Assembly: GCA_902583585.1 (NCBI GenBank) | Contig: CACHWN010000006.1 | Location: 1 to 64,000 of the forward strand | Source of the DNA: an uncultured Pelagibacteraceae bacterium | GTDB lineage: Bacteria > Pseudomonadota > Alphaproteobacteria > Pelagibacterales > Pelagibacteraceae | Direction: 5' to 3' | DNA: 64,000 nt | Position numbers and translations under genes: made by a program | Shown here: in pieces, positions 1 to 64,000 of the stretch | How the letters are laid out: each line of letters starts with the position of its first letter | Numbering within the stretch: position 1 is the first letter of the stretch | Notes under the pieces: generated by a model | The model's database searches: none | What the model was told of the DNA's origin: nothing | What the model saw: the letters and a program-made list of their open reading frames with translations, nothing else

Positions 1-39
1 ACTTAAATAAAAACAAATATTTTTTAAATTCATTAAAAG

Positions 40-1413
40 TTAAATAGAACCAACGCTAAAAATATCCTCAACTGCTTTTAATTGTTCTCTTTTTGCTAAA
101 AAGACTACTAAGTCATCTTTTTCAAATATAAAATTTGATCTTGGTATTATGACTTTATCTTTTCTTACTATGGCTCCTATTCTTATATCTTCAGGCAAAT
201 TTGAGTCTTTTATTTTTTTATTAAGTAATTCAGATTTTTCTAATATTCTAGCTTCTATAAATTCATACTCACCATCCAATAAAGAATAAACTGTTCCAAT
301 TGTACCTCTATGAACATGTTCCATAATTCTAGATACTGTGGTCATTCTTGGATCAACTAGGTCATCAATGTTAAGTGAGTCTTGTAATAAGTTGTAGTTT
401 GATTTGTTTACAATGGCTATAGTTCTTTTTTTTTGTCCAGTTTTCTCGGCTAAAACGCAAGCCATCATATTATTCTCATCATCATTTGTTAAAGCTAGAA
501 CTGTTTCAGATCCCTCTAAATTGGCTTCTTTTAAAATTTCTTCATCTAAAGCATCGCCATTAATAACAATAGAAGATGATAAATCATTAGCTATTTCTTC
601 AGCTCTATGCTTGCTCTTTTCTATAATTTTAATTCTTAAGTCGCTAAAATTTTCCTCCAGCATTTTTGCTAAATTTAAACCAATATTCCCACCACCTATA
701 ATTAGCACATTCTTAGACACCTTTTCCTCATGCCCGAATGCTTTTAAAATTGGATTTAGTTGATCACTACTTATTACAACATAAACATTATCATCTTCTA
801 AAATTTGATCATTTTTTTTTAAATATATGAATTTATCTTTCCTCAAAGCCCCTATTATATTTGCTTTAAAATCTGGGAATTTTTCAGTTAATTTTTTTAA
901 GGGGATATTTTTTATAGGACAATTTTTTTCGATAGAAATTTCTAACATCTTGACTTTATTTTTTCCAAATGGGACGTTATCTAAAGCTCCAGGCGCCTCT
1001 AATCTTCTATATAATGATTTTGCAACCTCAATTTCAGGAGATATTATAACATCGATTGGTATATTTGATTTATTAAAAAGTTTACCCCATTTACCCTCCA
1101 AAAAATCTTTTGTTCTAATACGGGCAATTTTTTTTGAAATATTAAATAATGAACTTGCGAGTTGGCATACTATCATATTTGTTTCGTCATTTCTTGTTAC
1201 AGCAATAATCATATCTGTCGTCTCAGCGCCAGCATTTTCAAGCACTGTGGGCAAGGAAGCTCTTCCTACGATACCCTTTACATCTTGAGTGTCATTGATC
1301 CTTTTTATATCCTCAGCAGATTGATCGATTACTGTTACTGAATGACCTTGAGCAGATAACTGTTTACTTATAGAGTAGCCTACTTTACCGGCTCCACAAA
1401 TTATAATATTCAT
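40..1413 (-). CDS. trkA: Trk potassium uptake protein TrkA
   Basis: Cytoplasmic NAD-binding regulatory subunit of the TrkH/TrkG potassium channel. The 457-residue length matches E. coli TrkA (458). Two RCK modules are visible. The first Rossmann turn is GAGKVG at residues 7-12, with the strand-2 acidic residue D30; the second is GGGNIG at about 240-245. Each is followed by a TrkA_C-type segment, the last ending near residue 450. It lies one base after ntrX in the order ntrY-ntrX-trkA, which is conserved in alphaproteobacteria, so co-transcription is likely. No trkH is in the window. The stop is close to the window start and nothing can be said of what follows. Confidence 0.96.
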   Translation of the reverse strand: MNIIICGAGKVGYSISKQLSAQGHSVTVIDQSAEDIKRINDTQDVKGIVGRASLPTVLENAGAETTDMIIAVTRNDETNMIVCQLASSLFNISKKIARIRTKDFLEGKWGKLFNKSNIPIDVIISPEIEVAKSLYRRLEAPGALDNVPFGKNKVKMLEISIEKNCPIKNIPLKKLTEKFPDFKANIIGALRKDKFIYLKKNDQILEDDNVYVVISSDQLNPILKAFGHEEKVSKNVLIIGGGNIGLNLAKMLEENFSDLRIKIIEKSKHRAEEIANDLSSSIVINGDALDEEILKEANLEGSETVLALTNDDENNMMACVLAEKTGQKKRTIAIVNKSNYNLLQDSLNIDDLVDPRMTTVSRIMEHVHRGTIGTVYSLLDGEYEFIEARILEKSELLNKKIKDSNLPEDIRIGAIVRKDKVIIPRSNFIFEKDDLVVFLAKREQLKAVEDIFSVGSI

Positions 1414-1414
1414 T

Positions 1415-2782
1415 TTAATTTATGCCTTTTATACCAAGAGATTTTAATTTTCTGTGAAGAGCAGACCTTTCCATCCCAATAAAATCTGCAGTTTTTGAAA
1501 TATTACCATGATTTTTTTTTAATTGAGTTATTAAATATTCCTTTTCAAAATGTTCTCTTGCTTCTTTAAGAGGCGAAGCAAACGATGTTTCAAAAATATT
1601 TTTACTAGTGTTTTCATTTTTAGATGGATTCAGTATATCTTCAATTATCTTGTCTATATTCTCTTTGGTTTCATTTGCAGAAAGTATCGTGATCCTCTCT
1701 ACTAAGTTTCTTAATTCTCTTACATTACCTGGCCAACCATATGTGTAAAAGTTATCATTATTTATATCTATGTTTGGTTGTTGCACGCCATTAATTTCTG
1801 AGAGTTTCTTCTTAAAATAATCTATTAATAATGGAATATCTTCCGTTCTTGAACTGAGGGGATTTAATTCTATTGGCATTACATTTAATCTATGAAATAA
1901 ATCTTCTCTAAATTTATTAATCTTAACAAGATCGTTTAAATTTTTAGAAGTTGATGAAATTAACCTTATGTTTACATTTATATCATTAGAACCATTTACT
2001 CTTTTAAATTTTTGATCAATTAGAACTCGTAATACATTTGATTGTGTAGTAAACGGAATTTCAGAAACCTCATCTATTAGTAAGGTTCCTTTATTTGCTC
2101 TCTCTAATGCACCATATGCAATTGTTCCATCTTCGAGTTCTTCACCGAATAGTTCTTTTTCATACGTATTTTCTTTAAGTAACGCAGCATTGATAATTAT
2201 AAATGGATGTTTTGATCTAGGAGAATTTTTATGTATTTTTCGTGCGACGAGTTCTTTACCTGAACCTGTTGGCCCAGAAATTAAAACCCTACTCTCAGAA
2301 GTTGCAAGTTTTTCTATAATCTTTTTTATTTTTAAAATTGCATTACTTTTTCCTATTAAATCAAACGAATGAAAAAGTTTATCTTCAATAATATCTTTCT
2401 CTTTTTTTAATTCAAATGACTCCAGTGCCCGATTTACATAATTTAAAATTTTTTCTTTTGAAAAAGGTTTTTCAATAAATTCGTAAGCTCCAATTTTGAT
2501 TGCTTCTATTGCTACTTTAACCGTAGCATGACCTGAAATCATTATTACAGGTGTAGTTTTATTTTTTCGTATTAAAAGTTTTAAAAGATCGATTCCGTCT
2601 TTATCTGGTTTGTCTAGTTTGATGTCGATAATTGCTAAATCTGGTAATTTTTTATTTATTTCAAAGACTGCTTGATCATAGTTTGCAGCAGTTCTTAATA
2701 TAAAATTTTGCTCTTTCAAAATATTACTGACTAAAAATCGAATGTCAGGATTATCATCGATTACTAAAATTTCTTTATGCAT
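1415..2782 (-). CDS. ntrX: NtrX-type response regulator (AAA+ and Fis HTH) lacking the GAFTGA motif
   Basis: Response regulator partner of NtrY. The receiver domain covers about 1-120, with phospho-acceptor D53, acidic pair D9/D10 and conserved K105. An AAA+ domain follows, with Walker A GPTGSGKE at 170-177 and Walker B LLIDE at 234-238. The C-terminal Fis-type helix-turn-helix ends the protein (NISKTADFIGMERSALHRKL). Where sigma-54 activators carry GAFTGA, residues 213-224 read GEELEDGTIAYG, so the sigma-54 contact loop is absent. NtrX proteins without this motif are known in some alphaproteobacteria and act at sigma-70 promoters. It overlaps ntrY by 8 bases. Nitrogen or redox control is inferred from the family. 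Confidence 0.95.
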   Translation of the reverse strand: MHKEILVIDDNPDIRFLVSNILKEQNFILRTAANYDQAVFEINKKLPDLAIIDIKLDKPDKDGIDLLKLLIRKNKTTPVIMISGHATVKVAIEAIKIGAYEFIEKPFSKEKILNYVNRALESFELKKEKDIIEDKLFHSFDLIGKSNAILKIKKIIEKLATSESRVLISGPTGSGKELVARKIHKNSPRSKHPFIIINAALLKENTYEKELFGEELEDGTIAYGALERANKGTLLIDEVSEIPFTTQSNVLRVLIDQKFKRVNGSNDINVNIRLISSTSKNLNDLVKINKFREDLFHRLNVMPIELNPLSSRTEDIPLLIDYFKKKLSEINGVQQPNIDINNDNFYTYGWPGNVRELRNLVERITILSANETKENIDKIIEDILNPSKNENTSKNIFETSFASPLKEAREHFEKEYLITQLKKNHGNISKTADFIGMERSALHRKLKSLGIKGIN

Positions 2783-4556
2783 TTATTTTTGGTAATGAAA
2801 TACTTATAATTGTTCCAATTTTCTTTTTATTTTTTTCTATCGAAAAAATACCCGAGTGCTCATTTATTATCTTAGTTACAATAGGTAAACCAAGGCCTGT
2901 TCCTTTTTTCTTAGTAGTAAAGTAAGGTGTCATAGCTTTTTTAGCGTCTGTAATACCTGGTCCATTATCTTTCAATCTACAAACTATATAGTCTTTATTC
3001 TCAAGAATTTCTATGTGAATATTACCTTGAAAATTAGGCTCTTTTTCTAACATTTCTGATAATGCCTCTTCTGAATTTTTAATTAAATTTATAAAAACTC
3101 TATTTAGCTGGTCTTCGTCACCGTAAATCAAAAATTTTTTTTGAGTAGGTTTAAAAATTATCATATTTTTTGAAGATATTTTAATAAAATCTAAAGACTT
3201 TTTAATAACATTTATAATATTTATTTTTTTTAATATTGGCCTTGGCATTCTGGCAAAATTAGAAAATTCATTTACTAGTTTCTCGATATCATTAATTTGT
3301 CGATTGATGGTAGCTAGATATTTTTCAAAATCATTTCTCTCCTCAGAAAGTTTGTTTTTATATTTTTCTCTGAGGCTATCTATTGATAATTGTATTGGTG
3401 TCAAAGGATTCTTTATCTCATGAGCTAACTTTCTAGCGACACTTTCCCATGCTTCATATCTTTCATTTAAGAGTAATTTATTTTGTTGTTTTTTTAATCT
3501 ATCTATCATTAAGTTAAAGTTTCTATTTAATTGACTAAATTCCTCATCAGTTTCAAGCTCAGGTACTTTTACGTCAAGAGCGCCTTTGCTAATAGAGTCT
3601 GATGCGCCAATTAAATTAACTATAGGTTTTGTTAGTCTTGAAGCAAACGTAATAGCAATGGAAGTTGATAAAAATAAAAGTAATGTAACAACTATTATAT
3701 AGATAACTGCAAACGTTACTTTTATTCCTGTTTGACTGTTTTCAACAGAATAATAAAAACTCACCGCTTGTTCAGTTTCATTTAAATATCTTAAAATTTC
3801 AGGATCTATATTTCTTGAAATATAAAGATACGTGTCAACTAACGAGTTTAGTTTGATCATAACAGTAGTCTTATTATCCAAACTATCAGTTATAAAAACA
3901 GGTTTGCCCTCTAAAACTTGTGTATACTCTTCGTCAGAGGGAATGATAAATTCTTCAGTAATATCTCTAACATCAGATAAAAGTATATTTCCTAAGCTAT
4001 CAATCAAATACACATCATCTATTCTCCTTAAAATTTTTTCAGATCTCATAATATTTTTAAAACGATTAGGGTTTGAATAATAAAGGTTTGATGCTCTGTT
4101 AAGTCCAAAACTCATTAAAATGACATCCGATAAAACATTCTCTTTGCTTTCCTCCAAGTAATTTTTTGCTACATCAAAAGAATTATTTACAGCTTTTGTA
4201 ATTTGTTTATCAAAATAATTTTGTATCCCAAAATTGAAAATAAATAGTGAGAATACAGCCACTACCAAAGAGGGAATGACTGTAAACAAGGAGAATACTG
4301 AAATATACTTTAAATTAGTTTGTGCGCCCTTTTTATTTTTTTTTCCAGTGTAATAAAATCTGTAGAAATTTTTAAATATCAGTCCAAAAAATAGTATTAG
4401 TAAAAAAATATCAATTATGAGTAAAGTCTGTAAGTTTTTATCTGTTAAGGGGATAAATCCCTCATTTATAAAAGTCAAAAAAGTTACAACCCCCATAAAA
4501 ATACATAAAAATGAGGATAAAATTATCCAATTTAAATTTTTTATAATTCTAAACAT
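2775..4556 (-). CDS. ntrY: NtrY-type sensor histidine kinase (no PAS domain)
   Basis: Membrane sensor kinase for NtrX. Hydrophobic segments lie at about 9-30, 44-62, 84-107 and 279-306, giving a periplasmic loop of about 170 residues between the third and fourth. A HAMP-like region (about 305-355) is followed almost at once by the H-box LAHEIKNPLTP with phospho-acceptor H379. The ATPase domain has DNGPGI and GTGLGLPI. At 593 residues it is shorter than typical NtrY (about 700-770), because the PAS domain usually found between HAMP and the H-box is missing. It is transcribed divergently from ispDF; no ntrB or ntrC is next to it. Confidence 0.95.
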   Translation of the reverse strand: MFRIIKNLNWIILSSFLCIFMGVVTFLTFINEGFIPLTDKNLQTLLIIDIFLLILFFGLIFKNFYRFYYTGKKNKKGAQTNLKYISVFSLFTVIPSLVVAVFSLFIFNFGIQNYFDKQITKAVNNSFDVAKNYLEESKENVLSDVILMSFGLNRASNLYYSNPNRFKNIMRSEKILRRIDDVYLIDSLGNILLSDVRDITEEFIIPSDEEYTQVLEGKPVFITDSLDNKTTVMIKLNSLVDTYLYISRNIDPEILRYLNETEQAVSFYYSVENSQTGIKVTFAVIYIIVVTLLLFLSTSIAITFASRLTKPIVNLIGASDSISKGALDVKVPELETDEEFSQLNRNFNLMIDRLKKQQNKLLLNERYEAWESVARKLAHEIKNPLTPIQLSIDSLREKYKNKLSEERNDFEKYLATINRQINDIEKLVNEFSNFARMPRPILKKINIINVIKKSLDFIKISSKNMIIFKPTQKKFLIYGDEDQLNRVFINLIKNSEEALSEMLEKEPNFQGNIHIEILENKDYIVCRLKDNGPGITDAKKAMTPYFTTKKKGTGLGLPIVTKIINEHSGIFSIEKNKKKIGTIISISLPKINA

Positions 4557-4604
4557 CTTAAATAAGCATTAAATATTTATATAAATATAATATAAGTTTA
4601 TACA
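4557..4604. promoter_or_regulatory. Divergent intergenic region between ntrY and ispDF with a TATAAT box
   Basis: A 48-base AT-only-like spacer separates the divergent starts of ntrY and ispDF. A perfect TATAAT lies at 4586-4591 on the plus strand, 13 bases before the ispDF ATG. If used as a -10 box, the ispDF transcript would begin only a few bases before its start codon, that is, nearly leaderless. No convincing -35 element is visible, and such AT-rich DNA throws up TATAAT by chance, so this is tentative. Confidence 0.3.
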
Positions 4605-5750
4605 ATGAGTTTTTGTTTAATAATTCTTGCAGGAGGTAATAGCCATAGATTTAGTTCTAATATTGGCAAACCTTACCAAAAAATAGCAAGCAAATCATTA
4701 ATTGAGATAAACGTCAATAAAGCTCGTAAATTAAAACAAATTAAAAAGATAATAATCGTATACAACATTAAAGACTCAAAACGGGTCAAATCACTTAAAC
4801 TTAAAGATGTCGTTTTGATTAAAGGGGGAAAAACTAGACAACAATCAACCTTTAATGCTTTGAAATATTTAATTAATCAGAAAAGAATAAAAAAAGTTTT
4901 AATTCACGATGTTGCTAGACCTAATTTTTCAACGAAACTATTAAGCTTAATAATAAGAAATATGAGAAATGCAAGAGCAGTAGTCCCTAAAATTAAAGTT
5001 CAAGATGCAATCAAGCAAATCATAGACTCTAGCAAAGAAGAATACGTAATTGGAAAAAAAAGAGATAATTTATTTTTAACTCAGACACCACAAGCTTTTA
5101 ATTTAAGAGAAATATATCGTTTGCATGGAACTAATGCTGGAAAATACAGAGATGATGATATCTCGTTATACATGGATCTAAATAAAGTAAAGTTTATCCA
5201 AGGTGAAAAAAATAACTTTAAAATTACTGATAAATCAGATTTTGAAAATCTAAAAAATATTTATAGAGCTAAACAAACTGTTGGTATTGGATTTGACGTT
5301 CATAGATTGGTAGCCAAAAAAAAACTTTTTTTAGCTGGTTTAAAAATAAAATCAAAACTAGGAACTTTAGGTCATTCTGACGGCGACCCTGTTCTTCACT
5401 CAATAACAGATGCAATTTTGGGTGCGTGTAAAATGGGGGACATCGGTCAAATGTTTTCGGATAAAAATAAAAAATTTAAAAACATAAGATCTACTATTTT
5501 ACTTAAGAAAGTAATAGAGCTAATAAAGATGAAAGGTTATTTAATAAATAATATTGATATTAATATTATTACACAAACACCTAAAATCAAAAAATTTAAA
5601 AATAAAATGATTTATAACATTTCTAAACTTTGTGAGATTTCTGAAAATCAAATAAACATTAAAGGAAAAACAGCAGAAAAATTAGGTGTTATTGGAAAAG
5701 AAAAGGCAATTGCGTGCGAAGCAATATGTTCAGTTATAAAATATGATTAA
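4605..5750 (+). CDS. ispDF: Bifunctional IspD/IspF (MEP cytidylyltransferase and MEcPP synthase)
   Basis: Fusion enzyme catalysing two non-consecutive steps of the MEP isoprenoid pathway in the cytoplasm. The IspD half (about 1-222) has the nucleotide loop LAGGNSHRF (8-16), GGKTRQQS (74-81), HDVARP (101-106), TQTPQAF (159-165) and the terminal NFKITDKSDF block. The IspF half (from about 226) has the metal site DVH (231-233), GHSDGDPVLH (256-265) and GDIGQMFSD. The 381-residue length is normal for the alphaproteobacterial fusion. It overlaps pgpA by 8 bases and starts a three-gene plus-strand operon. The isoprenoid gene dxr lies at 50228-51394. Confidence 0.97.
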   Translation: MSFCLIILAGGNSHRFSSNIGKPYQKIASKSLIEINVNKARKLKQIKKIIIVYNIKDSKRVKSLKLKDVVLIKGGKTRQQSTFNALKYLINQKRIKKVLIHDVARPNFSTKLLSLIIRNMRNARAVVPKIKVQDAIKQIIDSSKEEYVIGKKRDNLFLTQTPQAFNLREIYRLHGTNAGKYRDDDISLYMDLNKVKFIQGEKNNFKITDKSDFENLKNIYRAKQTVGIGFDVHRLVAKKKLFLAGLKIKSKLGTLGHSDGDPVLHSITDAILGACKMGDIGQMFSDKNKKFKNIRSTILLKKVIELIKMKGYLINNIDINIITQTPKIKKFKNKMIYNISKLCEISENQINIKGKTAEKLGVIGKEKAIACEAICSVIKYD

Positions 5751-6246
5751 AACTATTAATTATTTATTTGTTACATGTTTTGGAATTGGATCTTTAAGAT
5801 TTGCACCTGGAACAATAACCTCTTTAGTTACAACAATTTTTTTATACAGTTTGTTTCATATAGTTAATCTATCTAGCAATATTATATTAATAATTTTATT
5901 TATAGTGTTTATTTACTCTTTCCACGCTGTATCTGAATATATAAAATATAATGAGAATAAAGATCCTAAAGAGGTTGTTGTAGATGAATTTATTGGCCAA
6001 TCCATCCCAATTTATCTTTATGAAATATCACATGGAACATCAAAAGTTTCACAAGAAGCAATTTTATTTTATTTTTATATTTTTATTTTATTTAGATTCT
6101 TCGATATAAAAAAACCGTTTCCGGTAAATTTTTTTGATAAAAAATTTAAAAATAGTTTTGGAGTAATAATAGACGATGTGGTGGCTGGTTTATATGTGGT
6201 TCTAACATTGATAATTTTTATGATAATTAAATCTAAGTTTTTGTAA
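5743..6246 (+). CDS. pgpA: Phosphatidylglycerophosphatase A
   Basis: Inner-membrane phosphatase that dephosphorylates phosphatidylglycerol phosphate in phospholipid synthesis. The family signature GSLRFAPGT is at residues 16-24 and the acidic motif VVVDEFIGQ at about 85-93. Several hydrophobic segments follow, including ones near 33-57, 107-122 and 148-163. The 167-residue length is standard. It overlaps both ispDF (8 bases) and the CinA-domain gene (1 base), so it is translated from the same message. The DDV near residue 145 matches the last conserved acidic patch of the family. Confidence 0.9.
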   Translation: MIKTINYLFVTCFGIGSLRFAPGTITSLVTTIFLYSLFHIVNLSSNIILIILFIVFIYSFHAVSEYIKYNENKDPKEVVVDEFIGQSIPIYLYEISHGTSKVSQEAILFYFYIFILFRFFDIKKPFPVNFFDKKFKNSFGVIIDDVVAGLYVVLTLIIFMIIKSKFL

Positions 6247-6722
6247 TGACCTCGAATACACAAATAATTAATTTACTTAAAAGAAAAAAACTAAAGTTAG
6301 CTATTGCTGAGTCGTGCACTGGGGGCATGCTTTCTAGTGCTATTACATCAGTTAGTGGATCATCAAAAGTATTTACAATCGGTTTTGTCACTTATTCAAA
6401 TCAAGCCAAAACTGAAATATTAAAAGTTCCTCAGAAAATAATAAAAAAATATGGAGCAGTAAGTGTTCAATGCTGTTTGGCTATGGTAAATAAACTCAGT
6501 AAAATTAGTAAATCAACAGTCTGTATTTCAATCACAGGAATAGCTGGGCCTAAAGGAGGATCTAAACAAAAACCAGTTGGTTTGGTATATATTGGTATCA
6601 AGATAAGAAAAAAAGTTGTTGTTAATAAATGTAATTTTAAAAATAAAGGTAGAGCTTATATTCAAAAACTAACAGTAAAAAAATCACTTAATTTATTATC
6701 AAGGTTAATTATTAATAATTAA
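6246..6722 (+). CDS. cinA: CinA C-terminal domain protein (nicotinamide-nucleotide amidase, PncC type)
   Basis: Stand-alone C-terminal CinA domain. The family enzyme deamidates nicotinamide mononucleotide to nicotinate mononucleotide in pyridine nucleotide salvage. Diagnostic motifs are IAESCTGG (20-27), FVTYSNQAK, YGAVS and SITGIAGPKGGSKQKPVG. At 158 residues it lacks the N-terminal MoCF-like half of full CinA, which is the usual PncC form. It is the last gene of the ispDF-pgpA-cinA unit. Its stop codon is embedded in an 18-base AT palindrome (6705-6722). The next gene converges on it after 22 bases. Confidence 0.92.
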   Translation: MTSNTQIINLLKRKKLKLAIAESCTGGMLSSAITSVSGSSKVFTIGFVTYSNQAKTEILKVPQKIIKKYGAVSVQCCLAMVNKLSKISKSTVCISITGIAGPKGGSKQKPVGLVYIGIKIRKKVVVNKCNFKNKGRAYIQKLTVKKSLNLLSRLIINN

Positions 6723-6744
6723 AACTTTCGTTATCTGCAAAATT

Positions 6745-7056
6745 TTAAACAGGGTAGCTAAATTCAGGGTTTACAATTACATCTAAAAGATGTGCAGTAA
6801 AACTATTAAGCAACAAAAAGATTCCAAAAGCAGTTAAATAGAGTATAAAAACTAAAAAATTTCTAGCCCGTTTTCTTCGCAATAATTGTTTATCTTCGGG
6901 TATCCATTCTTTAGTTTTAGACTTAAAATCATAGGAAAACATCCAATAAGTAAGATTAGTTTCGTTAGGATCACCTGTTCTAATTGTTTTAATGTATGAA
7001 GATAAAAACTTAAAAGTTAAAATAAATAAAATTAATAAAGATGATATTGTAAACAT
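6745..7056 (-). CDS. Small membrane protein of unknown function
   Basis: A 103-residue protein I do not recognise. It has two predicted membrane segments (about 3-20 and 68-89) separated by a basic, Trp/Tyr-containing loop with the sequence SKTKEWIPEDKQLLRRKRAR, and a short tail ending NPEFSYPV. Its reading frame starts on the last base of the upstream Coq10/RatA-type gene, so it appears to be the final gene of the lipA-linked minus-strand cluster. That tight coupling and the clean topology make it a credible gene. No function can be assigned; assembly with respiratory or quinone-related membrane proteins is only a guess from its neighbour. Confidence 0.75.
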   Translation of the reverse strand: MFTISSLLILFILTFKFLSSYIKTIRTGDPNETNLTYWMFSYDFKSKTKEWIPEDKQLLRRKRARNFLVFILYLTAFGIFLLLNSFTAHLLDVIVNPEFSYPV

Positions 7057-7499
7057 TATTTATATAATTTAATTGCTCTTTCTTCAAAAGCCTTGGCAAT
7101 TTTATTCAAACCAAGCTCAAAAGATTTTTTCATTATCCCATTCAAAATTGGATTTTTCAATTCAAAATCAATAAAAAACTCTAGCTGTGTCGAATTGTTT
7201 ACCTCCTTAAATTTCCATTCATTTTTCAAATGTTTTAATGGTCCATCAAGATTTGTTACTATAATTGTATCTTTTTCTTTATAATAGGACACATGACTTG
7301 AGAAAGTTTCATTCAAGATGCTTTTACCTACTTTTAAATCTCCGTTAAACGTAATTAGATCCGCACTTTCGTTTTTATCAAAAACCTTACCTTCGATGCA
7401 CCAAGGAACAAATTCAGGATATTTTTCAATATCAAGAACCATTTCTACTAATTGTTCTTTTTTACAAGGAATAATCTTTTTTATTGATGCGGAAGACAT
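7056..7499 (-). CDS. Coq10/RatA-type START-domain (SRPBCC) protein
   Basis: A 147-residue single-domain lipid-binding fold of the polyketide cyclase / Coq10 / RatA family. The start resembles family members ([27 protein letters not shown]), where the YPEFVPWC block is diagnostic; the C-terminal helix carries [16 protein letters not shown]. Family members bind ubiquinone or its precursors and assist respiration; some homologues are annotated as the RatA toxin, but no antitoxin partner is present here. It overlaps lipA by 19 bases and sits downstream of it, an order common in alphaproteobacteria. Confidence 0.9.
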
Positions 7500-8425
7500 T
7501 CAAGCTGTTTATTTCTTGCATCTTGTAATTTTTTAAAATCTTCATCTGCGTGATAAGAAGATCTTGTAAGAGGTGATGAAGAAACAAGTAAAAACCCTTT
7601 TGTTTTTGCTATTTGCTCGAACTCTTTAAATTCATCGGGTTGATAGTAACGATTTAGTGGGTGATGTTTTGGAGAAGGTTGCAAGTATTGACCTATAGTA
7701 ATAAAATCAACTTCAGCAGACCTGAGATCATCCATAACTTGGATTATTTCTTCTTTATTTTCACCTAAGCCAACCATAATTCCAGATTTTGTAAAAATTT
7801 TTTTGTTAAATTTTTTTGCATTTTTTAAAAGTTCTAATGAAGCGAAATATCGTGCTCCTGGTCTAACAGTTGTGTAAAGTCTTGGTACTGTTTCTATATT
7901 ATGATTAAATACGTCAAGGTCAGCCTCTAAAACTTTTTTATAGGCTTCACCTTTTCTTAAAAAATCAGGAGTTAAAACTTCTATTGACGTTTCTGGATTT
8001 TTTTCTCTTGTCGCTTTTACTACTTTGTAAAAATGATCAGATCCACCATCGTCAAGGTCATCTCTATCTACAGAAGTAATTACTACATGTTTAAGATTTA
8101 GGCTTTTAACAGCTTTAGCAATTTTAGCTGGCTCGAAAATATCTAGATCACCTGGCTTTCCGGTTTTTACATCACAAAATGCACAAGCTCTTGTACAAGT
8201 ATCCCCCATAATCATAAATGTTGCATGTTTTTTGCTCCAACACTCAGTGATATTAGGACAGTTTGCTTCCTGACAAACTGTAACTAAATTATTTTGATTA
8301 ACAACTTTTTTGGTTTGAAAGAAAATTTGCGAGTCTACTATTTTTGATCTAATCCATTCAGGCTTCTTTTTGATTGGATTAACGGGCTTGTTTACTTTTT
8401 CTGGATGTCTAGGTTTTTCACTCAT
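7481..8425 (-). CDS. lipA: Lipoyl synthase
   Basis: Radical SAM enzyme that inserts two sulfurs into octanoylated E2 and GcvH proteins. Auxiliary cluster cysteines are C51, C56 and C62 (CX4CX5C). The radical SAM cluster is C77, C81 and C84 (CTRACAFC). The C-terminal RSSYHADE supplies the conserved Ser ligand region. The 314-residue length is normal. It overlaps ftsB by 4 bases and the START protein by 19. In many alphaproteobacteria pdhABC-lpd lies between ftsB and lipA; here nothing does, so the lipoate-requiring dehydrogenase genes must be elsewhere. Confidence 0.98.
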
Positions 8426-8715
8426 TTTAATTTTATAATAATCTCATCTTTTGTACCGTATCTAAATTTTTCTCTATAAAGTATATCTAAATAATCAAAG
8501 TCATTATTTTGAACTAGTGATATTTTGTGTTCCAAATCTTTCAATTCGCTAGTCAGCAACTTATCCTTAATCTCTAGCTCTTCGTATACTTTCTTTTTAT
8601 CAAAATACGAGATTAAGCCCCTCTCGCCTCCAATTAAATTTATACCTATATAAAGCGTGAGGAAGATATTCAATAATATAAATTTTTTTCTCTTTAAACT
8701 TTCAATAAGTCGCAT
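8422..8715 (-). CDS. ftsB: Septum formation initiator, FtsB/DivIC family
   Basis: A 97-residue bitopic division protein. One membrane helix (about 13-28, [16 protein letters not shown]) is followed by GGERGLISY, matching the short Gly-containing linker of the family, and then a heptad-rich coiled coil (about 38-70) and a C-terminal segment with [10 protein letters not shown] like the conserved EYIAREKL-type block. FtsB homologues join FtsL and FtsQ in the divisome. Placement directly after eno is the usual one in proteobacteria. The reading frame overlaps lipA by 4 bases. Confidence 0.88.
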
Positions 8716-8718
8716 AAG

Positions 8719-9975
8719 TTAGATTCTAGCCATTTTGGCCTGATTTCCAAGTTCTTCTTCAATGCGTAATAACCTGTTATATTTAGCTACTCTTTCAGAT
8801 CTCGCCAAAGATCCAGTTTTAATTTGAGAGGACATAGTCGCGGACGCCAAATCAGCTATAAATGTATCTTCAGTATCTCCTGATCTGTGAGAAATGATAG
8901 TGTTAAAATTTGCAGCTTTTGCCATTGAAATTACTTCTAAAGTTTCAGTCAAAGTGCCTATTTGATTTGGTTTTACTAAAATACAATTAGCTGATTTTTC
9001 TTTTATTCCTTTTCTTAAACGCTTTGCATTTGTAACGAATAAATCATCTCCTACAATTTGAATATTTTTACCTATTTCATTTGTAATTTTTTTCCATGAT
9101 TCCCAGTCCTCTTCAGCAAAAGGGTCTTCTATTGATTTTATTGGATAGCTAGATGTCAGTTTTTTATAATAACTAATATTATCTTCAACCGATGAGAAAT
9201 TTTTAGATTGAATAGAGTACTCCCCTTTTTCATTAATTAATTCATTGGCTGCTACATCTAAACAAATAACTATATCTTTTCCTGGTTTTAAATTTGACTT
9301 TTCAATTGCATTTACAATTAACTCCAAAGCTTGCTCATTTGTATTAATTGATGGAGCAAATCCACCTTCATCTCCTACATTTGTGAGCATTTTATTAGAT
9401 TTCAATAATTTCTTCAAATTTTGAATTACGACATAACATTTTTCTATAGCATCCATAAAATTTTTAGCAGAATCAGGTCTTATCATAAATTCTTGAATAT
9501 TTAAGTCATTGTCAGCATGTGCTCCACCATTAATAATATTCATTAAAGGTATGGGCAAAGAAAAAGTATCTCCTAAGTATTTAAATAATGATTTTTTATT
9601 TGATAAAGCTGAACATTTTGAATTAGCAAGTGAAACTGCAAGCGTAGCATTAGCTCCTAAATTTTTTTTATTTTCACTTCCGTCTAAATCTAATAAAGCT
9701 TTATCAATTTTTTTTTGGTCTTCTGACTCGAAGCCTTTAAGTTTACTTGAAATTTTATTATTTATATTTTCAACTGCTATATTTACACTTTTACCTAAAA
9801 ATTTACTTTTATTCTGATCTCTTAATTCATGTGCTTCAAATGCACCGGTTGATGCACCTGATGGAGAAATTGCAGTTGCAGAAATATCATTTTCTAAAAA
9901 AACCTCTGCTTCTACTGTTGGATTTCCTCTACTGTCAAAGACTTGTCTGCCTTTTATGCTTTTAATTTTTGCCAT
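8719..9975 (-). CDS. eno: Enolase
   Basis: Interconverts 2-phosphoglycerate and phosphoenolpyruvate. All landmark motifs are present: SRGNPTVEAEV and PSGASTGAFEA at the N terminus, NGGAHADN, GDEGGFAPS, the metal ligands in CLDVAANE, EDPFAEEDW and GDDLFVTN, the catalytic KPNQIGTLTE, and SHRSGDTED. The 418-residue length is slightly below the usual 424-430. It is separated from kdsA upstream and ftsB downstream by 2-3 bases, giving a kdsA-eno-ftsB-lipA run on one transcript. Confidence 0.98.
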   Translation of the reverse strand: MAKIKSIKGRQVFDSRGNPTVEAEVFLENDISATAISPSGASTGAFEAHELRDQNKSKFLGKSVNIAVENINNKISSKLKGFESEDQKKIDKALLDLDGSENKKNLGANATLAVSLANSKCSALSNKKSLFKYLGDTFSLPIPLMNIINGGAHADNDLNIQEFMIRPDSAKNFMDAIEKCYVVIQNLKKLLKSNKMLTNVGDEGGFAPSINTNEQALELIVNAIEKSNLKPGKDIVICLDVAANELINEKGEYSIQSKNFSSVEDNISYYKKLTSSYPIKSIEDPFAEEDWESWKKITNEIGKNIQIVGDDLFVTNAKRLRKGIKEKSANCILVKPNQIGTLTETLEVISMAKAANFNTIISHRSGDTEDTFIADLASATMSSQIKTGSLARSERVAKYNRLLRIEEELGNQAKMARI

Positions 9976-9977
9976 TT

Positions 9978-10799
9978 TTATTTTACTATTTTGTCGATTT
10001 CGGTAAGTTTTTTTAATAAAGTTTTTACTTGATTCAATGGCACCATGTTTGGACCATCTGATGGAGCGTTATCTGGATCTTGATGTGTTTCTATGAAGAT
10101 TGCTCCTACACCAACAGCGATAGCCGCGCGCGCTAAATAAGGAACAAATTCTCTTTGTCCACCACTTTTCTCTCCCATGCCACCTGGTTGTTGTACCGAA
10201 TGAGTTGCGTCAAATACGATTGGAAATCCAAATTTTGACATTATAGGTAAGGCTCTCATATCTGAAACAAGAGTATTGTAACCAAAGCTCGCTCCTCTTT
10301 CTGTAATTAAAATATTTTTATTCCCAGAGTCTTCAATTTTTTTTATTACATTAGTCATATCCCATGGGGCTAAAAATTGTCCCTTTTTAACATTAATTAT
10401 TTTACCCGTCTTAGCTGCAGCAATTAATAAATCAGTTTGTCTACATAAGAATGCCGGAATTTGAAGGACATCTACATGATTAGAAACTACAGAACATTGT
10501 TCAACGGTGTGGACGTCAGTTAAAACTGGAACACCAACATCTTTTCTAATCTTATCGAAAATGGGAAGTGATTTTTCTAAACCTAAACCTCTTTTTCCCC
10601 TTAAACTTGTTCTATTAGCTTTATCAAAAGAAGTTTTGTAAATAAGATTAATATCTAATTCGCTTGTAATTTTTTTAAGTTCAGTAGAAATTTTTATAGC
10701 ATGCTCTTCGCTCTCAAGCTGACAAGGACCAGCAATTAGTGTAAATGGTTTGTTGTTAGCAATTTCAAAATTAGAGCATTTTACTTTATAGTTATTCAT
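9978..10799 (-). CDS. kdsA: 3-deoxy-8-phosphooctulonate (KDO8P) synthase
   Basis: Condenses phosphoenolpyruvate with arabinose 5-phosphate to make KDO 8-phosphate for lipopolysaccharide inner core. Recognisable blocks are AGPCQLES near residue 24, [56 protein letters not shown] and [15 protein letters not shown]. The length is 273 residues. The retained metal-site-like Asn/Cys context (GPCQLE) fits the KdsA family generally. It overlaps the pyrG stop by 4 bases. The lipid A genes at 42293-47465 complete the picture of a normal Gram-negative outer membrane. Confidence 0.97.
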
Positions 10800-12418
10800 T
10801 TTCTAGAATTGATTTTTGCGGCTTTTATAAATGATGAGAATAAAGGATGTGGTGCTAAAGGTCTAGATTTAAATTCAGGATGAAACTGTACGCCAATAAA
10901 CCAAGGATGGTTTTCTAATTCAATAATTTCTGGAAGTTTATTGTCTGGTGACAAACCTGAAAAAATCATACCTCTATTTTCAAAATCTTTTTTATAGTTG
11001 ATGTTAACCTCATATCGATGACGATGTCTTTCATATATTTTTAAAGTTTTATAAATTTTACTTATTTTTGTGTCTTTTTTAAGTCTTGCTTCATAACTAC
11101 CTAAACGCATTGTTCCACCTAAATCTTTATTAGTCCCCTTCATCAATTTCCCATCTTTTGTCCATTCACTCATAAGTCCAACGACTGACGCTTTAGATGG
11201 TCCAAATTCACTAGATGTTGCTTTTTTTATATTTAATTTATTCCTCGCAAATTCAATCACTGCCATTTGCATACCAAAGCAGATACCTAGGAAAGGAATT
11301 TTATTTTTTCTTGCATAATTAACAGCAGCAATTTTTCCTTCGGTTCCTCTTTTACCGAATCCTCCTGGTATCAAAATCCCAGATACTCCTTTAAGCTTAA
11401 TTTTTATTTCATTTGGCTTTAAAAAGTCGGATTCAATTCTTGTCAAATTCACTTTTAAATTATTTGCTATTCCACCATGCGTTAATGCTTCATCTAAAGA
11501 TTTATAAGCATCTTTAAGTTCAACATACTTACCTATAACTGCTATATTTACTTTATGTTTAGTATTCAAAACTAAGTGTGTGATTTTTTTCCAAGGTAAA
11601 AGGTTGACTTTTTTTCTAGATTTTATCTTAAAAAATTTTAAGACTCTTTCATCCAATTTCTCTTTATTAAAGCTAATTGGAGCTTCGTAAATTGTTTTTA
11701 CATCCACAGTTTCAATCACATCTTCTATCGCAACATTACAAAATAAAGAAATCTTCTTCCTTTGATCTAAAGGTATAGATCTTTCAGATCTGCAAATAAT
11801 AATATCTGGTTGAATACCTATACTTCTTAATTCTTTAACTGAATGTTGGGTTGGTTTTGTTTTTATCTCATCAGAGGCCTTCATGTAAGGAACTAAAGTT
11901 AGATGGATAAATAATGTATTTTTTTTACCAATTTCATTTGAAAATTGTCTAATAGCTTCTAAAAAAGGTAAACTTTCAATATCCCCTACAGTCCCTCCTA
12001 TTTCACAAATAACAAAATCTTCTTTAGCTACATCATTTTTTATAAATTCTTTAATTCTATTAGTAATATGTGGAATAACCTGAACAGTTTTTCCTAAGTA
12101 TTTTCCCTGTCGCTCTCTTTTTAAAACGTCATTGTAAATTTTACCTGTGGTAATATTATCTGATTTTTTTGCAGAAATTCCTGAAAATCTTTCGTAATGT
12201 CCAAGATCTAAATCTGTCTCAGCCCCATCATCAGTTACATATACTTCGCCATGTTGAAAAGGACTCATTGTTCCAGGGTCTACATTTAAATATGGATCTA
12301 ATTTTCTTATTCTTACTTTGTAGCCCCTTGATTGTAGAAGATATGCAAGAGATGCCGAAGATAATCCTTTTCCTAAAGATGAGACCACGCCGCCAGTTAC
12401 GAATATGTATCGCGCCAT
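10796..12418 (-). CDS. pyrG: CTP synthase
   Basis: Glutamine-dependent conversion of UTP to CTP. The synthetase domain begins at the N terminus with [18 protein letters not shown] (nucleotide loop) and contains [15 protein letters not shown] and [17 protein letters not shown]. The class I glutamine amidotransferase domain carries the nucleophile motif FLGICFGMQ and the C-terminal GVQFHPEF His-Glu pair. The length is 540 residues. A short palindrome (12421-12435) lies 2 bases upstream of the ATG. No clear Shine-Dalgarno sequence precedes it; the palindrome occupies the place where one would be expected. Confidence 0.98.
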
Positions 12419-12420
12419 GG

Positions 12421-12435
12421 AAGTATGTTATACTT
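12421..12435 (-). promoter_or_regulatory. Palindrome immediately upstream of the pyrG start codon
   Basis: On the minus strand AAGTAT-AAC-ATACTT forms a perfect 6-bp stem with a 3-base loop ending 2 bases before the pyrG ATG (12416-12418). It replaces any Shine-Dalgarno sequence. It might be an operator, a translation-start hairpin or chance; the stem is AT-rich and weak. A second, 8-bp inverted repeat (AGTAATTA at 12444-12451 with TAATTACT at 12460-12467) overlaps the secG stop just upstream. Confidence 0.3.
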
Positions 12436-12462
12436 CAAAATTTAGTAATTACAAAGTCTTAA

Positions 12463-12762
12463 TTACTTCGATTGAGGTATTTGTGGAAGGTTTGAATTTT
12501 CTTCTTCCTCTTTTTCTAAAACTGACTGTGTTTCACGAAGTTCGTCTCTTGAAATAGCTACTATGGCTATACTGCAAATAATAAATAATGCTGCGATTAT
12601 TGAAGTAAATTTAGTTAAAAAAGTTCCTACAGATCTAGCAGATGTGAAATTATCTTGTGAAACACCTAAGCCTAATGCTCCACCTTCTGATCTTTGTAAA
12701 AGTATTACTATTATAAGTATTACTGCTAGAATGATATTAACTAAGATTAGAATACTTTCCAT
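12463..12762 (-). CDS. secG: Preprotein translocase subunit SecG
   Basis: Small auxiliary subunit of the SecYEG channel. The 99-residue protein has two membrane helices (about 4-22 and 49-69) separated by the conserved cytoplasmic block LLQRSEGGALGLG, which is the SecG signature. The acidic C-terminal tail (KEEEENSNLPQIPQS) is variable in the family. It lies between tpiA (5-base gap) and pyrG (44-base gap), the usual tpiA-secG-pyrG order of proteobacteria. A weak inverted repeat overlaps its stop codon. Confidence 0.95.
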   Translation of the reverse strand: MESILILVNIILAVILIIVILLQRSEGGALGLGVSQDNFTSARSVGTFLTKFTSIIAALFIICSIAIVAISRDELRETQSVLEKEEEENSNLPQIPQSK

Positions 12763-12767
12763 GATGT

Positions 12768-13511
12768 TTATCTATAGTAATTCTTTATTATATCAATAAA
12801 TTTCTTCGAAGATTTTGATGCTCCACCTATCAAAAAGCCATCGATTTCTCTTATTTGTTTGAATATTTCAACGCTACTACCATCTACTGATCCACCATAA
12901 AGGACTTTAAAACTGTTTTTTCCAGAAATTCTTTTTAAAACTTTTTTTATAAAAATTATTGTTTCCTTTAATTCATCTTTTGTAGGAATTTTTCCAGATC
13001 CAATCGACCAAATTGGTTCATAGGCTACAATAATATCATTCATATTTAATTTTTTATCCAAAACTTTTGTAAGCTGCTTTTTAAGAACATTAAAAGTTTT
13101 ATTATTTTTTTTTTGTTTTTTATTTTCTCCAATACAGAAAACTACTTTTAATTTATTTTTAAGTGCAAAAAATACTTTGTTTTTTAAAATCTCATCAGTA
13201 TCACCTTCACTTCGATTATCAGAGTGGCCTACTAAAGTATATTTTGCTCCAACGCTTCTGATCATGTAAGAACTTACTGCCGCTGTATTTGATGAAAACT
13301 GCTCTTTTTGATAACAATTTTGTGAACCAATTAAAATTCTTTTTTTTTTGAAGTGTTTTGCATATGTCTCGATGAGTGTATAAGGAGGCGTAAAAACTAT
13401 ACGATATTTTTTACAATTTTTATCTTTTGAATGAAAATAATTAATTTTATTGAGTATATTAATAGATTTTGGAACACCAAACATTTTCCAATTACCAATA
13501 AAATATTTCAT
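12768..13511 (-). CDS. tpiA: Triosephosphate isomerase
   Basis: Interconverts dihydroxyacetone phosphate and glyceraldehyde 3-phosphate. Visible active-site elements are GNWKM (residues 6-10), the electrophile His in VGHSDNRSEGD, and the catalytic Glu in VAYEPIWSIGSGKIPT, followed by LYGGSVDG and GFLIGGAS at the phosphate-binding end. The His block reads GHSDNR where most bacteria have GHSERR; this is a mild variation. The length is 247 residues. It is the first gene of the minus-strand run tpiA-secG-pyrG-kdsA-eno-ftsB-lipA and is divergent from the PpiD-like gene. Confidence 0.97.
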   Translation of the reverse strand: MKYFIGNWKMFGVPKSINILNKINYFHSKDKNCKKYRIVFTPPYTLIETYAKHFKKKRILIGSQNCYQKEQFSSNTAAVSSYMIRSVGAKYTLVGHSDNRSEGDTDEILKNKVFFALKNKLKVVFCIGENKKQKKNNKTFNVLKKQLTKVLDKKLNMNDIIVAYEPIWSIGSGKIPTKDELKETIIFIKKVLKRISGKNSFKVLYGGSVDGSSVEIFKQIREIDGFLIGGASKSSKKFIDIIKNYYR

Positions 13512-13577
13512 TATTTGCCTTAATTTAAATTATAATCTATAGGTGTATTATTTTAAAGAACTTAATAAATTATTATA
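13512..13577. promoter_or_regulatory. Divergent promoter region between tpiA and the PpiD-like gene
   Basis: A 66-base AT-rich spacer between two divergent operons must hold promoters for both. On the plus strand a TATAAT lies at 13531-13536, about 42 bases before the PpiD-like ATG, giving a plausible leader. No good -35 hexamer is visible at the right distance. For the minus strand I see no element better than background. Confidence 0.35.
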
Positions 13578-15032
13578 ATGTTTACTGCAATAGGAAAATT
13601 TTCTAAGTCTTTTTTTGTAAAGCTCTTAGTGGGAATAATTATTCTTCCATTTGTTTTTTGGGGGATGGGTGATGTGTTCAGAGGTGGAAATCAAAATGTA
13701 ATTGCTTCTATAGACTCAGAAAAAGTCAGCACTCAAGAATTTGTAGAATATCTGAGAAGACTTAATCTTACCGAGGAACAGATTAAAAATTTGCCTAAGA
13801 CAGATTTAATTGAAAAGATATTGTCTGAATACATCGGAAAAAAGGTTATGGCTTTAGAAATAGAAAAACTAAAAATTACCGTTAACGATAATTCTTTAAG
13901 AAATATAATCAAAAACGATAAATTGTTTTTTAAAGACAATAAATTTTCTAGAACAGAGTATGAAAAATTTCTTATCAAAAGTGGTGTAAATGCACCACGC
14001 TTTGAAGAGAACATAGTTGAACAGGAAAAACGAAGACAGTTTTTGAGTTCTTTATCGGGAGGGATAGTTATTCCTGAAATTTTAGTTAAAAAAGAATATA
14101 GAAAAGAAAATCAAACAAAAACAATTAAATATATCGATTTAGAAAATTATCACTCTAAAAATAAACCATCAGAGAAAAGTAAAAAAGAGCTTTATGAAAA
14201 AAATAAGGATATTTTTTTTACAGAATTTAAAAGTTTTCGATATGCTGAAATTGAGCCTGAAAAAATAATTGGTGAAAAAGATTATAATGAACCTTTTTTT
14301 AAACAATTAGATAAAATAGAAAATAATATACTAGACGGGCAATCTTTTGACGATACTGTTAAAATAAATAATCTTAAAGTTGTTTCGCTCGAAATGATTA
14401 ATGCTAAAAAAGAAAATGAAAATAAGAAAAAAGCTGAAAATTTATCGGATAATTTATTTAAAAAAATATATAATTTAAAATCTTCAAAAGCACCTGAAAT
14501 TATTAATGTAAATAGTAAATATTATATCGCAGAGATATCAGAAATTGAAAAAAGAAATCGACCATTCTCGGATCCAGAGGTACAAGAGTCATTGAATACT
14601 CAATTAAATTTTATAAAAAAAATAGAGAATAATACATCTATATTAAAAGATATTAGTATGGGCGCATTAGATAAAGAAAAATTCAAAAAATTTGCATCTG
14701 AAAATAATTTAGAAATTACAGAGTATAAAATTAATAATTTAAAACAGAATGAAATTTTTTCACAGGGAATAATAAAGAGAATTTTTCTAACAAAAGACGG
14801 TGATATAGATTTAATTACAAATAACACATTAACAAAAAGTTTTTTAGTTTTAGCTCTAAAAACTGAGTATGAAAATTTAAAAAAAGATAGCAATGACTAT
14901 GAACAATACGAGGCAAAAGCTCGTCTGAATTTAATTAATAAAATTTATCAATCTCATGATAATAATTTGAATGAGAAATATAAAGTTGAATTAAATCAGA
15001 GAACAATTGACAGAGTAAAGAATTCATTTTAA
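13578..15032 (+). CDS. PpiD/SurA-like periplasmic folding factor (SurA N-terminal domain)
   Basis: A 484-residue membrane-anchored protein. A single N-terminal helix (about 14-30, FVKLLVGIIILPFVFWG) is followed by MGDVFRGG and a SurA_N-type domain with IASIDSEKVSTQEFVEYLRR, the arrangement of PpiD. A parvulin-like domain (roughly 220-330) is divergent and I cannot point to intact PPIase active-site residues. Family role: chaperoning secreted proteins near the Sec translocon. It directly precedes trpE (shared TAATG), the standard alphaproteobacterial tpiA/ppiD/trpE neighbourhood. Shorter than E. coli PpiD (623). Confidence 0.88.
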   Translation: MFTAIGKFSKSFFVKLLVGIIILPFVFWGMGDVFRGGNQNVIASIDSEKVSTQEFVEYLRRLNLTEEQIKNLPKTDLIEKILSEYIGKKVMALEIEKLKITVNDNSLRNIIKNDKLFFKDNKFSRTEYEKFLIKSGVNAPRFEENIVEQEKRRQFLSSLSGGIVIPEILVKKEYRKENQTKTIKYIDLENYHSKNKPSEKSKKELYEKNKDIFFTEFKSFRYAEIEPEKIIGEKDYNEPFFKQLDKIENNILDGQSFDDTVKINNLKVVSLEMINAKKENENKKKAENLSDNLFKKIYNLKSSKAPEIINVNSKYYIAEISEIEKRNRPFSDPEVQESLNTQLNFIKKIENNTSILKDISMGALDKEKFKKFASENNLEITEYKINNLKQNEIFSQGIIKRIFLTKDGDIDLITNNTLTKSFLVLALKTEYENLKKDSNDYEQYEAKARLNLINKIYQSHDNNLNEKYKVELNQRTIDRVKNSF

Positions 15033-16489
15033 TGCTAATAAATACAAGCTTTAAAGATTTCAAAAAAAAGCACTCTAATAAAAGTCATCAAATTTTATTT
15101 AGATCTTTTACGTGTAAAAATTATTTTAAAGTAGAAAACTTATATAAATTTCTTTTAGCTGAAAAAAACAGTTTTATATTTGAATCTGTTGAAAAAGGAG
15201 TGAATAGAGGACGGTATACAATTATTGGTTTAAACCCTGATAAAATTTGGGACATTAACAATAATGTGATTACGTTAAAAACAAATGGGAAAAAATTTAG
15301 GATTAAAGCAAAACCTTTAAATTATTTAAATAAACTTATAAAGGATTTTAAAGTTAAATTACCTAATCAATTACCTTCAATGGCTTCAATGTTGGTTGGT
15401 TATTTTTCATATGATATAATTCGTTATATTGAGAAAATACCTAATAAATGCAAAGATGATTTAAAGATTCCAGATGTAAGACTATCTAGACCAACAAACT
15501 TAGTTATTTATGATAATTTAAAGAAAAAAATTCACTATATTGAAAATATTTATGCTGACACAAAAATTAAAAATTATAAAGAAACTTATAATTCAATAAT
15601 TAAAAAGTTTGAATTATTTGAAAGTTTTGAAAATATAAAGCTACCTGAAGAGTTTACATTTAAGACAAACAAGAGTGTAATAAAATCAAACTTTACCAAA
15701 AAAAAGTTTAAGCAATTAGTAAAAAAAGCTAAAAATTACATAAAAGTTGGTGATATATTTCAAGTAGTTCTAAGTCAAAGATTTGAGAGAAAAATCAATA
15801 AGAAACCTATAGAAATTTATAATCATTTAAGAAAATCAAACCCTTCACCGTTTATGTTTTACTTTAACTACGAGGATTTTAATGTTTTGGGAAGTAGTCC
15901 AGAAATATTAGTAAGACTTAGAAAAGGTGAAGTTACAATCAGACCGATTGCAGGTACAAGACCAAGGGGAAGAAACACAAAGGAAGATAAAAAATATGTT
16001 TCTGATTTGCTTAAAGATAAAAAAGAATTAGCTGAACATCTCATGTTGCTGGATCTTGGAAGAAATGATGTAGGAAAAGTCTCAAAAATTAATACTGTAA
16101 AAGTGACTGAAAAATTTAAAGTAGAAAAATATTCTCATGTAATGCACATCGTTTCGAATGTAATTGGAAAGTTCAACAATCAAACCTCAGTATTTGAAAC
16201 ACTTTTATCAGGTTTTCCTGCAGGCACAGTAAGTGGAGCCCCAAAAATTAGAGCGATGGAAATAATTGACGAACTTGAAAAAAATAAAAGAAAATTATAT
16301 GCAGGTGGAATTGGTTACTTCACCCCTAATAATGAATTTGATACCTGTATTGCTCTAAGAACAGCTTTAATTAAAAAAGATAAGTTTTATGTTCAAGCTG
16401 GAGCAGGAATAGTTGCGGACAGTAAACCTGAAAAAGAATACGCAGAAACAGTTAATAAAGCTAAAGCTCTTATGAAAGCAGTAGATTAA
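15032..16489 (+). CDS. trpE: Anthranilate synthase component I
   Basis: Converts chorismate to anthranilate together with TrpG. The C-terminal chorismate-binding domain is intact: [74 protein letters not shown] and GGIGYFT. The N-terminal domain contains [13 protein letters not shown], the region that in relatives forms the tryptophan inhibition site. The length is 485 residues. The frame starts on the last A of the preceding stop and ends one base before trpG, so there is no space for a trp attenuator leader in front of it. Confidence 0.97.
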
Positions 16490-17056
16490 ATGAAAATTTT
16501 ATTAATAGATAATTATGATAGTTTTACTTACAATCTATTCCACTATATTTCAAAAATTAAGAAAAATGTTGAAGTAATAAGAAATGATAAAATTGATGGA
16601 AAAACAGTTTTAAGAAAAAAATATGATAAAATTGTAATATCCCCAGGTCCTGGAAATCCTAATCAAGCTGGAAATTGTCTTAAAATCGTAAAAGAAGTTT
16701 ACAAAAAAATCCCAATACTTGGTGTTTGTTTAGGTCATCAAATTATAGGTCAAGTTTTTGGTGGTAAGATCGTAAATGCAAAAAATTTGATGCACGGGAA
16801 AATAAGCAAAATTAGGCATGATAAAAAGGGTTTATTTAAAAATGTTCAAAATAACTTTGAAGCTACTAGATATCACAGTTTAGTTGTTGATCACAAAAAA
16901 TTCCCAAAAAATCTATTAATTACAGCCGAAACTAAAAACAAAACAATTATGGGAATAATGCACAAAAAATATGATATTCATGGGTTTCAATTTCATCCTG
17001 AGAGTATAAGTACTAAGGTAGGTATGAAATTAATTAAAAACTTTATAACTAATTAA
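16490..17056 (+). CDS. trpG: Anthranilate synthase component II (glutamine amidotransferase)
   Basis: Supplies ammonia from glutamine to TrpE. The class I amidotransferase motifs are complete: IDNYDSFTYNL at the N terminus, SPGPGNPNQAG, the nucleophile elbow ILGVCLGHQ (Cys near residue 79) and the His-Glu pair in GFQFHPES. Length 188 residues. A stand-alone trpG next to trpE is typical of alphaproteobacteria with unfused genes. It is butted against trpE and trpD with no spacer. In folate-poor streamlined genomes it may also serve as PabA, but that is only a possibility. Confidence 0.96.
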   Translation: MKILLIDNYDSFTYNLFHYISKIKKNVEVIRNDKIDGKTVLRKKYDKIVISPGPGNPNQAGNCLKIVKEVYKKIPILGVCLGHQIIGQVFGGKIVNAKNLMHGKISKIRHDKKGLFKNVQNNFEATRYHSLVVDHKKFPKNLLITAETKNKTIMGIMHKKYDIHGFQFHPESISTKVGMKLIKNFITN

Positions 17057-18052
17057 ATGTCTAATTTTATAGAAAGTTTAAAAAAAGGCCAAAACCTTTC
17101 TTTTGAAGAAAGCAAAGCTCTATTTAACGAACTCATGGAGGGAAAATACGATGAAAGTTCGATTATAGAAATTTTAGAGACTCTTCTAAAAAAAGGTGAA
17201 ACTAAAGATGAGCTAGCTGGAGGAATTTTTGTTTTAAGAGAAAAAGCTACTAAAGTTAGAGCCGATCAAAATACTATAGATACATGTGGAACAGGAGGAG
17301 ACGGGCAAAACTCCTTAAATATTTCTACTGCAGCAGCCATAGTTTTAGCAAGTATGGGTGTAAAAGTTGCCAAGCATGGCAATAAAGCTGTTTCTTCAAA
17401 CTGTGGATCTGCAGACGTATTAGAAGCTTTAAAAATAAATATTAATTTAAAACCAAATGAAGCTGAAGAAAGTATAAAAAACTTTAATTTCGCTTTTATG
17501 TTTGCACCTAATTATCATTCAGCAATGAAACATGTAGGACCTGCTAGAAAAAAAATGGGAAAGAAAACAATCTTTAACTTGATTGGCCCTTTAAGTAGTC
17601 CCGCACAAGTAAAAAGACAGGTAATAGGAGTATTTGATAAAAAATGGATGAAACCTTTCGCTGAGGCTCTTAAAGATAACGGAGTTGTTCACGCATTTAT
17701 CGTTCATAGTGAAGATGGTATGGATGAGATATCTCCATTTGCAAAAACTAATGTGGTAGAACTTAAAGATTCAGTGATTAAAGAATTTATAATTGATCCA
17801 AAAATTTTGGGAATTGATTCTGCAATTAAAGAAAATTTAAAAGGAAAAAATGCAGAATATAATTCTGAAAGAATTATTGAAATTTTTAAAGGAAAAATTA
17901 ATGAATTCTCTCAATCTGTTGCTCTTAATGCAGCAGCAGGTTTAATAGTTTCTGGTAAAGAAAGTGATTTTAAGATTTCGTACGAAAAGGCTATGAAACA
18001 TTTAAGTTCAGGACAGGTATTTAAGCACTTAGTAAAAATTCAAACAAATTAA
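17057..18052 (+). CDS. trpD: Anthranilate phosphoribosyltransferase
   Basis: Transfers the phosphoribosyl group from PRPP to anthranilate. The PRPP loop DTCGTGGDGQNSLNIST (about residues 76-92) and the KHGNKAVSSNCGSADVLEAL block are intact, followed by FAPNYHSAMKHVGPARKKMG, which contains the anthranilate-binding region. Length 331 residues, normal. Adjacent to trpG with no spacer and overlapping trpC by one base, so all four genes trpE-G-D-C appear to be one operon. trpF, trpB and trpA are not in the window. Confidence 0.97.
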   Translation: MSNFIESLKKGQNLSFEESKALFNELMEGKYDESSIIEILETLLKKGETKDELAGGIFVLREKATKVRADQNTIDTCGTGGDGQNSLNISTAAAIVLASMGVKVAKHGNKAVSSNCGSADVLEALKININLKPNEAEESIKNFNFAFMFAPNYHSAMKHVGPARKKMGKKTIFNLIGPLSSPAQVKRQVIGVFDKKWMKPFAEALKDNGVVHAFIVHSEDGMDEISPFAKTNVVELKDSVIKEFIIDPKILGIDSAIKENLKGKNAEYNSERIIEIFKGKINEFSQSVALNAAAGLIVSGKESDFKISYEKAMKHLSSGQVFKHLVKIQTN

Positions 18053-18843
18053 TGACAAATATTTTAGAAAAAATTATCGAAGAAAAAAAGCACTCTTTAA
18101 ACTTAATTAAAAAAGAAAAATCTTTAGATATTTTAGAAAAAAAAATCAAAGAGCAAAGTTTTTTAAATTTTAAAGAAGCAATCCAAAAAAATCAGGGTGT
18201 TTCTTTAATAACCGAAATTAAAAAAGCTAGCCCATCTGCTGGTGTGCTTATAAATAATTTTGATCATTTAAACATTGCAAAAATGTATGTAAATAATGGT
18301 GCTACTTGCCTCTCGGTTTTGACAGAGGAAAAGTATTTTTTAGGAAAATTAGATTATATTCAAGATATAAAAAAAAAATTTAAAATACCAATTCTAGCTA
18401 AAGATTTTTTTATAGACCCTTATCAAATCATTTTATCTAAAAGCTATGGTTGTGATTGTATTTTGATAATAGTTGCAGCACTTAATGGAACCCAAGCAGA
18501 TGAGATTTACTCTGAAGCATTAAAACATAATCTATCAGTAATAGTAGAGGTGCATGATCAAAAAGAAGCTGAAATGGCCTTAAAATTTGATCAAGCATTA
18601 ATTGGAATAAATAATAGGAATTTGAAAACACTTGAGGTTTCTTTAAATAATACTATTTCAATTTTTGAAGTTATTAAAACACACAAAGGACCTATTATTT
18701 CTGAAAGCGGTATTAAAACTGCAAACGACGCAAAATATATTTACGAAAAAACCGGGATTAAAAATTTTCTTATTGGAGAATCACTTTTAAAATCTGACAA
18801 TCCTGATGAATTAATGAAAAAATTAATTCAAATTACTCAATAA
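18052..18843 (+). CDS. trpC: Indole-3-glycerol phosphate synthase
   Basis: Closes the indole ring from CdRP in tryptophan synthesis. Signature blocks along the TIM barrel are LITEIKKASPSAGVL (catalytic Lys), YVNNGATCLSVLTEEKYFLG, ILAKDFFIDPYQI, IIVAALN, VEVHDQKEAEMAL, IGINNRNLKTLEV and ISESGIK. The length is 263 residues. In most alphaproteobacteria moaC and moeA follow trpC before lexA; here lexA follows after about 70 bases, so those molybdenum-cofactor genes are missing from this slot. Confidence 0.97.
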   Translation: MTNILEKIIEEKKHSLNLIKKEKSLDILEKKIKEQSFLNFKEAIQKNQGVSLITEIKKASPSAGVLINNFDHLNIAKMYVNNGATCLSVLTEEKYFLGKLDYIQDIKKKFKIPILAKDFFIDPYQIILSKSYGCDCILIIVAALNGTQADEIYSEALKHNLSVIVEVHDQKEAEMALKFDQALIGINNRNLKTLEVSLNNTISIFEVIKTHKGPIISESGIKTANDAKYIYEKTGIKNFLIGESLLKSDNPDELMKKLIQITQ

Positions 18844-18884
18844 ATTCGCCATTTATTTGAAGTTGTAATTCAAAAAGAACTTTT

Positions 18885-18915
18885 ATAGAACATACATGTA
18901 CGGGGTTTGTTCTAT
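18885..18915 (+). promoter_or_regulatory. Candidate LexA operator overlapping the lexA start codon
   Basis: A perfect inverted repeat, ATAGAACA at 18885-18892 and TGTTCTAT at 18908-18915, flanks a 15-base spacer and ends within the lexA ATG (18914-18916). Inside it GTAC-N7-GTTC (18898-18912) differs by one base from the alphaproteobacterial SOS box GTTC-N7-GTTC. The left arm also overlaps a -10-like TATAGA. Binding here would block transcription and probably translation of lexA, fitting autorepression. The operator identity is inferred. Confidence 0.6.
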
Positions 18916-19588
18916 GCTAACAAAAAAACAAAAAAACTTATTAATATTCATCAATAAGAAGATTAGATCTTCGGGGATTTCTCCATCATATGAGGAGATG
19001 AAGAATTCACTCAACCTTAAGTCGAAATCAGGAATACATAGATTAATTTCTGCATTAGAGGAAAGAGGTTTTGTTAAGCGATTAGCGCATAAAGCTAGAG
19101 CATTAGAGGTAGTAAAATTGCCAGAGAACGCTAGCGCTAATGATATATTTAATACTTTCACTCCAAGCGTTATCAAAGGTGGATTAGATAAGAATAATAA
19201 TAAATCTACTGATGTTTCAATATTAGGAAGTATTGCCGCTGGTACACCAATTGAGGCTATTCAACAAGAAGTTGATAGAGTTGCTTTACCAGAGGATATT
19301 CAAAATAACGGTGAGCACTATGGTCTTAAAGTAAAAGGTGACTCAATGATTGAAGCAGGTATTGCTGACGGTGATACTGTTATTATAAAAAAAGTTTCTA
19401 ACGTAGATAATGGTCAGATTGCAGTAGTCTTGATAGACGACCAAGAAGCTACTTTAAAAAGAGTAAGAAAAAAAGGAAACACTATCGCTCTTGAAGCTGC
19501 AAATCGAAACTACGGAACTAAAATTTACGCTGCAAATAGAATAAAAATTCAAGGTAAACTTGTTTCTTTATATAGAAACTTTCATTAA
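18914..19588 (+). CDS. lexA: LexA repressor
   Basis: SOS repressor with self-cleaving peptidase. I choose the ATG at 18914 (224 residues, beginning MLTKKQKNLL) rather than the in-frame ATG at 18896, because family members start at this Met and the upstream six codons fall within the operator-like repeat. The winged-helix DNA-binding domain covers about 1-70, the Ala-Gly cleavage site is in GSIAAGTP (about 109-110), and the catalytic dyad is S144 (GDSM) with K182 (ATLKR). It stands between trpC and gltX; the comEC gene often found after it is absent. Confidence 0.96.
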   Translation: MLTKKQKNLLIFINKKIRSSGISPSYEEMKNSLNLKSKSGIHRLISALEERGFVKRLAHKARALEVVKLPENASANDIFNTFTPSVIKGGLDKNNNKSTDVSILGSIAAGTPIEAIQQEVDRVALPEDIQNNGEHYGLKVKGDSMIEAGIADGDTVIIKKVSNVDNGQIAVVLIDDQEATLKRVRKKGNTIALEAANRNYGTKIYAANRIKIQGKLVSLYRNFH

Positions 19589-19607
19589 AATAGTCTAATT
19601 AATATTA

Positions 19608-20996
19608 ATGTCTTTTAATTGTAGGTTTGCGCCCTCTCCTACCGGGCCTCTTCATATTGGCGGAGTTCGAACAGCCTTATTTAATTGGCTTTTAGCTAAA
19701 AAAAATAAGGGAAAATATTTTCTAAGGATAGAGGATACTGATAAAGAAAGATCTAAAGACGAATTCAAAAAACAAATTATTACATCTTTGGCTTGGCTTG
19801 GTATTGAACATGATGGAGATGAATATATCCAATCTAAAAATATATCTAAACACGTTACAGTTGCAGAGGAACTGCTTAAAAAAGGTTTTGCATATAAATG
19901 TTATTGCTCTGAGGAAGAAATTAACGAACAAAAAGAAAAATGTAAAAAACAAGGAATACCATATGTTTATAATAGAAAATGGAGAGATGCCAAAGATTTA
20001 AAAATTCCAGAAGGAGTAAAACCAGTATTAAGATTTAAAAGTAAAATATCAGGAAATACGATTATAAAAGATTTGGTTCAAGGAGATAGAAACATTTCAA
20101 ATTCTACTATTGAGGATTTTGTAATTTTAAGAAAAGATAATACTCCAACGTACCAGTTATCAGCTACAGTTGATGATCATGAAATGAAAATAACTCATGT
20201 TATTAGAGGAGATGATCATATGATTAACTCTTTTAAACAAAGACAAATTTACGAAGCCATGGGTTGGGAGGTTCCAAACTTTGCACACATTCCTTTAATT
20301 CATAGTGAACAAGGAAAAAAATTATCAAAAAGAGATAATGCTTCCACTCTTGAAGATTATATTAAAATAGGAGTTATTTCAGATGCTTTGAGGAATTATT
20401 TATTAAGATTGGGATGGTCTTACAAAGATAAAGAAATTTTCACAAAGCAGGAAAGTATAGATTTATTTGATCTAAGTGGTGTAGGAAAATCACCTTCAAA
20501 ATTGGATATGAATAGGATTTATTCAATAAATGAGACATATATAAAGAGTATCGATCAGAAAGATCTTTTTAATTTTTTTAAAGAATATGTTTCAAAATAC
20601 AAAAAACCTTTAAATCAATCAAAAGAGAGTATTCTTTTAAAATCTATGGGTTTTTTAAAAAATAAGGCAAAAACTCTAGAGGATATTTGGAATAATGCTC
20701 AATACATTATCAAAGATAAAATTGAGATTAGCGCAGATGATAAAAAGTTAATTGATGATTTATCAAAAAAAATAATAACTGAATTTATTAATGAATATGA
20801 AAAACTTTCCTCATTATCTAGAGAAACTTTAGAACCTTTAATAAAGTCTCTAATTGATAAACATAAAACTAATTTTAAAGGTGTAGGACAGCCTTTAAGA
20901 ATAGTGCTAGTTGGCTCAAGATTTGGGCCTGGTATTTATGATGTTATTCTCTCATTAGATAAGGCTGAAGTGCTTAAAAGACTAAGACAAATTTAA
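19608..20996 (+). CDS. gltX: Glutamyl-tRNA synthetase
   Basis: Class I aminoacyl-tRNA synthetase that charges tRNA-Glu (and often tRNA-Gln in alphaproteobacteria, followed by amidation). The HIGH motif lies in RFAPSPTGPLHIGG near the N terminus and the KMSKS-equivalent is KKLSKRDNAS. The Cys/His-containing insertion with YKCYCSEEEINEQKEKC is visible in the Zn-binding region. Length 462 residues. It ends one base into the start of the next gene. It is the last clearly core gene before the accessory region; gltA, which commonly follows, is absent. Confidence 0.97.
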   Translation: MSFNCRFAPSPTGPLHIGGVRTALFNWLLAKKNKGKYFLRIEDTDKERSKDEFKKQIITSLAWLGIEHDGDEYIQSKNISKHVTVAEELLKKGFAYKCYCSEEEINEQKEKCKKQGIPYVYNRKWRDAKDLKIPEGVKPVLRFKSKISGNTIIKDLVQGDRNISNSTIEDFVILRKDNTPTYQLSATVDDHEMKITHVIRGDDHMINSFKQRQIYEAMGWEVPNFAHIPLIHSEQGKKLSKRDNASTLEDYIKIGVISDALRNYLLRLGWSYKDKEIFTKQESIDLFDLSGVGKSPSKLDMNRIYSINETYIKSIDQKDLFNFFKEYVSKYKKPLNQSKESILLKSMGFLKNKAKTLEDIWNNAQYIIKDKIEISADDKKLIDDLSKKIITEFINEYEKLSSLSRETLEPLIKSLIDKHKTNFKGVGQPLRIVLVGSRFGPGIYDVILSLDKAEVLKRLRQI

Positions 20997-21763
20997 TGAA
21001 AGACGCTGTATCTTTCAGAACAAGAAAAACTTCTATTTACGATAAAAAATCTAATACTCCTTTTAAAATTAGCAGATCTAAATTTTTCAACTTTATGAAC
21101 TGTAAAAGATGCTTTTATTTAGATCGTGTAAAAGGACTAAAAGAACCCTCAGTGCCTGGATGGGCTCTAAACGTTGCAGTCGATGAGTTATTAAAAAAAG
21201 AATTTGATCAGTATAGAAAAGAACAAAAACCCCATCCAATTATGGTTAAACATAAACTCAACTTTGTTCCTTATAAGCACAAAGATTTAGATTTGTGGAG
21301 AAATTCTTTAAAAGGTGGTATTTCATATTTGGATGAAAATACAAACCTTATAATTCATGGAGGTATTGATGATATTTGGTTTGATTTAACTGAAAAAAAA
21401 TTAGTTGTTGTAGATTATAAAGCCCAATCTTCTACTTATCCCGTAACAGTTTCTTCTTATCTCGATGCTGAATGGCATCTAAGTTATAAATTACAGATGG
21501 ATATTTATGTTCATATCTTAAGAAAAATGAATTTTAAAGTTTCAGACCGAACTTTTTTTTATGTTTGTAATGGGGAGAAAACAAACAATAAATTTGATAA
21601 TAAGATAGATTTTAAGACGACACTAATCCCATACCGGGTAAATACTGATTGGATAGAGAAAAAAATAATTGAAATGAAAGATGTTCTAAACTTAGATGAA
21701 CCACCTAAAATTGAAAAATCTTGCGAAAAGTGTGCTTATCTTGAAGGTGGAAAAAAATTTTAA
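20996..21763 (+). CDS. PD-(D/E)XK nuclease-like protein with paired CxxC motifs
   Basis: A 255-residue protein of the Cas4/RecB-like nuclease superfamily. The core reads GGIDDIWF (D125/D126), VVVDYKAQ (D140-x-K142) and a motif-IV segment YKLQMDIY with Q167, as in RecB-type nucleases. Two CxxC pairs, C36/C39 near the N terminus and C243/C246 near the C terminus, bracket the nuclease core as metal ligands do in Cas4 and AddB, suggesting an iron-sulfur or zinc site. There is no CRISPR array or cas gene. The start overlaps the gltX stop (TAATG). A DNA-repair role is inferred, substrate unknown. Confidence 0.8.
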   Translation: MKDAVSFRTRKTSIYDKKSNTPFKISRSKFFNFMNCKRCFYLDRVKGLKEPSVPGWALNVAVDELLKKEFDQYRKEQKPHPIMVKHKLNFVPYKHKDLDLWRNSLKGGISYLDENTNLIIHGGIDDIWFDLTEKKLVVVDYKAQSSTYPVTVSSYLDAEWHLSYKLQMDIYVHILRKMNFKVSDRTFFYVCNGEKTNNKFDNKIDFKTTLIPYRVNTDWIEKKIIEMKDVLNLDEPPKIEKSCEKCAYLEGGKKF

Positions 21764-21764
21764 T

Positions 21765-22436
21765 TTATCTATTATTATTTTCATCATCATTATTAGATGA
21801 TTGATCTGTGTTAGATGATTGGTCTGTATTTTCTGATTGAGGTTCTTCTTGAGTAGTTTCTGTTGGTGTTTCCTCTTGAACTGGCTGTTCAGGTTCTGGC
21901 TGCGGTTCTGATGTTGGTTCTTTTGATTGAGCTCTTGCAATATCTGCTGCACTTTGTGGAGATGGCTCTCTTCTCATAAAGAAATATATTCCAGCAGCAA
22001 TAACTGCAATAGCACCAAGAATGTACAACATGATGTTTACAATACTTAATCCTTCTTTTTCTTCTTCAATTGGAGTTTCTTCTGTAACTGGTTTCACTTC
22101 ATCTTCTTCAGGTTTAGCGTCTTGTTCTTGGTTGGCTTCAGCGTTAACTTGTTCTTTTGGCTTTTCAGTTTGAGGAGCTGGCTCAGGTTCTGGTTCCGGT
22201 TCTGGTTCCGGTTCTGGTTCTGGCTCTTTAGCTGGTTCTGGTTCTGGCTCGGGTTCAGGTTCTGGTTCTGGTTCCGGTTCCGGTTCCGGTTCTGGCTCCT
22301 TTTTTGGCTCAGGAGCAGGTATTGAAACTTCAGTTTTAGGTGCTTGAGCAACGTCTTCTTTATTCTTGATGAGAGGATCTATTGCCCCTGTTACCACAAG
22401 AATTATGCCAGCAGCTATAACTATAATTGGATCCAT
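21765..22436 (-). CDS. Membrane protein with Glu-Pro repeat domain
   Basis: A 223-residue protein with no recognised family. A hydrophobic N-terminal segment (about 3-20) is followed by a nearly pure Glu-Pro dipeptide tract (residues 43-88), an acidic linker, a second membrane helix (131-153) ending in FMRREPSP, and an acidic, Gln/Ser/Thr-rich tail with a TDQSSN repeat near 204-215. The Glu-Pro tract would form a stiff extended rod, as in the TonB spacer, but there is no TonB C-terminal domain. It converges on the PD-(D/E)XK gene with a one-base gap. Function unknown. Confidence 0.75.
22179..22299. repeat. Tandem hexamer array encoding the Glu-Pro tract
   Basis: The plus strand consists of back-to-back variants of the 6-base unit GGTTCT/GGTTCC/GGCTCT (22179-22227 and 22232-22299, interrupted by a Leu/Ala-coding break). 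On the minus strand each unit encodes Glu-Pro. Such arrays can gain or lose units by slippage without breaking the frame, so the length of the protein rod may vary between strains. The array has far higher G+C than its surroundings. Confidence 0.85.
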
Positions 22437-22569
22437 GAGTCGGATTCTAAACTTTTGGTTTATTAAATCACCTTTATATGTGAACGATTTGGGTATTGTG
22501 TGAATAAAAAAATACTAAAATATTGAGATTTTAATGATAAAATTTACTCAAAGTTGATAATATCAAATA
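22437..22569. other. 133-base intergenic region between divergent genes
   Basis: The longest gap in this part of the window. It separates the Glu-Pro protein (minus) from the 40-codon reading frame (plus) and so should contain promoters for both. I see no hairpin or direct repeat, and no -35/-10 pair that stands out from the AT-rich background. Confidence 0.4.
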
Positions 22570-22692
22570 ATGAATTCAATTTTTCTATTTTTTTTGACGG
22601 CATATATTATCTATTATCTTTTTAGACCTGTAACAAAAAAAGAAATAGAGAAATTTGAAGATCCTGATAACTGGTCAAATATGGGTCTTTAA
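22570..22692 (+). CDS. Putative 40-residue single-pass membrane microprotein
   Basis: A short open frame starting with ATG at 22570 and ending with TAA at 22690-22692. The product begins MNSIFLFFLTAYIIYYLF, a clear hydrophobic helix of about 16 residues, followed by RPVTKKEIEKFEDPDNWSNM, a charged soluble tail. The switch from membrane helix to amphipathic charged tail is what a real small membrane protein looks like, and the 133-base gap upstream otherwise leads nowhere. It overlaps the 3' end of the convergent HDAC-family gene by 18 bases. Function unknown; chance reading frame not excluded. Confidence 0.5.
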   Translation: MNSIFLFFLTAYIIYYLFRPVTKKEIEKFEDPDNWSNMGL

Positions 22693-23604
22693 TCCTTTAA
22701 GGTGCTCAATTATACTTTCAGATAAAGCTTGCAGATCATAACCACCTTCCAAAAAAGAAATTACTCTTCCTTTTGAATGAATATTAGCAATTTCAATTAT
22801 TTTTTTTGTAATCGTAAAAAAATCACTAGATTCTAAGTTTATATTTGCTAAAGGGTCTCTTTTGTGAGCATCAAAACCAGCAGAAATTAAAATAACTTCT
22901 GGTTTAAATTTTTCTACAGGAGTTAAAACTTTTTTTTCGAAAGTATCGATAAATTCTTTACTTTTTATACCAGCTTTTAAAGTAGCGTTGTAAATATTAC
23001 CTACACCAGTTTCATTTTCAGCACCAGTTCCTGGAAATAATGGAAATTCATGAGAGGATCCATAAGCTACAGACTTATCTTTAAAAAAGATTTCTTGGGT
23101 TCCGTTACCATGATGAACATCAAAATCAATAATAGCTACTTTTCCAATATTATATTGTTTTTGTAAATATCTTGCAGCTACTGCAACATTATTTATGAAA
23201 CAAAAGCCGTTAGCTCGAACAGTTTCTGCGTGATGACCTGGGGGTCTAACTGCACAAAAAACTCGCTCATTATTCTTAATTAAATCATCACACGCGGCAA
23301 TACCTGAACCGCAAGATCTTAAAATTGCATTCTCACTATCAGGACATAACATTGTATCTGCATACGGCTCTTTCTCAACACCAATAATTCCTTCCTTTGG
23401 AATATTAGCAAATATCTGTTCAATGTGTTTCTTAGGATGCACTAATGAAACTAGTTCTAAATCTACCTTAGGAGCCTCTTTAAACTTTACTTGTAAATTG
23501 GATGATTTGATAGATTTTAGAATACTATCTAATCTTTCTTTTCTCTCTGGATGACCTTGTCCATTAAATTTTAGTAAACAATCTGGATGACTGTATACAA
23601 TCAT
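22675..23604 (-). CDS. Histone deacetylase family / acetylpolyamine-type amidohydrolase
   Basis: Zinc amidohydrolase with the arginase-deacetylase fold, 309 residues. The catalytic residues are complete: tandem His in RPPGHHAE (H124/H125), zinc ligands D162 and H164 in DFDVHHGNGTQ, D245 in SAGFDAHKRDP, and the transition-state Tyr in EGGYD (Y289). Bacterial members deacetylate small molecules such as acetylpolyamines, or protein lysines; the substrate here is unknown. It follows the SDR gene with a 4-base overlap, which in turn overlaps the hydratase gene, so the three form one operon. Confidence 0.9.
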   Translation of the reverse strand: MIVYSHPDCLLKFNGQGHPERKERLDSILKSIKSSNLQVKFKEAPKVDLELVSLVHPKKHIEQIFANIPKEGIIGVEKEPYADTMLCPDSENAILRSCGSGIAACDDLIKNNERVFCAVRPPGHHAETVRANGFCFINNVAVAARYLQKQYNIGKVAIIDFDVHHGNGTQEIFFKDKSVAYGSSHEFPLFPGTGAENETGVGNIYNATLKAGIKSKEFIDTFEKKVLTPVEKFKPEVILISAGFDAHKRDPLANINLESSDFFTITKKIIEIANIHSKGRVISFLEGGYDLQALSESIIEHLKGLKTHI

Positions 23605-24347
23605 CTTAAATTTTTAATTTTTCCGCCGTCTATTGAAAAGTTTTTAAAATTTGAATTTTTATCTTTAATCAGTTTATAAGCTAAATTTGCGACTTCTTCA
23701 GGTTTTGTAGGTCTTTTTATTTTCTCTATTTTGCACCTTTGTTTTAAAATTTGTTTAACGCTTCTTTTAAATATTTTTGCATCTGTTTGTAGAAGTTTTT
23801 CTAGTCTGCTTGTTAAAGTCATACCTGGATGAATTATCGATACAGAAACTTTATCAATTTTACCTTGCATAGCTAAAGCTTTGGAAAAATTATTTAATGC
23901 TGAATTAACAGCGCCGCCTATCATAAATGTATTAGAGGGATTTCTAGCGGCCCCTCCTCCAATATTAATAACTTTTCCTTTACTTCTTTTGAGGGCAGAC
24001 CAAAAAGCTCTGCTTAATCTTACTGCAGCTTTAAATTTTAAATTAAATCCATCTTCCCAGATATTGTCATTCAAATTTAAAAATTTTCCTCCCTTTGTTG
24101 CCCCTGCTACATTTATGAGGTAATCCAATTTTTTAATTTTTTTAGCAATTGAATTGCATGCAGATAATGATCTCAAGTCTTTAGAAATAATTAAAGAATT
24201 TTTAGGAAATTTTAAATTCTTTTGAAAACTTTTTAATTTACTTTTTGATCTTGAAACTAAAATAACTTTAATTTTTTTATCATTAAGCTTATCAGCTATT
24301 GCTGCTCCGATGCCTTGGCTAGCCCCTGTGATTAATGCTGTTTTCAT
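23601..24347 (-). CDS. Short-chain dehydrogenase/reductase lacking the Ser-Tyr-Lys catalytic residues
   Basis: A 248-residue SDR-fold protein. The dinucleotide loop TGASQGIG (7-14), the NVAGATKGG strand (79-87) and IHPG (172-175) are present. The catalytic region reads INIGGGAARNPSNTFMIGGAVNSALNNF when read in two blocks (127-139 and 140-153): Gly replaces the catalytic Ser, and the YxxxK positions align to G144 and N148; no Tyr occurs between 127 and 160. It may bind a nucleotide or act as a structural or regulatory subunit rather than a dehydrogenase. It overlaps both neighbours by 4 bases. Confidence 0.85.
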   Translation of the reverse strand: MKTALITGASQGIGAAIADKLNDKKIKVILVSRSKSKLKSFQKNLKFPKNSLIISKDLRSLSACNSIAKKIKKLDYLINVAGATKGGKFLNLNDNIWEDGFNLKFKAAVRLSRAFWSALKRSKGKVINIGGGAARNPSNTFMIGGAVNSALNNFSKALAMQGKIDKVSVSIIHPGMTLTSRLEKLLQTDAKIFKRSVKQILKQRCKIEKIKRPTKPEEVANLAYKLIKDKNSNFKNFSIDGGKIKNLR

Positions 24348-25123
24348 AAGATCTTAATATTAATATCTCTTAAATTTTCGTAAGTCACAATAATTTTATC
24401 TTTCATATTAATTTTGTATGGTTGAGTTAAAGAACCACAAAGTAGATAATCTCCTTTTTTAAAGCTTATATCTTTATCTTTAAACTCATCAACAAAAGCT
24501 TTTAATGAGTCTCTAGGATCTATTCTCTTTGTACCAGTGAAATAGGGTTCAGTAACTTTGTTGTTGATTTTTAATCTAATTTTAATTTTATTAATATCTG
24601 TAGTTTGCCAATTCCTTATCTCCTCTCCTATAATAATCTTACCACCATTTCCATGGTCAGAAATTCCAAGATACATTTGAACTAGTTTATCAAATTTATT
24701 TTTTGAACTTTGTAAATATCTAGAAGATGTAATATCAATAGCTGTATATAATTTAAAATTATTCATCTTATTAAGTAATTTGCCATCAATTTTAACATCT
24801 TGATCAATTTCAAATGCATATTCACATTCCAAGTTGGAGTAAGGGATTTCTGAATATTTAATCGTACAATTAGAAGGTAAAATAGTTTCTTTAAAAATTT
24901 TACCTGGAACAGGCCCATCAAAGCCTTCCTCTTTTTGAACTTCTTTTGCGACTGCCCCTATTTTCCAACCTACTGTTTTTTTATCCAATTCTTCATAAAA
25001 TAAATTCAAAACTTTGTATGCTTCATCTCGATTTTTAGGAATTTCATTTTCACTGAACCCATTTAGATCAACTAAAGTTTTCTTCATCCACGCGTTTGCT
25101 AATTCTGTGACTAACTTGTTCAT
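24344..25123 (-). CDS. 2-keto-4-pentenoate hydratase (MhpD) / fumarylacetoacetate hydrolase family protein
   Basis: A 259-residue protein of the MhpD-like hydratase/decarboxylase family, which acts on 2-keto-4-enoic acids in meta-cleavage pathways. Supporting blocks are KTVGWKIGAV near residue 49, the acidic metal-binding strand NLECEYAFEID (ExE), and the C-terminal GDYLLCGSLTQPYKI, matching the family's GD-x-V-x-x-GS-x-T motif. It heads the operon hydratase-SDR-HDAC and is divergent from the DUF1907 gene across 51 bases. The true substrate is unknown since no ring-cleavage dioxygenase lies nearby. Confidence 0.85.
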   Translation of the reverse strand: MNKLVTELANAWMKKTLVDLNGFSENEIPKNRDEAYKVLNLFYEELDKKTVGWKIGAVAKEVQKEEGFDGPVPGKIFKETILPSNCTIKYSEIPYSNLECEYAFEIDQDVKIDGKLLNKMNNFKLYTAIDITSSRYLQSSKNKFDKLVQMYLGISDHGNGGKIIIGEEIRNWQTTDINKIKIRLKINNKVTEPYFTGTKRIDPRDSLKAFVDEFKDKDISFKKGDYLLCGSLTQPYKINMKDKIIVTYENLRDINIKIL

Positions 25124-25174
25124 AATAAAAATTATATTTAATTGATAAACTTCTTTAAATGATATTAATAGATT

Positions 25175-26146
25175 ATGGAATTAACAATCGAAAAAGCCAA
25201 GTTTCATCAAATTTCCTTAAAACAAGTAAGCGAAGCTTTAAAAAAAGGTTTATCAAAAAACTATATTGAAGTTGATGTTTCAATTGTTGAATGTCCTGAT
25301 CTAAGAAAGTGGGATTGCCCTGCTGAAGGTATAAGTGGAAACCAAAGAATTATAGATGTTGGAGGTGAACCATACATGCACGACAAAAGGTTCATAGGTA
25401 CTGAATTTGATTATGAAGAAATAGCAACAAGAATAGGCTCGGAAAAATCATATGCTTTAGGTGCGGGATCAGGAGCAATGTCGTGCTTAGAGGGTCACTG
25501 TGGAGAGCTTATCATTAATGAAAATTTAATTACTAATGAGTCAAAATCAATAATTGCTCAAATTGATGAAAATAAAAAATGTAAATCAACTTCTTACAAT
25601 CACCGAAAGCATGGCGGACTAGGAAATATCTATTACTCTGAGGGGAAAAAAGGAGATGTTATAAAAATTAAAATTAAAGGAAGGTCAGGTGAGCAAGGTT
25701 CTTTACCTCAGTCTATGAGAACTGCACTAATTGAAAATTTACAAACAAACTTTAGTGTTGCGCTGGGTGGTGTATTTAGGATCTTAAATGGTAAGATTAA
25801 ATCCCATGTCCAACCAGACTATGCAGATATAAAACACGAATATTATGATCCAAAACAAATGAAATGTGTTAAGGATTTTTTACAATTTTACGAACCTATA
25901 GGGCCACATTTTCAATGCTATTCAGTTTTATGGACTAATGATCCCTCTGGAGGAAAATTAGATTTAAGAGAGTCAGGAGAACACACTCATTTTCATTCTT
26001 ATAAAGGAACTCAGGATGCAGGTCATTATCATTTCGATGTAACCCCTAATGAAATTGAATATGAATGCTATTTCAATACCGCCGAAGAAGTTCATAGAGT
26101 AAACAATATTTACAAGGAATTGAAAAATACTAAAAAGAAACTTTAA
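25175..26146 (+). CDS. DUF1907 (C11orf54-like) metalloprotein
   Basis: A 323-residue protein of the DUF1907 family, known from the animal protein C11orf54, a zinc-binding putative ester hydrolase. Family landmarks are VECPDLRKWDCPAEG (38-52), GNQRIIDVGGEPYM, LGAGSGAM and the C-terminal zinc cluster GEHTHFHSYKG (H270, H272, H274) with HYHFDV (H284, H286). Many bacterial genomes lack it. It is a single plus-strand gene whose stop codon shares four bases (26143-26146, TTAA) with the stop of the convergent EamA transporter. Physiological role unknown. Confidence 0.85.
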   Translation: MELTIEKAKFHQISLKQVSEALKKGLSKNYIEVDVSIVECPDLRKWDCPAEGISGNQRIIDVGGEPYMHDKRFIGTEFDYEEIATRIGSEKSYALGAGSGAMSCLEGHCGELIINENLITNESKSIIAQIDENKKCKSTSYNHRKHGGLGNIYYSEGKKGDVIKIKIKGRSGEQGSLPQSMRTALIENLQTNFSVALGGVFRILNGKIKSHVQPDYADIKHEYYDPKQMKCVKDFLQFYEPIGPHFQCYSVLWTNDPSGGKLDLRESGEHTHFHSYKGTQDAGHYHFDVTPNEIEYECYFNTAEEVHRVNNIYKELKNTKKKL

Positions 26147-27069
26147 TCTTTTTTAATAGGGATAGTCGGGTGTCTCGCTGTTGAAGTAACAATATTTTTC
26201 TTTAATTTAACTTCTCTCAAAACAATATATACACCTGCTGCAATTATTATTAAGTTTCCTATATAATTATTAATTGTAGGTATTTCGTTAAAAACAACAT
26301 AACCCAAAAATACACCTGCAAAAATTTGAGTATATAAAATTGATCCAAAAATCGCTCCAGGTAGGTGTCTGGCAGCATTGATAACAAATATCATGGCTGT
26401 TCCTCTAGAAATTCCAGAAATAGCGTTCAAAACTAAATCATTAAAAGTCATCTCTTTGAAAACAAAGAATACAAATATACCAGAAAACAATATCATAAAA
26501 ATCTTTCCAAATATTAAAAATGAAAACAAACTCTCTTCATAACCATATTTTCTTACTATTAAATAACTTGCAGACGCAAAAATTGGGCACAACAAAGCTA
26601 CAAACACGTAACTGTTAATTTCGGCTCCAAAAGGATTAATAGAAATAAGTGTTCCGATAAAGCCAATTACTATAGCAGTAAATCTTTTCCATCTAACAAC
26701 TTCACCTAAAAATAAAACCGATCCGATGGTTATTAATAATGGTATTAAAAATACAATACTGTACATAGTAACCATTGGTAATAAATAGAATCCTGTGTAG
26801 GCAAAAAAAACGGCTAATACCATCGTTAAAGTTCTAAAAAAATGAATTTTTAAATTAGCACCCTTTAATTCTTTCCAGCCATCAAGGGTTTGGGTGTACA
26901 AAATAATAGGTATAAGAGCAAACAAGGAATTAACGAAAATTATCTGTATTATGTCGTAATCTTCAGCAATATATTTTACTATTGCGTCTTGAGTTACAAA
27001 TAAAAAATATCCAAGACAAGCTAGAAAAAATTCGGGAAGATAATTCTTCTCCGATAATTTTGAATTCAT
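26143..27069 (-). CDS. EamA/DMT-family transporter
   Basis: A 308-residue inner-membrane protein with about ten hydrophobic helices in two EamA repeats (about 10-145 and 155-290). Typical elements are a first helix with CLGYFLFVTQDAIVKYI, a repeat end with GEVVRWKRFTAIVIGFIGTLI, and a last helix ending GVYIVLREVK. Relatives export amino acids, metabolites or S-adenosylmethionine-like compounds. It starts on the last base of the phytanoyl-CoA-type dioxygenase gene and is the final gene of the minus-strand transporter arm. Substrate cannot be predicted. Confidence 0.88.
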   Translation of the reverse strand: MNSKLSEKNYLPEFFLACLGYFLFVTQDAIVKYIAEDYDIIQIIFVNSLFALIPIILYTQTLDGWKELKGANLKIHFFRTLTMVLAVFFAYTGFYLLPMVTMYSIVFLIPLLITIGSVLFLGEVVRWKRFTAIVIGFIGTLISINPFGAEINSYVFVALLCPIFASASYLIVRKYGYEESLFSFLIFGKIFMILFSGIFVFFVFKEMTFNDLVLNAISGISRGTAMIFVINAARHLPGAIFGSILYTQIFAGVFLGYVVFNEIPTINNYIGNLIIIAAGVYIVLREVKLKKNIVTSTARHPTIPIKKD

Positions 27070-28052
27070 TAGATAATATTGGGTAAATCTCTTTTTGATC
27101 CTTTGAAAGTAGGAAGAGGATATTTATATGACCATTTTCTTGGAATGCATTTTGCTTTAGCTTTTTCCCATAAAGCAATCCATTGTTTGTAATTTTGCAC
27201 TTTGATTTTATTTTTGTTTTTGCTTTTGACAATAAAATTAGGTAATGGATCTCTTCCAGAGGGTTGGCCTGCTTTATTATACCTTAAGTCCATACTAATT
27301 CTAAAATTTTTCGATTTATTTGGAAGCGAACAATGAAGTAGGTATCTATTTAATAATATTATATCGCCGACATCAGCTTCAAGAGGCACGGTTGATAATT
27401 TATCAATGATTTCTTTACCTTTTATCTCCACTTGTCCTTTGCTTCCGGTAACGTGGTTAACAAGTCCAAATTTATGACTTTCTTTAACAGCAAGCATACA
27501 ACCATTTTCTATTCTTGTTTTAGTAAAAGGTATCCAACAAGTTACTAATTCAGTACCCTTCTGTCCTTTTTTATTCATAACGCCGGCATCTTGATGCCAA
27601 GGTGTTCTTCCAACTAGGCCGTCATTTAAATTCTTTTTTGCAACACCTTTTTCAGGTTGTTTAATTCTTGAATTTTGACAAGGATTAGAAGCTATCTCGG
27701 GACCTAGAATTTTTTCAATCTTATCTAAAATCTTTTTATTTTTAATTAAATTCCATATTGATTGACTCGCAAAAAAATCACTATTAGCGTTTATGTTTTT
27801 TTCAGGAAGTCTTATGTTAAAATATTGATCAAGCTCGGGGATATCTAAAGAAACCAAATATGAATATTTTTTCTTAAACTCATAATTTAATACTTTTACT
27901 TTATCGCTTTTAGAAACAAATCTATGAATAAGCCTATCCATGATAAAAGCCATATCATTTAAAATTGGTTCTAAATCCTCTTTATAATCTAAAACGCCCT
28001 TTAATCTTATGAAGCCTTGTTTCTCAAAAATTCTTTTAATATTTTGGTTCAT
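27069..28052 (-). CDS. Phytanoyl-CoA dioxygenase (PhyH) family Fe(II)/2-oxoglutarate oxygenase
   Basis: A 327-residue non-haem iron oxygenase. The 2-His-1-Asp triad is visible as H153 and D155 in TPWHQDAG and H240 in YLLHCSLPN, with 2-oxoglutarate-binding R251 in NFRISMDLRY. PhyH-family enzymes hydroxylate CoA esters, amino acids, ectoine and many small molecules, so the substrate is open. It lies 38 bases after livG and shares a base with the EamA gene, which puts it in the same transcriptional direction as the importer. It suggests that the imported compound, or a derivative, is oxidised. Confidence 0.88.
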   Translation of the reverse strand: MNQNIKRIFEKQGFIRLKGVLDYKEDLEPILNDMAFIMDRLIHRFVSKSDKVKVLNYEFKKKYSYLVSLDIPELDQYFNIRLPEKNINANSDFFASQSIWNLIKNKKILDKIEKILGPEIASNPCQNSRIKQPEKGVAKKNLNDGLVGRTPWHQDAGVMNKKGQKGTELVTCWIPFTKTRIENGCMLAVKESHKFGLVNHVTGSKGQVEIKGKEIIDKLSTVPLEADVGDIILLNRYLLHCSLPNKSKNFRISMDLRYNKAGQPSGRDPLPNFIVKSKNKNKIKVQNYKQWIALWEKAKAKCIPRKWSYKYPLPTFKGSKRDLPNII

Positions 28053-28090
28053 TAAATCGATATGATTTAAAAAATAATATCAAATCCACT

Positions 28091-28888
28091 TTAGACTGCA
28101 AGAGCTTTTCTCATCTCTTCATCGTCCATTTTTTTACCCAAATACGCCTCGATTACAGCGTTGTCATCTTTAACTTGAGCTGGAGTACCCTCTGCAATTT
28201 TCTGACCATGGTCAAAAACAGTTACTGAATTACAAGTATCCATTACGACTTTTAAAATATGCTCAATAATAATAAGAGTAAGGCCATATTTTTCTTTCAG
28301 CTGCATAATAATTTTCATTAGATTATCTACATTGACTGGAGATAAACCTGCGGCTGGTTCGTCTAACATTAGTAATTTTGGTTTCATAGCAATTGCTCTT
28401 GCTAAAACTAATAATCTTCTCTGACCTCCAGAAAGCTCACTAGCGTTAAGCTCTGCATAGTCCGCTAATCCTACAAAAGAAAGGAGTTCCATCATTTCCT
28501 CTTTAATAGCTCTTTCTTGATCCCAGATTTTTTTTCTTCCTATAACTGCATCGAAAAACTTGTAAGGAACTCTAGTATGATACCCTGACATAACATTATC
28601 TATAACTGTCATATCTTGATAAAGTCTTAGTAATTGGAACGTTCTTGATAAACCATAACTAGCAATCTCATGTGGAGGTGTAAAAGTAATATCATGACCA
28701 TCAAACTCAATATAGCTTCCAGGATCACTATCATAGATTCCTGAAACTAAATTAAAAAATGTACTTTTGCCTGAGCCATTGGGTCCAATTATTCCTCTAA
28801 TTTCATTTTTTGGAAGTTCAAAATCAACTTTATTAATAGCTTTCAAACCACCAAATGATTTAGATAATTGTTTAGTTTTTAAAATCAT
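28091..28888 (-). CDS. livG: LivG-type ABC transporter ATP-binding protein
   Basis: One of two ATPases of a branched-chain-amino-acid-type (HAAT) importer. The Walker A motif is GPNGSGKST, the ABC signature LSGGQRR and Walker B LLMLDEPAAGL, followed by IIEHILKVV with the switch His. The C-terminal EAYLGKKMDDEE matches LivG tails. Length 265 residues. It overlaps livM by 4 bases. Its partner ATPase LivF is in the divergent arm at 32109. Despite the name, members of this family carry many substrates including amides, short acids and aromatic acids. Confidence 0.95.
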   Translation of the reverse strand: MILKTKQLSKSFGGLKAINKVDFELPKNEIRGIIGPNGSGKSTFFNLVSGIYDSDPGSYIEFDGHDITFTPPHEIASYGLSRTFQLLRLYQDMTVIDNVMSGYHTRVPYKFFDAVIGRKKIWDQERAIKEEMMELLSFVGLADYAELNASELSGGQRRLLVLARAIAMKPKLLMLDEPAAGLSPVNVDNLMKIIMQLKEKYGLTLIIIEHILKVVMDTCNSVTVFDHGQKIAEGTPAQVKDDNAVIEAYLGKKMDDEEMRKALAV

Positions 28889-29877
28889 GTTGTTTTTTCT
28901 GTTCCAGTTTTCTTTTTAAATCTCTTTTCTAAGAAATATCTGTCAATAAAACCGCCTAAACCCTTAGGCATAAATAAAATAGTTAATACAATTGTTAAGC
29001 CAAATATTAAAAGCTGATATTTATATAATGGTCTAGTTAAGTCATAAACAATAGTAATTACTATAGCGCCAATAATTCCACCCCAAATATGACCTAGACC
29101 TCCTAGGACAACCATAGCTAAGAAGGTTACCATTTCTATAACTGTGTAATTATTAGGATGAATGTATCCTGGAGGCATGTGAGCATAAACTGCACCTGCC
29201 GCTCCAGCAAACATAGCGCTAAGAATAAAAGCTAAGATCTTATATTTTTTTACATTAATTCCAGCGGCTGCAGCACAAATTGGATCCTCTCTGATAGACA
29301 TAAACGCTCTTCCAACTCCAGATCTCAAAATACTGAATGAGAAATAAACCGCTATAATCATTATTGTCATTGAGATGAAATAATATCTATCTGGAGAGTC
29401 GAAGTTGTAACCCATTAAAGAAGGTGTTGGAATATCAGAAATACCAAATGTAGATCTAAAAAAGTTTCCGTTTTCAATAAATAATCTTATTGCCTCACCT
29501 CCACCTAATGTCGCTAAGGCTAAATAAGGACCTTCCAATCTAAAAGATGGAATTCCCATTGCTACTCCAAAAAATGCGGTAACTATTATAGCTATGGGTA
29601 AAGTTGCCCAAAAACCAAGTCCTAAATATAAAAACAATGTTCCAGCGGTATAAGAACCTACTGCAAATAAACCAACGTGTCCTACTGTAACTTGACCGCA
29701 ATAACCCTTAACAATGTTTAGTCCTGCGGCAACCACAATGTTCACAAATATTAAAGTAGCTAAATGTGATTGATAAACATCCGTGAAAACTACTGAAGGT
29801 ACAAAAGCTAAGATGACGAAAGCTATAATAAAAGCAATAAAAGGATAATCTCTGATAATCGATTTAAATTTTTCCAT
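28885..29877 (-). CDS. livM: LivM-type ABC transporter permease
   Basis: Inner-membrane permease, 330 residues with about eight to ten hydrophobic helices. The family signature is clear: NIVKGYCGQVTVGHVGLFAVGSYTAGTL read in two pieces (about 53-65 and 66-80), the RLEGPYLALATLGGGE block, SIREDPICAAAAGINVKKYK and the C-terminal GGLGHIWGGIIGA. It overlaps livG by 4 bases and shares one base with the upstream oxygenase gene. The matching second permease LivH is at 32821-33858 on the other strand. Confidence 0.95.
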   Translation of the reverse strand: MEKFKSIIRDYPFIAFIIAFVILAFVPSVVFTDVYQSHLATLIFVNIVVAAGLNIVKGYCGQVTVGHVGLFAVGSYTAGTLFLYLGLGFWATLPIAIIVTAFFGVAMGIPSFRLEGPYLALATLGGGEAIRLFIENGNFFRSTFGISDIPTPSLMGYNFDSPDRYYFISMTIMIIAVYFSFSILRSGVGRAFMSIREDPICAAAAGINVKKYKILAFILSAMFAGAAGAVYAHMPPGYIHPNNYTVIEMVTFLAMVVLGGLGHIWGGIIGAIVITIVYDLTRPLYKYQLLIFGLTIVLTILFMPKGLGGFIDRYFLEKRFKKKTGTEKTT

Positions 29878-30743
29878 TATCCAACTTCTCTCATTAAATA
29901 ATCTGAGTCATGTGAAGATGTGAGCATTCTTTTGTTTGTTTTCTTAATTTTGGGTAAATAGCTAACGTTTTTATATCTCCATACAACAGGTTTACTCAAA
30001 GCATAACTTCCATAAATGAAAAATCTTTTCTTACCTTTGATTTCTCTAAATAAAGATACACCATGGTAAGAGTTAGGTGTAGATTGGAAAAAAATTACAC
30101 TCCCTTTTGACGGAGTAAATTCTTTAACTTTTACTAGTTCAGAAATACCAGGAAATCTTTTAAAACTTTTTCTATATTTCATATCAGTTTTCTTTTTAAA
30201 AATTGATAAAGCTCCTCCATTTTTTTTTGGTATATCGTTTAAATAAATAAGAAAATTATAAAGTCTTGTTACATCATCTCTGTGCGGCCTTAATCTATAA
30301 CCGCCTCTAGAAACAGAAAAATCTATGTCTAAGTTTACATTCGGGTTTTTATAAGTTTTACCTAACATTTTCATTAATTCTTTTGAATTCATCAATTTTT
30401 TATTTGTAAATTTTTCCCGCAAAAATTTGCTAGGCAAGTATGCATTAGACCAACCATAATCCTTAAAAGTTTTTTTAAATCTATTTTCAACTTTTTTGTA
30501 AAAAAATTGGCTATTAAATTGTTTATATAATTTGTTAGATAATTTTGATTTTTTTAAATAATTTTTAAAATTACTTGACCCTTTGTTAATTCTATTTCTA
30601 CCGCCTTGTATTAAATCATCAAATGATTTTGCATTTCGAATTTCGTCTATAAGTTTTTCACAATCTTTTTTTGAAATAGCACTTTTGCCAACCATTACAG
30701 GAAAGTTACTTTTTACTTTCTTCAATTTATTAACGTTTATCAT
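29877..30743 (-). CDS. 2OG-Fe(II) oxygenase family protein inside the transporter operon
   Basis: A 288-residue protein with a prolyl-4-hydroxylase-like double-stranded beta-helix. Metal ligands are H154 and D156 (RPHRDD) and H227 (SYHGVS), with R240 (KKRFFIYGSY) placed to bind 2-oxoglutarate; GGALSIF and GSVIFF are typical strands. The N-terminal 130 residues are very basic and match nothing I recognise. Its position, between the binding-protein gene (after a terminator hairpin) and livM, is unusual and ties it to the imported substrate. It is distinct from the PhyH-type enzyme downstream. Confidence 0.82.
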   Translation of the reverse strand: MINVNKLKKVKSNFPVMVGKSAISKKDCEKLIDEIRNAKSFDDLIQGGRNRINKGSSNFKNYLKKSKLSNKLYKQFNSQFFYKKVENRFKKTFKDYGWSNAYLPSKFLREKFTNKKLMNSKELMKMLGKTYKNPNVNLDIDFSVSRGGYRLRPHRDDVTRLYNFLIYLNDIPKKNGGALSIFKKKTDMKYRKSFKRFPGISELVKVKEFTPSKGSVIFFQSTPNSYHGVSLFREIKGKKRFFIYGSYALSKPVVWRYKNVSYLPKIKKTNKRMLTSSHDSDYLMREVG

Positions 30744-30765
30744 TTTTGTGGTTTCCTTGAAAAAA

Positions 30766-30791
30766 TGAGCGGTAGTTTTACCTACCGCTCA
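30766..30791. terminator. Strong bidirectional-looking hairpin terminator after the binding-protein gene
   Basis: TGAGCGGTAG (30766-30775) and CTACCGCTCA (30782-30791) form a perfect 10-bp GC-rich stem with a 6-base loop. On the minus strand it is followed at once by a run of T residues (30760-30765 read in reverse); on the plus strand a T-run follows two bases later. It lies between the periplasmic binding-protein gene and the rest of the minus-strand operon, so it should stop most transcripts after the binding protein and set its level above that of the permease genes. Confidence 0.85.
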
Positions 30792-30806
30792 CAATTTTTT
30801 TAACTA

Positions 30807-31997
30807 TTATAAACCAGCGCTAGCATTAAATGTTACAGTGCCAGCAACTTTTGTTTTAAAGTTTTTTCCACCTTTAGTGTACTCAATCATAACAGGAGTT
30901 CTGTTACCATCTCTACACTCAGGCGTTCCTGATTTACAGAAATTGATTGGACCAGAAGCTAAACCTCTAAAGTCAGTTGTTGCAGCAATTGCGTCTCTAA
31001 CTTTATTTCTGTCAGCTGCTAGATCTCCAGTGAATTTAACTTTTTTAAGAGCTATCTCTAGAATATCAAGTAAGTCCATCATTTGTGAAAAGTCGTGACC
31101 AGGTACAACACCATATTTGTCTTTTACCATTTTCACAAATTTCTTAGCTACAGGTCTAGTGTCAGATGCAGCGAATGCAGCTGAGAAAGTTACACCTTTT
31201 GCAGCAGAACCAGCATTTATTGGTATCTCTACTTTAGAACCAATAGAAGCTGTTACTCTGTGAACAGATTTTGGTATTCCAACTTCATAAGATTGTACAA
31301 GTCCTCTAACTGTTTCATCCAATAAAGCTGAAATTACAAGAACTTCTGGATTAGTAGCTTTAGCTTTAGTTAAGTAACTTCTAAAGTCAGTTTCTTTTTC
31401 TCCAGATTGAACCATATAAGTTGGCTCAACGTTGTAGTTCTCTCTCATGTAATCAGCTAAAGATAATGCAAAATCTTTACCAGCAGCATCTGGACCATAG
31501 ATGTAAGCTATCTTAGTACCTTGATTTTCTGCAGTAAATTTACCTTGTACGATTTTGTAAAATCTTGATGATACAGGTACTCTAAAAATGTATTCACTAC
31601 CTTTTTTAGTAATGTCAGCATTTGTTGAGTGAGGTATGATTTGTGGAACTTTAGCTTTAGCTGAAACAGGCACCATAGGTAATGTTACAGAACTACAGCT
31701 AGATCCAATTATAACGTGAACTTTATCTTGGTAAGCAAGTTTTGTTGCGTTTGCTACACCTTTTTCAGATTTACACTCATCGTTATAAAGTGTTAAGTCG
31801 ATTTTTTGACCGTTGATAGTGCCTTCTTTATTCCACTTTGCAACAGTATCAGTAATTAACTCTCCGTGTTTATAACCAACATCTGATAGCATTCTAAAAG
31901 AAACACCAATTTTGATTGTTTCTGCTTGAGCTAAAGTTGTGATTACTAAACCTGCGGAAAAGACAATTGCTGAAAAAACAAATTTAAGTTTATTCAT
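30807..31997 (-). CDS. Periplasmic ligand-binding protein of a LivK-type ABC importer
   Basis: Secreted solute receptor, 396 residues from the chosen ATG at 31997, which has a GGGGGA Shine-Dalgarno six bases upstream; an in-frame ATG four codons earlier is less likely. The signal peptide has a basic start (MNKLKF), a hydrophobic core and a cleavage site after AQA. The mature part starts ETIKIGVSF and shows the type I periplasmic fold with NDECKSEKGVANATKL, IIGSSCSSVTLPM and a LPQII-like PQIIPHST. Three additional Cys (CSS, NFCKSGTPEC) could form disulfides. The ligand is unknown. Confidence 0.93.
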   Translation of the reverse strand: MNKLKFVFSAIVFSAGLVITTLAQAETIKIGVSFRMLSDVGYKHGELITDTVAKWNKEGTINGQKIDLTLYNDECKSEKGVANATKLAYQDKVHVIIGSSCSSVTLPMVPVSAKAKVPQIIPHSTNADITKKGSEYIFRVPVSSRFYKIVQGKFTAENQGTKIAYIYGPDAAGKDFALSLADYMRENYNVEPTYMVQSGEKETDFRSYLTKAKATNPEVLVISALLDETVRGLVQSYEVGIPKSVHRVTASIGSKVEIPINAGSAAKGVTFSAAFAASDTRPVAKKFVKMVKDKYGVVPGHDFSQMMDLLDILEIALKKVKFTGDLAADRNKVRDAIAATTDFRGLASGPINFCKSGTPECRDGNRTPVMIEYTKGGKNFKTKVAGTVTFNASAGL

Positions 31998-32108
31998 TAT
32001 TTCCCCCATTTGTTATTTAATTGTTGCAGAGGCTATAAAATAATAGTTATAATGTCTATGACTAATAGTTACATTTTTAGTAAATCAGAAAAAAAAATTG
32101 GAGGATAA
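31998..32108. promoter_or_regulatory. Divergent control region of the two importer arms
   Basis: A 111-base gap from which both arms of the catabolic/transport locus start. On the plus strand TTGCAG (32024-32029) and TATAAT (32048-32053) are 18 bases apart, a good sigma-70-type promoter for livF. On the minus strand TAGACA (32053-32058) is a one-mismatch -35 box overlapping that -10, though no strong -10 follows. Overlapping divergent promoters would couple the two arms. No operator-like inverted repeat or nearby regulator gene is visible. Confidence 0.5.
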
Positions 32109-32828
32109 TTGCTTAAGATTAATCAACTTATTTCTGGATACGGCTCGGTGCAAATTTTAAATGGAGCTAATATGAAAGTTGAAAAACAATCTATAGTTGC
32201 ATTGCTCGGTGGTAATGGAACAGGCAAATCAACAATTCTAAGAGCTGCATCTGGATTAATTAGATCATGGAGAGGTACGATCGAATTTAATGGTGAACAA
32301 ATTCAAAACTTGCCTGCTCACGAAATAGTTGGAAGAGGATTGGTGCAAGTAACTCAAGGAAAGGATGTTTTCCCTGCAATGTCTGTCACTGAAAATTTAA
32401 AATTGGGCGGCTTTATTTTAAAAAGCAAACAACAACTATTAGATAATTTAGAAAAAGTTTATAACTATTTTCCAAGATTAAATGAAAGAAAAGATCAGTT
32501 GGCTGCAACTTTATCAGGTGGAGAGTTGCAAATGTTATGTATTGGAAGAGGATTAATGTCTAATCCTAAAATGATAATGCTAGACGAACCTAGTGCTGCT
32601 CTAGCGCCTCAAATTGTTTTAGATATTTTTAAAAATATTAATAGAATAAGACAAGATGGATTAACAGTTCTAGTCGTTGAACAAAATGTTAGGATGGCAT
32701 TATTACTTGCTGATTACGGGTATGTGATTAAAGACGGGGTGATCAATGTTGAAGGCGATAGTAAGAAATTAATGTACGATGAAAGTGTAAAGGAGTCATA
32801 TCTTGGAGGGACTAAAGCCAATGTTTAA
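32109..32828 (+). CDS. livF: LivF-type ABC transporter ATP-binding protein
   Basis: Second ATPase of the HAAT importer, 239 residues. Walker A is GGNGTGKST, signature LSGGELQ, Walker B MIMLDEPSAAL. The start is a TTG at 32109: the product then begins MLKINQLISGYG as in other LivF proteins, and GGAGG lies four bases upstream (32100-32104). The next in-frame ATG is 17 codons later and would remove part of the first beta strand. It ends overlapping livH by 8 bases. Confidence 0.94.
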   Translation: MLKINQLISGYGSVQILNGANMKVEKQSIVALLGGNGTGKSTILRAASGLIRSWRGTIEFNGEQIQNLPAHEIVGRGLVQVTQGKDVFPAMSVTENLKLGGFILKSKQQLLDNLEKVYNYFPRLNERKDQLAATLSGGELQMLCIGRGLMSNPKMIMLDEPSAALAPQIVLDIFKNINRIRQDGLTVLVVEQNVRMALLLADYGYVIKDGVINVEGDSKKLMYDESVKESYLGGTKANV

Positions 32829-33858
32829 TAAACTGAGAATTGGAAAAAAAGGCGAAAATATCATATTCGGAACATTTGTGCTTCTCTATATCGGTTGGTG
32901 TGTGAATAGCCCCGATATGAATATTGAATCGCTCAAATCAGTTTTAACAATTGGTCTTTCTGTTGGGATTATTTACGGCTTAGTAGCCCTTGGAATTTCC
33001 TTAATCTACACAGGTCTAGATGTAGTTAATTTTTCTCATGGCGAATTTTTCATGATAGGTGCTTTTGCCGGTCTTACCATGTTTAATCTTTTGGGTAATC
33101 AAGATTGGATTTTTAATGTATTTCCTGATGCTTATGGTTGGATAATTTATGTCGTTTGTTTATTTACAGCCTTTGTTTCGATGGGTTTATTTGGAGTTTT
33201 TATTGAAAGAGTTTTCTTAAGACCTTTAACAAAAAAAGGTGGTGGTTACACTGTAGCTGGAATGGGAATAATCATATGTGGATTTGGTCTTTCAGTAGTT
33301 TTAATAAACGTTGCTTATTTAATTTGGAATCCAGTTGCTAAGCCCTTCCCTGCTGAATTAGGTTTGCCAATGGAAATTGGGGGACTATTTTTACCGATTA
33401 CTTATATTTGGATGATTGTAGTTGGTTTATCTGTAGCTGCAGGTCTTTGGTTTTTTTTAAATAAAACAAAAATGGGATTAGGTATCAGAGCTGTAGCTTA
33501 CTCCAAAGATGTTTCAAATCTGGTTGGAATAAATGTACCACTATACATATCAATTATTTTTGGTATTGCTTGTGCCATAGCAGGTATAGGGGGAACTTTA
33601 GTTGGTCCAACTTATCAAGTTGTTGTATTCATGGGTTATATCATTCTTATGAAAGCTTTTGCTGCTGCGGTCGTAGGTGGTTTTGGTAATCTGCCTGGTG
33701 CAATAGTTGGAGGTTTTACAGTTGGAATATTTGAAACAGCTTCTTCTTTTTATATTTCTGGAAGTCACAAAGATTTATACGCTTTTTTATTAATGATAGT
33801 TGTTTTAATGATAAAGCCAACAGGCTTCTTTGGTGTTCAAGTTAAAATGAAAGCTTAA
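32821..33858 (+). CDS. livH: LivH-type ABC transporter permease
   Basis: Second permease of the importer, 345 residues from the ATG at 32821, which is preceded by GGAGGG (32805-32810) at good spacing inside the end of livF; an upstream TTG frame extension is not needed. Family hallmarks are GLSVGIIYGLVALGISLIYTGL read across about 45-66, VVNFSHGEFFMIGAF, AVAYSKDVSNLVGINV and KAFAAAVVGGFGNLPGAIVGG. The stop overlaps the next start as TAATG. With LivF, LivG, LivM and the binding protein, the importer is complete. Confidence 0.95.
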   Translation: MFNKLRIGKKGENIIFGTFVLLYIGWCVNSPDMNIESLKSVLTIGLSVGIIYGLVALGISLIYTGLDVVNFSHGEFFMIGAFAGLTMFNLLGNQDWIFNVFPDAYGWIIYVVCLFTAFVSMGLFGVFIERVFLRPLTKKGGGYTVAGMGIIICGFGLSVVLINVAYLIWNPVAKPFPAELGLPMEIGGLFLPITYIWMIVVGLSVAAGLWFFLNKTKMGLGIRAVAYSKDVSNLVGINVPLYISIIFGIACAIAGIGGTLVGPTYQVVVFMGYIILMKAFAAAVVGGFGNLPGAIVGGFTVGIFETASSFYISGSHKDLYAFLLMIVVLMIKPTGFFGVQVKMKA

Positions 33859-34802
33859 TGATAAAGAAAGATACAAAAGTTGCAGTGTTAGGTGCTGGTG
33901 CTATGGGCTGTCTTTTCGGCGGGTTGTTAGCTGAAAAAGGTTTAGAGGTTCATCTTATTGATGTTTGGAAAGAACATGTAGACGAAATTAATAGTAAAGG
34001 TTTAAAAATGATGGGTCATGGCGGAGATAGAACAGTAAAAATCCATGCGACGACTGATCCAAAAACTTTAAAGCCAGTCGATGCAATAATTATTATGTGT
34101 AAAGCTACAGCTTTAGAGCAAGCTTTATCCAATTCAAAAAATATTATCGGAGATAATACAGTGCTAATGTCATTTCAAAATGGTATTGGCCATGAAGAAA
34201 TCATGCAAAAAATAGCTGGTAAAGAAAAAGTTTTAGGTGGTTCCACAACACAAGCTTCAAGTATTCAAGGTCCTGGAATAATTCAAAACCACGCAAGTTT
34301 GCCATCATGGATTGGTGAATACGAAGGTGGTTCAAGTGAAAGGGTAAAAGATTTAGCTGAAACTTTTACTGCACATGGCTTAGAAACAATTGCAGAAGAA
34401 AATATCAAAAGAAGAAAATGGATGAAATTATTTGCTTTAACAGCTATTGGTCCATTATCAGCAATTTTTGATTTACATCATACAGATTTATATATTTCAA
34501 ATAAAAATCAAACTATGTCTCGAAAATTAGGAAAGGATATTATCCTTGAGACTAGAGAAGTAGCTAAAGCCGATGGAGTTGATGTAAGTGAAAGTGATTG
34601 TTTAGAAATGTTTAATAGAATAGTAGACTCAAGACAAACCAATAAATCATCTATGGCATTTGACGTGGTAAAGCATAGAAAAACAGAAATTGATTTCATA
34701 AGTGGAGCTGTTTCTAAAATTGGAAAAAAACATGGGATTAAAACACCTTTAAATGACCTCATGTATAATATTATTAAGATTAAAGAGGGTATGTACGTAT
34801 AA
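33858..34802 (+). CDS. Ketopantoate reductase (PanE/ApbA) family oxidoreductase
   Basis: NADPH-dependent 2-keto-acid reductase family, 314 residues. The N-terminal Rossmann motif is VLGAGAMGCLFGGLLAEKG, MCKATALEQAL and MSFQNGIGHEE correspond to the ketopantoate reductase core, and RRKWMKLF carries the conserved Lys. The helical C-terminal domain ends with KTPLNDLMYNIIK, also standard. A true panE would normally not lie in a catabolic operon; here it is translationally coupled to livH and followed after 5 bases by an acyl-CoA synthetase, so a catabolic 2-hydroxy/2-keto acid step is more likely. Confidence 0.88.
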   Translation: MIKKDTKVAVLGAGAMGCLFGGLLAEKGLEVHLIDVWKEHVDEINSKGLKMMGHGGDRTVKIHATTDPKTLKPVDAIIIMCKATALEQALSNSKNIIGDNTVLMSFQNGIGHEEIMQKIAGKEKVLGGSTTQASSIQGPGIIQNHASLPSWIGEYEGGSSERVKDLAETFTAHGLETIAEENIKRRKWMKLFALTAIGPLSAIFDLHHTDLYISNKNQTMSRKLGKDIILETREVAKADGVDVSESDCLEMFNRIVDSRQTNKSSMAFDVVKHRKTEIDFISGAVSKIGKKHGIKTPLNDLMYNIIKIKEGMYV

Positions 34803-34807
34803 GACTT

Positions 34808-36721
34808 GTGTCTAAAGAAATTATTTGGCAACCATCAAAAGAGCAAATTGAAAATTCAAAACTAACTAAGTTTATACAGCATTGTAAATTAAAAAATTAC
34901 GACGAACTTGAGAAAAAAAGTTTTTCTGATCCTGGATGGTTATGGGACAATGTAATCAAATTTTCGGATTTAAGATTTTATAAACCTTACTCAAAAATAT
35001 TAGATGAATCAAAAGGTACTCCTTGGACAAGGTGGTGTATCGGAGGCAAAACTAATATAGTTTTAAATTGTATAGATCGACATAAAGATAAAGAATTTTT
35101 TAAAAACACTTTCATTTTTGCCGAAAGAGAAGACGGAAAAGAAAGCTCAATTACTTATGAAGAATTTGATAAGCAAATCTCAAAGGTTGGGAATACTTTA
35201 AAAGTAAATGGCTTTAAAAAAGGTGATGTAATCGCACTTTACATGCCTCAATTTATAGAAACTTATATTGCCTACTTTGCTATTTTAAAAATTGGGTGTG
35301 TAGTGCTTCCTTTATTCTCTGGATATGGATCAAAGGCAGTTATTGAAAGACTCAATATAGCAAAAGCTAAAGGTATTTTTACTGTTGAGAAAACATTTAG
35401 AAAAGCAAAAGAGATAAGAATGTTTGATCAAATTAAAAATGAATTAGATCAAGTCATTTCTTTAGAAAAAATTTTTTTGTTAGGAAAAGAGAAAGGAAAG
35501 AAAATCTTTAATTGGGAAAATTTTCAAAATGTTTCTGATAATTTAAAAACAGAGGAAACCGATGCTGAGGATCCTGCTATTATACACTTTACATCAGGTA
35601 CAACCGGAAAACCCAAAGGATGTGTTTATACTCATATTGGTTTAGTTGCTAAGATGTCTTTTGATGAAGGAGTTTTAGCAGACTTTAAACAAACAGATAT
35701 TCATTTGTGTATGGCTGATATGGGATGGATGGTGGGTTCTAAGTCTGCAACAATAGCTTCTGCACACGGAGCGCAAATGGTAATTGCTGAAGGAGTGCCT
35801 GATTTTCCCGATGAGGTTCGTTTTTGGAAACTTATTGAAAAATACAAAATTTCCTGGACGGAGCTTTCCCCTGCTCTCATCAGAGCGCAAATGATTAAAG
35901 ATGAAAAACTTTTTAAAGATTTAAATTTAAGCTCACTCAGAATGATTTGTACTGGTGGAGAACCTTGGACAGAAAAACCTTGGAAATGGTTATTTCAAGT
36001 CATTGGTAAATCTAAAGTTCCTATTATGAATTCAGCTGGGGGTACTGAGGTTTCTGGTTCTATTTTGCATTGTTGTTTACATCGTCCTTTTAAGGTCGGA
36101 TCTTTTAATGCTCCCATTCCCGGAATGAGCGCAGACATCTTAAATTTAGATGGAAAAAAAGTTTCTACAAATGAAATGGGTGAATTGGTAATGAGAAAAT
36201 CATCAATCGGATTAACAAAAAGTTTATGGAATGACGATAAGCGTTACATCGATAATTATTGGAGTGTAATTAAAGATTATTGGGTGCATGGTGATCTTGC
36301 AAGTAGAGATGCTGATGGCCATTGGTACTTACATGGAAGGTCTGATGATACCATAAAAGTATCAGGCAAAAGAATTGGTCCATCGGAACTCGAGAGCGTA
36401 ATAGCAAAAAGTGGAAAAGCAAAAGAGGTCGCTGCTGTTGGAATACCTGACGCAAATAAAGGGTCAAAAATTATTTTATCTATCGTTCCTGCAGAAAATA
36501 ATGATCAAAAAGAAAGTTTTTTTGAAGATTTAGTTATAAAAGATTTAGGGAAATCATTTAAGCCTGATAAGGTAATCTTTGTAAAAGATTTACCTAAAAC
36601 AAGAAATATGAAAATTATGAGAAGAGTTATAAAATCATGTTTAGCAAACCAAGACCCGGGTGATTTATCAACGCTATTAAATCCAGAATCTGTAGAGGAG
36701 ATAAGATCACATGCAATTTAA
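34808..36721 (+). CDS. AMP-forming acyl-CoA synthetase (acetyl/acetoacetyl-CoA synthetase-like)
   Basis: Adenylate-forming ligase of 637 residues starting with GTG at 34808. An ACS-type N-terminal domain (WLWDNVIKFSDLRFYKPYS) is followed by the P-loop HFTSGTTGKPKGCVYTH, a central GGTEVSGS block, the hinge GRSDDTIKVSGKRIGPSELES, and the C-terminal catalytic Lys in PKTRNMKIMRR. It activates an organic acid to its CoA thioester; the acid is unknown, but the long N-terminal domain fits short or branched acids. It overlaps the crotonase gene by 11 bases, so both probably act on the same CoA ester. Confidence 0.92.
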   Translation: MSKEIIWQPSKEQIENSKLTKFIQHCKLKNYDELEKKSFSDPGWLWDNVIKFSDLRFYKPYSKILDESKGTPWTRWCIGGKTNIVLNCIDRHKDKEFFKNTFIFAEREDGKESSITYEEFDKQISKVGNTLKVNGFKKGDVIALYMPQFIETYIAYFAILKIGCVVLPLFSGYGSKAVIERLNIAKAKGIFTVEKTFRKAKEIRMFDQIKNELDQVISLEKIFLLGKEKGKKIFNWENFQNVSDNLKTEETDAEDPAIIHFTSGTTGKPKGCVYTHIGLVAKMSFDEGVLADFKQTDIHLCMADMGWMVGSKSATIASAHGAQMVIAEGVPDFPDEVRFWKLIEKYKISWTELSPALIRAQMIKDEKLFKDLNLSSLRMICTGGEPWTEKPWKWLFQVIGKSKVPIMNSAGGTEVSGSILHCCLHRPFKVGSFNAPIPGMSADILNLDGKKVSTNEMGELVMRKSSIGLTKSLWNDDKRYIDNYWSVIKDYWVHGDLASRDADGHWYLHGRSDDTIKVSGKRIGPSELESVIAKSGKAKEVAAVGIPDANKGSKIILSIVPAENNDQKESFFEDLVIKDLGKSFKPDKVIFVKDLPKTRNMKIMRRVIKSCLANQDPGDLSTLLNPESVEEIRSHAI

Positions 36722-37481
36722 AGATATATTATATGAAGTTAAAGGTGATTACGCTTATGTAACTATAAATAGACCTAAAGTATTAAATGCTTTTACACCA
36801 GTTACTCTTCAAGAACTTAAGACAGCTCTTGATAATGCAGAAAAAGATAAAGAAGTTGGAGTAATTGTTTTGTCAGGTGCTGGAGATAGAGCCTTTTGCT
36901 CAGGTGGAGATATGAACTGGGAAAGCTCTAAAGAATTTCAAGATCATGAATACGAATTTCATATTCACTTAACAAAATGTAGTAAACCAATCATAGCTAA
37001 AGTGGATGGATACGCGATTGGTGGTGGAAATCATATGGCTTACTTTTGTGATTTAACTATAGCAAGTGAGAATTCTATATTTGGTCAAAATGGACCCAGA
37101 GTTGGTTCTCCCGCGGGAGGAGCTATAGTTGCCCACTCTGCAAATATTTTAGGACACAAACGTGCAAGAGAAATGTGGATGACTTGCAAAAGATACTCAG
37201 CAAAAGAGATGATGAATTGGGGTTTGGTAAATTCAGTAGTGAAGAAAGATAAATTAGATGAGGAAGTTAAAAAGTATGGTGATGAAATTTTAAAAGCTGC
37301 ACCAACTTGTTTAAAGATATTAAAGGCCAGTTTTAGAAAACAATTTGAAGAAATATTAAAAATTACCCAAAAAGGTATGGTCGAAGAAGTTGCACCTGAT
37401 TATTTTAAAACTGGAGAACAGGCTGAGGGCGCAAAGGCCTTTCTAGAAAAAAGGAAGCCGAATTTCAAAAAATTTAGATAA
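36711..37481 (+). CDS. Enoyl-CoA hydratase/isomerase (crotonase) family protein, MenB/BadI-like
   Basis: A 256-residue crotonase. Oxyanion-hole segments are AGDRAFCSGGDM and YAIGGGNHMAYFCDLTIAS. The stretch FGQNGPRVGSPAGG resembles MenB and 2-ketocyclohexanecarboxyl-CoA hydrolase (BadI) more than ordinary FadB-type hydratases, which suggests C-C bond formation or cleavage chemistry next to a 1,3-dicarbonyl CoA ester. No other men genes are present, so menaquinone synthesis is unlikely. It starts inside the acyl-CoA synthetase frame and shares TAATG with the next gene. Confidence 0.9.
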   Translation: MQFKDILYEVKGDYAYVTINRPKVLNAFTPVTLQELKTALDNAEKDKEVGVIVLSGAGDRAFCSGGDMNWESSKEFQDHEYEFHIHLTKCSKPIIAKVDGYAIGGGNHMAYFCDLTIASENSIFGQNGPRVGSPAGGAIVAHSANILGHKRAREMWMTCKRYSAKEMMNWGLVNSVVKKDKLDEEVKKYGDEILKAAPTCLKILKASFRKQFEEILKITQKGMVEEVAPDYFKTGEQAEGAKAFLEKRKPNFKKFR

Positions 37482-38569
37482 TGAAAATTAAATCAATCAA
37501 AGCAATCACTTTGAGTATGCCGTTTAACCATGGAGGAAAAAAGGTAATTTTTCATGGAAAAGAATGGAAAAGTTTAGAATTTAACTTAGTAAAAATTGAA
37601 ACAGATAAAGGTATCACTGGTTGGGGTGAAGCCTTTGGTTATACAAGTTGGAAAGCAGTAAAAATTGCAATCGAAGAAATGGTGGCTCCTTTAATTGTAG
37701 GAAAAGATATGAGTAATATACCGGAACTTCTTTTAACTCTTCAAAAATCTTTGCATTTATTTGGTAGATACGGGATAACAATGTTTGCAATATCTGGTGT
37801 TGAAATTGCATTATGGGATGCTTTAGGCAAAGAAAAAAGTAAGCCAATTCATGAATTGTTAGGAAAAAAAAATAAAGATCTATTTAAAGCCTATTCAAGT
37901 CTTTTTAGGTATGGAGATCCAAAAATTATAGAACAAAAATGTAAGCAATCTTTAGACGACGGTTATCAAGCAATTAAACTACATGAAATAGAGAATGATT
38001 GTATTGAGGCTGGTAGAAAAGGAACAGGTGATCTTCCTTTAATGTTAGATACCAATTGTCCTTGGACTTATGAAGAAACACTATCCAAAAAAGATTTTTT
38101 AAAAAGCATGAAACTCACTTGGTTAGAAGAACCTATTTACCCACCTGAAGATTATGAAACTCTCGCAAAATTAAATAAAGAACTAGGGATACCTATAGCT
38201 TGTGGAGAGAATGCATGTACAGAATATGAGTTTAAGTCAATGATTAAACAAAAAGCAGTTACTTTTATTCAACCGTCGGTAATAAAAGTTGGTGGTATTT
38301 ACGAGATGTTCAAAATAATTCAGCATGCAGAAAAAAATGATATCTCTGTAATGCCTCATACTGCTTATTTTGGGCCAGGTTTTTTAGCTACGCTTCAATT
38401 AGCTGCGTTAATGGAAAAGGATACCTATATTGAGAGATTCTATTTGGATATTGATCAAGAATTTTACCCAAATTTTAAAAGAGCGTTGAATGGAAAGTAT
38501 AAATTACCTTCAGGACCAGGTCTTGGAATTGATTTAGATTATAATAAATTAAGTAAGTATGAAATATAG
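37481..38569 (+). CDS. Mandelate racemase / muconate lactonizing enzyme (enolase superfamily) protein
   Basis: A 362-residue enolase-superfamily enzyme. The barrel carries the base motif K166-x-H168 (AIKLHE), metal ligands D190 (MLDTN), E216 (LEEP) and E243 (CGEN), and the opposing H293 (MPHTAYF). This KxH arrangement belongs to the mandelate racemase-like subgroup, whose members mostly dehydrate or epimerise sugar acids or 2-hydroxy acids. The capping domain reads VKIETDKGITGWGEAFG. It overlaps the CitE-like gene by 11 bases. Confidence 0.92.
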   Translation: MKIKSIKAITLSMPFNHGGKKVIFHGKEWKSLEFNLVKIETDKGITGWGEAFGYTSWKAVKIAIEEMVAPLIVGKDMSNIPELLLTLQKSLHLFGRYGITMFAISGVEIALWDALGKEKSKPIHELLGKKNKDLFKAYSSLFRYGDPKIIEQKCKQSLDDGYQAIKLHEIENDCIEAGRKGTGDLPLMLDTNCPWTYEETLSKKDFLKSMKLTWLEEPIYPPEDYETLAKLNKELGIPIACGENACTEYEFKSMIKQKAVTFIQPSVIKVGGIYEMFKIIQHAEKNDISVMPHTAYFGPGFLATLQLAALMEKDTYIERFYLDIDQEFYPNFKRALNGKYKLPSGPGLGIDLDYNKLSKYEI

Positions 38570-39212
38570 ATCTGTTTTATTCGTTCCTGGACATGAAGAA
38601 AAAAAAATTAAAAAAGCATATACATTAAATTCAGATTTAATTGTTCTTGACTTAGAGTCAACTGTTCCTGAAGACCAGAAAGATCAGGCTAAAAAAATAA
38701 TAAAAGATTGCAATGTTAATAAAAATCAAACATATATAAGAATTAATAAAAATTCTGACTTAGAATTTGTAACATCAGAAAAATTCCCTGGGATATTTCT
38801 TCCGTTCACTGAAACAAAAAAACAGTTAATCGAGATAGATATATTATTAAAAAAAACCGAAAAATTAAAAACCGATGTAATCCCAATTTTGGAAAGTATA
38901 AACGGACTAGCTAATCTTGATGAAATTTGCTCTTTTAAAGAAAGAATCAAAATTATATCCTTTGGCTCTCATGATTTAGCTAAATCTATAAATCTTAAGA
39001 TTTCAGAAGATGAAAAAGAAATTTTAGAATTTAGAAAAAATATAGTTAATAAGTCTAAAAATATTCAAAAACCAATAGATACCTCTTATCTAAATTTTAA
39101 GAATTTGAATGGATTCGAAGTCTCATGTAATTTAGTAAAAAAATTAGGATTTGGTGGTAAAGCATGTATTCATCCAGATCAAATTAATATATCAAATAAA
39201 ATATTTGAATGA
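38559..39212 (+). CDS. Short CitE-like (HpcH/HpaI aldolase family) protein
   Basis: A 217-residue member of the citrate lyase beta / malyl-CoA lyase family. It opens with RSVLFVPGHEEKKIKKA, keeps IVLDLES, IRINKNSD, PILESINGLANLDEI, ISFGSHDLA and the closing GFGGKACIHPDQI. It is shorter than usual (about 270-300) and the normally conserved LEDAV and vlPK segments read LESTVP and LPFTETK, so the metal/CoA site may be altered. It could cleave a 3-hydroxyacyl-CoA produced by the preceding enzymes. It overlaps the first Gfo/Idh/MocA gene by 4 bases. Confidence 0.82.
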   Translation: MKYRSVLFVPGHEEKKIKKAYTLNSDLIVLDLESTVPEDQKDQAKKIIKDCNVNKNQTYIRINKNSDLEFVTSEKFPGIFLPFTETKKQLIEIDILLKKTEKLKTDVIPILESINGLANLDEICSFKERIKIISFGSHDLAKSINLKISEDEKEILEFRKNIVNKSKNIQKPIDTSYLNFKNLNGFEVSCNLVKKLGFGGKACIHPDQINISNKIFE

Positions 39213-40252
39213 AAAATAAAGTTAAAGTAGCAGTTGTAGGGATTGGGCTAATGGGGAGTCAACATTTAAAAGCTTTAAATTTATCTAAAAAAGCTAAATT
39301 ACACTCTATAGTCGATTTAAATAAAAAATCAGAAATTCATGCTAAAAAATTTAAAGTTCCATTTCATAATTCATCAAAAGAGTTATTAAAAAATGATAAA
39401 CCAGATGCTGTGATCGTGGCTACCCCTAATCAGTTTCATGAAAAACATACAATCAGTTTTTTAAATGCTAAAATACCAGTTTTATTAGAGAAACCAATTT
39501 CAGATAATATTTTAAAGGCAAAAAAAATAATTCAAAGTTCAAAAAAAAATAAAACTCACCTTCTTATTGGTTATCACAGAAGACACAATTCTATTGTAAC
39601 AAAAGTTAAAAAACAGATTGATAGTGGAAATTTAGGAAAAATAGTTGCAGTAAATGTTATGTGTTGGTTGTATAAAAATAATGATTGGTATAAAGAGAAA
39701 TGGCGAATTAAAAAAGGTGGTGGGCCTTTAGGCATTAACCTTGTTCATGATATAGATTTAATATGTTATCTATTGGGTCCAGTCACACACGTTCAAGCTA
39801 CAACTTCTAATAAAATTAGAAAGTACGAGGTTGAAGATACTGCAATTGTAAATTTTACATTCAAAAGTGGAACTTTATGCACATTAAGTGTTTCTGACAC
39901 TATTGTAGCACCATTTAGTTACGAATTAACAGCCGGAGAAAATCCAGCTTATCCAATTACAAATCAGTCTGCTTATTATATTGGTGGGACTAAAGGATCG
40001 ATACAATTTCCTAACTTAAAACACTGGTACAACAAAGGTGAGAGAAGTTGGTGGAAGCCAATTTATCATAAAGATTTTAATATTCGACTAAGTAGATTTA
40101 CTCTAATAAATCAAATAGATCATTTATGTGACGTTGTTCTGGGCAAAGCTAAACCTAAAGTAAGTGGAAATGACGGCTTGCAATCACTTAAAATATTTGA
40201 TGCCATAATAAGAAGTAATAAAACTGGAAAAAAAGTTAGAATTAATCGATGA
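39209..40252 (+). CDS. Gfo/Idh/MocA family oxidoreductase (first of three)
   Basis: NAD(P)-dependent sugar/polyol dehydrogenase family, 347 residues. The Rossmann loop is VGIGLMGSQHLKAL, followed by VATPNQFHEKH and the catalytic-Lys motif LEKPIS; the second catalytic region is GGGPLGINLVHDIDLICYLLG, carrying the His-Asp pair. Relatives oxidise inositol, glucose-type sugars and similar alcohols. It is coupled by 4-base overlaps to the CitE-like gene and to the next oxidoreductase, and it is clearly different in sequence from the other two. Confidence 0.92.
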   Translation: MKNKVKVAVVGIGLMGSQHLKALNLSKKAKLHSIVDLNKKSEIHAKKFKVPFHNSSKELLKNDKPDAVIVATPNQFHEKHTISFLNAKIPVLLEKPISDNILKAKKIIQSSKKNKTHLLIGYHRRHNSIVTKVKKQIDSGNLGKIVAVNVMCWLYKNNDWYKEKWRIKKGGGPLGINLVHDIDLICYLLGPVTHVQATTSNKIRKYEVEDTAIVNFTFKSGTLCTLSVSDTIVAPFSYELTAGENPAYPITNQSAYYIGGTKGSIQFPNLKHWYNKGERSWWKPIYHKDFNIRLSRFTLINQIDHLCDVVLGKAKPKVSGNDGLQSLKIFDAIIRSNKTGKKVRINR

Positions 40253-41379
40253 AAAAGTTAAGACTTGGAATTATCGGTGGAGGCCCTGGTTCTTGGATTG
40301 GTCATGTACATAGAATAGCTTCAAGATTTGATGATAAATATGAGATTGTAGCAGGTGTTTTTACAAGAAATTATAAAATCAACCAATCATTTGGAACAAG
40401 CTTAGGAGTTAAAAAAAATAGATGTTATAAAAATTATAAAGACCTCTGCTTTTTTGAAAAAAAGATCAAAAAAGGAATCCAAGTGGTTGCAATTATGACT
40501 CCTCCTGGAAGCCATCAAGAAATAGCGGAATTATTTATTAAAAATAACATTCATGTGATATCTGATAAACCTTTTGCAGGATCTCTCTCTCAAGCTAAAA
40601 AACTTTTTAAAACAATTAAGAAAAATAAAAAAATAATTTATGGACTAACTCATAATTACTCTGCTTACCCTATGGTTAGACACGCAAAAAAATTAATTGA
40701 AGATAGAAAAATTGGAGATGTTGAGTATATTAATGTTGAATATGTTCAAGACTGGACAAATGGAAAAAAAATTACTCCTGGTAATGCTAAAAAGGTATTC
40801 AAATGGAAATTAGATAAAAAGATAGCTGGGGTTTCTACAGTATTAAATGAAATTGGATCTCATGCGTATCACCTATGTAATTACATAACTGGTCTTAAAG
40901 GAAAAAGTTTATTTGCTGATATAAAGCAATACTCAAAAAAAATTAAATTTGATACTAATGCTCAAGTTTTTATAAATTACGAAAATGGGGCAAAAGGATT
41001 GTTTTGGGCTTCTACAACTGCCAAAGGTGGAGTTTACGGATTACGAATTAGAATTTTTGGTTCTAAAGGAAGTTTAGAATGGGTACAAAATAAACCTGGA
41101 TATTTAAAATATAACGCTGCCAAGGGCGCTACTAAAATTCTTGAAAGAGGGTTTAATGAGAGTGGTTTTTCAAAAAAATTTTCAAGAATTAAATATGGAC
41201 ATCCAGAAGGATATTTAAGCGCATTTTCTAACTTATATAAAGAAATTGCTTCAAAAATTAACTCTAATAAAAGTAAAAGAAGATTTTATTTTCCAACTGC
41301 TTACGAAGGTTTGCTTACAGCAAAATTTATAGATGGATGTGTTAAGTCATCAGCTAGAAAAAAATGGGTAGCATTTTAA
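40249..41379 (+). CDS. Gfo/Idh/MocA family oxidoreductase (second of three)
   Basis: A 376-residue oxidoreductase. The dinucleotide loop is IGGGPGSWIGHVHRIA, a variant with an inserted Ser-Trp typical of one Gfo/Idh/MocA subgroup; MTPPGSHQEIAEL and SDKPFAGS contain the cofactor and catalytic Lys sites (DKP instead of EKP), and NEIGSHAYHLCNYITG carries the active-site His. This subgroup often acts on sugar acids or cyclitols. It ends one base before the third oxidoreductase, so all three are co-transcribed. Confidence 0.92.
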   Translation: MKKLRLGIIGGGPGSWIGHVHRIASRFDDKYEIVAGVFTRNYKINQSFGTSLGVKKNRCYKNYKDLCFFEKKIKKGIQVVAIMTPPGSHQEIAELFIKNNIHVISDKPFAGSLSQAKKLFKTIKKNKKIIYGLTHNYSAYPMVRHAKKLIEDRKIGDVEYINVEYVQDWTNGKKITPGNAKKVFKWKLDKKIAGVSTVLNEIGSHAYHLCNYITGLKGKSLFADIKQYSKKIKFDTNAQVFINYENGAKGLFWASTTAKGGVYGLRIRIFGSKGSLEWVQNKPGYLKYNAAKGATKILERGFNESGFSKKFSRIKYGHPEGYLSAFSNLYKEIASKINSNKSKRRFYFPTAYEGLLTAKFIDGCVKSSARKKWVAF

Positions 41380-42291
41380 ATGATAAAATCCTGTGTAATA
41401 GGATTATCAAAAATTGGAAGAATTCATTGTGAGAGTATATTAAAAATAAAAAAAACTTCTCTTAATTATGTTTTTGATAAAAATTATAATCTTGGTAGAA
41501 AACTATCTCAAAAGTTAAAATGTAATACCTCAAGAGACTTTAACAATATATTAAGAAAAAAAGATATAAAACTTTTTATAATTGCATCTCCAACAAATAC
41601 GCATGACTTTTATATAAAGAAATTGATAAAATATAAGAAAATGATCTATTGTGAAAAACCAATTGTAAGAAATAATAAAAAACTTATAAGAATTATAGAT
41701 TTAATCCAAAAGAATAAAATAAAGTTTTGTGTGGGTCTAAATCGTAGATTTTCAAAAGAATATTTCTCTTTAAAAAAAAGAGTAAATAAAAAACGAGTAA
41801 AATATATTCAAATTATATCTAGATCATCCAATCATGATGTAAATTTATCTATAAGAAATGGTGGTCTTTTTTTTGATAAAGGCTTTCATTTTTTTGATTT
41901 AGCATGTTGGTTAGGTAACTCAAAACCCAAACAGATAGAAGTTATTGCAAAATCAATTAGTACAAAAGATTTCCTCGATAGAGGAGATTTTTCTGATGCT
42001 GTAGTAAATTTAAAACTTAAAAACGGTGTAAATGTCGAGATGGTTTTCAGTAGAAAATGTAGACTTGGAAATTACGAAAAAATAAAAATATACGGTGAAA
42101 AATTTATCTTAGATTCAGATAATTTTTCAGAAAAAAAAGAATTATATGAAGATTTTTCAGTTAGACACAGAAAGTCATATTATAAATGTCTAAAAAAATT
42201 TATTGATAATAAGAACAATCTTTTATTGAGTGAAGCGATAATAGCTCAAAAAATCTGCGCAAACGCTTTAAATAAAGGTAAAAAAAATTAA
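41380..42291 (+). CDS. Gfo/Idh/MocA family oxidoreductase (third of three)
   Basis: A 303-residue, very Lys/Asn-rich member of the family. The Rossmann loop is IGLSKIGRIHCESIL, followed by IASPTNTHDFYIKKL and CEKPIVRNN with the catalytic Lys; the active-site His is in FFDKGFHFFDLACWLG. It is the shortest of the three, lacking part of the C-terminal sheet extension. It ends the 10.2-kb plus-strand operon and converges on lpxB with one base between stops and no terminator hairpin. Function is inferred from family only. Confidence 0.88.
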   Translation: MIKSCVIGLSKIGRIHCESILKIKKTSLNYVFDKNYNLGRKLSQKLKCNTSRDFNNILRKKDIKLFIIASPTNTHDFYIKKLIKYKKMIYCEKPIVRNNKKLIRIIDLIQKNKIKFCVGLNRRFSKEYFSLKKRVNKKRVKYIQIISRSSNHDVNLSIRNGGLFFDKGFHFFDLACWLGNSKPKQIEVIAKSISTKDFLDRGDFSDAVVNLKLKNGVNVEMVFSRKCRLGNYEKIKIYGEKFILDSDNFSEKKELYEDFSVRHRKSYYKCLKKFIDNKNNLLLSEAIIAQKICANALNKGKKN

Positions 42292-42292
42292 T

Positions 42293-43438
42293 CTATAAAA
42301 ATTTAGCTAAAGCTTGACTAGCAAGTTTTGAAGGCGAAATATCAGTTTTAAACCTATTTATTATAAATTGGGTCTCTTCTATCTGATTTTTAATTTTATT
42401 AGGGTCATCTAAAAAAGAACTTACAATTTTTAATAAATTTTTTGGATTACATTTTGTTTGGAGCAATTCTGGTATGACTTCTTTCCCAGCTGCAATATTT
42501 ACGATATTAGCAAATTTAACTTTTACTAAAGATCTTACAATTATATAATTTAAAAAATTCATTTTATAAATTATTACAGATGGTACCTTTGATTTGCAAA
42601 TTTCTAAAGAAACAGTTCCAGATTTAGCAACTGCAAAAACAGATTTCTTTAAAGTATGAGACTTAATTTTATCATCACTAATTATTTCACAATTATTAAT
42701 GTCTTGTGATTTAATATAGGATTGAATCAATTCATATTGTTGTTTAGTTGAATGAAAAATATATATAAAATCTTTATAATCTTTATTCATTAATTTTATA
42801 AAATCTAAAAGTATAGGCATTAAAATTTTGATTTCTGAAATTCTACTTCCTGGAAAAACTGAAATAAGTGCTTTATTTTTTTCAAAAATTTGATTGATAT
42901 CAATTTTAGTTTCTGAAGATTCGTTTAGTAAAGGATGCCCAACAAACTCATTGCTCATACTCTCTTTATCAAAAAAAGGTTTTTCGAAATTAAATAATAA
43001 CAAAATATGATCTATGAACTTTTTAATTTTTTTTATTCTTCCCTCTCTCCAAACCCAAACTTGTGGTGCAACATAATGTATTGTTTTTACCTTAGAATTT
43101 ATCTTTTTAAATCGTTCTGCGACTCTTAAAGTGAAATCGGGACTATCAACTGTAAATAAAATATCTGGTTCAAAATCTTTAATGGCTTTTACAGTTTCAT
43201 TAATTTTTTTATTAATTTTGAATATATTTCTTATTACGTTGGTAAAGCCGATATAAGTGATTTCTCTTAAATCATAAATTGACTTTATTCCTAAAGCTTT
43301 TAAATTTTCACCTCCAACGCTTAAATATTCAATTTCTGGGTAATCTTTTTTAAGTTCTCGAATTACTTCTGAAGCTAACTTATCTCCAGATGCTTCACCG
43401 GTAAGAATAAATATCTTTTTCACTTGTACATTCTCCAA
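42293..43438 (-). CDS. lpxB: Lipid-A-disaccharide synthase
   Basis: GT19 glycosyltransferase that joins UDP-2,3-diacylglucosamine and lipid X to form the lipid A disaccharide. Recognisable parts are ILTGEASGDKLASEVIREL (N-terminal acceptor side), SVGGENLKALGIKS, TVDSPDFTLRVAERFK, HYVAPQVWVWREGR and LLFNFEKPFF, then FPGSRISEIKIL and AKSGTVSLE in the donor domain. Length 381 residues. It overlaps the PQQ-type dehydrogenase by 19 bases rather than lying next to lpxI as is usual. Confidence 0.96.
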   Translation of the reverse strand: MENVQVKKIFILTGEASGDKLASEVIRELKKDYPEIEYLSVGGENLKALGIKSIYDLREITYIGFTNVIRNIFKINKKINETVKAIKDFEPDILFTVDSPDFTLRVAERFKKINSKVKTIHYVAPQVWVWREGRIKKIKKFIDHILLLFNFEKPFFDKESMSNEFVGHPLLNESSETKIDINQIFEKNKALISVFPGSRISEIKILMPILLDFIKLMNKDYKDFIYIFHSTKQQYELIQSYIKSQDINNCEIISDDKIKSHTLKKSVFAVAKSGTVSLEICKSKVPSVIIYKMNFLNYIIVRSLVKVKFANIVNIAAGKEVIPELLQTKCNPKNLLKIVSSFLDDPNKIKNQIEETQFIINRFKTDISPSKLASQALAKFL

Positions 43439-44475
43439 AGCTCACCTTTGTCTGAAAGCATATAAAGATCGCCACTCTTGTGTATTTTAATATCTCTAAT
43501 TCTTCCTATATTGCCTTTAAATATAATTTCTTCACTGATAAAATCTGATTTATTAAATCTTATTTTTCTTAAAGATTGATCTTTTAAAGATGCAATTAAA
43601 GCTTCACCATTCCACTCTTTAAAAGTTTCACCTTGATAAATAGTTATCGCACTTACAGCAATTGAAGGAACCCAATACTTAATTGCCTTTGTATAACCAG
43701 GTTTCCATTTTGGACCAATTTTAGTTCCTGAGTAATTTGTACCTCCCCAGCCTAGAATTTTCCAACCATAGTTTTCACCAAAATTTGCTGTACCAAACCA
43801 GTCACCTCCTTTAGCTCCATGATTTGTTAAATATATTTTTTCATCAAAAGGTGAAAGATACATTCCTTGAGGATTTCTCACACCAATTTGATAAATTTCA
43901 GGGAGCCAATTTTGTTTATTAATAAATTTTGGATTATCTTTTGGTATTGTTCCATCTAAATTTATTCTAATAATACTTCCCGGATGTTTGGTGTAATCTT
44001 GGGCGATCATACCCTGACCTCTTTCCCCAGCAGTAATAAACAAATGTTCATTTTTAATCACAAGTCTAGAACCAAAATGATACCCAGAATTAATTGGTGG
44101 CTCTGCTTGAAAAATATTTTTAAAATCAAGTTTCTCTGTATTAAACTCTGCTCTTGCTACAGAAGTACTAGATAGTCCATTTGATCTGTTTTCAGAATAA
44201 GAAACAAATATAACTTTATTTTTATAAAGAATATCTAATAATCCACCTTGTCCATCTTCTAAAACATTAAGATTGTGACTTACATCTTTTACTATTTTTT
44301 CATCTATATTAATAAACTTAATACTTCCAGGCTTCTCTGTAATAAATAGTTTCTGTTCATCAATAAATGTTAAACTCCAAGGACTATCTAACCCTTTGAT
44401 AATTCTCTCTAGTTTGAAATTATCAGCATTAAGATTTGTAGAAAATAATATTAAAATTATTAGTATCTTTTTCAT
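43420..44475 (-). CDS. PQQ-dependent soluble sugar dehydrogenase-like protein (GSDH/YliI family)
   Basis: A 351-residue predicted periplasmic beta-propeller. A signal peptide (MKKILIILILFSTNLNA) precedes IIKGLDSPWSLTF. Family marks are FITEKPGSI, EDGQGGLLDI, LVIKNEHLFITAGERG with HFGSRL, PEIYQIGVRNPQGMYL, TNHGAKGGDWFG and NYGWKILGWGG. Relatives oxidise aldose sugars with PQQ. It sits between lpxI (4-base overlap) and lpxB (19-base overlap), an unexpected insertion in a lipid A operon. No PQQ synthesis genes are in the window; exogenous PQQ or a cofactor-free role are both possible. Confidence 0.88.
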   Translation of the reverse strand: MKKILIILILFSTNLNADNFKLERIIKGLDSPWSLTFIDEQKLFITEKPGSIKFINIDEKIVKDVSHNLNVLEDGQGGLLDILYKNKVIFVSYSENRSNGLSSTSVARAEFNTEKLDFKNIFQAEPPINSGYHFGSRLVIKNEHLFITAGERGQGMIAQDYTKHPGSIIRINLDGTIPKDNPKFINKQNWLPEIYQIGVRNPQGMYLSPFDEKIYLTNHGAKGGDWFGTANFGENYGWKILGWGGTNYSGTKIGPKWKPGYTKAIKYWVPSIAVSAITIYQGETFKEWNGEALIASLKDQSLRKIRFNKSDFISEEIIFKGNIGRIRDIKIHKSGDLYMLSDKGELWRMYK

Positions 44476-45263
44476 TTTACTAAAATAAACATTTTGTTTT
44501 TATTTGCATATTGGACACATTTTCTTTTATCCAAAAAAATATTTAATTTATGTTTTAAAACTATTCCTTTAAGACCTGCAGTTTTGCACTGTTTGAAGGT
44601 TTCCAATCCAACGGTTGGGAGATCAACTCTTAAATCCTGTCTTTTTTTTGGGAATTTGATAAGGACACCTTGAGGTAATTTGCTAATCTTTTTAACTCTT
44701 TTTAATAACCTTTGAGTTCCACCACTTCCTTCTAATGCTAAAATTTTTTTGTTTCTACAAATAGCGCCTTGAACAAATGAAAAATTTCCAGTTTTTTTTA
44801 ATGCCTTTTCTCCTTGTATTATATCGTTTTTATCAGTCAAGTTTGGTCTTATTTTTGTATAATTACCTTTTAGTAAACTTATTTCAGGTGTAAATTTATT
44901 TGAGTTTATTGTTTTTATTTTTTCCTTGTTTAGAATTTTTATAATTTGTTTTAATATAGCCGCATCTCCTAATTTTGAGCTTTTTAAAATTTTAGGCATA
45001 TAGTAAATTCCTTTTAAATCTAATTTGATAGACTTGAAATTTGGTTTATTTACTCTCCCAGCAAATAAAACTTCTTTGCAATTTTTAGATTTTAGTATTG
45101 ATAAAATTTTTCCAAATTGACCGATTGAAACTGAGTATGAATTTTTATCTTTTTTGAAAACCTTTTTTTTGGTTAAATCTATTATTAAATATTTATATTT
45201 TTTCTTAATTTTTTTTAAAATATACTTTGGGAATTCTGTCTCTCCAAAAATTAACCCTATCAT
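44472..45263 (-). CDS. lpxI: UDP-2,3-diacylglucosamine pyrophosphatase LpxI
   Basis: Alphaproteobacterial alternative to LpxH, hydrolysing UDP-2,3-diacylglucosamine to lipid X. The 263-residue protein belongs to the former DUF1009 family: LIFGETEFP at the N terminus, VSIGQFGKIL, VLFAGRVNKPNF, LGDAAILKQII, and the C-terminal catalytic half with GAICRNKKILALEGSGGTQRLL, RVDLPTVGLETFKQCKTAGL and GIVLKH. It lies 6 bases after lpxA, the standard order. The downstream coupled gene is the sugar dehydrogenase instead of lpxB. Confidence 0.95.
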   Translation of the reverse strand: MIGLIFGETEFPKYILKKIKKKYKYLIIDLTKKKVFKKDKNSYSVSIGQFGKILSILKSKNCKEVLFAGRVNKPNFKSIKLDLKGIYYMPKILKSSKLGDAAILKQIIKILNKEKIKTINSNKFTPEISLLKGNYTKIRPNLTDKNDIIQGEKALKKTGNFSFVQGAICRNKKILALEGSGGTQRLLKRVKKISKLPQGVLIKFPKKRQDLRVDLPTVGLETFKQCKTAGLKGIVLKHKLNIFLDKRKCVQYANKNKMFILVK

Positions 45264-45269
45264 AAATTT

Positions 45270-46049
45270 TTAATTTACTGGTGAACAAATCGGTCTTTTT
45301 TTATCTTTTTCTATAAATTTAATAACTTCACCTACTAGTTCATTATCCTTATACTCTCCATTAATTCTACCTAAATTTTCATATAAATTTTTTGACGCGA
45401 ATATCTCCTTATATGCTTTATCTAATCCCTTAATTTTCTGATTTTCGTACTTATGTCTTCTAAGACCAATTAAATTTAACCCTTGTAAAAAATTTCTATT
45501 CCCTATTGATAAACCGAAGGGAATTACATCTTTTAAAACACCAGTCATACCGCCGATCATTGCTAATCTTCCAATTCTTGTGAATTGTTGAACTGCAGAA
45601 TTTCCACCAATCACTACAGAGTCTTCAATCGTAACATGTCCACCTAATGGGACATTATTTGCAATTATTACATTATTCCCAATTTGACAATCGTGAGCGA
45701 TGTGAGATGAAATCATAAATAAACAATCATTTCCAATGTACGTTTTCGATCCACCGCCAGCAGTTCCGGGATTTATAGTCACATATTCTCTGATCATATT
45801 ATTTTTACCAATTTCTAAGCTAGTTTTTTCTCCTTTATATTTTAAATCTTGTGGTTGAGTTCCTATCGATGCAAAAGGAAATATTTTTGTTCCATTTCCT
45901 ATTTTTGTATTTCCTTCTATATGAACATTTGAAACTAACTCGACGTTTTCATCTAAAATCACATTTGGACCTATCGAACAAAATGGTCCTATTTTAACAT
46001 TTTTATTAATTTGGGCTTTTGGGTCTATTATACTTGATTTATGGATCAT
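45270..46049 (-). CDS. lpxA: UDP-N-acetylglucosamine O-acyltransferase
   Basis: First committed acylation of lipid A synthesis. Hexapeptide repeats forming a left-handed beta helix fill the first two thirds (IGPFCSIGPNVILDENVEL, IEGNTKIGNGTKIF), with the catalytic-His region in SSHIAHDCQIGNNV and the loop YVTINPGTAGGG. A short helical C-terminal domain begins NRNFLQGLNLIGLRR. Length 259 residues. It shares one base with fabZ and is followed by lpxI. Confidence 0.97.
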   Translation of the reverse strand: MIHKSSIIDPKAQINKNVKIGPFCSIGPNVILDENVELVSNVHIEGNTKIGNGTKIFPFASIGTQPQDLKYKGEKTSLEIGKNNMIREYVTINPGTAGGGSKTYIGNDCLFMISSHIAHDCQIGNNVIIANNVPLGGHVTIEDSVVIGGNSAVQQFTRIGRLAMIGGMTGVLKDVIPFGLSIGNRNFLQGLNLIGLRRHKYENQKIKGLDKAYKEIFASKNLYENLGRINGEYKDNELVGEVIKFIEKDKKRPICSPVN

Positions 46050-46501
46050 TATTTTCTATCAACAATAGTTGCGGACCACTCTGCATCTGCCATTCTTTTT
46101 CCATCAACTGTGGCCAGCCCTTTGTATTTCCAAACTCTTCCGTGAGATCTAATTGCCTCAATATTTAAATGTAATTCACAATCAGGTATCACTGGATTTC
46201 TAAATCTTGCTTTATCTATTCCCATTAAAAATACAAGTTTGTTTTTATATTCTTTTGGATCAATCCCGTGGGCTGTTAATGCTGCTGCAGCTTGACCAAA
46301 GGCTTCTACAATCAAAACGCCGGGCATTACAGGTTGATCGGGAAAATGACCTTGTACATAAAAACTATTTTTTTTTACATACATAATAGCTGTAGCAGAT
46401 TTCAAATGAATAATGTTAGTGAGCTTATCAATTAATAACATTGGTTCCCTGTGGGGCAATAAACTTTCTATTTTTTTTCTATCAATTTCTTTTTCAGTCA
46501 T
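46049..46501 (-). CDS. fabZ: (3R)-hydroxyacyl-ACP dehydratase FabZ
   Basis: Hot-dog fold dehydratase of type II fatty acid synthesis. The diagnostic blocks are [14 protein letters not shown] and the active-site His in [22 protein letters not shown], followed by [16 protein letters not shown]. Length 150 residues. It lies between lpxD and lpxA, where competition for 3-hydroxyacyl-ACP between membrane and lipid A synthesis is balanced; it overlaps lpxD by 8 bases and lpxA by 1. Confidence 0.97.
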
Positions 46502-47465
46502 TTTTTTTTAAAAAATCTCTTAAAGGAACTGCAGGATATCCCATTACTACTTGATTGTCCTCAATATCTTTCACAACGCCGCTACCACCTCCAATTTTTA
46601 CATTATTTCCAATTTTTAAGTGACCTGAAATACCAGCCTGCCCACCTATTGAAACATTGTTGCCTATAATAGAACTCCCAGCAAAACCTACTTGACCAGC
46701 AATCATACAATTTTCTCCGATTTTTACGTTATGTGCAATATGGACTTGATTATCTAAATATGTATTTTTACCTATAACTGTGTCATCTATAGAGCCTCTA
46801 TCAATTGTACAATTAGTTGCAATTTCAACATCGTCATTGATTATGACTTTGCCTATATGGGGAAATTTAATATTTTTATTTTTGTTTGGTATAAAACCAA
46901 ATCCCTTTTGACCAATTCTATTTCCATCCTGTATTACCACTGAATTATTAATAATTGAATTCTTAATTACAACGTTAGAGCCTATAACACAATTTTTACC
47001 AATGCTTACATTTTTTCCAATTATGGTATTTGAACCAATAAAGGAATTTTTACCTATTGTTACATCTTTTCCAATTAAAACATTATTACCAAATTTTACT
47101 GAAATAAATTTTTTTTTAACAGGTGGTCTTAATGTTAAATCAGGATAATCAATATCCGCGCTGTTGAAAATCTTTTTTAGTAAAATAGCAAGCTCATACA
47201 AGACGTTTTTTACCAATATTTTTTCGACTTTTTTTGGTAAATCATGAGATAAATTTACTGTAGTAATACAAAATGAAGCCTTAGTTGACTCAGCTAAATG
47301 TTTGTATTTCTTTGAGTCATAAAAAGTTAAATCATTTTTACCAGCAGATATTAAGGGTTTTACAACATTAATTTTAATATTTCTTTTTATTTTATGATTT
47401 GGAAAAAGGCTCTTTAAAGATGTAGGTTTAGAATTAAAAAAGATTTTAGTTTTTTTAATACTCAT
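46494..47465 (-). CDS. lpxD: UDP-3-O-acylglucosamine N-acyltransferase
   Basis: Third enzyme of lipid A synthesis. The N-terminal uridine-binding domain (about 1-100) contains [17 protein letters not shown]; the hexapeptide-repeat helix follows ([20 protein letters not shown], read as repeats), with the catalytic-His segment [16 protein letters not shown] and [15 protein letters not shown]. Length 323 residues. It is located between skp and fabZ, the canonical place. Confidence 0.96.
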
Positions 47466-47473
47466 TAAACAAC

Positions 47474-47986
47474 TTAGTTTAATTTTATTTCTTTTAACTT
47501 GCTATTAAGAATTTTGATAATATCTTTTGTAATATCTAGTTTTTCGTCAGCTAAAATTAAACTTTTTTTATCCATGACATATCTAATCTTTTTTTCAATC
47601 ATATATTCTTTTATAATTGGATTAAGATTTCTTAATAACTCGTTTCTAGCTTTTGACCTCTGAGTTGATATGTCTTTTAAAAGATTGTTTCTATCTTTTT
47701 GTAACTTGCCAACTTTTCCTCTTAATTCAGTAACTTTTTTTTTATATTCTTCAGCTGAAATAATTTTTTTTTGACTAATTATTTTTTTCTCCTCATCTTG
47801 AAGTGATTTTTCTCTTTTACTTATAGATGCTAAACCATTATCTAATTTCTTTTTTAAAATATTTTGTGCTTTTTTTCCTGCTTCACTCTGGTTTAGAATT
47901 AGTTTAAAATCTAAATAATAAGGCAGTTCCGCTGCTAAATGCTGATTAAATGTCAAAAAAATAATAATAAAAAGAAATTTTTTCAT
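47474..47986 (-). CDS. skp: OmpH/Skp-family periplasmic chaperone
   Basis: A 170-residue secreted protein with a signal peptide ([19 protein letters not shown]) and a mature start [19 protein letters not shown] that matches the conserved beginning of Skp. A long charged coiled-coil region (about 55-130) forms the tentacles, and the closing [24 protein letters not shown] resembles the base domain. Skp holds unfolded outer-membrane proteins for the Bam machine. It lies 11 bases after bamA, its usual neighbour. Confidence 0.92.
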
Positions 47987-47997
47987 AATAAGATAAT

Positions 47998-50247
47998 TTA
48001 AAAAGTTGTACCTAGATTAAAATTAAAACTTTCAGTTTTGTCTGTACTTGCTTTAGATAAATTTGTGGAAAAAATAAACGTCATAGGTCCCAAAGGTGAT
48101 AACCAACTAGCTGCTATGCCTGTTGAAGACCTAATTTTATTACTCTTATCTATGCCAGAGTCATAATCAACCCCCCACACATTTCCAAAATCTAAGAACA
48201 GACCAATGTCAGTATTAGAATTTTCTGGTAATAATTTTGGTAAATTAGCCTCAAAATTTAATGCAGCTGCATAATTTCCTCCAACATGATCATTGCCATC
48301 AATTGGACCAACTTTATTTTTTTCAAAACCTCTTAATCTTTTAGAGCTTAATTTTACTCTTTTACTCAACCTAACGTCTTCATTATCCAGTCCATTTATA
48401 GATGACAAATAAAATTTAGCTGCTCCAACTACATCTTCAGAAAAAGATTTATATTTACTTGCTTGAAAGATGTTGGCAATAAATTTTTTATCTGCATAAA
48501 TTGGTAAAGTTTGATTAAAACCAATTACTGAACCACTAGTAGGCATGAAAGCTCTATTCCTAGTATCAAGTTTGAAACCATAAGAGCCGGACAATTCAGA
48601 AAATTGTCCACTTTGTTTTTTTAACGAGCTTGAGGCCGTACTTAGCGTTCTCAAATCATCATAACTAGCGGTTATACCTAAATTTGTAAAAATATTTTTA
48701 TATTGCTCAAAACCAGTTTTAATACCAGTAGACACAACTGTGTTTTCATAACCTTGATCTGGCTTATCATTTTCCTCGCTAGATATAAAATAACTAATAG
48801 AATTCCCCAAAAAATCATAGTTTGGATTAGCGTAACTAATATTTCCAATTAATGACTCTTGGTCAACTTCTATCTCAAAATTAAGTCTATTTCCCCTACC
48901 TAACCAATTATTCTCACTTATATTAATTGCAAAGCTACCTCCATTGGTTCCAACTCCTGCTCCTGCACTAATTTCTCCTGTAGGTTTTTCTTCAACCGTT
49001 ATATCTATAATCTTTAAATTATTAGCGTTTCCATCTTTAACTTGACTATTTACATTTTTAAAAATATTTCTTGATTTTATTTTAGAAATTGATTTGTCTA
49101 ATGCCAATTTTGTGAATGGGTCACCTTCATCAATTAATAATTCGCTTCTAATTACTGACTCGTTTGTTACATTGTTTCCAAGTATATTTATTCTTTCTAC
49201 AAGTTTTCTTTCTCCTTCATTAATATTAAACGTTATAGAAATAGTATTATCTGCCAACTCCTCTTCTACATTATGTTCTACAAACTGCAGATTATTTATT
49301 TCTATTAATTCATCGATTTCATCTAATATTTTTTTTACTTCAAATGGAGAGTAAAAATTACCAATTAGTCTTTTATAACTTTTTTTAAGAGGGTTAAATA
49401 ATTCTTTATCAAAAATGGGGTCTACCTCAGTAGAAATTTTGTTTACAATATATCTTTCTCCAGCGTCTATAGAATAAATTAAATCAATATTGCCGCTATC
49501 ATTTATTTCAGCTGAATTAGATGTAACTCTTATATTATAGTACCCTAATGATTTATAATAATTTTTAAGCAATCTAATATCTAAATCAATCAAGTTTTGA
49601 CTAAAATTTGTATTTCTTGAAATAAATTTATAAAATCTATCTTCTTCACTCGCTATAACATCTCTTAGTCTTCGATCTCTTATCTTTTTATCTCCAATAA
49701 AATTTATGGACGAAATTTTTGTTTTTTCCCCCCGAGTGATATCAATAATTAAATCTATATTTCGATCATCAATTTTGTTTATCTTGGCCTCTATTTTTGA
49801 AAAGTTATATCCTATAGATGAGTAAAGATTTTTTATTGTTTCTATGTCCTGAGAAATATAGGATTTAATAAATGATCCCTTTTCTTTAGATTTGATATTT
49901 TTTTTTATCTCACTTTTAATTCTATTGCTTGGTTCGCCAAAAAGAATAAGTTTATTTATAACTGAATACTCTTTTAAATTAATTATTAAAACATTATCTT
50001 TGATTTGAACTTTAACATCCTCAAAAAAATCTGTAGAATATAAGTCGTTTAAAATTTGATTAAGTTTCTGTTCGTTAATATCCTCATTAACTTTAATATC
50101 TCCATAAACAATTATAGTTTGATCACTTACTCTATCATTTCCAATTATTTCGATTTTATTTATTATAGCTGAGTTTAGACTTGAAAGTATAAATGCTAAC
50201 CAAAAAATAACGACTGAGATAATTGTTTTACTGATTTGTTTTAACAT
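47998..50247 (-). CDS. bamA: Outer-membrane assembly factor BamA
   Basis: Central beta-barrel protein of the Bam complex, 749 residues. A signal-anchor-like N terminus is followed by five POTRA repeats (about 30-420; for example INKIEIIGNDRVSD at the first and VERINILGNNVTNESVIRSEL at the last) and an Omp85 barrel with SPLGPMTFIFS and the terminal Phe (FNFNLGTTF) typical of outer-membrane proteins. The barrel motif SSKRLRGFEKNKVGP corresponds to the conserved RGF loop. It overlaps dxr by 20 bases; the membrane protease gene rseP usually in between is absent. Confidence 0.96.
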   Translation of the reverse strand: MLKQISKTIISVVIFWLAFILSSLNSAIINKIEIIGNDRVSDQTIIVYGDIKVNEDINEQKLNQILNDLYSTDFFEDVKVQIKDNVLIINLKEYSVINKLILFGEPSNRIKSEIKKNIKSKEKGSFIKSYISQDIETIKNLYSSIGYNFSKIEAKINKIDDRNIDLIIDITRGEKTKISSINFIGDKKIRDRRLRDVIASEEDRFYKFISRNTNFSQNLIDLDIRLLKNYYKSLGYYNIRVTSNSAEINDSGNIDLIYSIDAGERYIVNKISTEVDPIFDKELFNPLKKSYKRLIGNFYSPFEVKKILDEIDELIEINNLQFVEHNVEEELADNTISITFNINEGERKLVERINILGNNVTNESVIRSELLIDEGDPFTKLALDKSISKIKSRNIFKNVNSQVKDGNANNLKIIDITVEEKPTGEISAGAGVGTNGGSFAINISENNWLGRGNRLNFEIEVDQESLIGNISYANPNYDFLGNSISYFISSEENDKPDQGYENTVVSTGIKTGFEQYKNIFTNLGITASYDDLRTLSTASSSLKKQSGQFSELSGSYGFKLDTRNRAFMPTSGSVIGFNQTLPIYADKKFIANIFQASKYKSFSEDVVGAAKFYLSSINGLDNEDVRLSKRVKLSSKRLRGFEKNKVGPIDGNDHVGGNYAAALNFEANLPKLLPENSNTDIGLFLDFGNVWGVDYDSGIDKSNKIRSSTGIAASWLSPLGPMTFIFSTNLSKASTDKTESFNFNLGTTF

Positions 50248-51394
50248 ATTTTTTTAATGTAAGTTCTTTAGCCCAATCGTTGATCAATTGAATTACTTTT
50301 ATATTTATTGGTTTTCTTATAGCATATTTACGATAATTTCTATCTTTCAAAACGGCCATTATGATTTTATTAATGTCTGAAAAACGTATATTTTTTTGAA
50401 GAAATTGATCAACTAATATTTCATTAACCGCATTAATGATTATCGGAGTGGATGGGTATTCATCTAGTCTATTTTTAATCTTTATAATTGGGAATAAATT
50501 AGGATTTACCTTTTTAAATGATAGGTCGTTAATAATTTTTTTTCTAGTTTTGTAAAACTTTTCTATATTTAAAGATCCATCAAATATTGCGTTCGCAAGA
50601 GGAATAATCATAGAGGTATCATGATAAATGAATTTTGTAAGTCCATTTTTAAATTCAACTATAGCATGCACTAAAGAGTCAGGATGAATGAGGATGTCAA
50701 GAGTTTCAATCTTTAAATTAAATAATTTTTGAGCCTCTATTAATTCTAAGATTTTGTTCATCAAAGTTGAGGAGTCTATTGATATTTTTTTGCCCATCTT
50801 CCATTTTGGATGCTTAAGAGCTTGAGTTGGCTTAATTTTTTTTAACTGATACGGTAGATAATTCAAAAAAGGTCCACCGGATGCAGTTATATAAATTTTT
50901 TTAATATCTTTTATTTTATGATTTTCGAGTAACTTAAAAATTGAAAAATGTTCGGAGTCAATTGGTATAATTTTGGTATTATTTTTCTTAGATAATTTTT
51001 CAATTAAATTCCATCCACAAATTATAGACTCTTTATTTGCGATTAAAAATTTTTTAGATTTCTCTATCATAGTAATAGTAGGTTTTAAACCTGCGATACC
51101 TGGTATTGCTGAAATAGTTATATGGGAAATTTTTTTTAATTTTAAATCGTCGTAATTATTAAATATTCTAATTTTTTTTTTTTTAAATTTATTCTTGATT
51201 TTGGTGAATATCTTTTTATCGTTAATAACAAAAATACTAGGATTGTATTTTACTATTTGTTTACAAATTAAAGAATAATTTTTGTTTGCTGAAAGCAAAT
51301 TAAATTTAAATAAATTTTTTTTCTTCTCAATTATACTTAGCGCATTTAATCCTACAGAACCAGTTGATCCAAGAATTGAAATAATTTTTTTCAT
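50228..51394 (-). CDS. dxr: 1-deoxy-D-xylulose 5-phosphate reductoisomerase
   Basis: Second step of the MEP isoprenoid pathway. The NADPH loop is ILGSTGSVGLNALSII, metal and substrate segments are IPIDSEHFSIFKLLE, TASGGPFLN, HPKWKMGKKISIDSSTLMNK, EAQKLF and DILIHPDSLVHAIVEF. Length 388 residues. It is placed after cdsA as in other proteobacteria. It supplies the substrate chain for IspDF at 4605-5750. Its end overlaps bamA. Confidence 0.97.
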   Translation of the reverse strand: MKKIISILGSTGSVGLNALSIIEKKKNLFKFNLLSANKNYSLICKQIVKYNPSIFVINDKKIFTKIKNKFKKKKIRIFNNYDDLKLKKISHITISAIPGIAGLKPTITMIEKSKKFLIANKESIICGWNLIEKLSKKNNTKIIPIDSEHFSIFKLLENHKIKDIKKIYITASGGPFLNYLPYQLKKIKPTQALKHPKWKMGKKISIDSSTLMNKILELIEAQKLFNLKIETLDILIHPDSLVHAIVEFKNGLTKFIYHDTSMIIPLANAIFDGSLNIEKFYKTRKKIINDLSFKKVNPNLFPIIKIKNRLDEYPSTPIIINAVNEILVDQFLQKNIRFSDINKIIMAVLKDRNYRKYAIRKPINIKVIQLINDWAKELTLKKYVKTNQ

Positions 51395-51395
51395 T

Positions 51396-52046
51396 TTAAT
51401 AAAATAAAATTAAAGTTATAAAACCTGTTGGTAATGCAATTAATATACCATCCAACCTATCTAGAATACCCCCATGGCCAGGTAGAAATTTTCCTGTATC
51501 TTTTATTTTAGATTTTCTTTTTAAAAGCGAAAAGAAGATATCACCGAGTTGGCAAAAAACGGATATTATGATTCCAATTATGATTAAATTGAAATTTAAA
51601 TTGCCAGTAAGATAATAATTTAAAAAAGAAATAACTAAACAACAAGAAAAGATTGATCCTAAAGCTCCAGAAATAGTTTTATTTGGACTAATTTTTGTAA
51701 GCTTTTGCCCTTTGAAAATTTTTCCAAAAATATATCCACCAATATCTGAAAATATACACCCTAACAAAATTATAAACAAAACAATTTTTATTTTAATAAA
51801 ACTGGAAAAATAGAAAAAAAAAGTACAAAATAAAAAAATATAAACCGTAAAGAATATATTTGACAGAAAAATAAAATTTGAGCTTTTAAAAATTTTCTTA
51901 GACATATTAAAGAATTCCAAAACTGATGCCATTCCTAAAAGAAGTAAAGTAAATATAAGAATAAATTTATAATTAAATATTAAAAAGAGTAAAAAAAATA
52001 AAAATATAGAGGTAAAAAATCTTTTTTTTAAATTAATCGAGATCAT
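51396..52046 (-). CDS. cdsA: Phosphatidate cytidylyltransferase (CDP-diglyceride synthase)
   Basis: Integral membrane enzyme making CDP-diacylglycerol. The C-terminal CdsA signature is clear: LLKRKSKIKDTGKFLPGHGGILDRLDGIL with the key GHGG and Asp residues (read around residues 172-200). DIGGYIFGKIFKGQKLTKISPNKTISG is the preceding conserved block. At 216 residues it is shorter than typical CdsA (about 270-285), with several N-terminal helices fewer. It overlaps uppS by 4 bases and is upstream of dxr. CDP-diacylglycerol feeds the PgpA branch at 5743. Confidence 0.95.
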   Translation of the reverse strand: MISINLKKRFFTSIFLFFLLFLIFNYKFILIFTLLLLGMASVLEFFNMSKKIFKSSNFIFLSNIFFTVYIFLFCTFFFYFSSFIKIKIVLFIILLGCIFSDIGGYIFGKIFKGQKLTKISPNKTISGALGSIFSCCLVISFLNYYLTGNLNFNLIIIGIIISVFCQLGDIFFSLLKRKSKIKDTGKFLPGHGGILDRLDGILIALPTGFITLILFY

Positions 52047-52708
52047 ATTGCTCCAAAATTTCTTTTACTTGATTTAAATTTTTTTATAATTTTAATTAAA
52101 TCACTAGAATTAAAATCTGGCCATAATTTTTTGAGAAAAAAAAATTCCGCATAAGCTAATTGCCACAACATAAAGTTACTTAATCTTTTATGACCTCCTG
52201 TTCTGATAAGTATATCTGGATTTGGCATATGTTTGGTAAATAAGTTTTTTTCAAAATTTCTAATATTCAATTTTTTTGTATTTTTAGCTGCATGAATTAT
52301 TTCATTTTTTGAGCCATAGTTTATAGCTAAGTTAACAATTATTTTTTTATTTTTTTTTGTTAATTGGATACTTTTTTTTAATACTTTTTTTAATTCAGGG
52401 GATAATTTTTTTAATTCACCAATTATATTTATCCTTATTCCTTGCGAAATCACACTGTCAATTTCCTTTGAAAAATAATTACTGATTATCTTAAATAAAA
52501 AGTTAATCTCGGTTTTGGGCCTTTTCCAATTTTCGGAAGAAAATACATAAAAAGTTAGAATTGGTACCTTTAATATTATAGAGCTTTTTACAATTCTTTT
52601 TACTGTTTCTACTCCTTTTATATGACCGTAATTCCTTCCTTTATTATTTTTTTTACCCCACCTTCCATTGCCGTCCATAATGAAAGCAATATGGTTGAGT
52701 TTATTCAT
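52043..52708 (-). CDS. uppS: Undecaprenyl diphosphate synthase
   Basis: cis-Prenyltransferase making the C55 carrier lipid for peptidoglycan and LPS. The catalytic Asp lies in IAFIMDGNGRWGKK, followed by GHIKGVETVKRIV, LTFYVFSSENWKRP, the NLAINYGSKNEI block and PDILIRTGGHKRLSNFMLWQLAYAEF (read in two pieces) at the diphosphate site. Length 221 residues. It shares 4-base overlaps with frr and cdsA. Confidence 0.96.
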   Translation of the reverse strand: MNKLNHIAFIMDGNGRWGKKNNKGRNYGHIKGVETVKRIVKSSIILKVPILTFYVFSSENWKRPKTEINFLFKIISNYFSKEIDSVISQGIRINIIGELKKLSPELKKVLKKSIQLTKKNKKIIVNLAINYGSKNEIIHAAKNTKKLNIRNFEKNLFTKHMPNPDILIRTGGHKRLSNFMLWQLAYAEFFFLKKLWPDFNSSDLIKIIKKFKSSKRNFGAI

Positions 52709-53265
52709 ATTTGAATTATCTCTTTTTCTTTTTCAGATAAGATTTTTTCTAAATTTTCAATGTGTGTATCAGTAAGCTTTTGAATATTTTTTTCATAATT
52801 TTTGTTTTCATCCTCTGAAATAATTTTTTCTTTTAGTTTTTTCTTTAAATCTTCATTCGCTTCCCGTCTTATATTTCTAATTGCAACTTTACTTTTCTCT
52901 CCCATGTTTTTAAGAATTTTTATTAATTCTTTTCGTCTATCTTCTGTTAAATCAGGAATTCTCAACCTAATGATCTGCCCATCTGTTTGAGGATTAATAC
53001 CAAGTTCTGATTTTTGTATAGAAGACTCTATTAACTGTATATTTGCTTTGTCCCAAACTTGAATAGAAATTAACCTTGCTTCTGGAACGCTAATCGTAGC
53101 CAATTGATCAATTGGCATCAACTGACCGTATACATCAATTTTAATCGTATCAAGCATATTAGTATTTGCTCTACCAGTTCTAAGAGTTGAGATATCTTTT
53201 TTAAATGAAATGATACTTTTATCCATCTTCGATGAATAATTTTTTTCACTAAATTCACTACTCAC
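52705..53265 (-). CDS. frr: Ribosome recycling factor
   Basis: Releases ribosomes from mRNA after termination together with EF-G. The 186-residue protein shows the family blocks LRTGRANTNMLDTIKIDVYG, PIDQLATISVPEARLI, LGINPQTDGQIIRLRIPDLTEDRR and VAIRNIRREANEDLKK. It lies 3 bases after tsf; the usual intervening gene pyrH (UMP kinase) is missing. Confidence 0.97.
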   Translation of the reverse strand: MSSEFSEKNYSSKMDKSIISFKKDISTLRTGRANTNMLDTIKIDVYGQLMPIDQLATISVPEARLISIQVWDKANIQLIESSIQKSELGINPQTDGQIIRLRIPDLTEDRRKELIKILKNMGEKSKVAIRNIRREANEDLKKKLKEKIISEDENKNYEKNIQKLTDTHIENLEKILSEKEKEIIQI

Positions 53266-53268
53266 GAT

Positions 53269-54135
53269 TTATATACCTTCACCTACTTTATATTTTACAA
53301 AATTTATAACTTTTAACTCCTTGTCTAAAGAGTTTTCTTTTAATATGTCAGATACCTTTTTTTTTGGATCCATAATCCACAATTGATTTAAAAGTGAATT
53401 ATCATTTAAAAATTTAGAAATTTTTCCTTTAGAAATTTTTTCTACCATTTCCTTAGGCTTTCCGGAATTTTCCACTTCCGCTTTAATTATTTCTAATTCT
53501 TTATCAACAATTTTTTTGTCTATTTGATCTTTGTTTATTGCTAGAGGATTTGAGGCAGCAATATGCATCGCAATTTTATTTCCAATCTCTTCATTCTTTC
53601 CCTCCGATATCCCATGTAATTGAACAATTGATACTATTTTTCCAATATTTTTTTCTATAGCTGAATGAACATAAAAAAAATTAGAACCTTTTGAGTTATC
53701 AAAAAAATCAGATCTTCTTATTGTAATTTTCTCTCCAATCTTAGCTATTAGGTTTACTATATTATCTTTAACTAGTGATCCGTTTTTCATTTTTGAATTA
53801 TTCAAAATTTCTATATCGCCTTGAGATTTTAAATTTAGTTCAGATAATTCTTTGCAAAAACTTATAAAATCTGCATTTTTAGCAACAAAATCTGTTTCGC
53901 TGTTGACTTCAATTATTGAAACCTTACCTTCACTTTCACTTACCAAGACCAATCCCTCGGAAGCCGTTCGACTCATTTTTTTGGATGCTTTTGCAATTCC
54001 TTTTTTTCTCAAAAACTCTACAGACTTATCAAGATCGCCTTTCGTTTCATCTAAGGCTGCTTTACAATCTTTAAACCCAACACCAGTGAGTTCCCTTAAT
54101 TTTTTTATATTATCTAGTAAATCTTTATTTGACAT
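53269..54135 (-). CDS. tsf: Elongation factor Ts
   Basis: Guanine-nucleotide exchange factor for EF-Tu. The UBA-like N terminus reads LRELTGVGFKDCKAALDETKGDLDKSVEFLRKKG across residues 13-46, with the EF-Tu contact region EVNSETDFVAKN. Length 288 residues. Two core subdomains follow. It is preceded by rpsB with a 17-base gap and followed by frr after 3 bases. Confidence 0.97.
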   Translation of the reverse strand: MSNKDLLDNIKKLRELTGVGFKDCKAALDETKGDLDKSVEFLRKKGIAKASKKMSRTASEGLVLVSESEGKVSIIEVNSETDFVAKNADFISFCKELSELNLKSQGDIEILNNSKMKNGSLVKDNIVNLIAKIGEKITIRRSDFFDNSKGSNFFYVHSAIEKNIGKIVSIVQLHGISEGKNEEIGNKIAMHIAASNPLAINKDQIDKKIVDKELEIIKAEVENSGKPKEMVEKISKGKISKFLNDNSLLNQLWIMDPKKKVSDILKENSLDKELKVINFVKYKVGEGI

Positions 54136-54152
54136 GGGATTAGTTTTGAAAC

Positions 54153-54899
54153 TTATTTTTTTATCTCAGATTTTTTATTATCTTTTGGATCTTTTTTTTC
54201 CTCAGATCCTTTAATAAACTTTTCTGCATCCTTAATTGTATTTTTTAAAAGATCACAATAAAGATTTATTGATCTTCTGGCGTCATCGTTTCCTGGAATA
54301 GGAAAATCAATTCCTGTAGGGTCAGAATTTGTGTCTAAAACTGCTATAATTGGAATATTCAGTTTTTTAGCTTCAGCTACTGCCAGAGACTCAACATTTG
54401 TATCAATTATAAATATTAAATCCGGAGGTTTTTTCATTTCAGATATTCCTCCTAAAGATCTTTTAAGTTTTTCTCTTTCTTTTCCAAATTTTAATATTTC
54501 TTTTTTTGTGAAGCCTAAATTTTCTTTAGACAATTGATCATCTAATTTCTTGAGTCGTTTAATAGAATTTTGAATAGTATTCCAATTAGTTAGCATACCT
54601 CCAAGCCATCTATAATTAACATAGAATTGCCCGGTATCTTTTGCTAGCTCACTTACCTGTTCAGAAGCTTGCTTCTTTGTAGAAACAACTAGCAATTTTC
54701 CGCCTGCAGATATTACTTTATGTACTTTTAAGAGTGCATTTTTAATAAACTCTACTGTCTGTGTTAGATCAATTATATGAATAGAATTTTTTTCACCAAA
54801 AATATATTTTTTCATCTTTGGATTCCATCTAAGTGTTTTGTGACCTAAATGAACTCCTGCTTCTAACAACTGCTTTATATCAACTTTTGGTACGTTCAT
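54153..54899 (-). CDS. rpsB: 30S ribosomal protein S2
   Basis: A 248-residue S2 protein with [57 protein letters not shown] and the C-terminal [25 protein letters not shown] region characteristic of the family. It begins the rpsB-tsf-frr-uppS-cdsA-dxr-bamA run. The 117-base region upstream holds what looks like a folded leader RNA. Confidence 0.98.
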
Positions 54900-54970
54900 A
54901 TTTTTTTCCGGTTAATCCACCACAGTAACTCCAAATTGGACCGGTAGGGCTATACCCTTATAACTGTGTG
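54900..54970 (-). promoter_or_regulatory. Candidate structured mRNA leader of rpsB (S2 autoregulation)
   Basis: Read on the minus strand, an outer stem CACAGT/ACTGTG (54963-54968 with 54921-54926) encloses two small hairpins, AGGG/CCCT (54946-54958) and TCCAA/TTGGA (54930-54940). CCGGT (54940-54944) can also pair with ACCGG (54908-54912), just before the A-rich stretch leading to the ATG, forming a possible pseudoknot near the ribosome site. S2 is known to repress its own rpsB-tsf message through a folded leader in E. coli; homology of this structure is inferred. Confidence 0.5.
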
Positions 54971-55016
54971 CGAAATAAATACTTGATATATACAATCGAC
55001 CTTAAAAATCAATACT
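54971..55016 (-). promoter_or_regulatory. Possible rpsB promoter
   Basis: On the minus strand between dnaE and the folded leader, TTGATT is followed after 16 bases by TATATC, with the leader beginning a short way downstream. This would place transcription start just before the folded leader, as needed for leader-based control. The hexamers are imperfect and the region is AT-rich, so this is tentative. Confidence 0.35.
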
Positions 55017-58000
55017 CTAATCTGAAATTTTTACCACGTATTCCTTAGCTTTTAGGGCTTTTAAATGTTTTATATTAAATTTTCTATTATTTTGAAGAGT
55101 ATAATGGGTCTTTTGTTTTTTATCATTAATTAATAAATTTATCTTTGTACTGCCATTACTAGCTAAAATTTCTTTTATTTCATTAATTTTAAAATTTTCT
55201 TTTAATTCTATAGTTACATTTGAAAAAGGTTCATTTATTAAAGTTTCTAGACTAGAGATCTTTCTAACGTTTATTCTTTTTCTTGAATTTTCGCCTGTAA
55301 TTCTATCTTTTTGTAATGTAAGAACTATTGACTCAGACTCTTTTAATTTATCTCTATTTGCAACTAACATTTCAGAAAATAAAAATAATTCAAATTCTCC
55401 TTTTTTATCACTAAATTTTACTATTGCATAAGGTGTACCTTTCGCACTTTTCTTTTCCTGTATTGACATTATTGTTCCTGCGACTAAGCCTTCGCCATTT
55501 TCATTTTGGTAAAATTCATTGTAAGAAATAATATTTAGTTGTTTAAAAATATCCTCATATTCATTTAATGGATGATTTGAGATGTAAAAACCTAGTGATT
55601 TAAATTCTTCAGCAAGAAGTTCTTTTTGCTTCCAAGGAATGGACGGTAAAAATTCAAAATTATTTACCACATTTATTTGATTTTCAAATAAACTTGTTTG
55701 GTTGTTCTTTTTATCATCGTCTATATTCTTAGTATGTTGGATAATTTTTGGAATTGAGTTAAGTATTTTATTTCTATCAGGATCAAATTCGTCAAAAACT
55801 CCAGATTTAGTAAGACCCTCTAACTGTAATTTATTAATATCCTTGGGATCAATTCTTGCAATAAAATCCCCAAAAGATTTAAACTTACCATTTTTCTCCC
55901 TTTCCTTTATAATATTTGAAATTGCATTAAAACCAACATTTTTAATTGCTCCAAGACCGTAATGAATTTTTCCATCTATAGCTTTAAACTCTGCAAAACA
56001 ATTATTTATTGAGGGACGAACAATCTCTACCTTAAGCCTTCTTAGTTCTTCAACAAATTCTCTTAATTTAGAAGTATTTGTTAATTCTGTGTTCATCGTT
56101 GCAGCAATAAAGTCCTCTTTATGATAGGTTTTTAGAAATGCAGTTTGATAGGCTATCAAAGCATAGGCAGCAGCATGACTTTTATTAAATCCGTATTGAG
56201 CGAATGGTTCAATTTTTGTAAAAACGAAATTCGCTACATCTTTTGTGATTCCTTTTTTGGTTGCTCCATTTATGAATCTTTCTTTTTGCTTATCCAACTC
56301 AGCTTTCTTTTTTTTACCCATCGCTCTTCTCAAGATATCAGCTTCGCCTGCAGTAAATCCTGCTAATGTTTGAGCAATTTGCATTACTTGTTCCTGATAA
56401 ATAATTATTCCATAAGTAGGTTTTAATATTTCTTTTAATGTAGGGTGAATATAATCTGGCTCTTTTAAACCATTTTTGCAATCATTATAAATAGGAATAT
56501 TGCTCATAGGTCCAGGACGATACAATGCAACTAAAGCTATAATGTCATCAAACTTATTTGGCTTCATTTGTTTTATCGCTTCTCTCATGCCGGCGCTCTC
56601 TAGTTGAAATAACCCTGTAGTTTCGCCTGTAGATAAAAGGGAGTAAACTTCTTTATCATTTTGATTTATTTTACTAATATCCAAATTTATTTTTTTAATT
56701 TTTAATGTTTTTAATGTTTTATCAATAACTGTAAGTGTTTTTAATCCTAGTAAATCAAATTTTACTAATCCAGCATTTTCAGATGAGTACATATCATATT
56801 GAGTCGATGGTAAAATTAAGTCAGAATTATTATCGATATAAAGGGGGAATTGTTCTGCTAATTTTTCTCCAGCTATTACAACACCCGCAGCATGTGTTGC
56901 CATATTTCTGTTTAGCCCTTCTAATTTAAGGGATAATTCTAAGAGTTTTTTTACTTTTATATTTTTTTTTACTTCTTCTTGAAATCTAGGTTCTCTATCT
57001 ATTGACTCTTGAAGTGTAAGTGGTCTTGAAGGATCAAAAGGAACCATTTTACATAGTTTATCTACGTGTCCATATGATAAACCTAATACTCTTCCAACAT
57101 CTCGCAAAGCCATCCTAGCTTTAAGTTTACCAAAGGTTATAATGTGGGCTACACCATCTTTATACTTTGTTTTTAAATATTCAAAGACTCGGTCTCTTTT
57201 TTCCTCACAAAAATCAATATCAAAATCTGGCATCGATATTCTATCTGGATTTAAAAATCTTTCAAAAATTAAGTCATATTCAATGGGATCAAGATCGGTT
57301 ATGTCTAAACAGTAAGCGACTAGCGAACCAGCTCCAGATCCTCTACCTGGGCCAACTGGTATAAAGTTTTTTTTTGCCCATCTTATATAGTCAGAAACTA
57401 TCAAAAAATAACTCGCGTAATCCATTGAATTAATGATATTTATTTCATGATTAAGTCTATCCTTATAAATTTTTCTTATTTCATTTTCTGGTTGGGATGA
57501 ATTTTTTTTTAAAACAAAATTATCAATTCTATGTGTCAAACCTTCCAAAGCTTGTCTTGAAAGTTCATTTTCAGGAGTGTTACTATTTTTACTAGAAATC
57601 GTGGGTAAAATAGGTTTCGATTTTTTGGGCTTAAAATTAAATCTGAGATGAAAATTATAATTATTTTCTAAAGCCTCTGGAATATCAGAATATAATTCTT
57701 TTAATTCATTATTTTGTTTTAAAAAGTGTTGATTGCTTAGTTTAAATCTGCTTTTATCGTCTACAAAATTTTTCTCACCAATACATCTTAAAGCATCATG
57801 AGCCTCATACATTTCGGGTTTTAAATAGAATATCTCCTGAGTTGCAATTAGTGGTATATTTAAAGATTTTGATTTTTTTAGTAAGTAATTTTCAAAATTT
57901 TTTTCAAGATTTTCGTTATGTCTTTGAATTTCAAAATAAATTCTTTGCGGAAAACTTTTTTTTAATAAATTAATAGCGCTATCAAAATCTTTAGATTTAT

Positions 58001-58433
58001 TCGCTTGAAATAACTTTCCAAAAAAATCTCTGTAATTACCTGTTAATATGATTAAATCTTTGTTGCTAGCTAATAATTCTTCTATTTCACATGATGGGTC
58101 CTCTGTGTCTTTTGCATTTAGATAACTAGATGAGGATAATTTAGTTAAATTTTTGAAACCTTCCTCTGTTTTTGCGTAAAGCGTAATTTTTCCTAAAATA
58201 TCGTATCCTTTAACATTTATTTGAGAACCGATAATAGGATGCGTTCCTACTTTTGAGAGTTTTTCTGAAAACTCTAAAGCCCCACATAAATTATAATTAT
58301 CTGCCAAACCAAGTGATTTAATTTTATTTTTCTTACAATATTCAGCCAATTCATCAATTTTAATCGCTCCCTCGCATATGGAATATTGAGTATGAATTTT
58401 TATGTTATTAAAATTTTTGTCACTAACGAGCAT
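55017..58433 (-). CDS. dnaE: DNA polymerase III alpha subunit
   Basis: Replicative polymerase of 1138 residues. The PHP domain starts with IKIHTQYSICEGAIKIDEL, the polymerase active site has PDFDIDFCEEKRD and GRGSGAGSLVAYCL, the fingers carry GLFQLESAGMREAI and ALYRPGPM, and ATHAAGVVIAGEKL is conserved; the C-terminal part has the helix-hairpin-helix region and an OB-fold segment (VAGTIMSIQEKKSAKGTPYAI). It overlaps the lolD stop by 11 bases, the order in alphaproteobacteria. Confidence 0.98.
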   Translation of the reverse strand: MLVSDKNFNNIKIHTQYSICEGAIKIDELAEYCKKNKIKSLGLADNYNLCGALEFSEKLSKVGTHPIIGSQINVKGYDILGKITLYAKTEEGFKNLTKLSSSSYLNAKDTEDPSCEIEELLASNKDLIILTGNYRDFFGKLFQANKSKDFDSAINLLKKSFPQRIYFEIQRHNENLEKNFENYLLKKSKSLNIPLIATQEIFYLKPEMYEAHDALRCIGEKNFVDDKSRFKLSNQHFLKQNNELKELYSDIPEALENNYNFHLRFNFKPKKSKPILPTISSKNSNTPENELSRQALEGLTHRIDNFVLKKNSSQPENEIRKIYKDRLNHEINIINSMDYASYFLIVSDYIRWAKKNFIPVGPGRGSGAGSLVAYCLDITDLDPIEYDLIFERFLNPDRISMPDFDIDFCEEKRDRVFEYLKTKYKDGVAHIITFGKLKARMALRDVGRVLGLSYGHVDKLCKMVPFDPSRPLTLQESIDREPRFQEEVKKNIKVKKLLELSLKLEGLNRNMATHAAGVVIAGEKLAEQFPLYIDNNSDLILPSTQYDMYSSENAGLVKFDLLGLKTLTVIDKTLKTLKIKKINLDISKINQNDKEVYSLLSTGETTGLFQLESAGMREAIKQMKPNKFDDIIALVALYRPGPMSNIPIYNDCKNGLKEPDYIHPTLKEILKPTYGIIIYQEQVMQIAQTLAGFTAGEADILRRAMGKKKKAELDKQKERFINGATKKGITKDVANFVFTKIEPFAQYGFNKSHAAAYALIAYQTAFLKTYHKEDFIAATMNTELTNTSKLREFVEELRRLKVEIVRPSINNCFAEFKAIDGKIHYGLGAIKNVGFNAISNIIKEREKNGKFKSFGDFIARIDPKDINKLQLEGLTKSGVFDEFDPDRNKILNSIPKIIQHTKNIDDDKKNNQTSLFENQINVVNNFEFLPSIPWKQKELLAEEFKSLGFYISNHPLNEYEDIFKQLNIISYNEFYQNENGEGLVAGTIMSIQEKKSAKGTPYAIVKFSDKKGEFELFLFSEMLVANRDKLKESESIVLTLQKDRITGENSRKRINVRKISSLETLINEPFSNVTIELKENFKINEIKEILASNGSTKINLLINDKKQKTHYTLQNNRKFNIKHLKALKAKEYVVKISD

Positions 58434-59109
58434 TAACCCGTTTTATATTACCATCAGAAATAAACAACTTGTAATCAGCCCTGTTAGCAAGTTCTCTATT
58501 ATGAGTTGCAAAAATAATTGTTTTTTTTAGTTTTTTTAATTTTAAAAAAAGAGAAAATATTTCTTTTGAAGTTTTAAAATCTAAATTTCCAGTAGGCTCA
58601 TCTGCTAAGATTATCTTTGTATCTGATATAAGAGCTCTGGCGATAGCAACCCTTTGTTGTTCTCCACCGGAAAGTTCATTTGGAAAATGGTTCGACCTGT
58701 CAGAAATTTTAACGTTTTCAAGCATTTTTTTAGATTTCTCATGTGCATTATTTAAATTTTCACCACTTATAATTAAAGGCATCATAATATTTTCAATAGC
58801 GGTAAAATCATTTAACAAATTATTATCCTGAAAGATTATTGAAATATTTTTTCTTCTTATTGTATCTTTTTGCTCATCCGATAAATTTTTGGTTTCCTCG
58901 CTATTGATCTTTATCTTGCCATTTGATGGCTCATCTAGTAATGCCAACAAATGAAGTAAGGAGGATTTTCCTGAACCAGATGGACCAACTAATGCTACTA
59001 GTTCACCTTCTTTTAATTTTAGATTTAAATTATTAAAAAGGGTTATAGGACCATTAACATGATTAAAGCTCTTTTTTAAATTATTGGTTTCTAAAATTAA
59101 TTTATTCAT
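58423..59109 (-). CDS. lolD: Lipoprotein-releasing system ATP-binding protein LolD
   Basis: ATPase of the Lol complex that extracts lipoproteins from the inner membrane. Walker A is GPSGSGKSSLLHLL, the ABC signature LSGGEQQRVAIARAL, Walker B IILADEPTGNLD and the switch His in FATHNRELA. Length 228 residues. It overlaps the LolC/E gene by 8 bases, which supplies its membrane partner. Confidence 0.96.
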   Translation of the reverse strand: MNKLILETNNLKKSFNHVNGPITLFNNLNLKLKEGELVALVGPSGSGKSSLLHLLALLDEPSNGKIKINSEETKNLSDEQKDTIRRKNISIIFQDNNLLNDFTAIENIMMPLIISGENLNNAHEKSKKMLENVKISDRSNHFPNELSGGEQQRVAIARALISDTKIILADEPTGNLDFKTSKEIFSLFLKLKKLKKTIIFATHNRELANRADYKLFISDGNIKRVNAR

Positions 59110-60334
59110 ATCTTAAAGCTCTGAAAGCGCTCATTTTAGAAATTTTCATTGCGGGCAAGTATGAAGCTATAGCTGAAATTAATAATGAAATTATAAAAAT
59201 AATTATAATTGAGTCAGGATTAATTTCGCTCGGTAATTTATCTAAAAAATAAATATCCGATGGAAATATTTCTAAATTGAAAACTGATGACAAAAGTATT
59301 CTTAATTTTTCTATATTTAAAGAAAAAAGTACTCCTAAAATTATCCCTGAAAATGTAGCGAAAAAACCTATGGTTAATCCCGTTAAAAAAAAAGTTTTTT
59401 TAATAGATCGATTGCTTAAACCTAAAGTTTTTAAAATAGCAATTTCTTTAGTTTTATTTTTTATTAATATTGTTAAACCAGAAATAATATTAAAAGCCGC
59501 TACAATTACAATTAGTGTAAGAATGATAAACATTACGTTTCTTTCAACCTTTAAAGCGCTAAAAAGTGACTTATTCAAATCTGACCAAGTATAAATAAAA
59601 TAATTTTGATTCATTTTTTGTATCGATTCTTTTAAAGAATTGGCTTTTAGTGGATCGTTTAAATATATCTCAATATTTTGATCTTTTATCTCTTTATTAA
59701 AAATTGATAAAGCATCTTTAATGTTTAAAAAAATGATATTTTGGTCAAATTCCAAAAAATCAGTTTTAAAGATGCCTACCACTTTGAAGTTTTCTTGTTT
59801 TGGAAGACTTCCTAATGGGGTATTAACAAAAGCTGATGACATTAAGTTGATAGTGTCACCTATTTTTAAATTTAAATTGAAAGCAAGTTCTGTGCCAATA
59901 AATATATTGTTTGAATTAAAGTTTTCTAGACTACCTTTTAATAAATATTTTTTGAAAAATTCACTAATATTGTTATCATTTTTGTCTACTCCCCTAAAAA
60001 AAACTCCTTTTGTGTTATTTTTACTAATAATAATTCCTTCTCCCGTAAACGACCTATTTAAACTTATGTCTTTAAAATTTTTTTTTAGGTTTAAAATAAA
60101 ATTTTTACTTATTTCATAACTGTTTGACTCTATGACAATGTGTGGATTAAGTCCTAAAATTTTTTTTGTTAAATCTGTTTTAAATCCATTCATGACTGAC
60201 ATTACTATTATCAGAATTGCAACTCCTATCATGATTCCTAAAAAAGAAAAAACCGATATAATTTTTAAAAAACCCTCTTTTTTTTTAGGTCTTAAATTTC
60301 TTAAAGAAATAAGTCTCTCAGCTTTAGTAAACAA
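59102..60334 (-). CDS. lolC: Lipoprotein-releasing system permease (LolC/LolE family)
   Basis: Inner-membrane permease with the MacB/FtsX fold, 410 residues. The N-terminal amphipathic start (ERLISLRNLRPKKKEGFLKIIS) and first helix are followed by a large periplasmic domain (about 45-265) and three C-terminal helices, with ILKTLGLSNRSIKKTFFLTGL as the coupling region and SALASYLP-like SAIASYLPAMKISKM. Only one LolC/E homologue is seen, as is common in alphaproteobacteria, so it probably forms a homodimer. Confidence 0.94.
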   Translation of the reverse strand: MFTKAERLISLRNLRPKKKEGFLKIISVFSFLGIMIGVAILIIVMSVMNGFKTDLTKKILGLNPHIVIESNSYEISKNFILNLKKNFKDISLNRSFTGEGIIISKNNTKGVFFRGVDKNDNNISEFFKKYLLKGSLENFNSNNIFIGTELAFNLNLKIGDTINLMSSAFVNTPLGSLPKQENFKVVGIFKTDFLEFDQNIIFLNIKDALSIFNKEIKDQNIEIYLNDPLKANSLKESIQKMNQNYFIYTWSDLNKSLFSALKVERNVMFIILTLIVIVAAFNIISGLTILIKNKTKEIAILKTLGLSNRSIKKTFFLTGLTIGFFATFSGIILGVLFSLNIEKLRILLSSVFNLEIFPSDIYFLDKLPSEINPDSIIIIFIISLLISAIASYLPAMKISKMSAFRALRYE

Positions 60335-60338
60335 TGTT

Positions 60339-61652
60339 TTAACTTTTAAGTTTCAATTTAATATTATCGAGACTTAATATTTCACTTTTTTCATTGAGCT
60401 CTTTAAATTCAAAGCTATCACCATCAGATTTAGAGCCGATGATTATTTGATAAGGAACTCCAATTAAGTCATGTTTTTTAAATTTATTTGACATATTTTC
60501 ATCAACATCGTCTAACAATACGTCAATATTTTGTTTTTTTAGTTCATTGTAAACTTTTTCGGCCTTTTCTAAGTTCTCTTTATTGTTTTTGCTTATACTT
60601 GGTATAATTACTATATCAAAAGGGGCTACGGTTTTAGGCCATTTCATTATTTCGTTATTATACTTTGCCTCAATAATAGCTCCAACTAATCTTGAAACTC
60701 CAATCCCATATGAGCCCATCTTAACAGATGTTTTTTTTCCACTTTTGTCATCTATTAAACAGTTCATAGGCTTTGAATATTTGTCGCTAAAATAAAAAAT
60801 ATGACCTACCTCAATACCTTTGGTAATAATTTGGTCTTCTTTTTTAACTGATTTTTCAAAATCTTCTTTTTTGTATTTTTCGTCTGTTGCTGCATAAATT
60901 TTAGAATAATCTTCCCGCATTTTTTGAAGTGAACCGTCTTCTAATTTATATTTATTGGGATCAATTTTAAAAATATTTTTATCAGCGTAAATATCACTTT
61001 CACCTGTTTCAGCTAATATTACGAACTCATGTGATAGATCCCCTCCTATAGGACCAGTGTCTGCAGCCATAGGTATAGCTTTTAAGTCTAATTTATCGAA
61101 TGTTTTTAAATAAGAATAAAACATCTTATTATATGATTTTTTAGCCTCTTCGTCGGACAAATCAAAAGAATATGCATCTTTCATATAAAATTCTTTACAT
61201 CTCATAACACCGAATCTCGGTCTTATTTCATCTCTAAACTTCCATTGAATGTGATATAAAAGTTGAGGAAGTGATTTGTAAGATTTTACACTTGATCTAA
61301 AAACATCTGTAATGAGCTCCTCATTGGTTGGTCCATAAAGTAACTCCCTGCCCTGACGATCTTTAATTCTTAACATTTCCTCACCATAATCATCGTACCT
61401 GCCACTTTCTTTCCATATTTCCGAAGACTGAATAGTTGGCATTAGCATTTCCTGTGCTCCAATTGAATTTTGCTCTTCTCTAACAATCTGTTCAATTTTT
61501 TTCATCACCTTAAAACCTAGTGGGAGCCAAGAATAGATTCCTGCAGAAGATTGTTTGATCATTCCAGTTCTTAGCATTAGCTGGTGCGATTTAATTTTAG
61601 CCTCTGCTGGAAGATCTTTTGTAATGGGAATAAATAATTTTGAAATAAACAT
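60339..61652 (-). CDS. proS: Prolyl-tRNA synthetase (short, alphaproteobacterial type)
   Basis: Class II synthetase charging tRNA-Pro. Motif 1 is in RTGMIKQSSAGIYSWLPLGFKVM, motif 2 in FRDEIRPRFGVMRCKEFYMKDAYSF and motif 3 in GSYGIGVSRLVGAIIEA. The 437-residue length and the absence of the large editing insertion between motifs 2 and 3 put it in the shorter ProS class of alphaproteobacteria and mitochondria. A C-terminal anticodon-binding domain follows. It starts on the last base of the DUF1467 gene. Confidence 0.97.
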   Translation of the reverse strand: MFISKLFIPITKDLPAEAKIKSHQLMLRTGMIKQSSAGIYSWLPLGFKVMKKIEQIVREEQNSIGAQEMLMPTIQSSEIWKESGRYDDYGEEMLRIKDRQGRELLYGPTNEELITDVFRSSVKSYKSLPQLLYHIQWKFRDEIRPRFGVMRCKEFYMKDAYSFDLSDEEAKKSYNKMFYSYLKTFDKLDLKAIPMAADTGPIGGDLSHEFVILAETGESDIYADKNIFKIDPNKYKLEDGSLQKMREDYSKIYAATDEKYKKEDFEKSVKKEDQIITKGIEVGHIFYFSDKYSKPMNCLIDDKSGKKTSVKMGSYGIGVSRLVGAIIEAKYNNEIMKWPKTVAPFDIVIIPSISKNNKENLEKAEKVYNELKKQNIDVLLDDVDENMSNKFKKHDLIGVPYQIIIGSKSDGDSFEFKELNEKSEILSLDNIKLKLKS

Positions 61653-61906
61653 TATTGTAAAAACTCTCTTAAATTTAAAAAATCATTTTCTACAAGATAA
61701 TATATAACTATAAAAATTATAGAAGTTATTAATGTAGTGATTAAAAATTTTTTTGCTATTTTCGGATTTTTTGGAGCTCCAGGATCCATCCCACCAATTT
61801 TTTCCTTAAAAACTTCCTTGTTTGATTGAATTCCTATTGGCAAAACTGAAAAAAATATTATCCACCAGATCATCACATAAACAATTATAGAGCCAGTTAT
61901 ACCCAT
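61652..61906 (-). CDS. DUF1467 family membrane protein
   Basis: An 84-residue protein with the start ATG at 61906 immediately coupled to the RNase J stop (TAATG); a longer in-frame ATG at 61975 lies inside rnj and is unlikely. Two membrane helices (about 2-24 and 59-78) flank the conserved loop PIGIQSNKEVFKEKIGGMDPGAPKNP, of which DPGAPKNP is the family mark. The gene lies between rnj and proS in many alphaproteobacteria. Function unknown. Confidence 0.9.
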   Translation of the reverse strand: MGITGSIIVYVMIWWIIFFSVLPIGIQSNKEVFKEKIGGMDPGAPKNPKIAKKFLITTLITSIIFIVIYYLVENDFLNLREFLQ

Positions 61907-63567
61907 TAGATCCTTGCAATATTGATATTTGTAAAAGGTTTTTTTCCAGTTTTTTCTCTTACTATTCTTCTGCAATTTTGTTTTAGAGTTTCAATTAAAT
62001 TTTGTTGCTGTTTTTTATTGTCCATTGAAAAAGTTCTACAAATATTCATTATTTCATCTTCAATATCGAATATAAAAGTATCATCCTCATTTTTCTCGGG
62101 AATTCCCTTGTATGAGATTACTGGTTTTTTTATGCTTCCATTATTTGATACAATTAACGTTATTTCCAAATATCCATTTGCAGAAAGGTTTTTTCTATCT
62201 TTTATAGATTTAGAGTCTGTTTCAACATTAATATTTCCATCAAGATAAACTTTTCCTGATGGTGCTTTATCAATTATTTGTGGTTTGTCTCCAGGAAGAA
62301 TTTTAACCATATCACCATTTTCAATTAATAAAGTCTTTGGGACCTGCATTTCTTTTGCAAATGATACATGTTCAGCCATATGACGATGTTCTCCATGAAC
62401 AGGAATTACACACTGCGGCTTAACCCATTTATACATATCTTTCAAATCATCTCTATTAGGATGACCTGAAACATGGACAAAAGCATTTTCCTCACTTATC
62501 ATTTCCATCTTGTTTTTTACTATTAAGTTTTGCAAATAATATAATTTTTTTTCATTTCCTGGAATAATTTTTGATGAGAAAATAACACAATCTCCACTTT
62601 CCAAATATACATCAGGATGAACGCCATTTATTATCCTTGTCATTGCGCCCATTGGCTCCCCTTGACTACCAGTGGCTAAGTATAAAATTTTATCTTTATT
62701 TATTTTTTTTGCATCTCTTGGATCTAAAGGCTCAATCAATCCTTGAAGATAACCACATTTTCTCGCTGCTTTATAAATTCTTTGCATAGATCTACCAACT
62801 AAACAAATATTTCTTCCAGTTTTTTTTGCACAATAGAAAATGGACTCCATTCTAGCTACGTTTGAAGCGAAAGAAGTTACAAGAATTCTTTTTGATTTAA
62901 TTTCCATTATTCTTAACAAACTATCTCTTACGTCTGACTCGGAGCCTGCTCTTCCTGGGCTAAAGATATTTGTAGAGTCACATATCATTGCTGATACACC
63001 GCTTTCTCCTATTAATTTTAATTTTTTTTCATCAATTTGGGCACCAATCAATGGATTTGGATCAATCTTCCAATCACCAGTATGTAAAACTGTTCCCAGA
63101 GGAGTTTTTATGCTTAAACCATTAGGCTCCAAAATAGAATGTGTTAAAGTAACAAAATCAATTTCAAAACTTTCAAGCTTTATTTTACTATTTAAAGGTA
63201 CTACTTCTAAATATGATGAGATATCAATTTTTTTTTCTTTAAATTTTTCAAGAATTAAAGCTGCAGTAAAAGGAGTGGCATACATTTTACATTTTAGGCT
63301 TGGCCATATGTGTGCAACGGCACCTATGTGATCCTCATGAGCGTGTGTAAGAATGATTCCTAGTAAATCTTCTTTCTTTTCAATAATAAAACCAGCATCT
63401 GGCATTATAAGGTCGATGCCTGGCACAGAGTCATCCGCAAAAGAAACGCCCATATCTACGATTATCCATTTTTGTTCGCCTTCCTTCCCATAGGCATATA
63501 AGTTCATGTTTCCACCTATTTCACCTGATCCGCCTAAAGGACAGAAAAGCAACTCTTCTTTACTCAT
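61906..63567 (-). CDS. rnj: Ribonuclease J
   Basis: Metallo-beta-lactamase/beta-CASP endo- and 5' exoribonuclease, 553 residues, important for mRNA decay and 5' processing. The zinc motif HAHEDH is at 75-80, followed by HTGDWKIDPNP, SGHPNRDDLKDMYKWVKPQ and PVHGEHRHMAEH of the beta-CASP region. Its start overlaps the coaX stop by 4 bases, and its stop overlaps the DUF1467 start. Confidence 0.97.
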   Translation of the reverse strand: MSKEELLFCPLGGSGEIGGNMNLYAYGKEGEQKWIIVDMGVSFADDSVPGIDLIMPDAGFIIEKKEDLLGIILTHAHEDHIGAVAHIWPSLKCKMYATPFTAALILEKFKEKKIDISSYLEVVPLNSKIKLESFEIDFVTLTHSILEPNGLSIKTPLGTVLHTGDWKIDPNPLIGAQIDEKKLKLIGESGVSAMICDSTNIFSPGRAGSESDVRDSLLRIMEIKSKRILVTSFASNVARMESIFYCAKKTGRNICLVGRSMQRIYKAARKCGYLQGLIEPLDPRDAKKINKDKILYLATGSQGEPMGAMTRIINGVHPDVYLESGDCVIFSSKIIPGNEKKLYYLQNLIVKNKMEMISEENAFVHVSGHPNRDDLKDMYKWVKPQCVIPVHGEHRHMAEHVSFAKEMQVPKTLLIENGDMVKILPGDKPQIIDKAPSGKVYLDGNINVETDSKSIKDRKNLSANGYLEITLIVSNNGSIKKPVISYKGIPEKNEDDTFIFDIEDEIMNICRTFSMDNKKQQQNLIETLKQNCRRIVREKTGKKPFTNINIARI

Positions 63568-64000
63568 AAAAATTCCTGATAAACTTTTGAAACTCCTTTG
63601 ATAGTAATATTTTGATCAACAATAGTTTTTCTTTTAATAATTTTTTTAAACAAATTTGCATACCCACCTGTGAGTATTATTTTATAATTCATTTTCCAGT
63701 TTTTAGTAATTTTATAAATTATATTATTTATTAATCCATCATAACCCCATATAAAGCCGGCATTTAAAGCATCTTTTGTATTCTTGCCGTAACTAGTTTG
63801 TTTGTTTCTTAAATCAAACATAGGTAGTAAAGCAGTAGTTTGGCTTAAATTTTTGATAGATGATTTTATACCCGGCGCTATAACACCGCCCTCGTAAATT
63901 CCATTTTTTACAATATCAAAGGTTGTGGCAGTTCCAAAATCAATTATTAAACAATTTTTAAATCTTTTACCCTCTATAGAATTGACAATTCTATCAGATC
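63564..64000 (-). CDS. coaX: Type III pantothenate kinase (5' end beyond the window)
   Basis: Partial gene; 145 codons remain and the frame is open to the window end. The visible part has IIDFGTATTFDIV (phosphate-1 region), YEGGVIAPGIKSSIKNLSQTTALLP and the closing NAGFIWGYDGLINNI and ILTGGYANLF, all typical of CoaX, which makes 4'-phosphopantothenate in CoA synthesis. The frame runs past an internal ATG at 63821, which is not the true start. It overlaps rnj by 4 bases, the common coaX-rnj order. Confidence 0.93.
   Translation of the reverse strand, partial: SDRIVNSIEGKRFKNCLIIDFGTATTFDIVKNGIYEGGVIAPGIKSSIKNLSQTTALLPMFDLRNKQTSYGKNTKDALNAGFIWGYDGLINNIIYKITKNWKMNYKIILTGGYANLFKKIIKRKTIVDQNITIKGVSKVYQEFL

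Follow-up and report, generated by a model that had tools for sequence, protein, structure and literature searches.

What does a divergent locus that joins an importer to a set of catabolic genes do for a SAR11 cell, and is it a single unit? The window, the whole stretch of 64,000 nucleotides of an uncultured Pelagibacteraceae bacterium, had been described from its letters alone as holding a divergent transport-plus-catabolism locus at 26143-42291. All genes named in this sequence-only reading were present, open and correctly placed. Pfam bore out their families (EamA, PhyH, 2OG-FeII_Oxy_3, ApbA/ApbA_C, AMP-binding, ECH_1, MR_MLE, HpcH_HpaI and three GFO_IDH_MocA oxidoreductases), while the PanE subfamily was the only one to reach its NCBIfam cut-off among the matches listed (25 or fewer per protein). 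The same set and order were found in other Pelagibacterales: the island was present in 10 of 247 sampled genomes, to which both LivK and the acyl-CoA synthetase were confined, and 72 named SAR11 contigs carry it too. Gene order and strands were identical in 48 of the 51 contigs having all 11 core genes, and the locus is therefore conserved far beyond chance.

Features of the island and its flanks.
Feature	Position	Strand	Basis
HDAC-family gene, left flank, outside island	22675..23604	-	abuts lpxB in L259, L260, L261 and L263
SDR dehydrogenase, left end of island	23601..24347	-	Pfam adh_short 120.6 bits
FAH-superfamily, 2-keto-4-pentenoate-hydratase-like enzyme	24344..25123	-	NCBIfam HpaH 52.7 bits, cut-off 351.5
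DUF1907 protein, C11orf54/PTD012 family	25175..26146	+	PF08925 213 bits (cut-off 25); PDB 1xcr 134 bits
EamA/DMT permease	26143..27069	-	Pfam EamA 57.8 bits
PhyH-type Fe(II)/2OG oxygenase	27069..28052	-	PF05721 70.8 bits
LivG-type ATPase	28091..28888	-	ABC_tran and BCA_ABC_TP_C; NF008449 235 bits, cut-off 362
LivM-type permease	28885..29877	-	BPD_transp_2 136.7 bits
2OG-FeII_Oxy_3 oxygenase, optional gene	29877..30743	-	PF13640 40.5 bits
Hairpin, G+C-rich with T-run, separating LivK from remaining minus arm	30765..30792		11-pair terminator-like stem
LivK-type periplasmic binding protein	30807..32009	-	Peripla_BP_6 121.8 bits
Divergent control gap	31998-32108		sequence differs between type A and type B cassettes
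LivF-type ATPase	32109..32828	+	ABC_tran; NF008626 221 bits, cut-off 441
LivH-type permease	32803..33858	+	BPD_transp_2 119.9 bits
PanE-like ketopantoate-reductase-family dehydrogenase	33858..34802	+	TIGR00745 248 bits, cut-off 141
Acyl-CoA synthetase, ACS/AACS group	34808..36721	+	AMP-binding, ACAS_N
Crotonase, MenB/BadI branch	36711..37481	+	badI 251 bits, cut-off 467.6; menB 235 bits, cut-off 342.7
MR/MLE enolase-superfamily enzyme, KxH motif	37481..38569	+	MR_MLE_C 152 bits
Short CitE-like HpcH/HpaI lyase, 217 aa	38559..39212	+	HpcH_HpaI 100.5 bits
Gfo/Idh/MocA oxidoreductase 1	39209..40252	+	GFO_IDH_MocA (Pfam)
Gfo/Idh/MocA oxidoreductase 2	40249..41379	+	GFO_IDH_MocA (Pfam)
Gfo/Idh/MocA oxidoreductase 3, right end of island	41380..42291	+	GFO_IDH_MocA (Pfam)
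Right-flank gene, presumably lpxB, outside island	42293..43438	-	abuts HDAC at empty sites

On the left the SDR, FAH-like and DUF1907 genes (23601-26146) had been left out of the locus and the insertion site overlooked. Judging by empty sites in relatives, the island runs from about 23605 to about 42292 and encloses 19 genes. The island sits between the HDAC-like gene and lpxB, and these abut in four of seven relatives read, where the SDR gene is not found between them (L259, L260, L261, and L263). In genomes G127 and G164 the island and lpxB lie on different contigs. Empty sites in related genomes and its occurrence at different chromosomal locations mark it as a flexible genomic island; no tRNA was found anywhere in the window and no recombinase or integrase among the 19 genes (Pfam). 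In G113 and G034 Gfo genes occupy the HDAC/lpxB site and the rest of the island was not found there. The G034 site holds different genes. Between the crotonase and enolase-family genes, inserts of 0.5, 1.16, and 4.95 kb were found in 10 of 70 loci.

It is a flexible SAR11 metabolic island composed of modules: a Liv importer cassette; the PanE-like gene with PhyH, an optional 2OG gene and DUF1907; a synthetase-crotonase pair; and a sugar-acid-type end made of the MR/MLE enzyme, the CitE-like lyase and the Gfo/Idh/MocA dehydrogenases, with the SDR and FAH-like enzymes. The inserts, the content of the G034 site, the exchange of Liv alleles and the occurrence of modules apart would also fit an insertion hot spot at which catabolic modules unrelated to one another accumulated and came to be inherited together, with no single function. 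We consider this unlikely, since the full set holds a single order across those 48 contigs and at different chromosomal sites, and since the FAH-like and DUF1907 genes occur at either end of the island.

The five-part importer is split between the strands as proposed, with K, M, and G on the minus and F and H on the plus strand, and its two ABC_tran, two BPD_transp_2 and one Peripla_BP_6 proteins place it in the HAAT/Liv type. The Liv-type importer, the synthetase and the crotonase belong to families named after branched-chain amino-acid pathways, and ordinary import and degradation of such amino acids was considered. However, the GPEG stretch of E. coli LivK/LivJ, which we take to contain the amino-group recognition residue Glu226 of LBP, reads PKSV in the aligned sequences of cassette types A and B (with gaps nearby in the alignment), and these residues argue against leucine binding. 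The Liv parts score under the equivalog cut-offs, and no transaminase, keto-acid dehydrogenase or acyl-CoA dehydrogenase family was found by Pfam among the 19 genes. The amino-acid explanation is therefore the least probable of all.

Two alleles of the Liv cassette, type A and type B, were found to be swapped between similar islands, and their control gaps differ (alignment of 33 gap sequences picked from 46 distinct ones). The gap itself holds if LivK starts at its second methionine, which corresponds to the first ATG of relatives. Conserved order had been expected of a single locus, and arms varying independently of each other would have counted against it; the outcome is mixed, since order is conserved while variation in the Liv cassette is largely unlinked to that in the right-hand backbone. 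The plus-strand genes were rightly called nearly all coupled, since the joints from LivF to Gfo3 measure -26, -1, +5, -11, -1, -11, -4, -4, and 0 bases. The hairpin in the minus arm may possibly serve as an attenuator. That no regulator is encoded was true of the 19 genes in the window (Pfam), but a small gene, matching the SarA/MarR type only weakly, occurs in most g3 relatives read and in G127.

The synthetase scored under the NCBIfam cut-offs of all 25 matches listed, and acetyl-CoA synthetase models gave 467 and 459 bits against curated cut-offs of 657 and 725. In the alignment, TWWQTE of E. coli Acs, presumably the stretch with the acetate-pocket tryptophan Trp414, is replaced by SAGGTE, and these residues argue against acetate activation. 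The crotonase lies in the MenB/BadI branch as described but stays under the curated cut-offs, and its VGSPAGG has an alanine at the aspartate column of VGSFDGG/VGSVDPG in MenB/BadI (we take MenB Asp163 to be the aspartate of VGS-x-D). This absence, previously overlooked, argues against MenB/BadI chemistry. By eye, with no well-studied hydratase aligned, its QNG stretch seems to be without the first hydratase glutamate, the second lying in AREM; the two are presumably Glu144 and Glu164 of enoyl-CoA hydratase.

Crotonase and synthetase genes are neighbors in two f99 loci and in Leisingera, where the synthetase is only 25% identical. A third f99 genome (L151) has no crotonase relative beside the synthetase, the crotonases of Celeribacter and Salipiger (50-51%) have no synthetase next to them, and among 20 loci inspected at class-level relatives of the synthetase only 2 had a close crotonase relative adjacent. 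The f99 crotonase that was aligned retains the aspartate, unlike that of the island. BadI/AliA cyclohexanecarboxylate operons likewise combine a BadI-branch crotonase with a CoA ligase, but the ligase family differs and the island lacks an acyl-CoA dehydrogenase as well as the BadI aspartate. A C5 dicarboxylate route of the itaconate/citramalate type, with the synthetase activating, the crotonase as hydratase and the CitE-like protein as citramalyl-CoA lyase, could draw on the match of the latter to RipC. It is very improbable: the lyase reached only 92 bits for RipC (cut-off 375) and 105 for CitE (cut-off 443), its length compares with 273-339 aa for the 11 solved matches, a catalytic glutamate of the crotonase seems to be missing, and the Gfo, enolase, PanE, and DUF1907 genes would be left unexplained.

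DUF1907 was found in the 10 island genomes and in 38 genomes of g3, another SAR11 genus, and was absent from the other 18 g1/g6 genomes. The island protein retains the zinc-type histidines (HTHF...GHYH). A PanE-like relative adjoins DUF1907, divergently transcribed, in all 15 g3 loci read (of 38), with IolD nearby in each; 2OG and PhyH genes are present in 14, and the fifteenth contig ends in PanE. This inositol-type cluster, in which IolD and IolE score above curated cut-offs, shares with the island the PanE-like (73-77%), DUF1907 (70-76%) and 2OG and PhyH proteins (57-67%). Gfo2 relatives were 65-68% identical in 9 of the 15 loci and 40% in a tenth. The cluster differs in having sugar-type or TRAP transport genes rather than Liv, and IolD, often IolE, ALDH, and an HpcH aldolase where the island has the synthetase, crotonase, enolase-family and CitE-like genes; synthetase, crotonase, and Liv were absent from the g3 stretches read.

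A PanB-like gene, absent from the window, is shared between some islands and 13 of the 15 g3 loci, and lies by DUF1907 or EamA in 8 of the 10 sampled islands (G118, G186, G038, G127, G173, G217, G234, and G164). Together with 3wfi as the closest solved relative of the PanE-like protein, this could point to catabolism of a branched, pantoate-like hydroxy acid, which the PanE-like enzyme would oxidize, the PanB-like enzyme releasing a one-carbon unit and the keto acid going on to CoA. This is improbable, as the PanB-like gene is also missing from G196 and L108, its protein reaches 107 bits where the cut-off is 272, and nothing beyond a 29% paralogue was found elsewhere in the genome of the window (83%-complete).

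Human C11orf54 is described as a beta-ketogulonate decarboxylase, acting with L-gulonate 3-dehydrogenase in the glucuronate-xylulose pathway (PMC12435205). By analogy, the island DUF1907 protein is a candidate beta-ketogulonate-type decarboxylase. The two systems share the family, the zinc-type histidines and, in relatives, a neighboring NAD(P)-dependent dehydrogenase gene; the bacterial dehydrogenase differs in being of the ketopantoate-reductase family, and the bacterial island in carrying an importer and CoA enzymes.

For the enolase-family enzyme, superfamily residues and KxH were kept in the six sequences aligned, and all 17 NCBIfam matches were below cut-off. Oxidative uronate pathways combine a uronate dehydrogenase (UDH) with an MR/MLE cycloisomerase (Agrobacterium Udh/Gci). 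Like such operons, three SAR11 loci (L116, L126, and L129) have a UDH-like gene directly before a 60% identical MR/MLE version, together with TRAP genes, and the same arrangement was found in Agrobacterium MA01 (TRAP before it) and Bosea F3-2 (TRAP nearby). The window has neither TRAP nor UDH, and its MR/MLE gene lies downstream of CoA genes and is about 42% identical to plasmid ones. Two of the three plasmid relatives opened adjoin a UDH-like gene, while the best (Caballeronia, 42.6%) has amidohydrolase, hydrolase, and FAH-family genes instead. FAH-like genes beside DUF1907 in other loci were 71-97% or only 38-41% identical; the window protein had no Pfam match and only a weak one to solved structure 1sv6. 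None of the Gfo proteins reached the IolG cut-off (TIGR04380, 355 bits; Gfo1 145, Gfo2 48, and Gfo3 157).

The sequence-only reading had proposed that the imported compound is hydroxylated or oxidized, turned into a CoA ester and then cleaved; taken as one linear pathway, these steps would fall to the 2OG enzymes, the synthetase, and the crotonase with the CitE-like lyase. The strict co-occurrence of LivK and synthetase, the conserved order and the overlapping genes are consistent with it, as are Liv-type genes outside SAR11 beside synthetases of the same group (2 of 20 loci read, L157 and L166) or near a 53% crotonase relative (Tepidamorphus, L144). The modules, however, also occur apart. Both oxygenases keep their motifs (PhyH WHQD and HCS..R in 4 of 4 sequences aligned; HxD...H...R of 2OG-FeII_Oxy_3 in 12 of 12), but PhyH is missing from L133, and the 2OG gene mostly accompanies the type A cassette (33/33 type A, 1/21 type B and 1/1 intermediate, counting loci whose contig includes both LivK and LivM; L102, whose contig stops short of LivM, adds another type B locus with the gene). 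The g3 stretches have PanE, 2OG, PhyH, and DUF1907 without synthetase or crotonase, two plasmid enolase-family relatives lie in other kinds of operon, and one hydratase glutamate seems to be missing from the crotonase. Such a linear route is rather unlikely.

We tentatively prefer, at a little less than an even chance, a modular island for import of a polyhydroxylated carboxylate and its non-phosphorylated sugar-acid or cyclitol catabolism with beta-keto-acid decarboxylation, followed by CoA activation and C-C cleavage. Speaking for this reading are the protein families, the empty site and multiple locations, the co-occurrence of LivK and synthetase, the DUF1907/g3 context, the UDH neighbors, the crotonase-synthetase pairs, the Liv-type genes near synthetase or crotonase relatives outside SAR11, and the pocket residues; DUF1907, the uronate-dehydrogenase variants and relatives in iol clusters add weight to the sugar-acid or cyclitol character suspected earlier. 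The binding protein would take up a sugar acid, a cyclitol, or a lactone of one, which the Gfo/Idh/MocA and SDR enzymes would oxidize and the MR/MLE enzyme dehydrate to a 2-keto-3-deoxy acid. The PanE-like enzyme would yield a keto acid, whose beta-keto form DUF1907 would decarboxylate, with no sugar phosphates. This step assumes action of the PanE-like enzyme at C3; the ketopantoate-reductase family normally acts at C2. The CitE-like and FAH-like enzymes may cut or hydrate fragments, the synthetase may activate a small keto acid whose CoA ester the crotonase cleaves or rearranges, and the 2OG enzymes may adapt variant substrates.

A bolder possibility, which we hold to be somewhat doubtful, is that in bacteria PanE-like and DUF1907 enzymes take the place of gulonate 3-dehydrogenase and beta-ketogulonate decarboxylase in an undescribed non-phosphorylated SAR11 route, a core that would be plugged into an inositol-type cluster (g3) or a Liv/CoA island (g1, g6), with interchangeable importers giving access to new substrates.

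SAR11 bacteria rank with the most abundant in the ocean, and the diet of their accessory islands helps decide the fate of dissolved carbon. The island offers a bounded set of 19 genes and a binding protein suited to ligand screening. DUF1907 is a rare enzyme, and since its SAR11 relatives adjoin a plausible partner dehydrogenase, one can directly test what this family, only recently explained in humans, does in bacteria. The swapping of importer cassettes while the catabolic backbone stays conserved would also illustrate how a streamlined genome can alter its diet.

The genome behind the window is 922 kb and 83% complete, its contig 6 carries the window, and its close relatives are Pelagibacteraceae. 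All genes named in the sequence-only reading were found in the window, and all are intact. The minus arm of the island carries, in order, LivK, a 2OG oxygenase, LivM, LivG, PhyH and EamA; the plus arm carries LivF, LivH, a PanE-like gene, an acyl-CoA synthetase, a crotonase, an MR/MLE enzyme, a CitE-like gene and Gfo1-3. Most neighbouring genes overlap. An 11-pair hairpin with a T-run is located between LivK and the next gene, which would fit the binding protein being made in excess over the permease. No RNA was matched when the window was searched with Rfam.

Coordinates of the island and of genes located in compared stretches
Stretch	Positions	Feature
Window	~23605-42292	Island (19 genes)
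L210	8313-9128	PanB-like gene beside DUF1907 or EamA
L077	6968-8122	384-aa secreted-looking protein, between crotonase and enolase genes
L082	12454-12903	149-aa GGACT/AIG2-like gene, between CitE-like gene and Gfo1

The borders were set by comparison with empty sites. In the window, the whole stretch from the SDR gene to Gfo3 sits between the HDAC-like gene and lpxB. We fetched seven lpxB neighbourhoods out of 20 genomes searched, and in four of them (L259, L260, L263, and L261) the aligned end of lpxB lies no more than 3 bases from the start of the HDAC-like gene. The first three are from genomes of the window's genus without the island, and L261 is from G127, where the island is located elsewhere. 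Since SDR to Gfo3 fills a junction that is closed in these four relatives, the unit was taken as the extent given in the table. The locus had originally been drawn too small; SDR, the FAH-like gene and DUF1907 belong to it as well. The island and lpxB are on separate contigs in G127 and G164, and in the latter no HDAC gene matched beside lpxB (L262). In genomes of g6, a second SAR11 genus, the FAH-like gene (38-39% identical to that of the window) and DUF1907 are at the opposite end of the island. Two genomes do not fit a strict presence-or-absence pattern. At the HDAC/lpxB site, G034 carries an SDR and a Gfo2 relative (69%) without Liv or CoA genes (L258), and in G113 Gfo3 and Gfo2 adjoin lpxB before the stretch ends (L257); LivK, synthetase and DUF1907 were searched for in the G113 genome and none was found.

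Synthetase orthologues were found in 10 of 247 Pelagibacterales genomes, seven of 24 from the window's genus (g1) and three of four from g6. They are 85-100% identical, the window included, and the remaining matches listed did not exceed 35%. LivK (E 1e-50) was found in the same 10 genomes. DUF1907 (E 1e-20) was found in 48 of the 247, namely the 10 island genomes and 38 of g3, a third SAR11 genus, and was absent at this threshold from all 18 remaining g1 and g6 genomes searched. For 10/10 against 0/18 Fisher's test gives p = 7.6e-8, which is not a true probability because the genomes are related to one another. Eight of the 48 DUF1907 matches were flagged for an in-frame stop; in G185 (L217) the flagged stop is the end of the gene, as the ORF there is 322 aa.

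A crotonase scan of named genomes gave 74 loci. The 72 from SAR11 are not independent of the 10 in 247, since they overlap with that sample and one genome is represented twice, as L149 and L150. From one comparison L144 and L146 were dropped as non-SAR11, and the named contigs L094, L095, L098, L114, L118, L124, L127, and L140 as duplicates of sampled genomes. All eleven core genes were on the contig in 51 of the 74 loci, and 48 of these share gene order and strands. L125 and L137 deviate through split or doubled hits, and L136 has an in-place inversion of LivK-LivF-LivH-PanE, after which LivK precedes the synthetase.

The Liv cassette was found to vary largely on its own. Protein distances of the five Liv genes correlated mutually at 0.87-0.99 but with those of the flanking lpxB at just 0.10-0.35. 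Correlations with lpxB were 0.86-0.97 for the synthetase and Gfo1, Gfo2, and Gfo3, and 0.55-0.69 for PanE, crotonase, MR/MLE and CitE; lpxB was present in 32 of 73 sequences, and related sequences are counted repeatedly. Hits below 42% identity (30% for FAH-like) had been removed, aimed at LivF mistaken for LivG, which reduced LivG rows from 62 to 54 and raised the LivG correlations. Loci L083 and L132 display the mismatch between cassette and backbone directly, being 97-98% identical in the synthetase and 77% in LivK. Among loci whose contig includes both LivK and LivM, the 2OG gene was found with 33 of 33 type A cassettes, the allele of the window, one of 21 of the other allele, type B (L132), and the single intermediate. 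A further type B cassette with the 2OG gene is in L102, where the contig ends before LivM. The control gap also differs in sequence between the alleles. Type B gaps between LivK and LivF (L112, L080, L113, and others) contain an imperfect inverted repeat, CTTCGGCG...CGxCGAAG, possibly an operator, and a ATTTAATTAAAT-like stretch; both are missing from the aligned type A gaps, including that of the window.

The functional roles of the residues compared below are those we take them to have. At the position of GPEG in LivK and LivJ of E. coli, the island's LivK has PKSV. In the synthetase, SAGGTE stands in place of the TWWQTE of E. coli Acs, which makes acetate unlikely as its substrate. Ordinary amino-acid catabolism, the itaconate pathway and acetate activation were all rejected on residue and cut-off grounds. 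The aspartate of MenB and BadI is absent from the crotonase, and BadI-type ring cleavage by the synthetase-crotonase pair was dropped as a reading for that reason; from the alignment read by eye, the crotonase also seems to lack one hydratase glutamate.

A synthetase search at class level (E 1e-115) matched 19 of 385 genomes, the window's included. Relatives at the other 24 places are 35-44% identical, and the rest of the island was not found around them in the 20 places read. Liv-type genes (26-44%) were nevertheless seen as neighbours of the synthetase in two of these 20 (L157, L166), and close to a crotonase of 53% identity in Tepidamorphus (L144), which supports the link between importer and CoA genes. 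A crotonase relative adjoins a synthetase in two genomes of the group f99 (48% and 43%), and does not in a third (L151). In Leisingera a 59% crotonase adjoins a synthetase of just 25% identity, followed by a distant FAH-like protein; crotonase relatives of Celeribacter and Salipiger have no synthetase adjacent.

We read 15 of the 38 DUF1907 loci of g3. DUF1907 is divergent from a PanE-like gene (73-77%) and near IolD in all 15, with IolE matched in nine; IolD scored 802 bits (curated cut-off 715) and IolE 412 (cut-off 290). The 2OG and PhyH genes (57-67%) were found in 14, the remaining stretch, L211, stopping within PanE, a PanB-like gene in 13, and a Gfo2 relative (65-68%) in nine. These 15 stretches of 11-20 kb gave no close match to the synthetase, the crotonase or the Liv cassette. 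A PanB-like gene by DUF1907 or EamA was also located in the islands of G118, G186, G038, G127, G173, G217, G234, and G164. The window lacks this gene, and its DUF1907 and EamA genes have a 4-base overlap.

The window's DUF1907 aligns nearly end to end with human PTD012/C11orf54 and retains the zinc-type histidine motif. A PNAS commentary states that C11orf54 is the beta-ketogulonate decarboxylase and that rotifers have DUF1907 fused with 3HCDH dehydrogenase domains (PMC12435205). From this role, and from the PanE-like protein being an NAD(P)-dependent dehydrogenase and the constant g3 partner of DUF1907, we infer that the PanE-like enzyme would make a beta-keto acid and DUF1907 would decarboxylate it. 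The first step is the weak one, since PanE-family enzymes normally work at the 2-position. DUF1907 was found in no genome but the window's own at class level (1/367, E 1e-20) and phylum level (1/349, E 1e-10). tblastn of plasmids gave no relatives of DUF1907 (E 1e-15), LivK (E 1e-25) or the FAH-like protein (E 1e-10). Plasmid PanE relatives had MaoC, CoA transferase, VOC and AroQ as neighbours in two of three records opened, and were dropped as a guide to function because ~35% identity is too distant. Ketopantoate-reductase-family genes lie beside VOC, MaoC, CoA-transferase and AroQ genes in L177 and L179 (Enterococcus raffinosus, Caballeronia).

The plus arm carries inserts in some loci. In L116, L126, and L129 a 4.95-kb insert with TRAP genes, an M24 peptidase-like gene and a uronate dehydrogenase precedes a 60% version of MR/MLE; against solved structures the L116 dehydrogenase scored 181 bits (3ay3) and 175 bits (3rft). 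Plasmid relatives of MR/MLE numbered 48 records, of which three were opened. In Agrobacterium and Bosea a UDH-like gene immediately precedes the relative, with TRAP genes before or nearby, and the following Agrobacterium gene looks by eye like an aldose 1-epimerase. The Caballeronia plasmid has amidohydrolase, hydrolase and FAH-family genes there instead of UDH. The secreted-looking L077 protein, found likewise in L078, has a weak serine beta-lactamase-family match, and an insert of equal size lies between crotonase and enolase in L102, L113, L130, and L150. A gap the size of the GGACT/AIG2-like gene separates CitE-like and Gfo1 in 32 of 62 loci, not in the window.

Predicted structures, resting on alignments of just 11 (LivK) and 12 (2OG enzyme) close relatives, had mean pLDDT of 49.7 and 55.5, values too low for their pockets to be compared. 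When the low-confidence 2OG model was searched against PDB folds, no match reached E 0.001; the highest-ranking hits, all weak, were PasI, PolD and OGFOD1/prolyl-hydroxylase-type enzymes.

The sequence-only reading had proposed a single pathway, in which the imported compound is hydroxylated or oxidised, activated with CoA and cleaved. The gene content that it described is confirmed, whereas its pathway has partial support: the importer-CoA link and the one order in 48 of 51 loci agree with it, but g3 has PanE/DUF1907 modules without synthetase or crotonase in the stretches read. No prior description of the island was found in the titles and abstract openings listed by searches of an open-licence library. 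The island may serve sugar-acid or cyclitol catabolism. Altogether, the island is a set of ordinary families in an unusual and well-conserved combination, with clear borders and a modular build.
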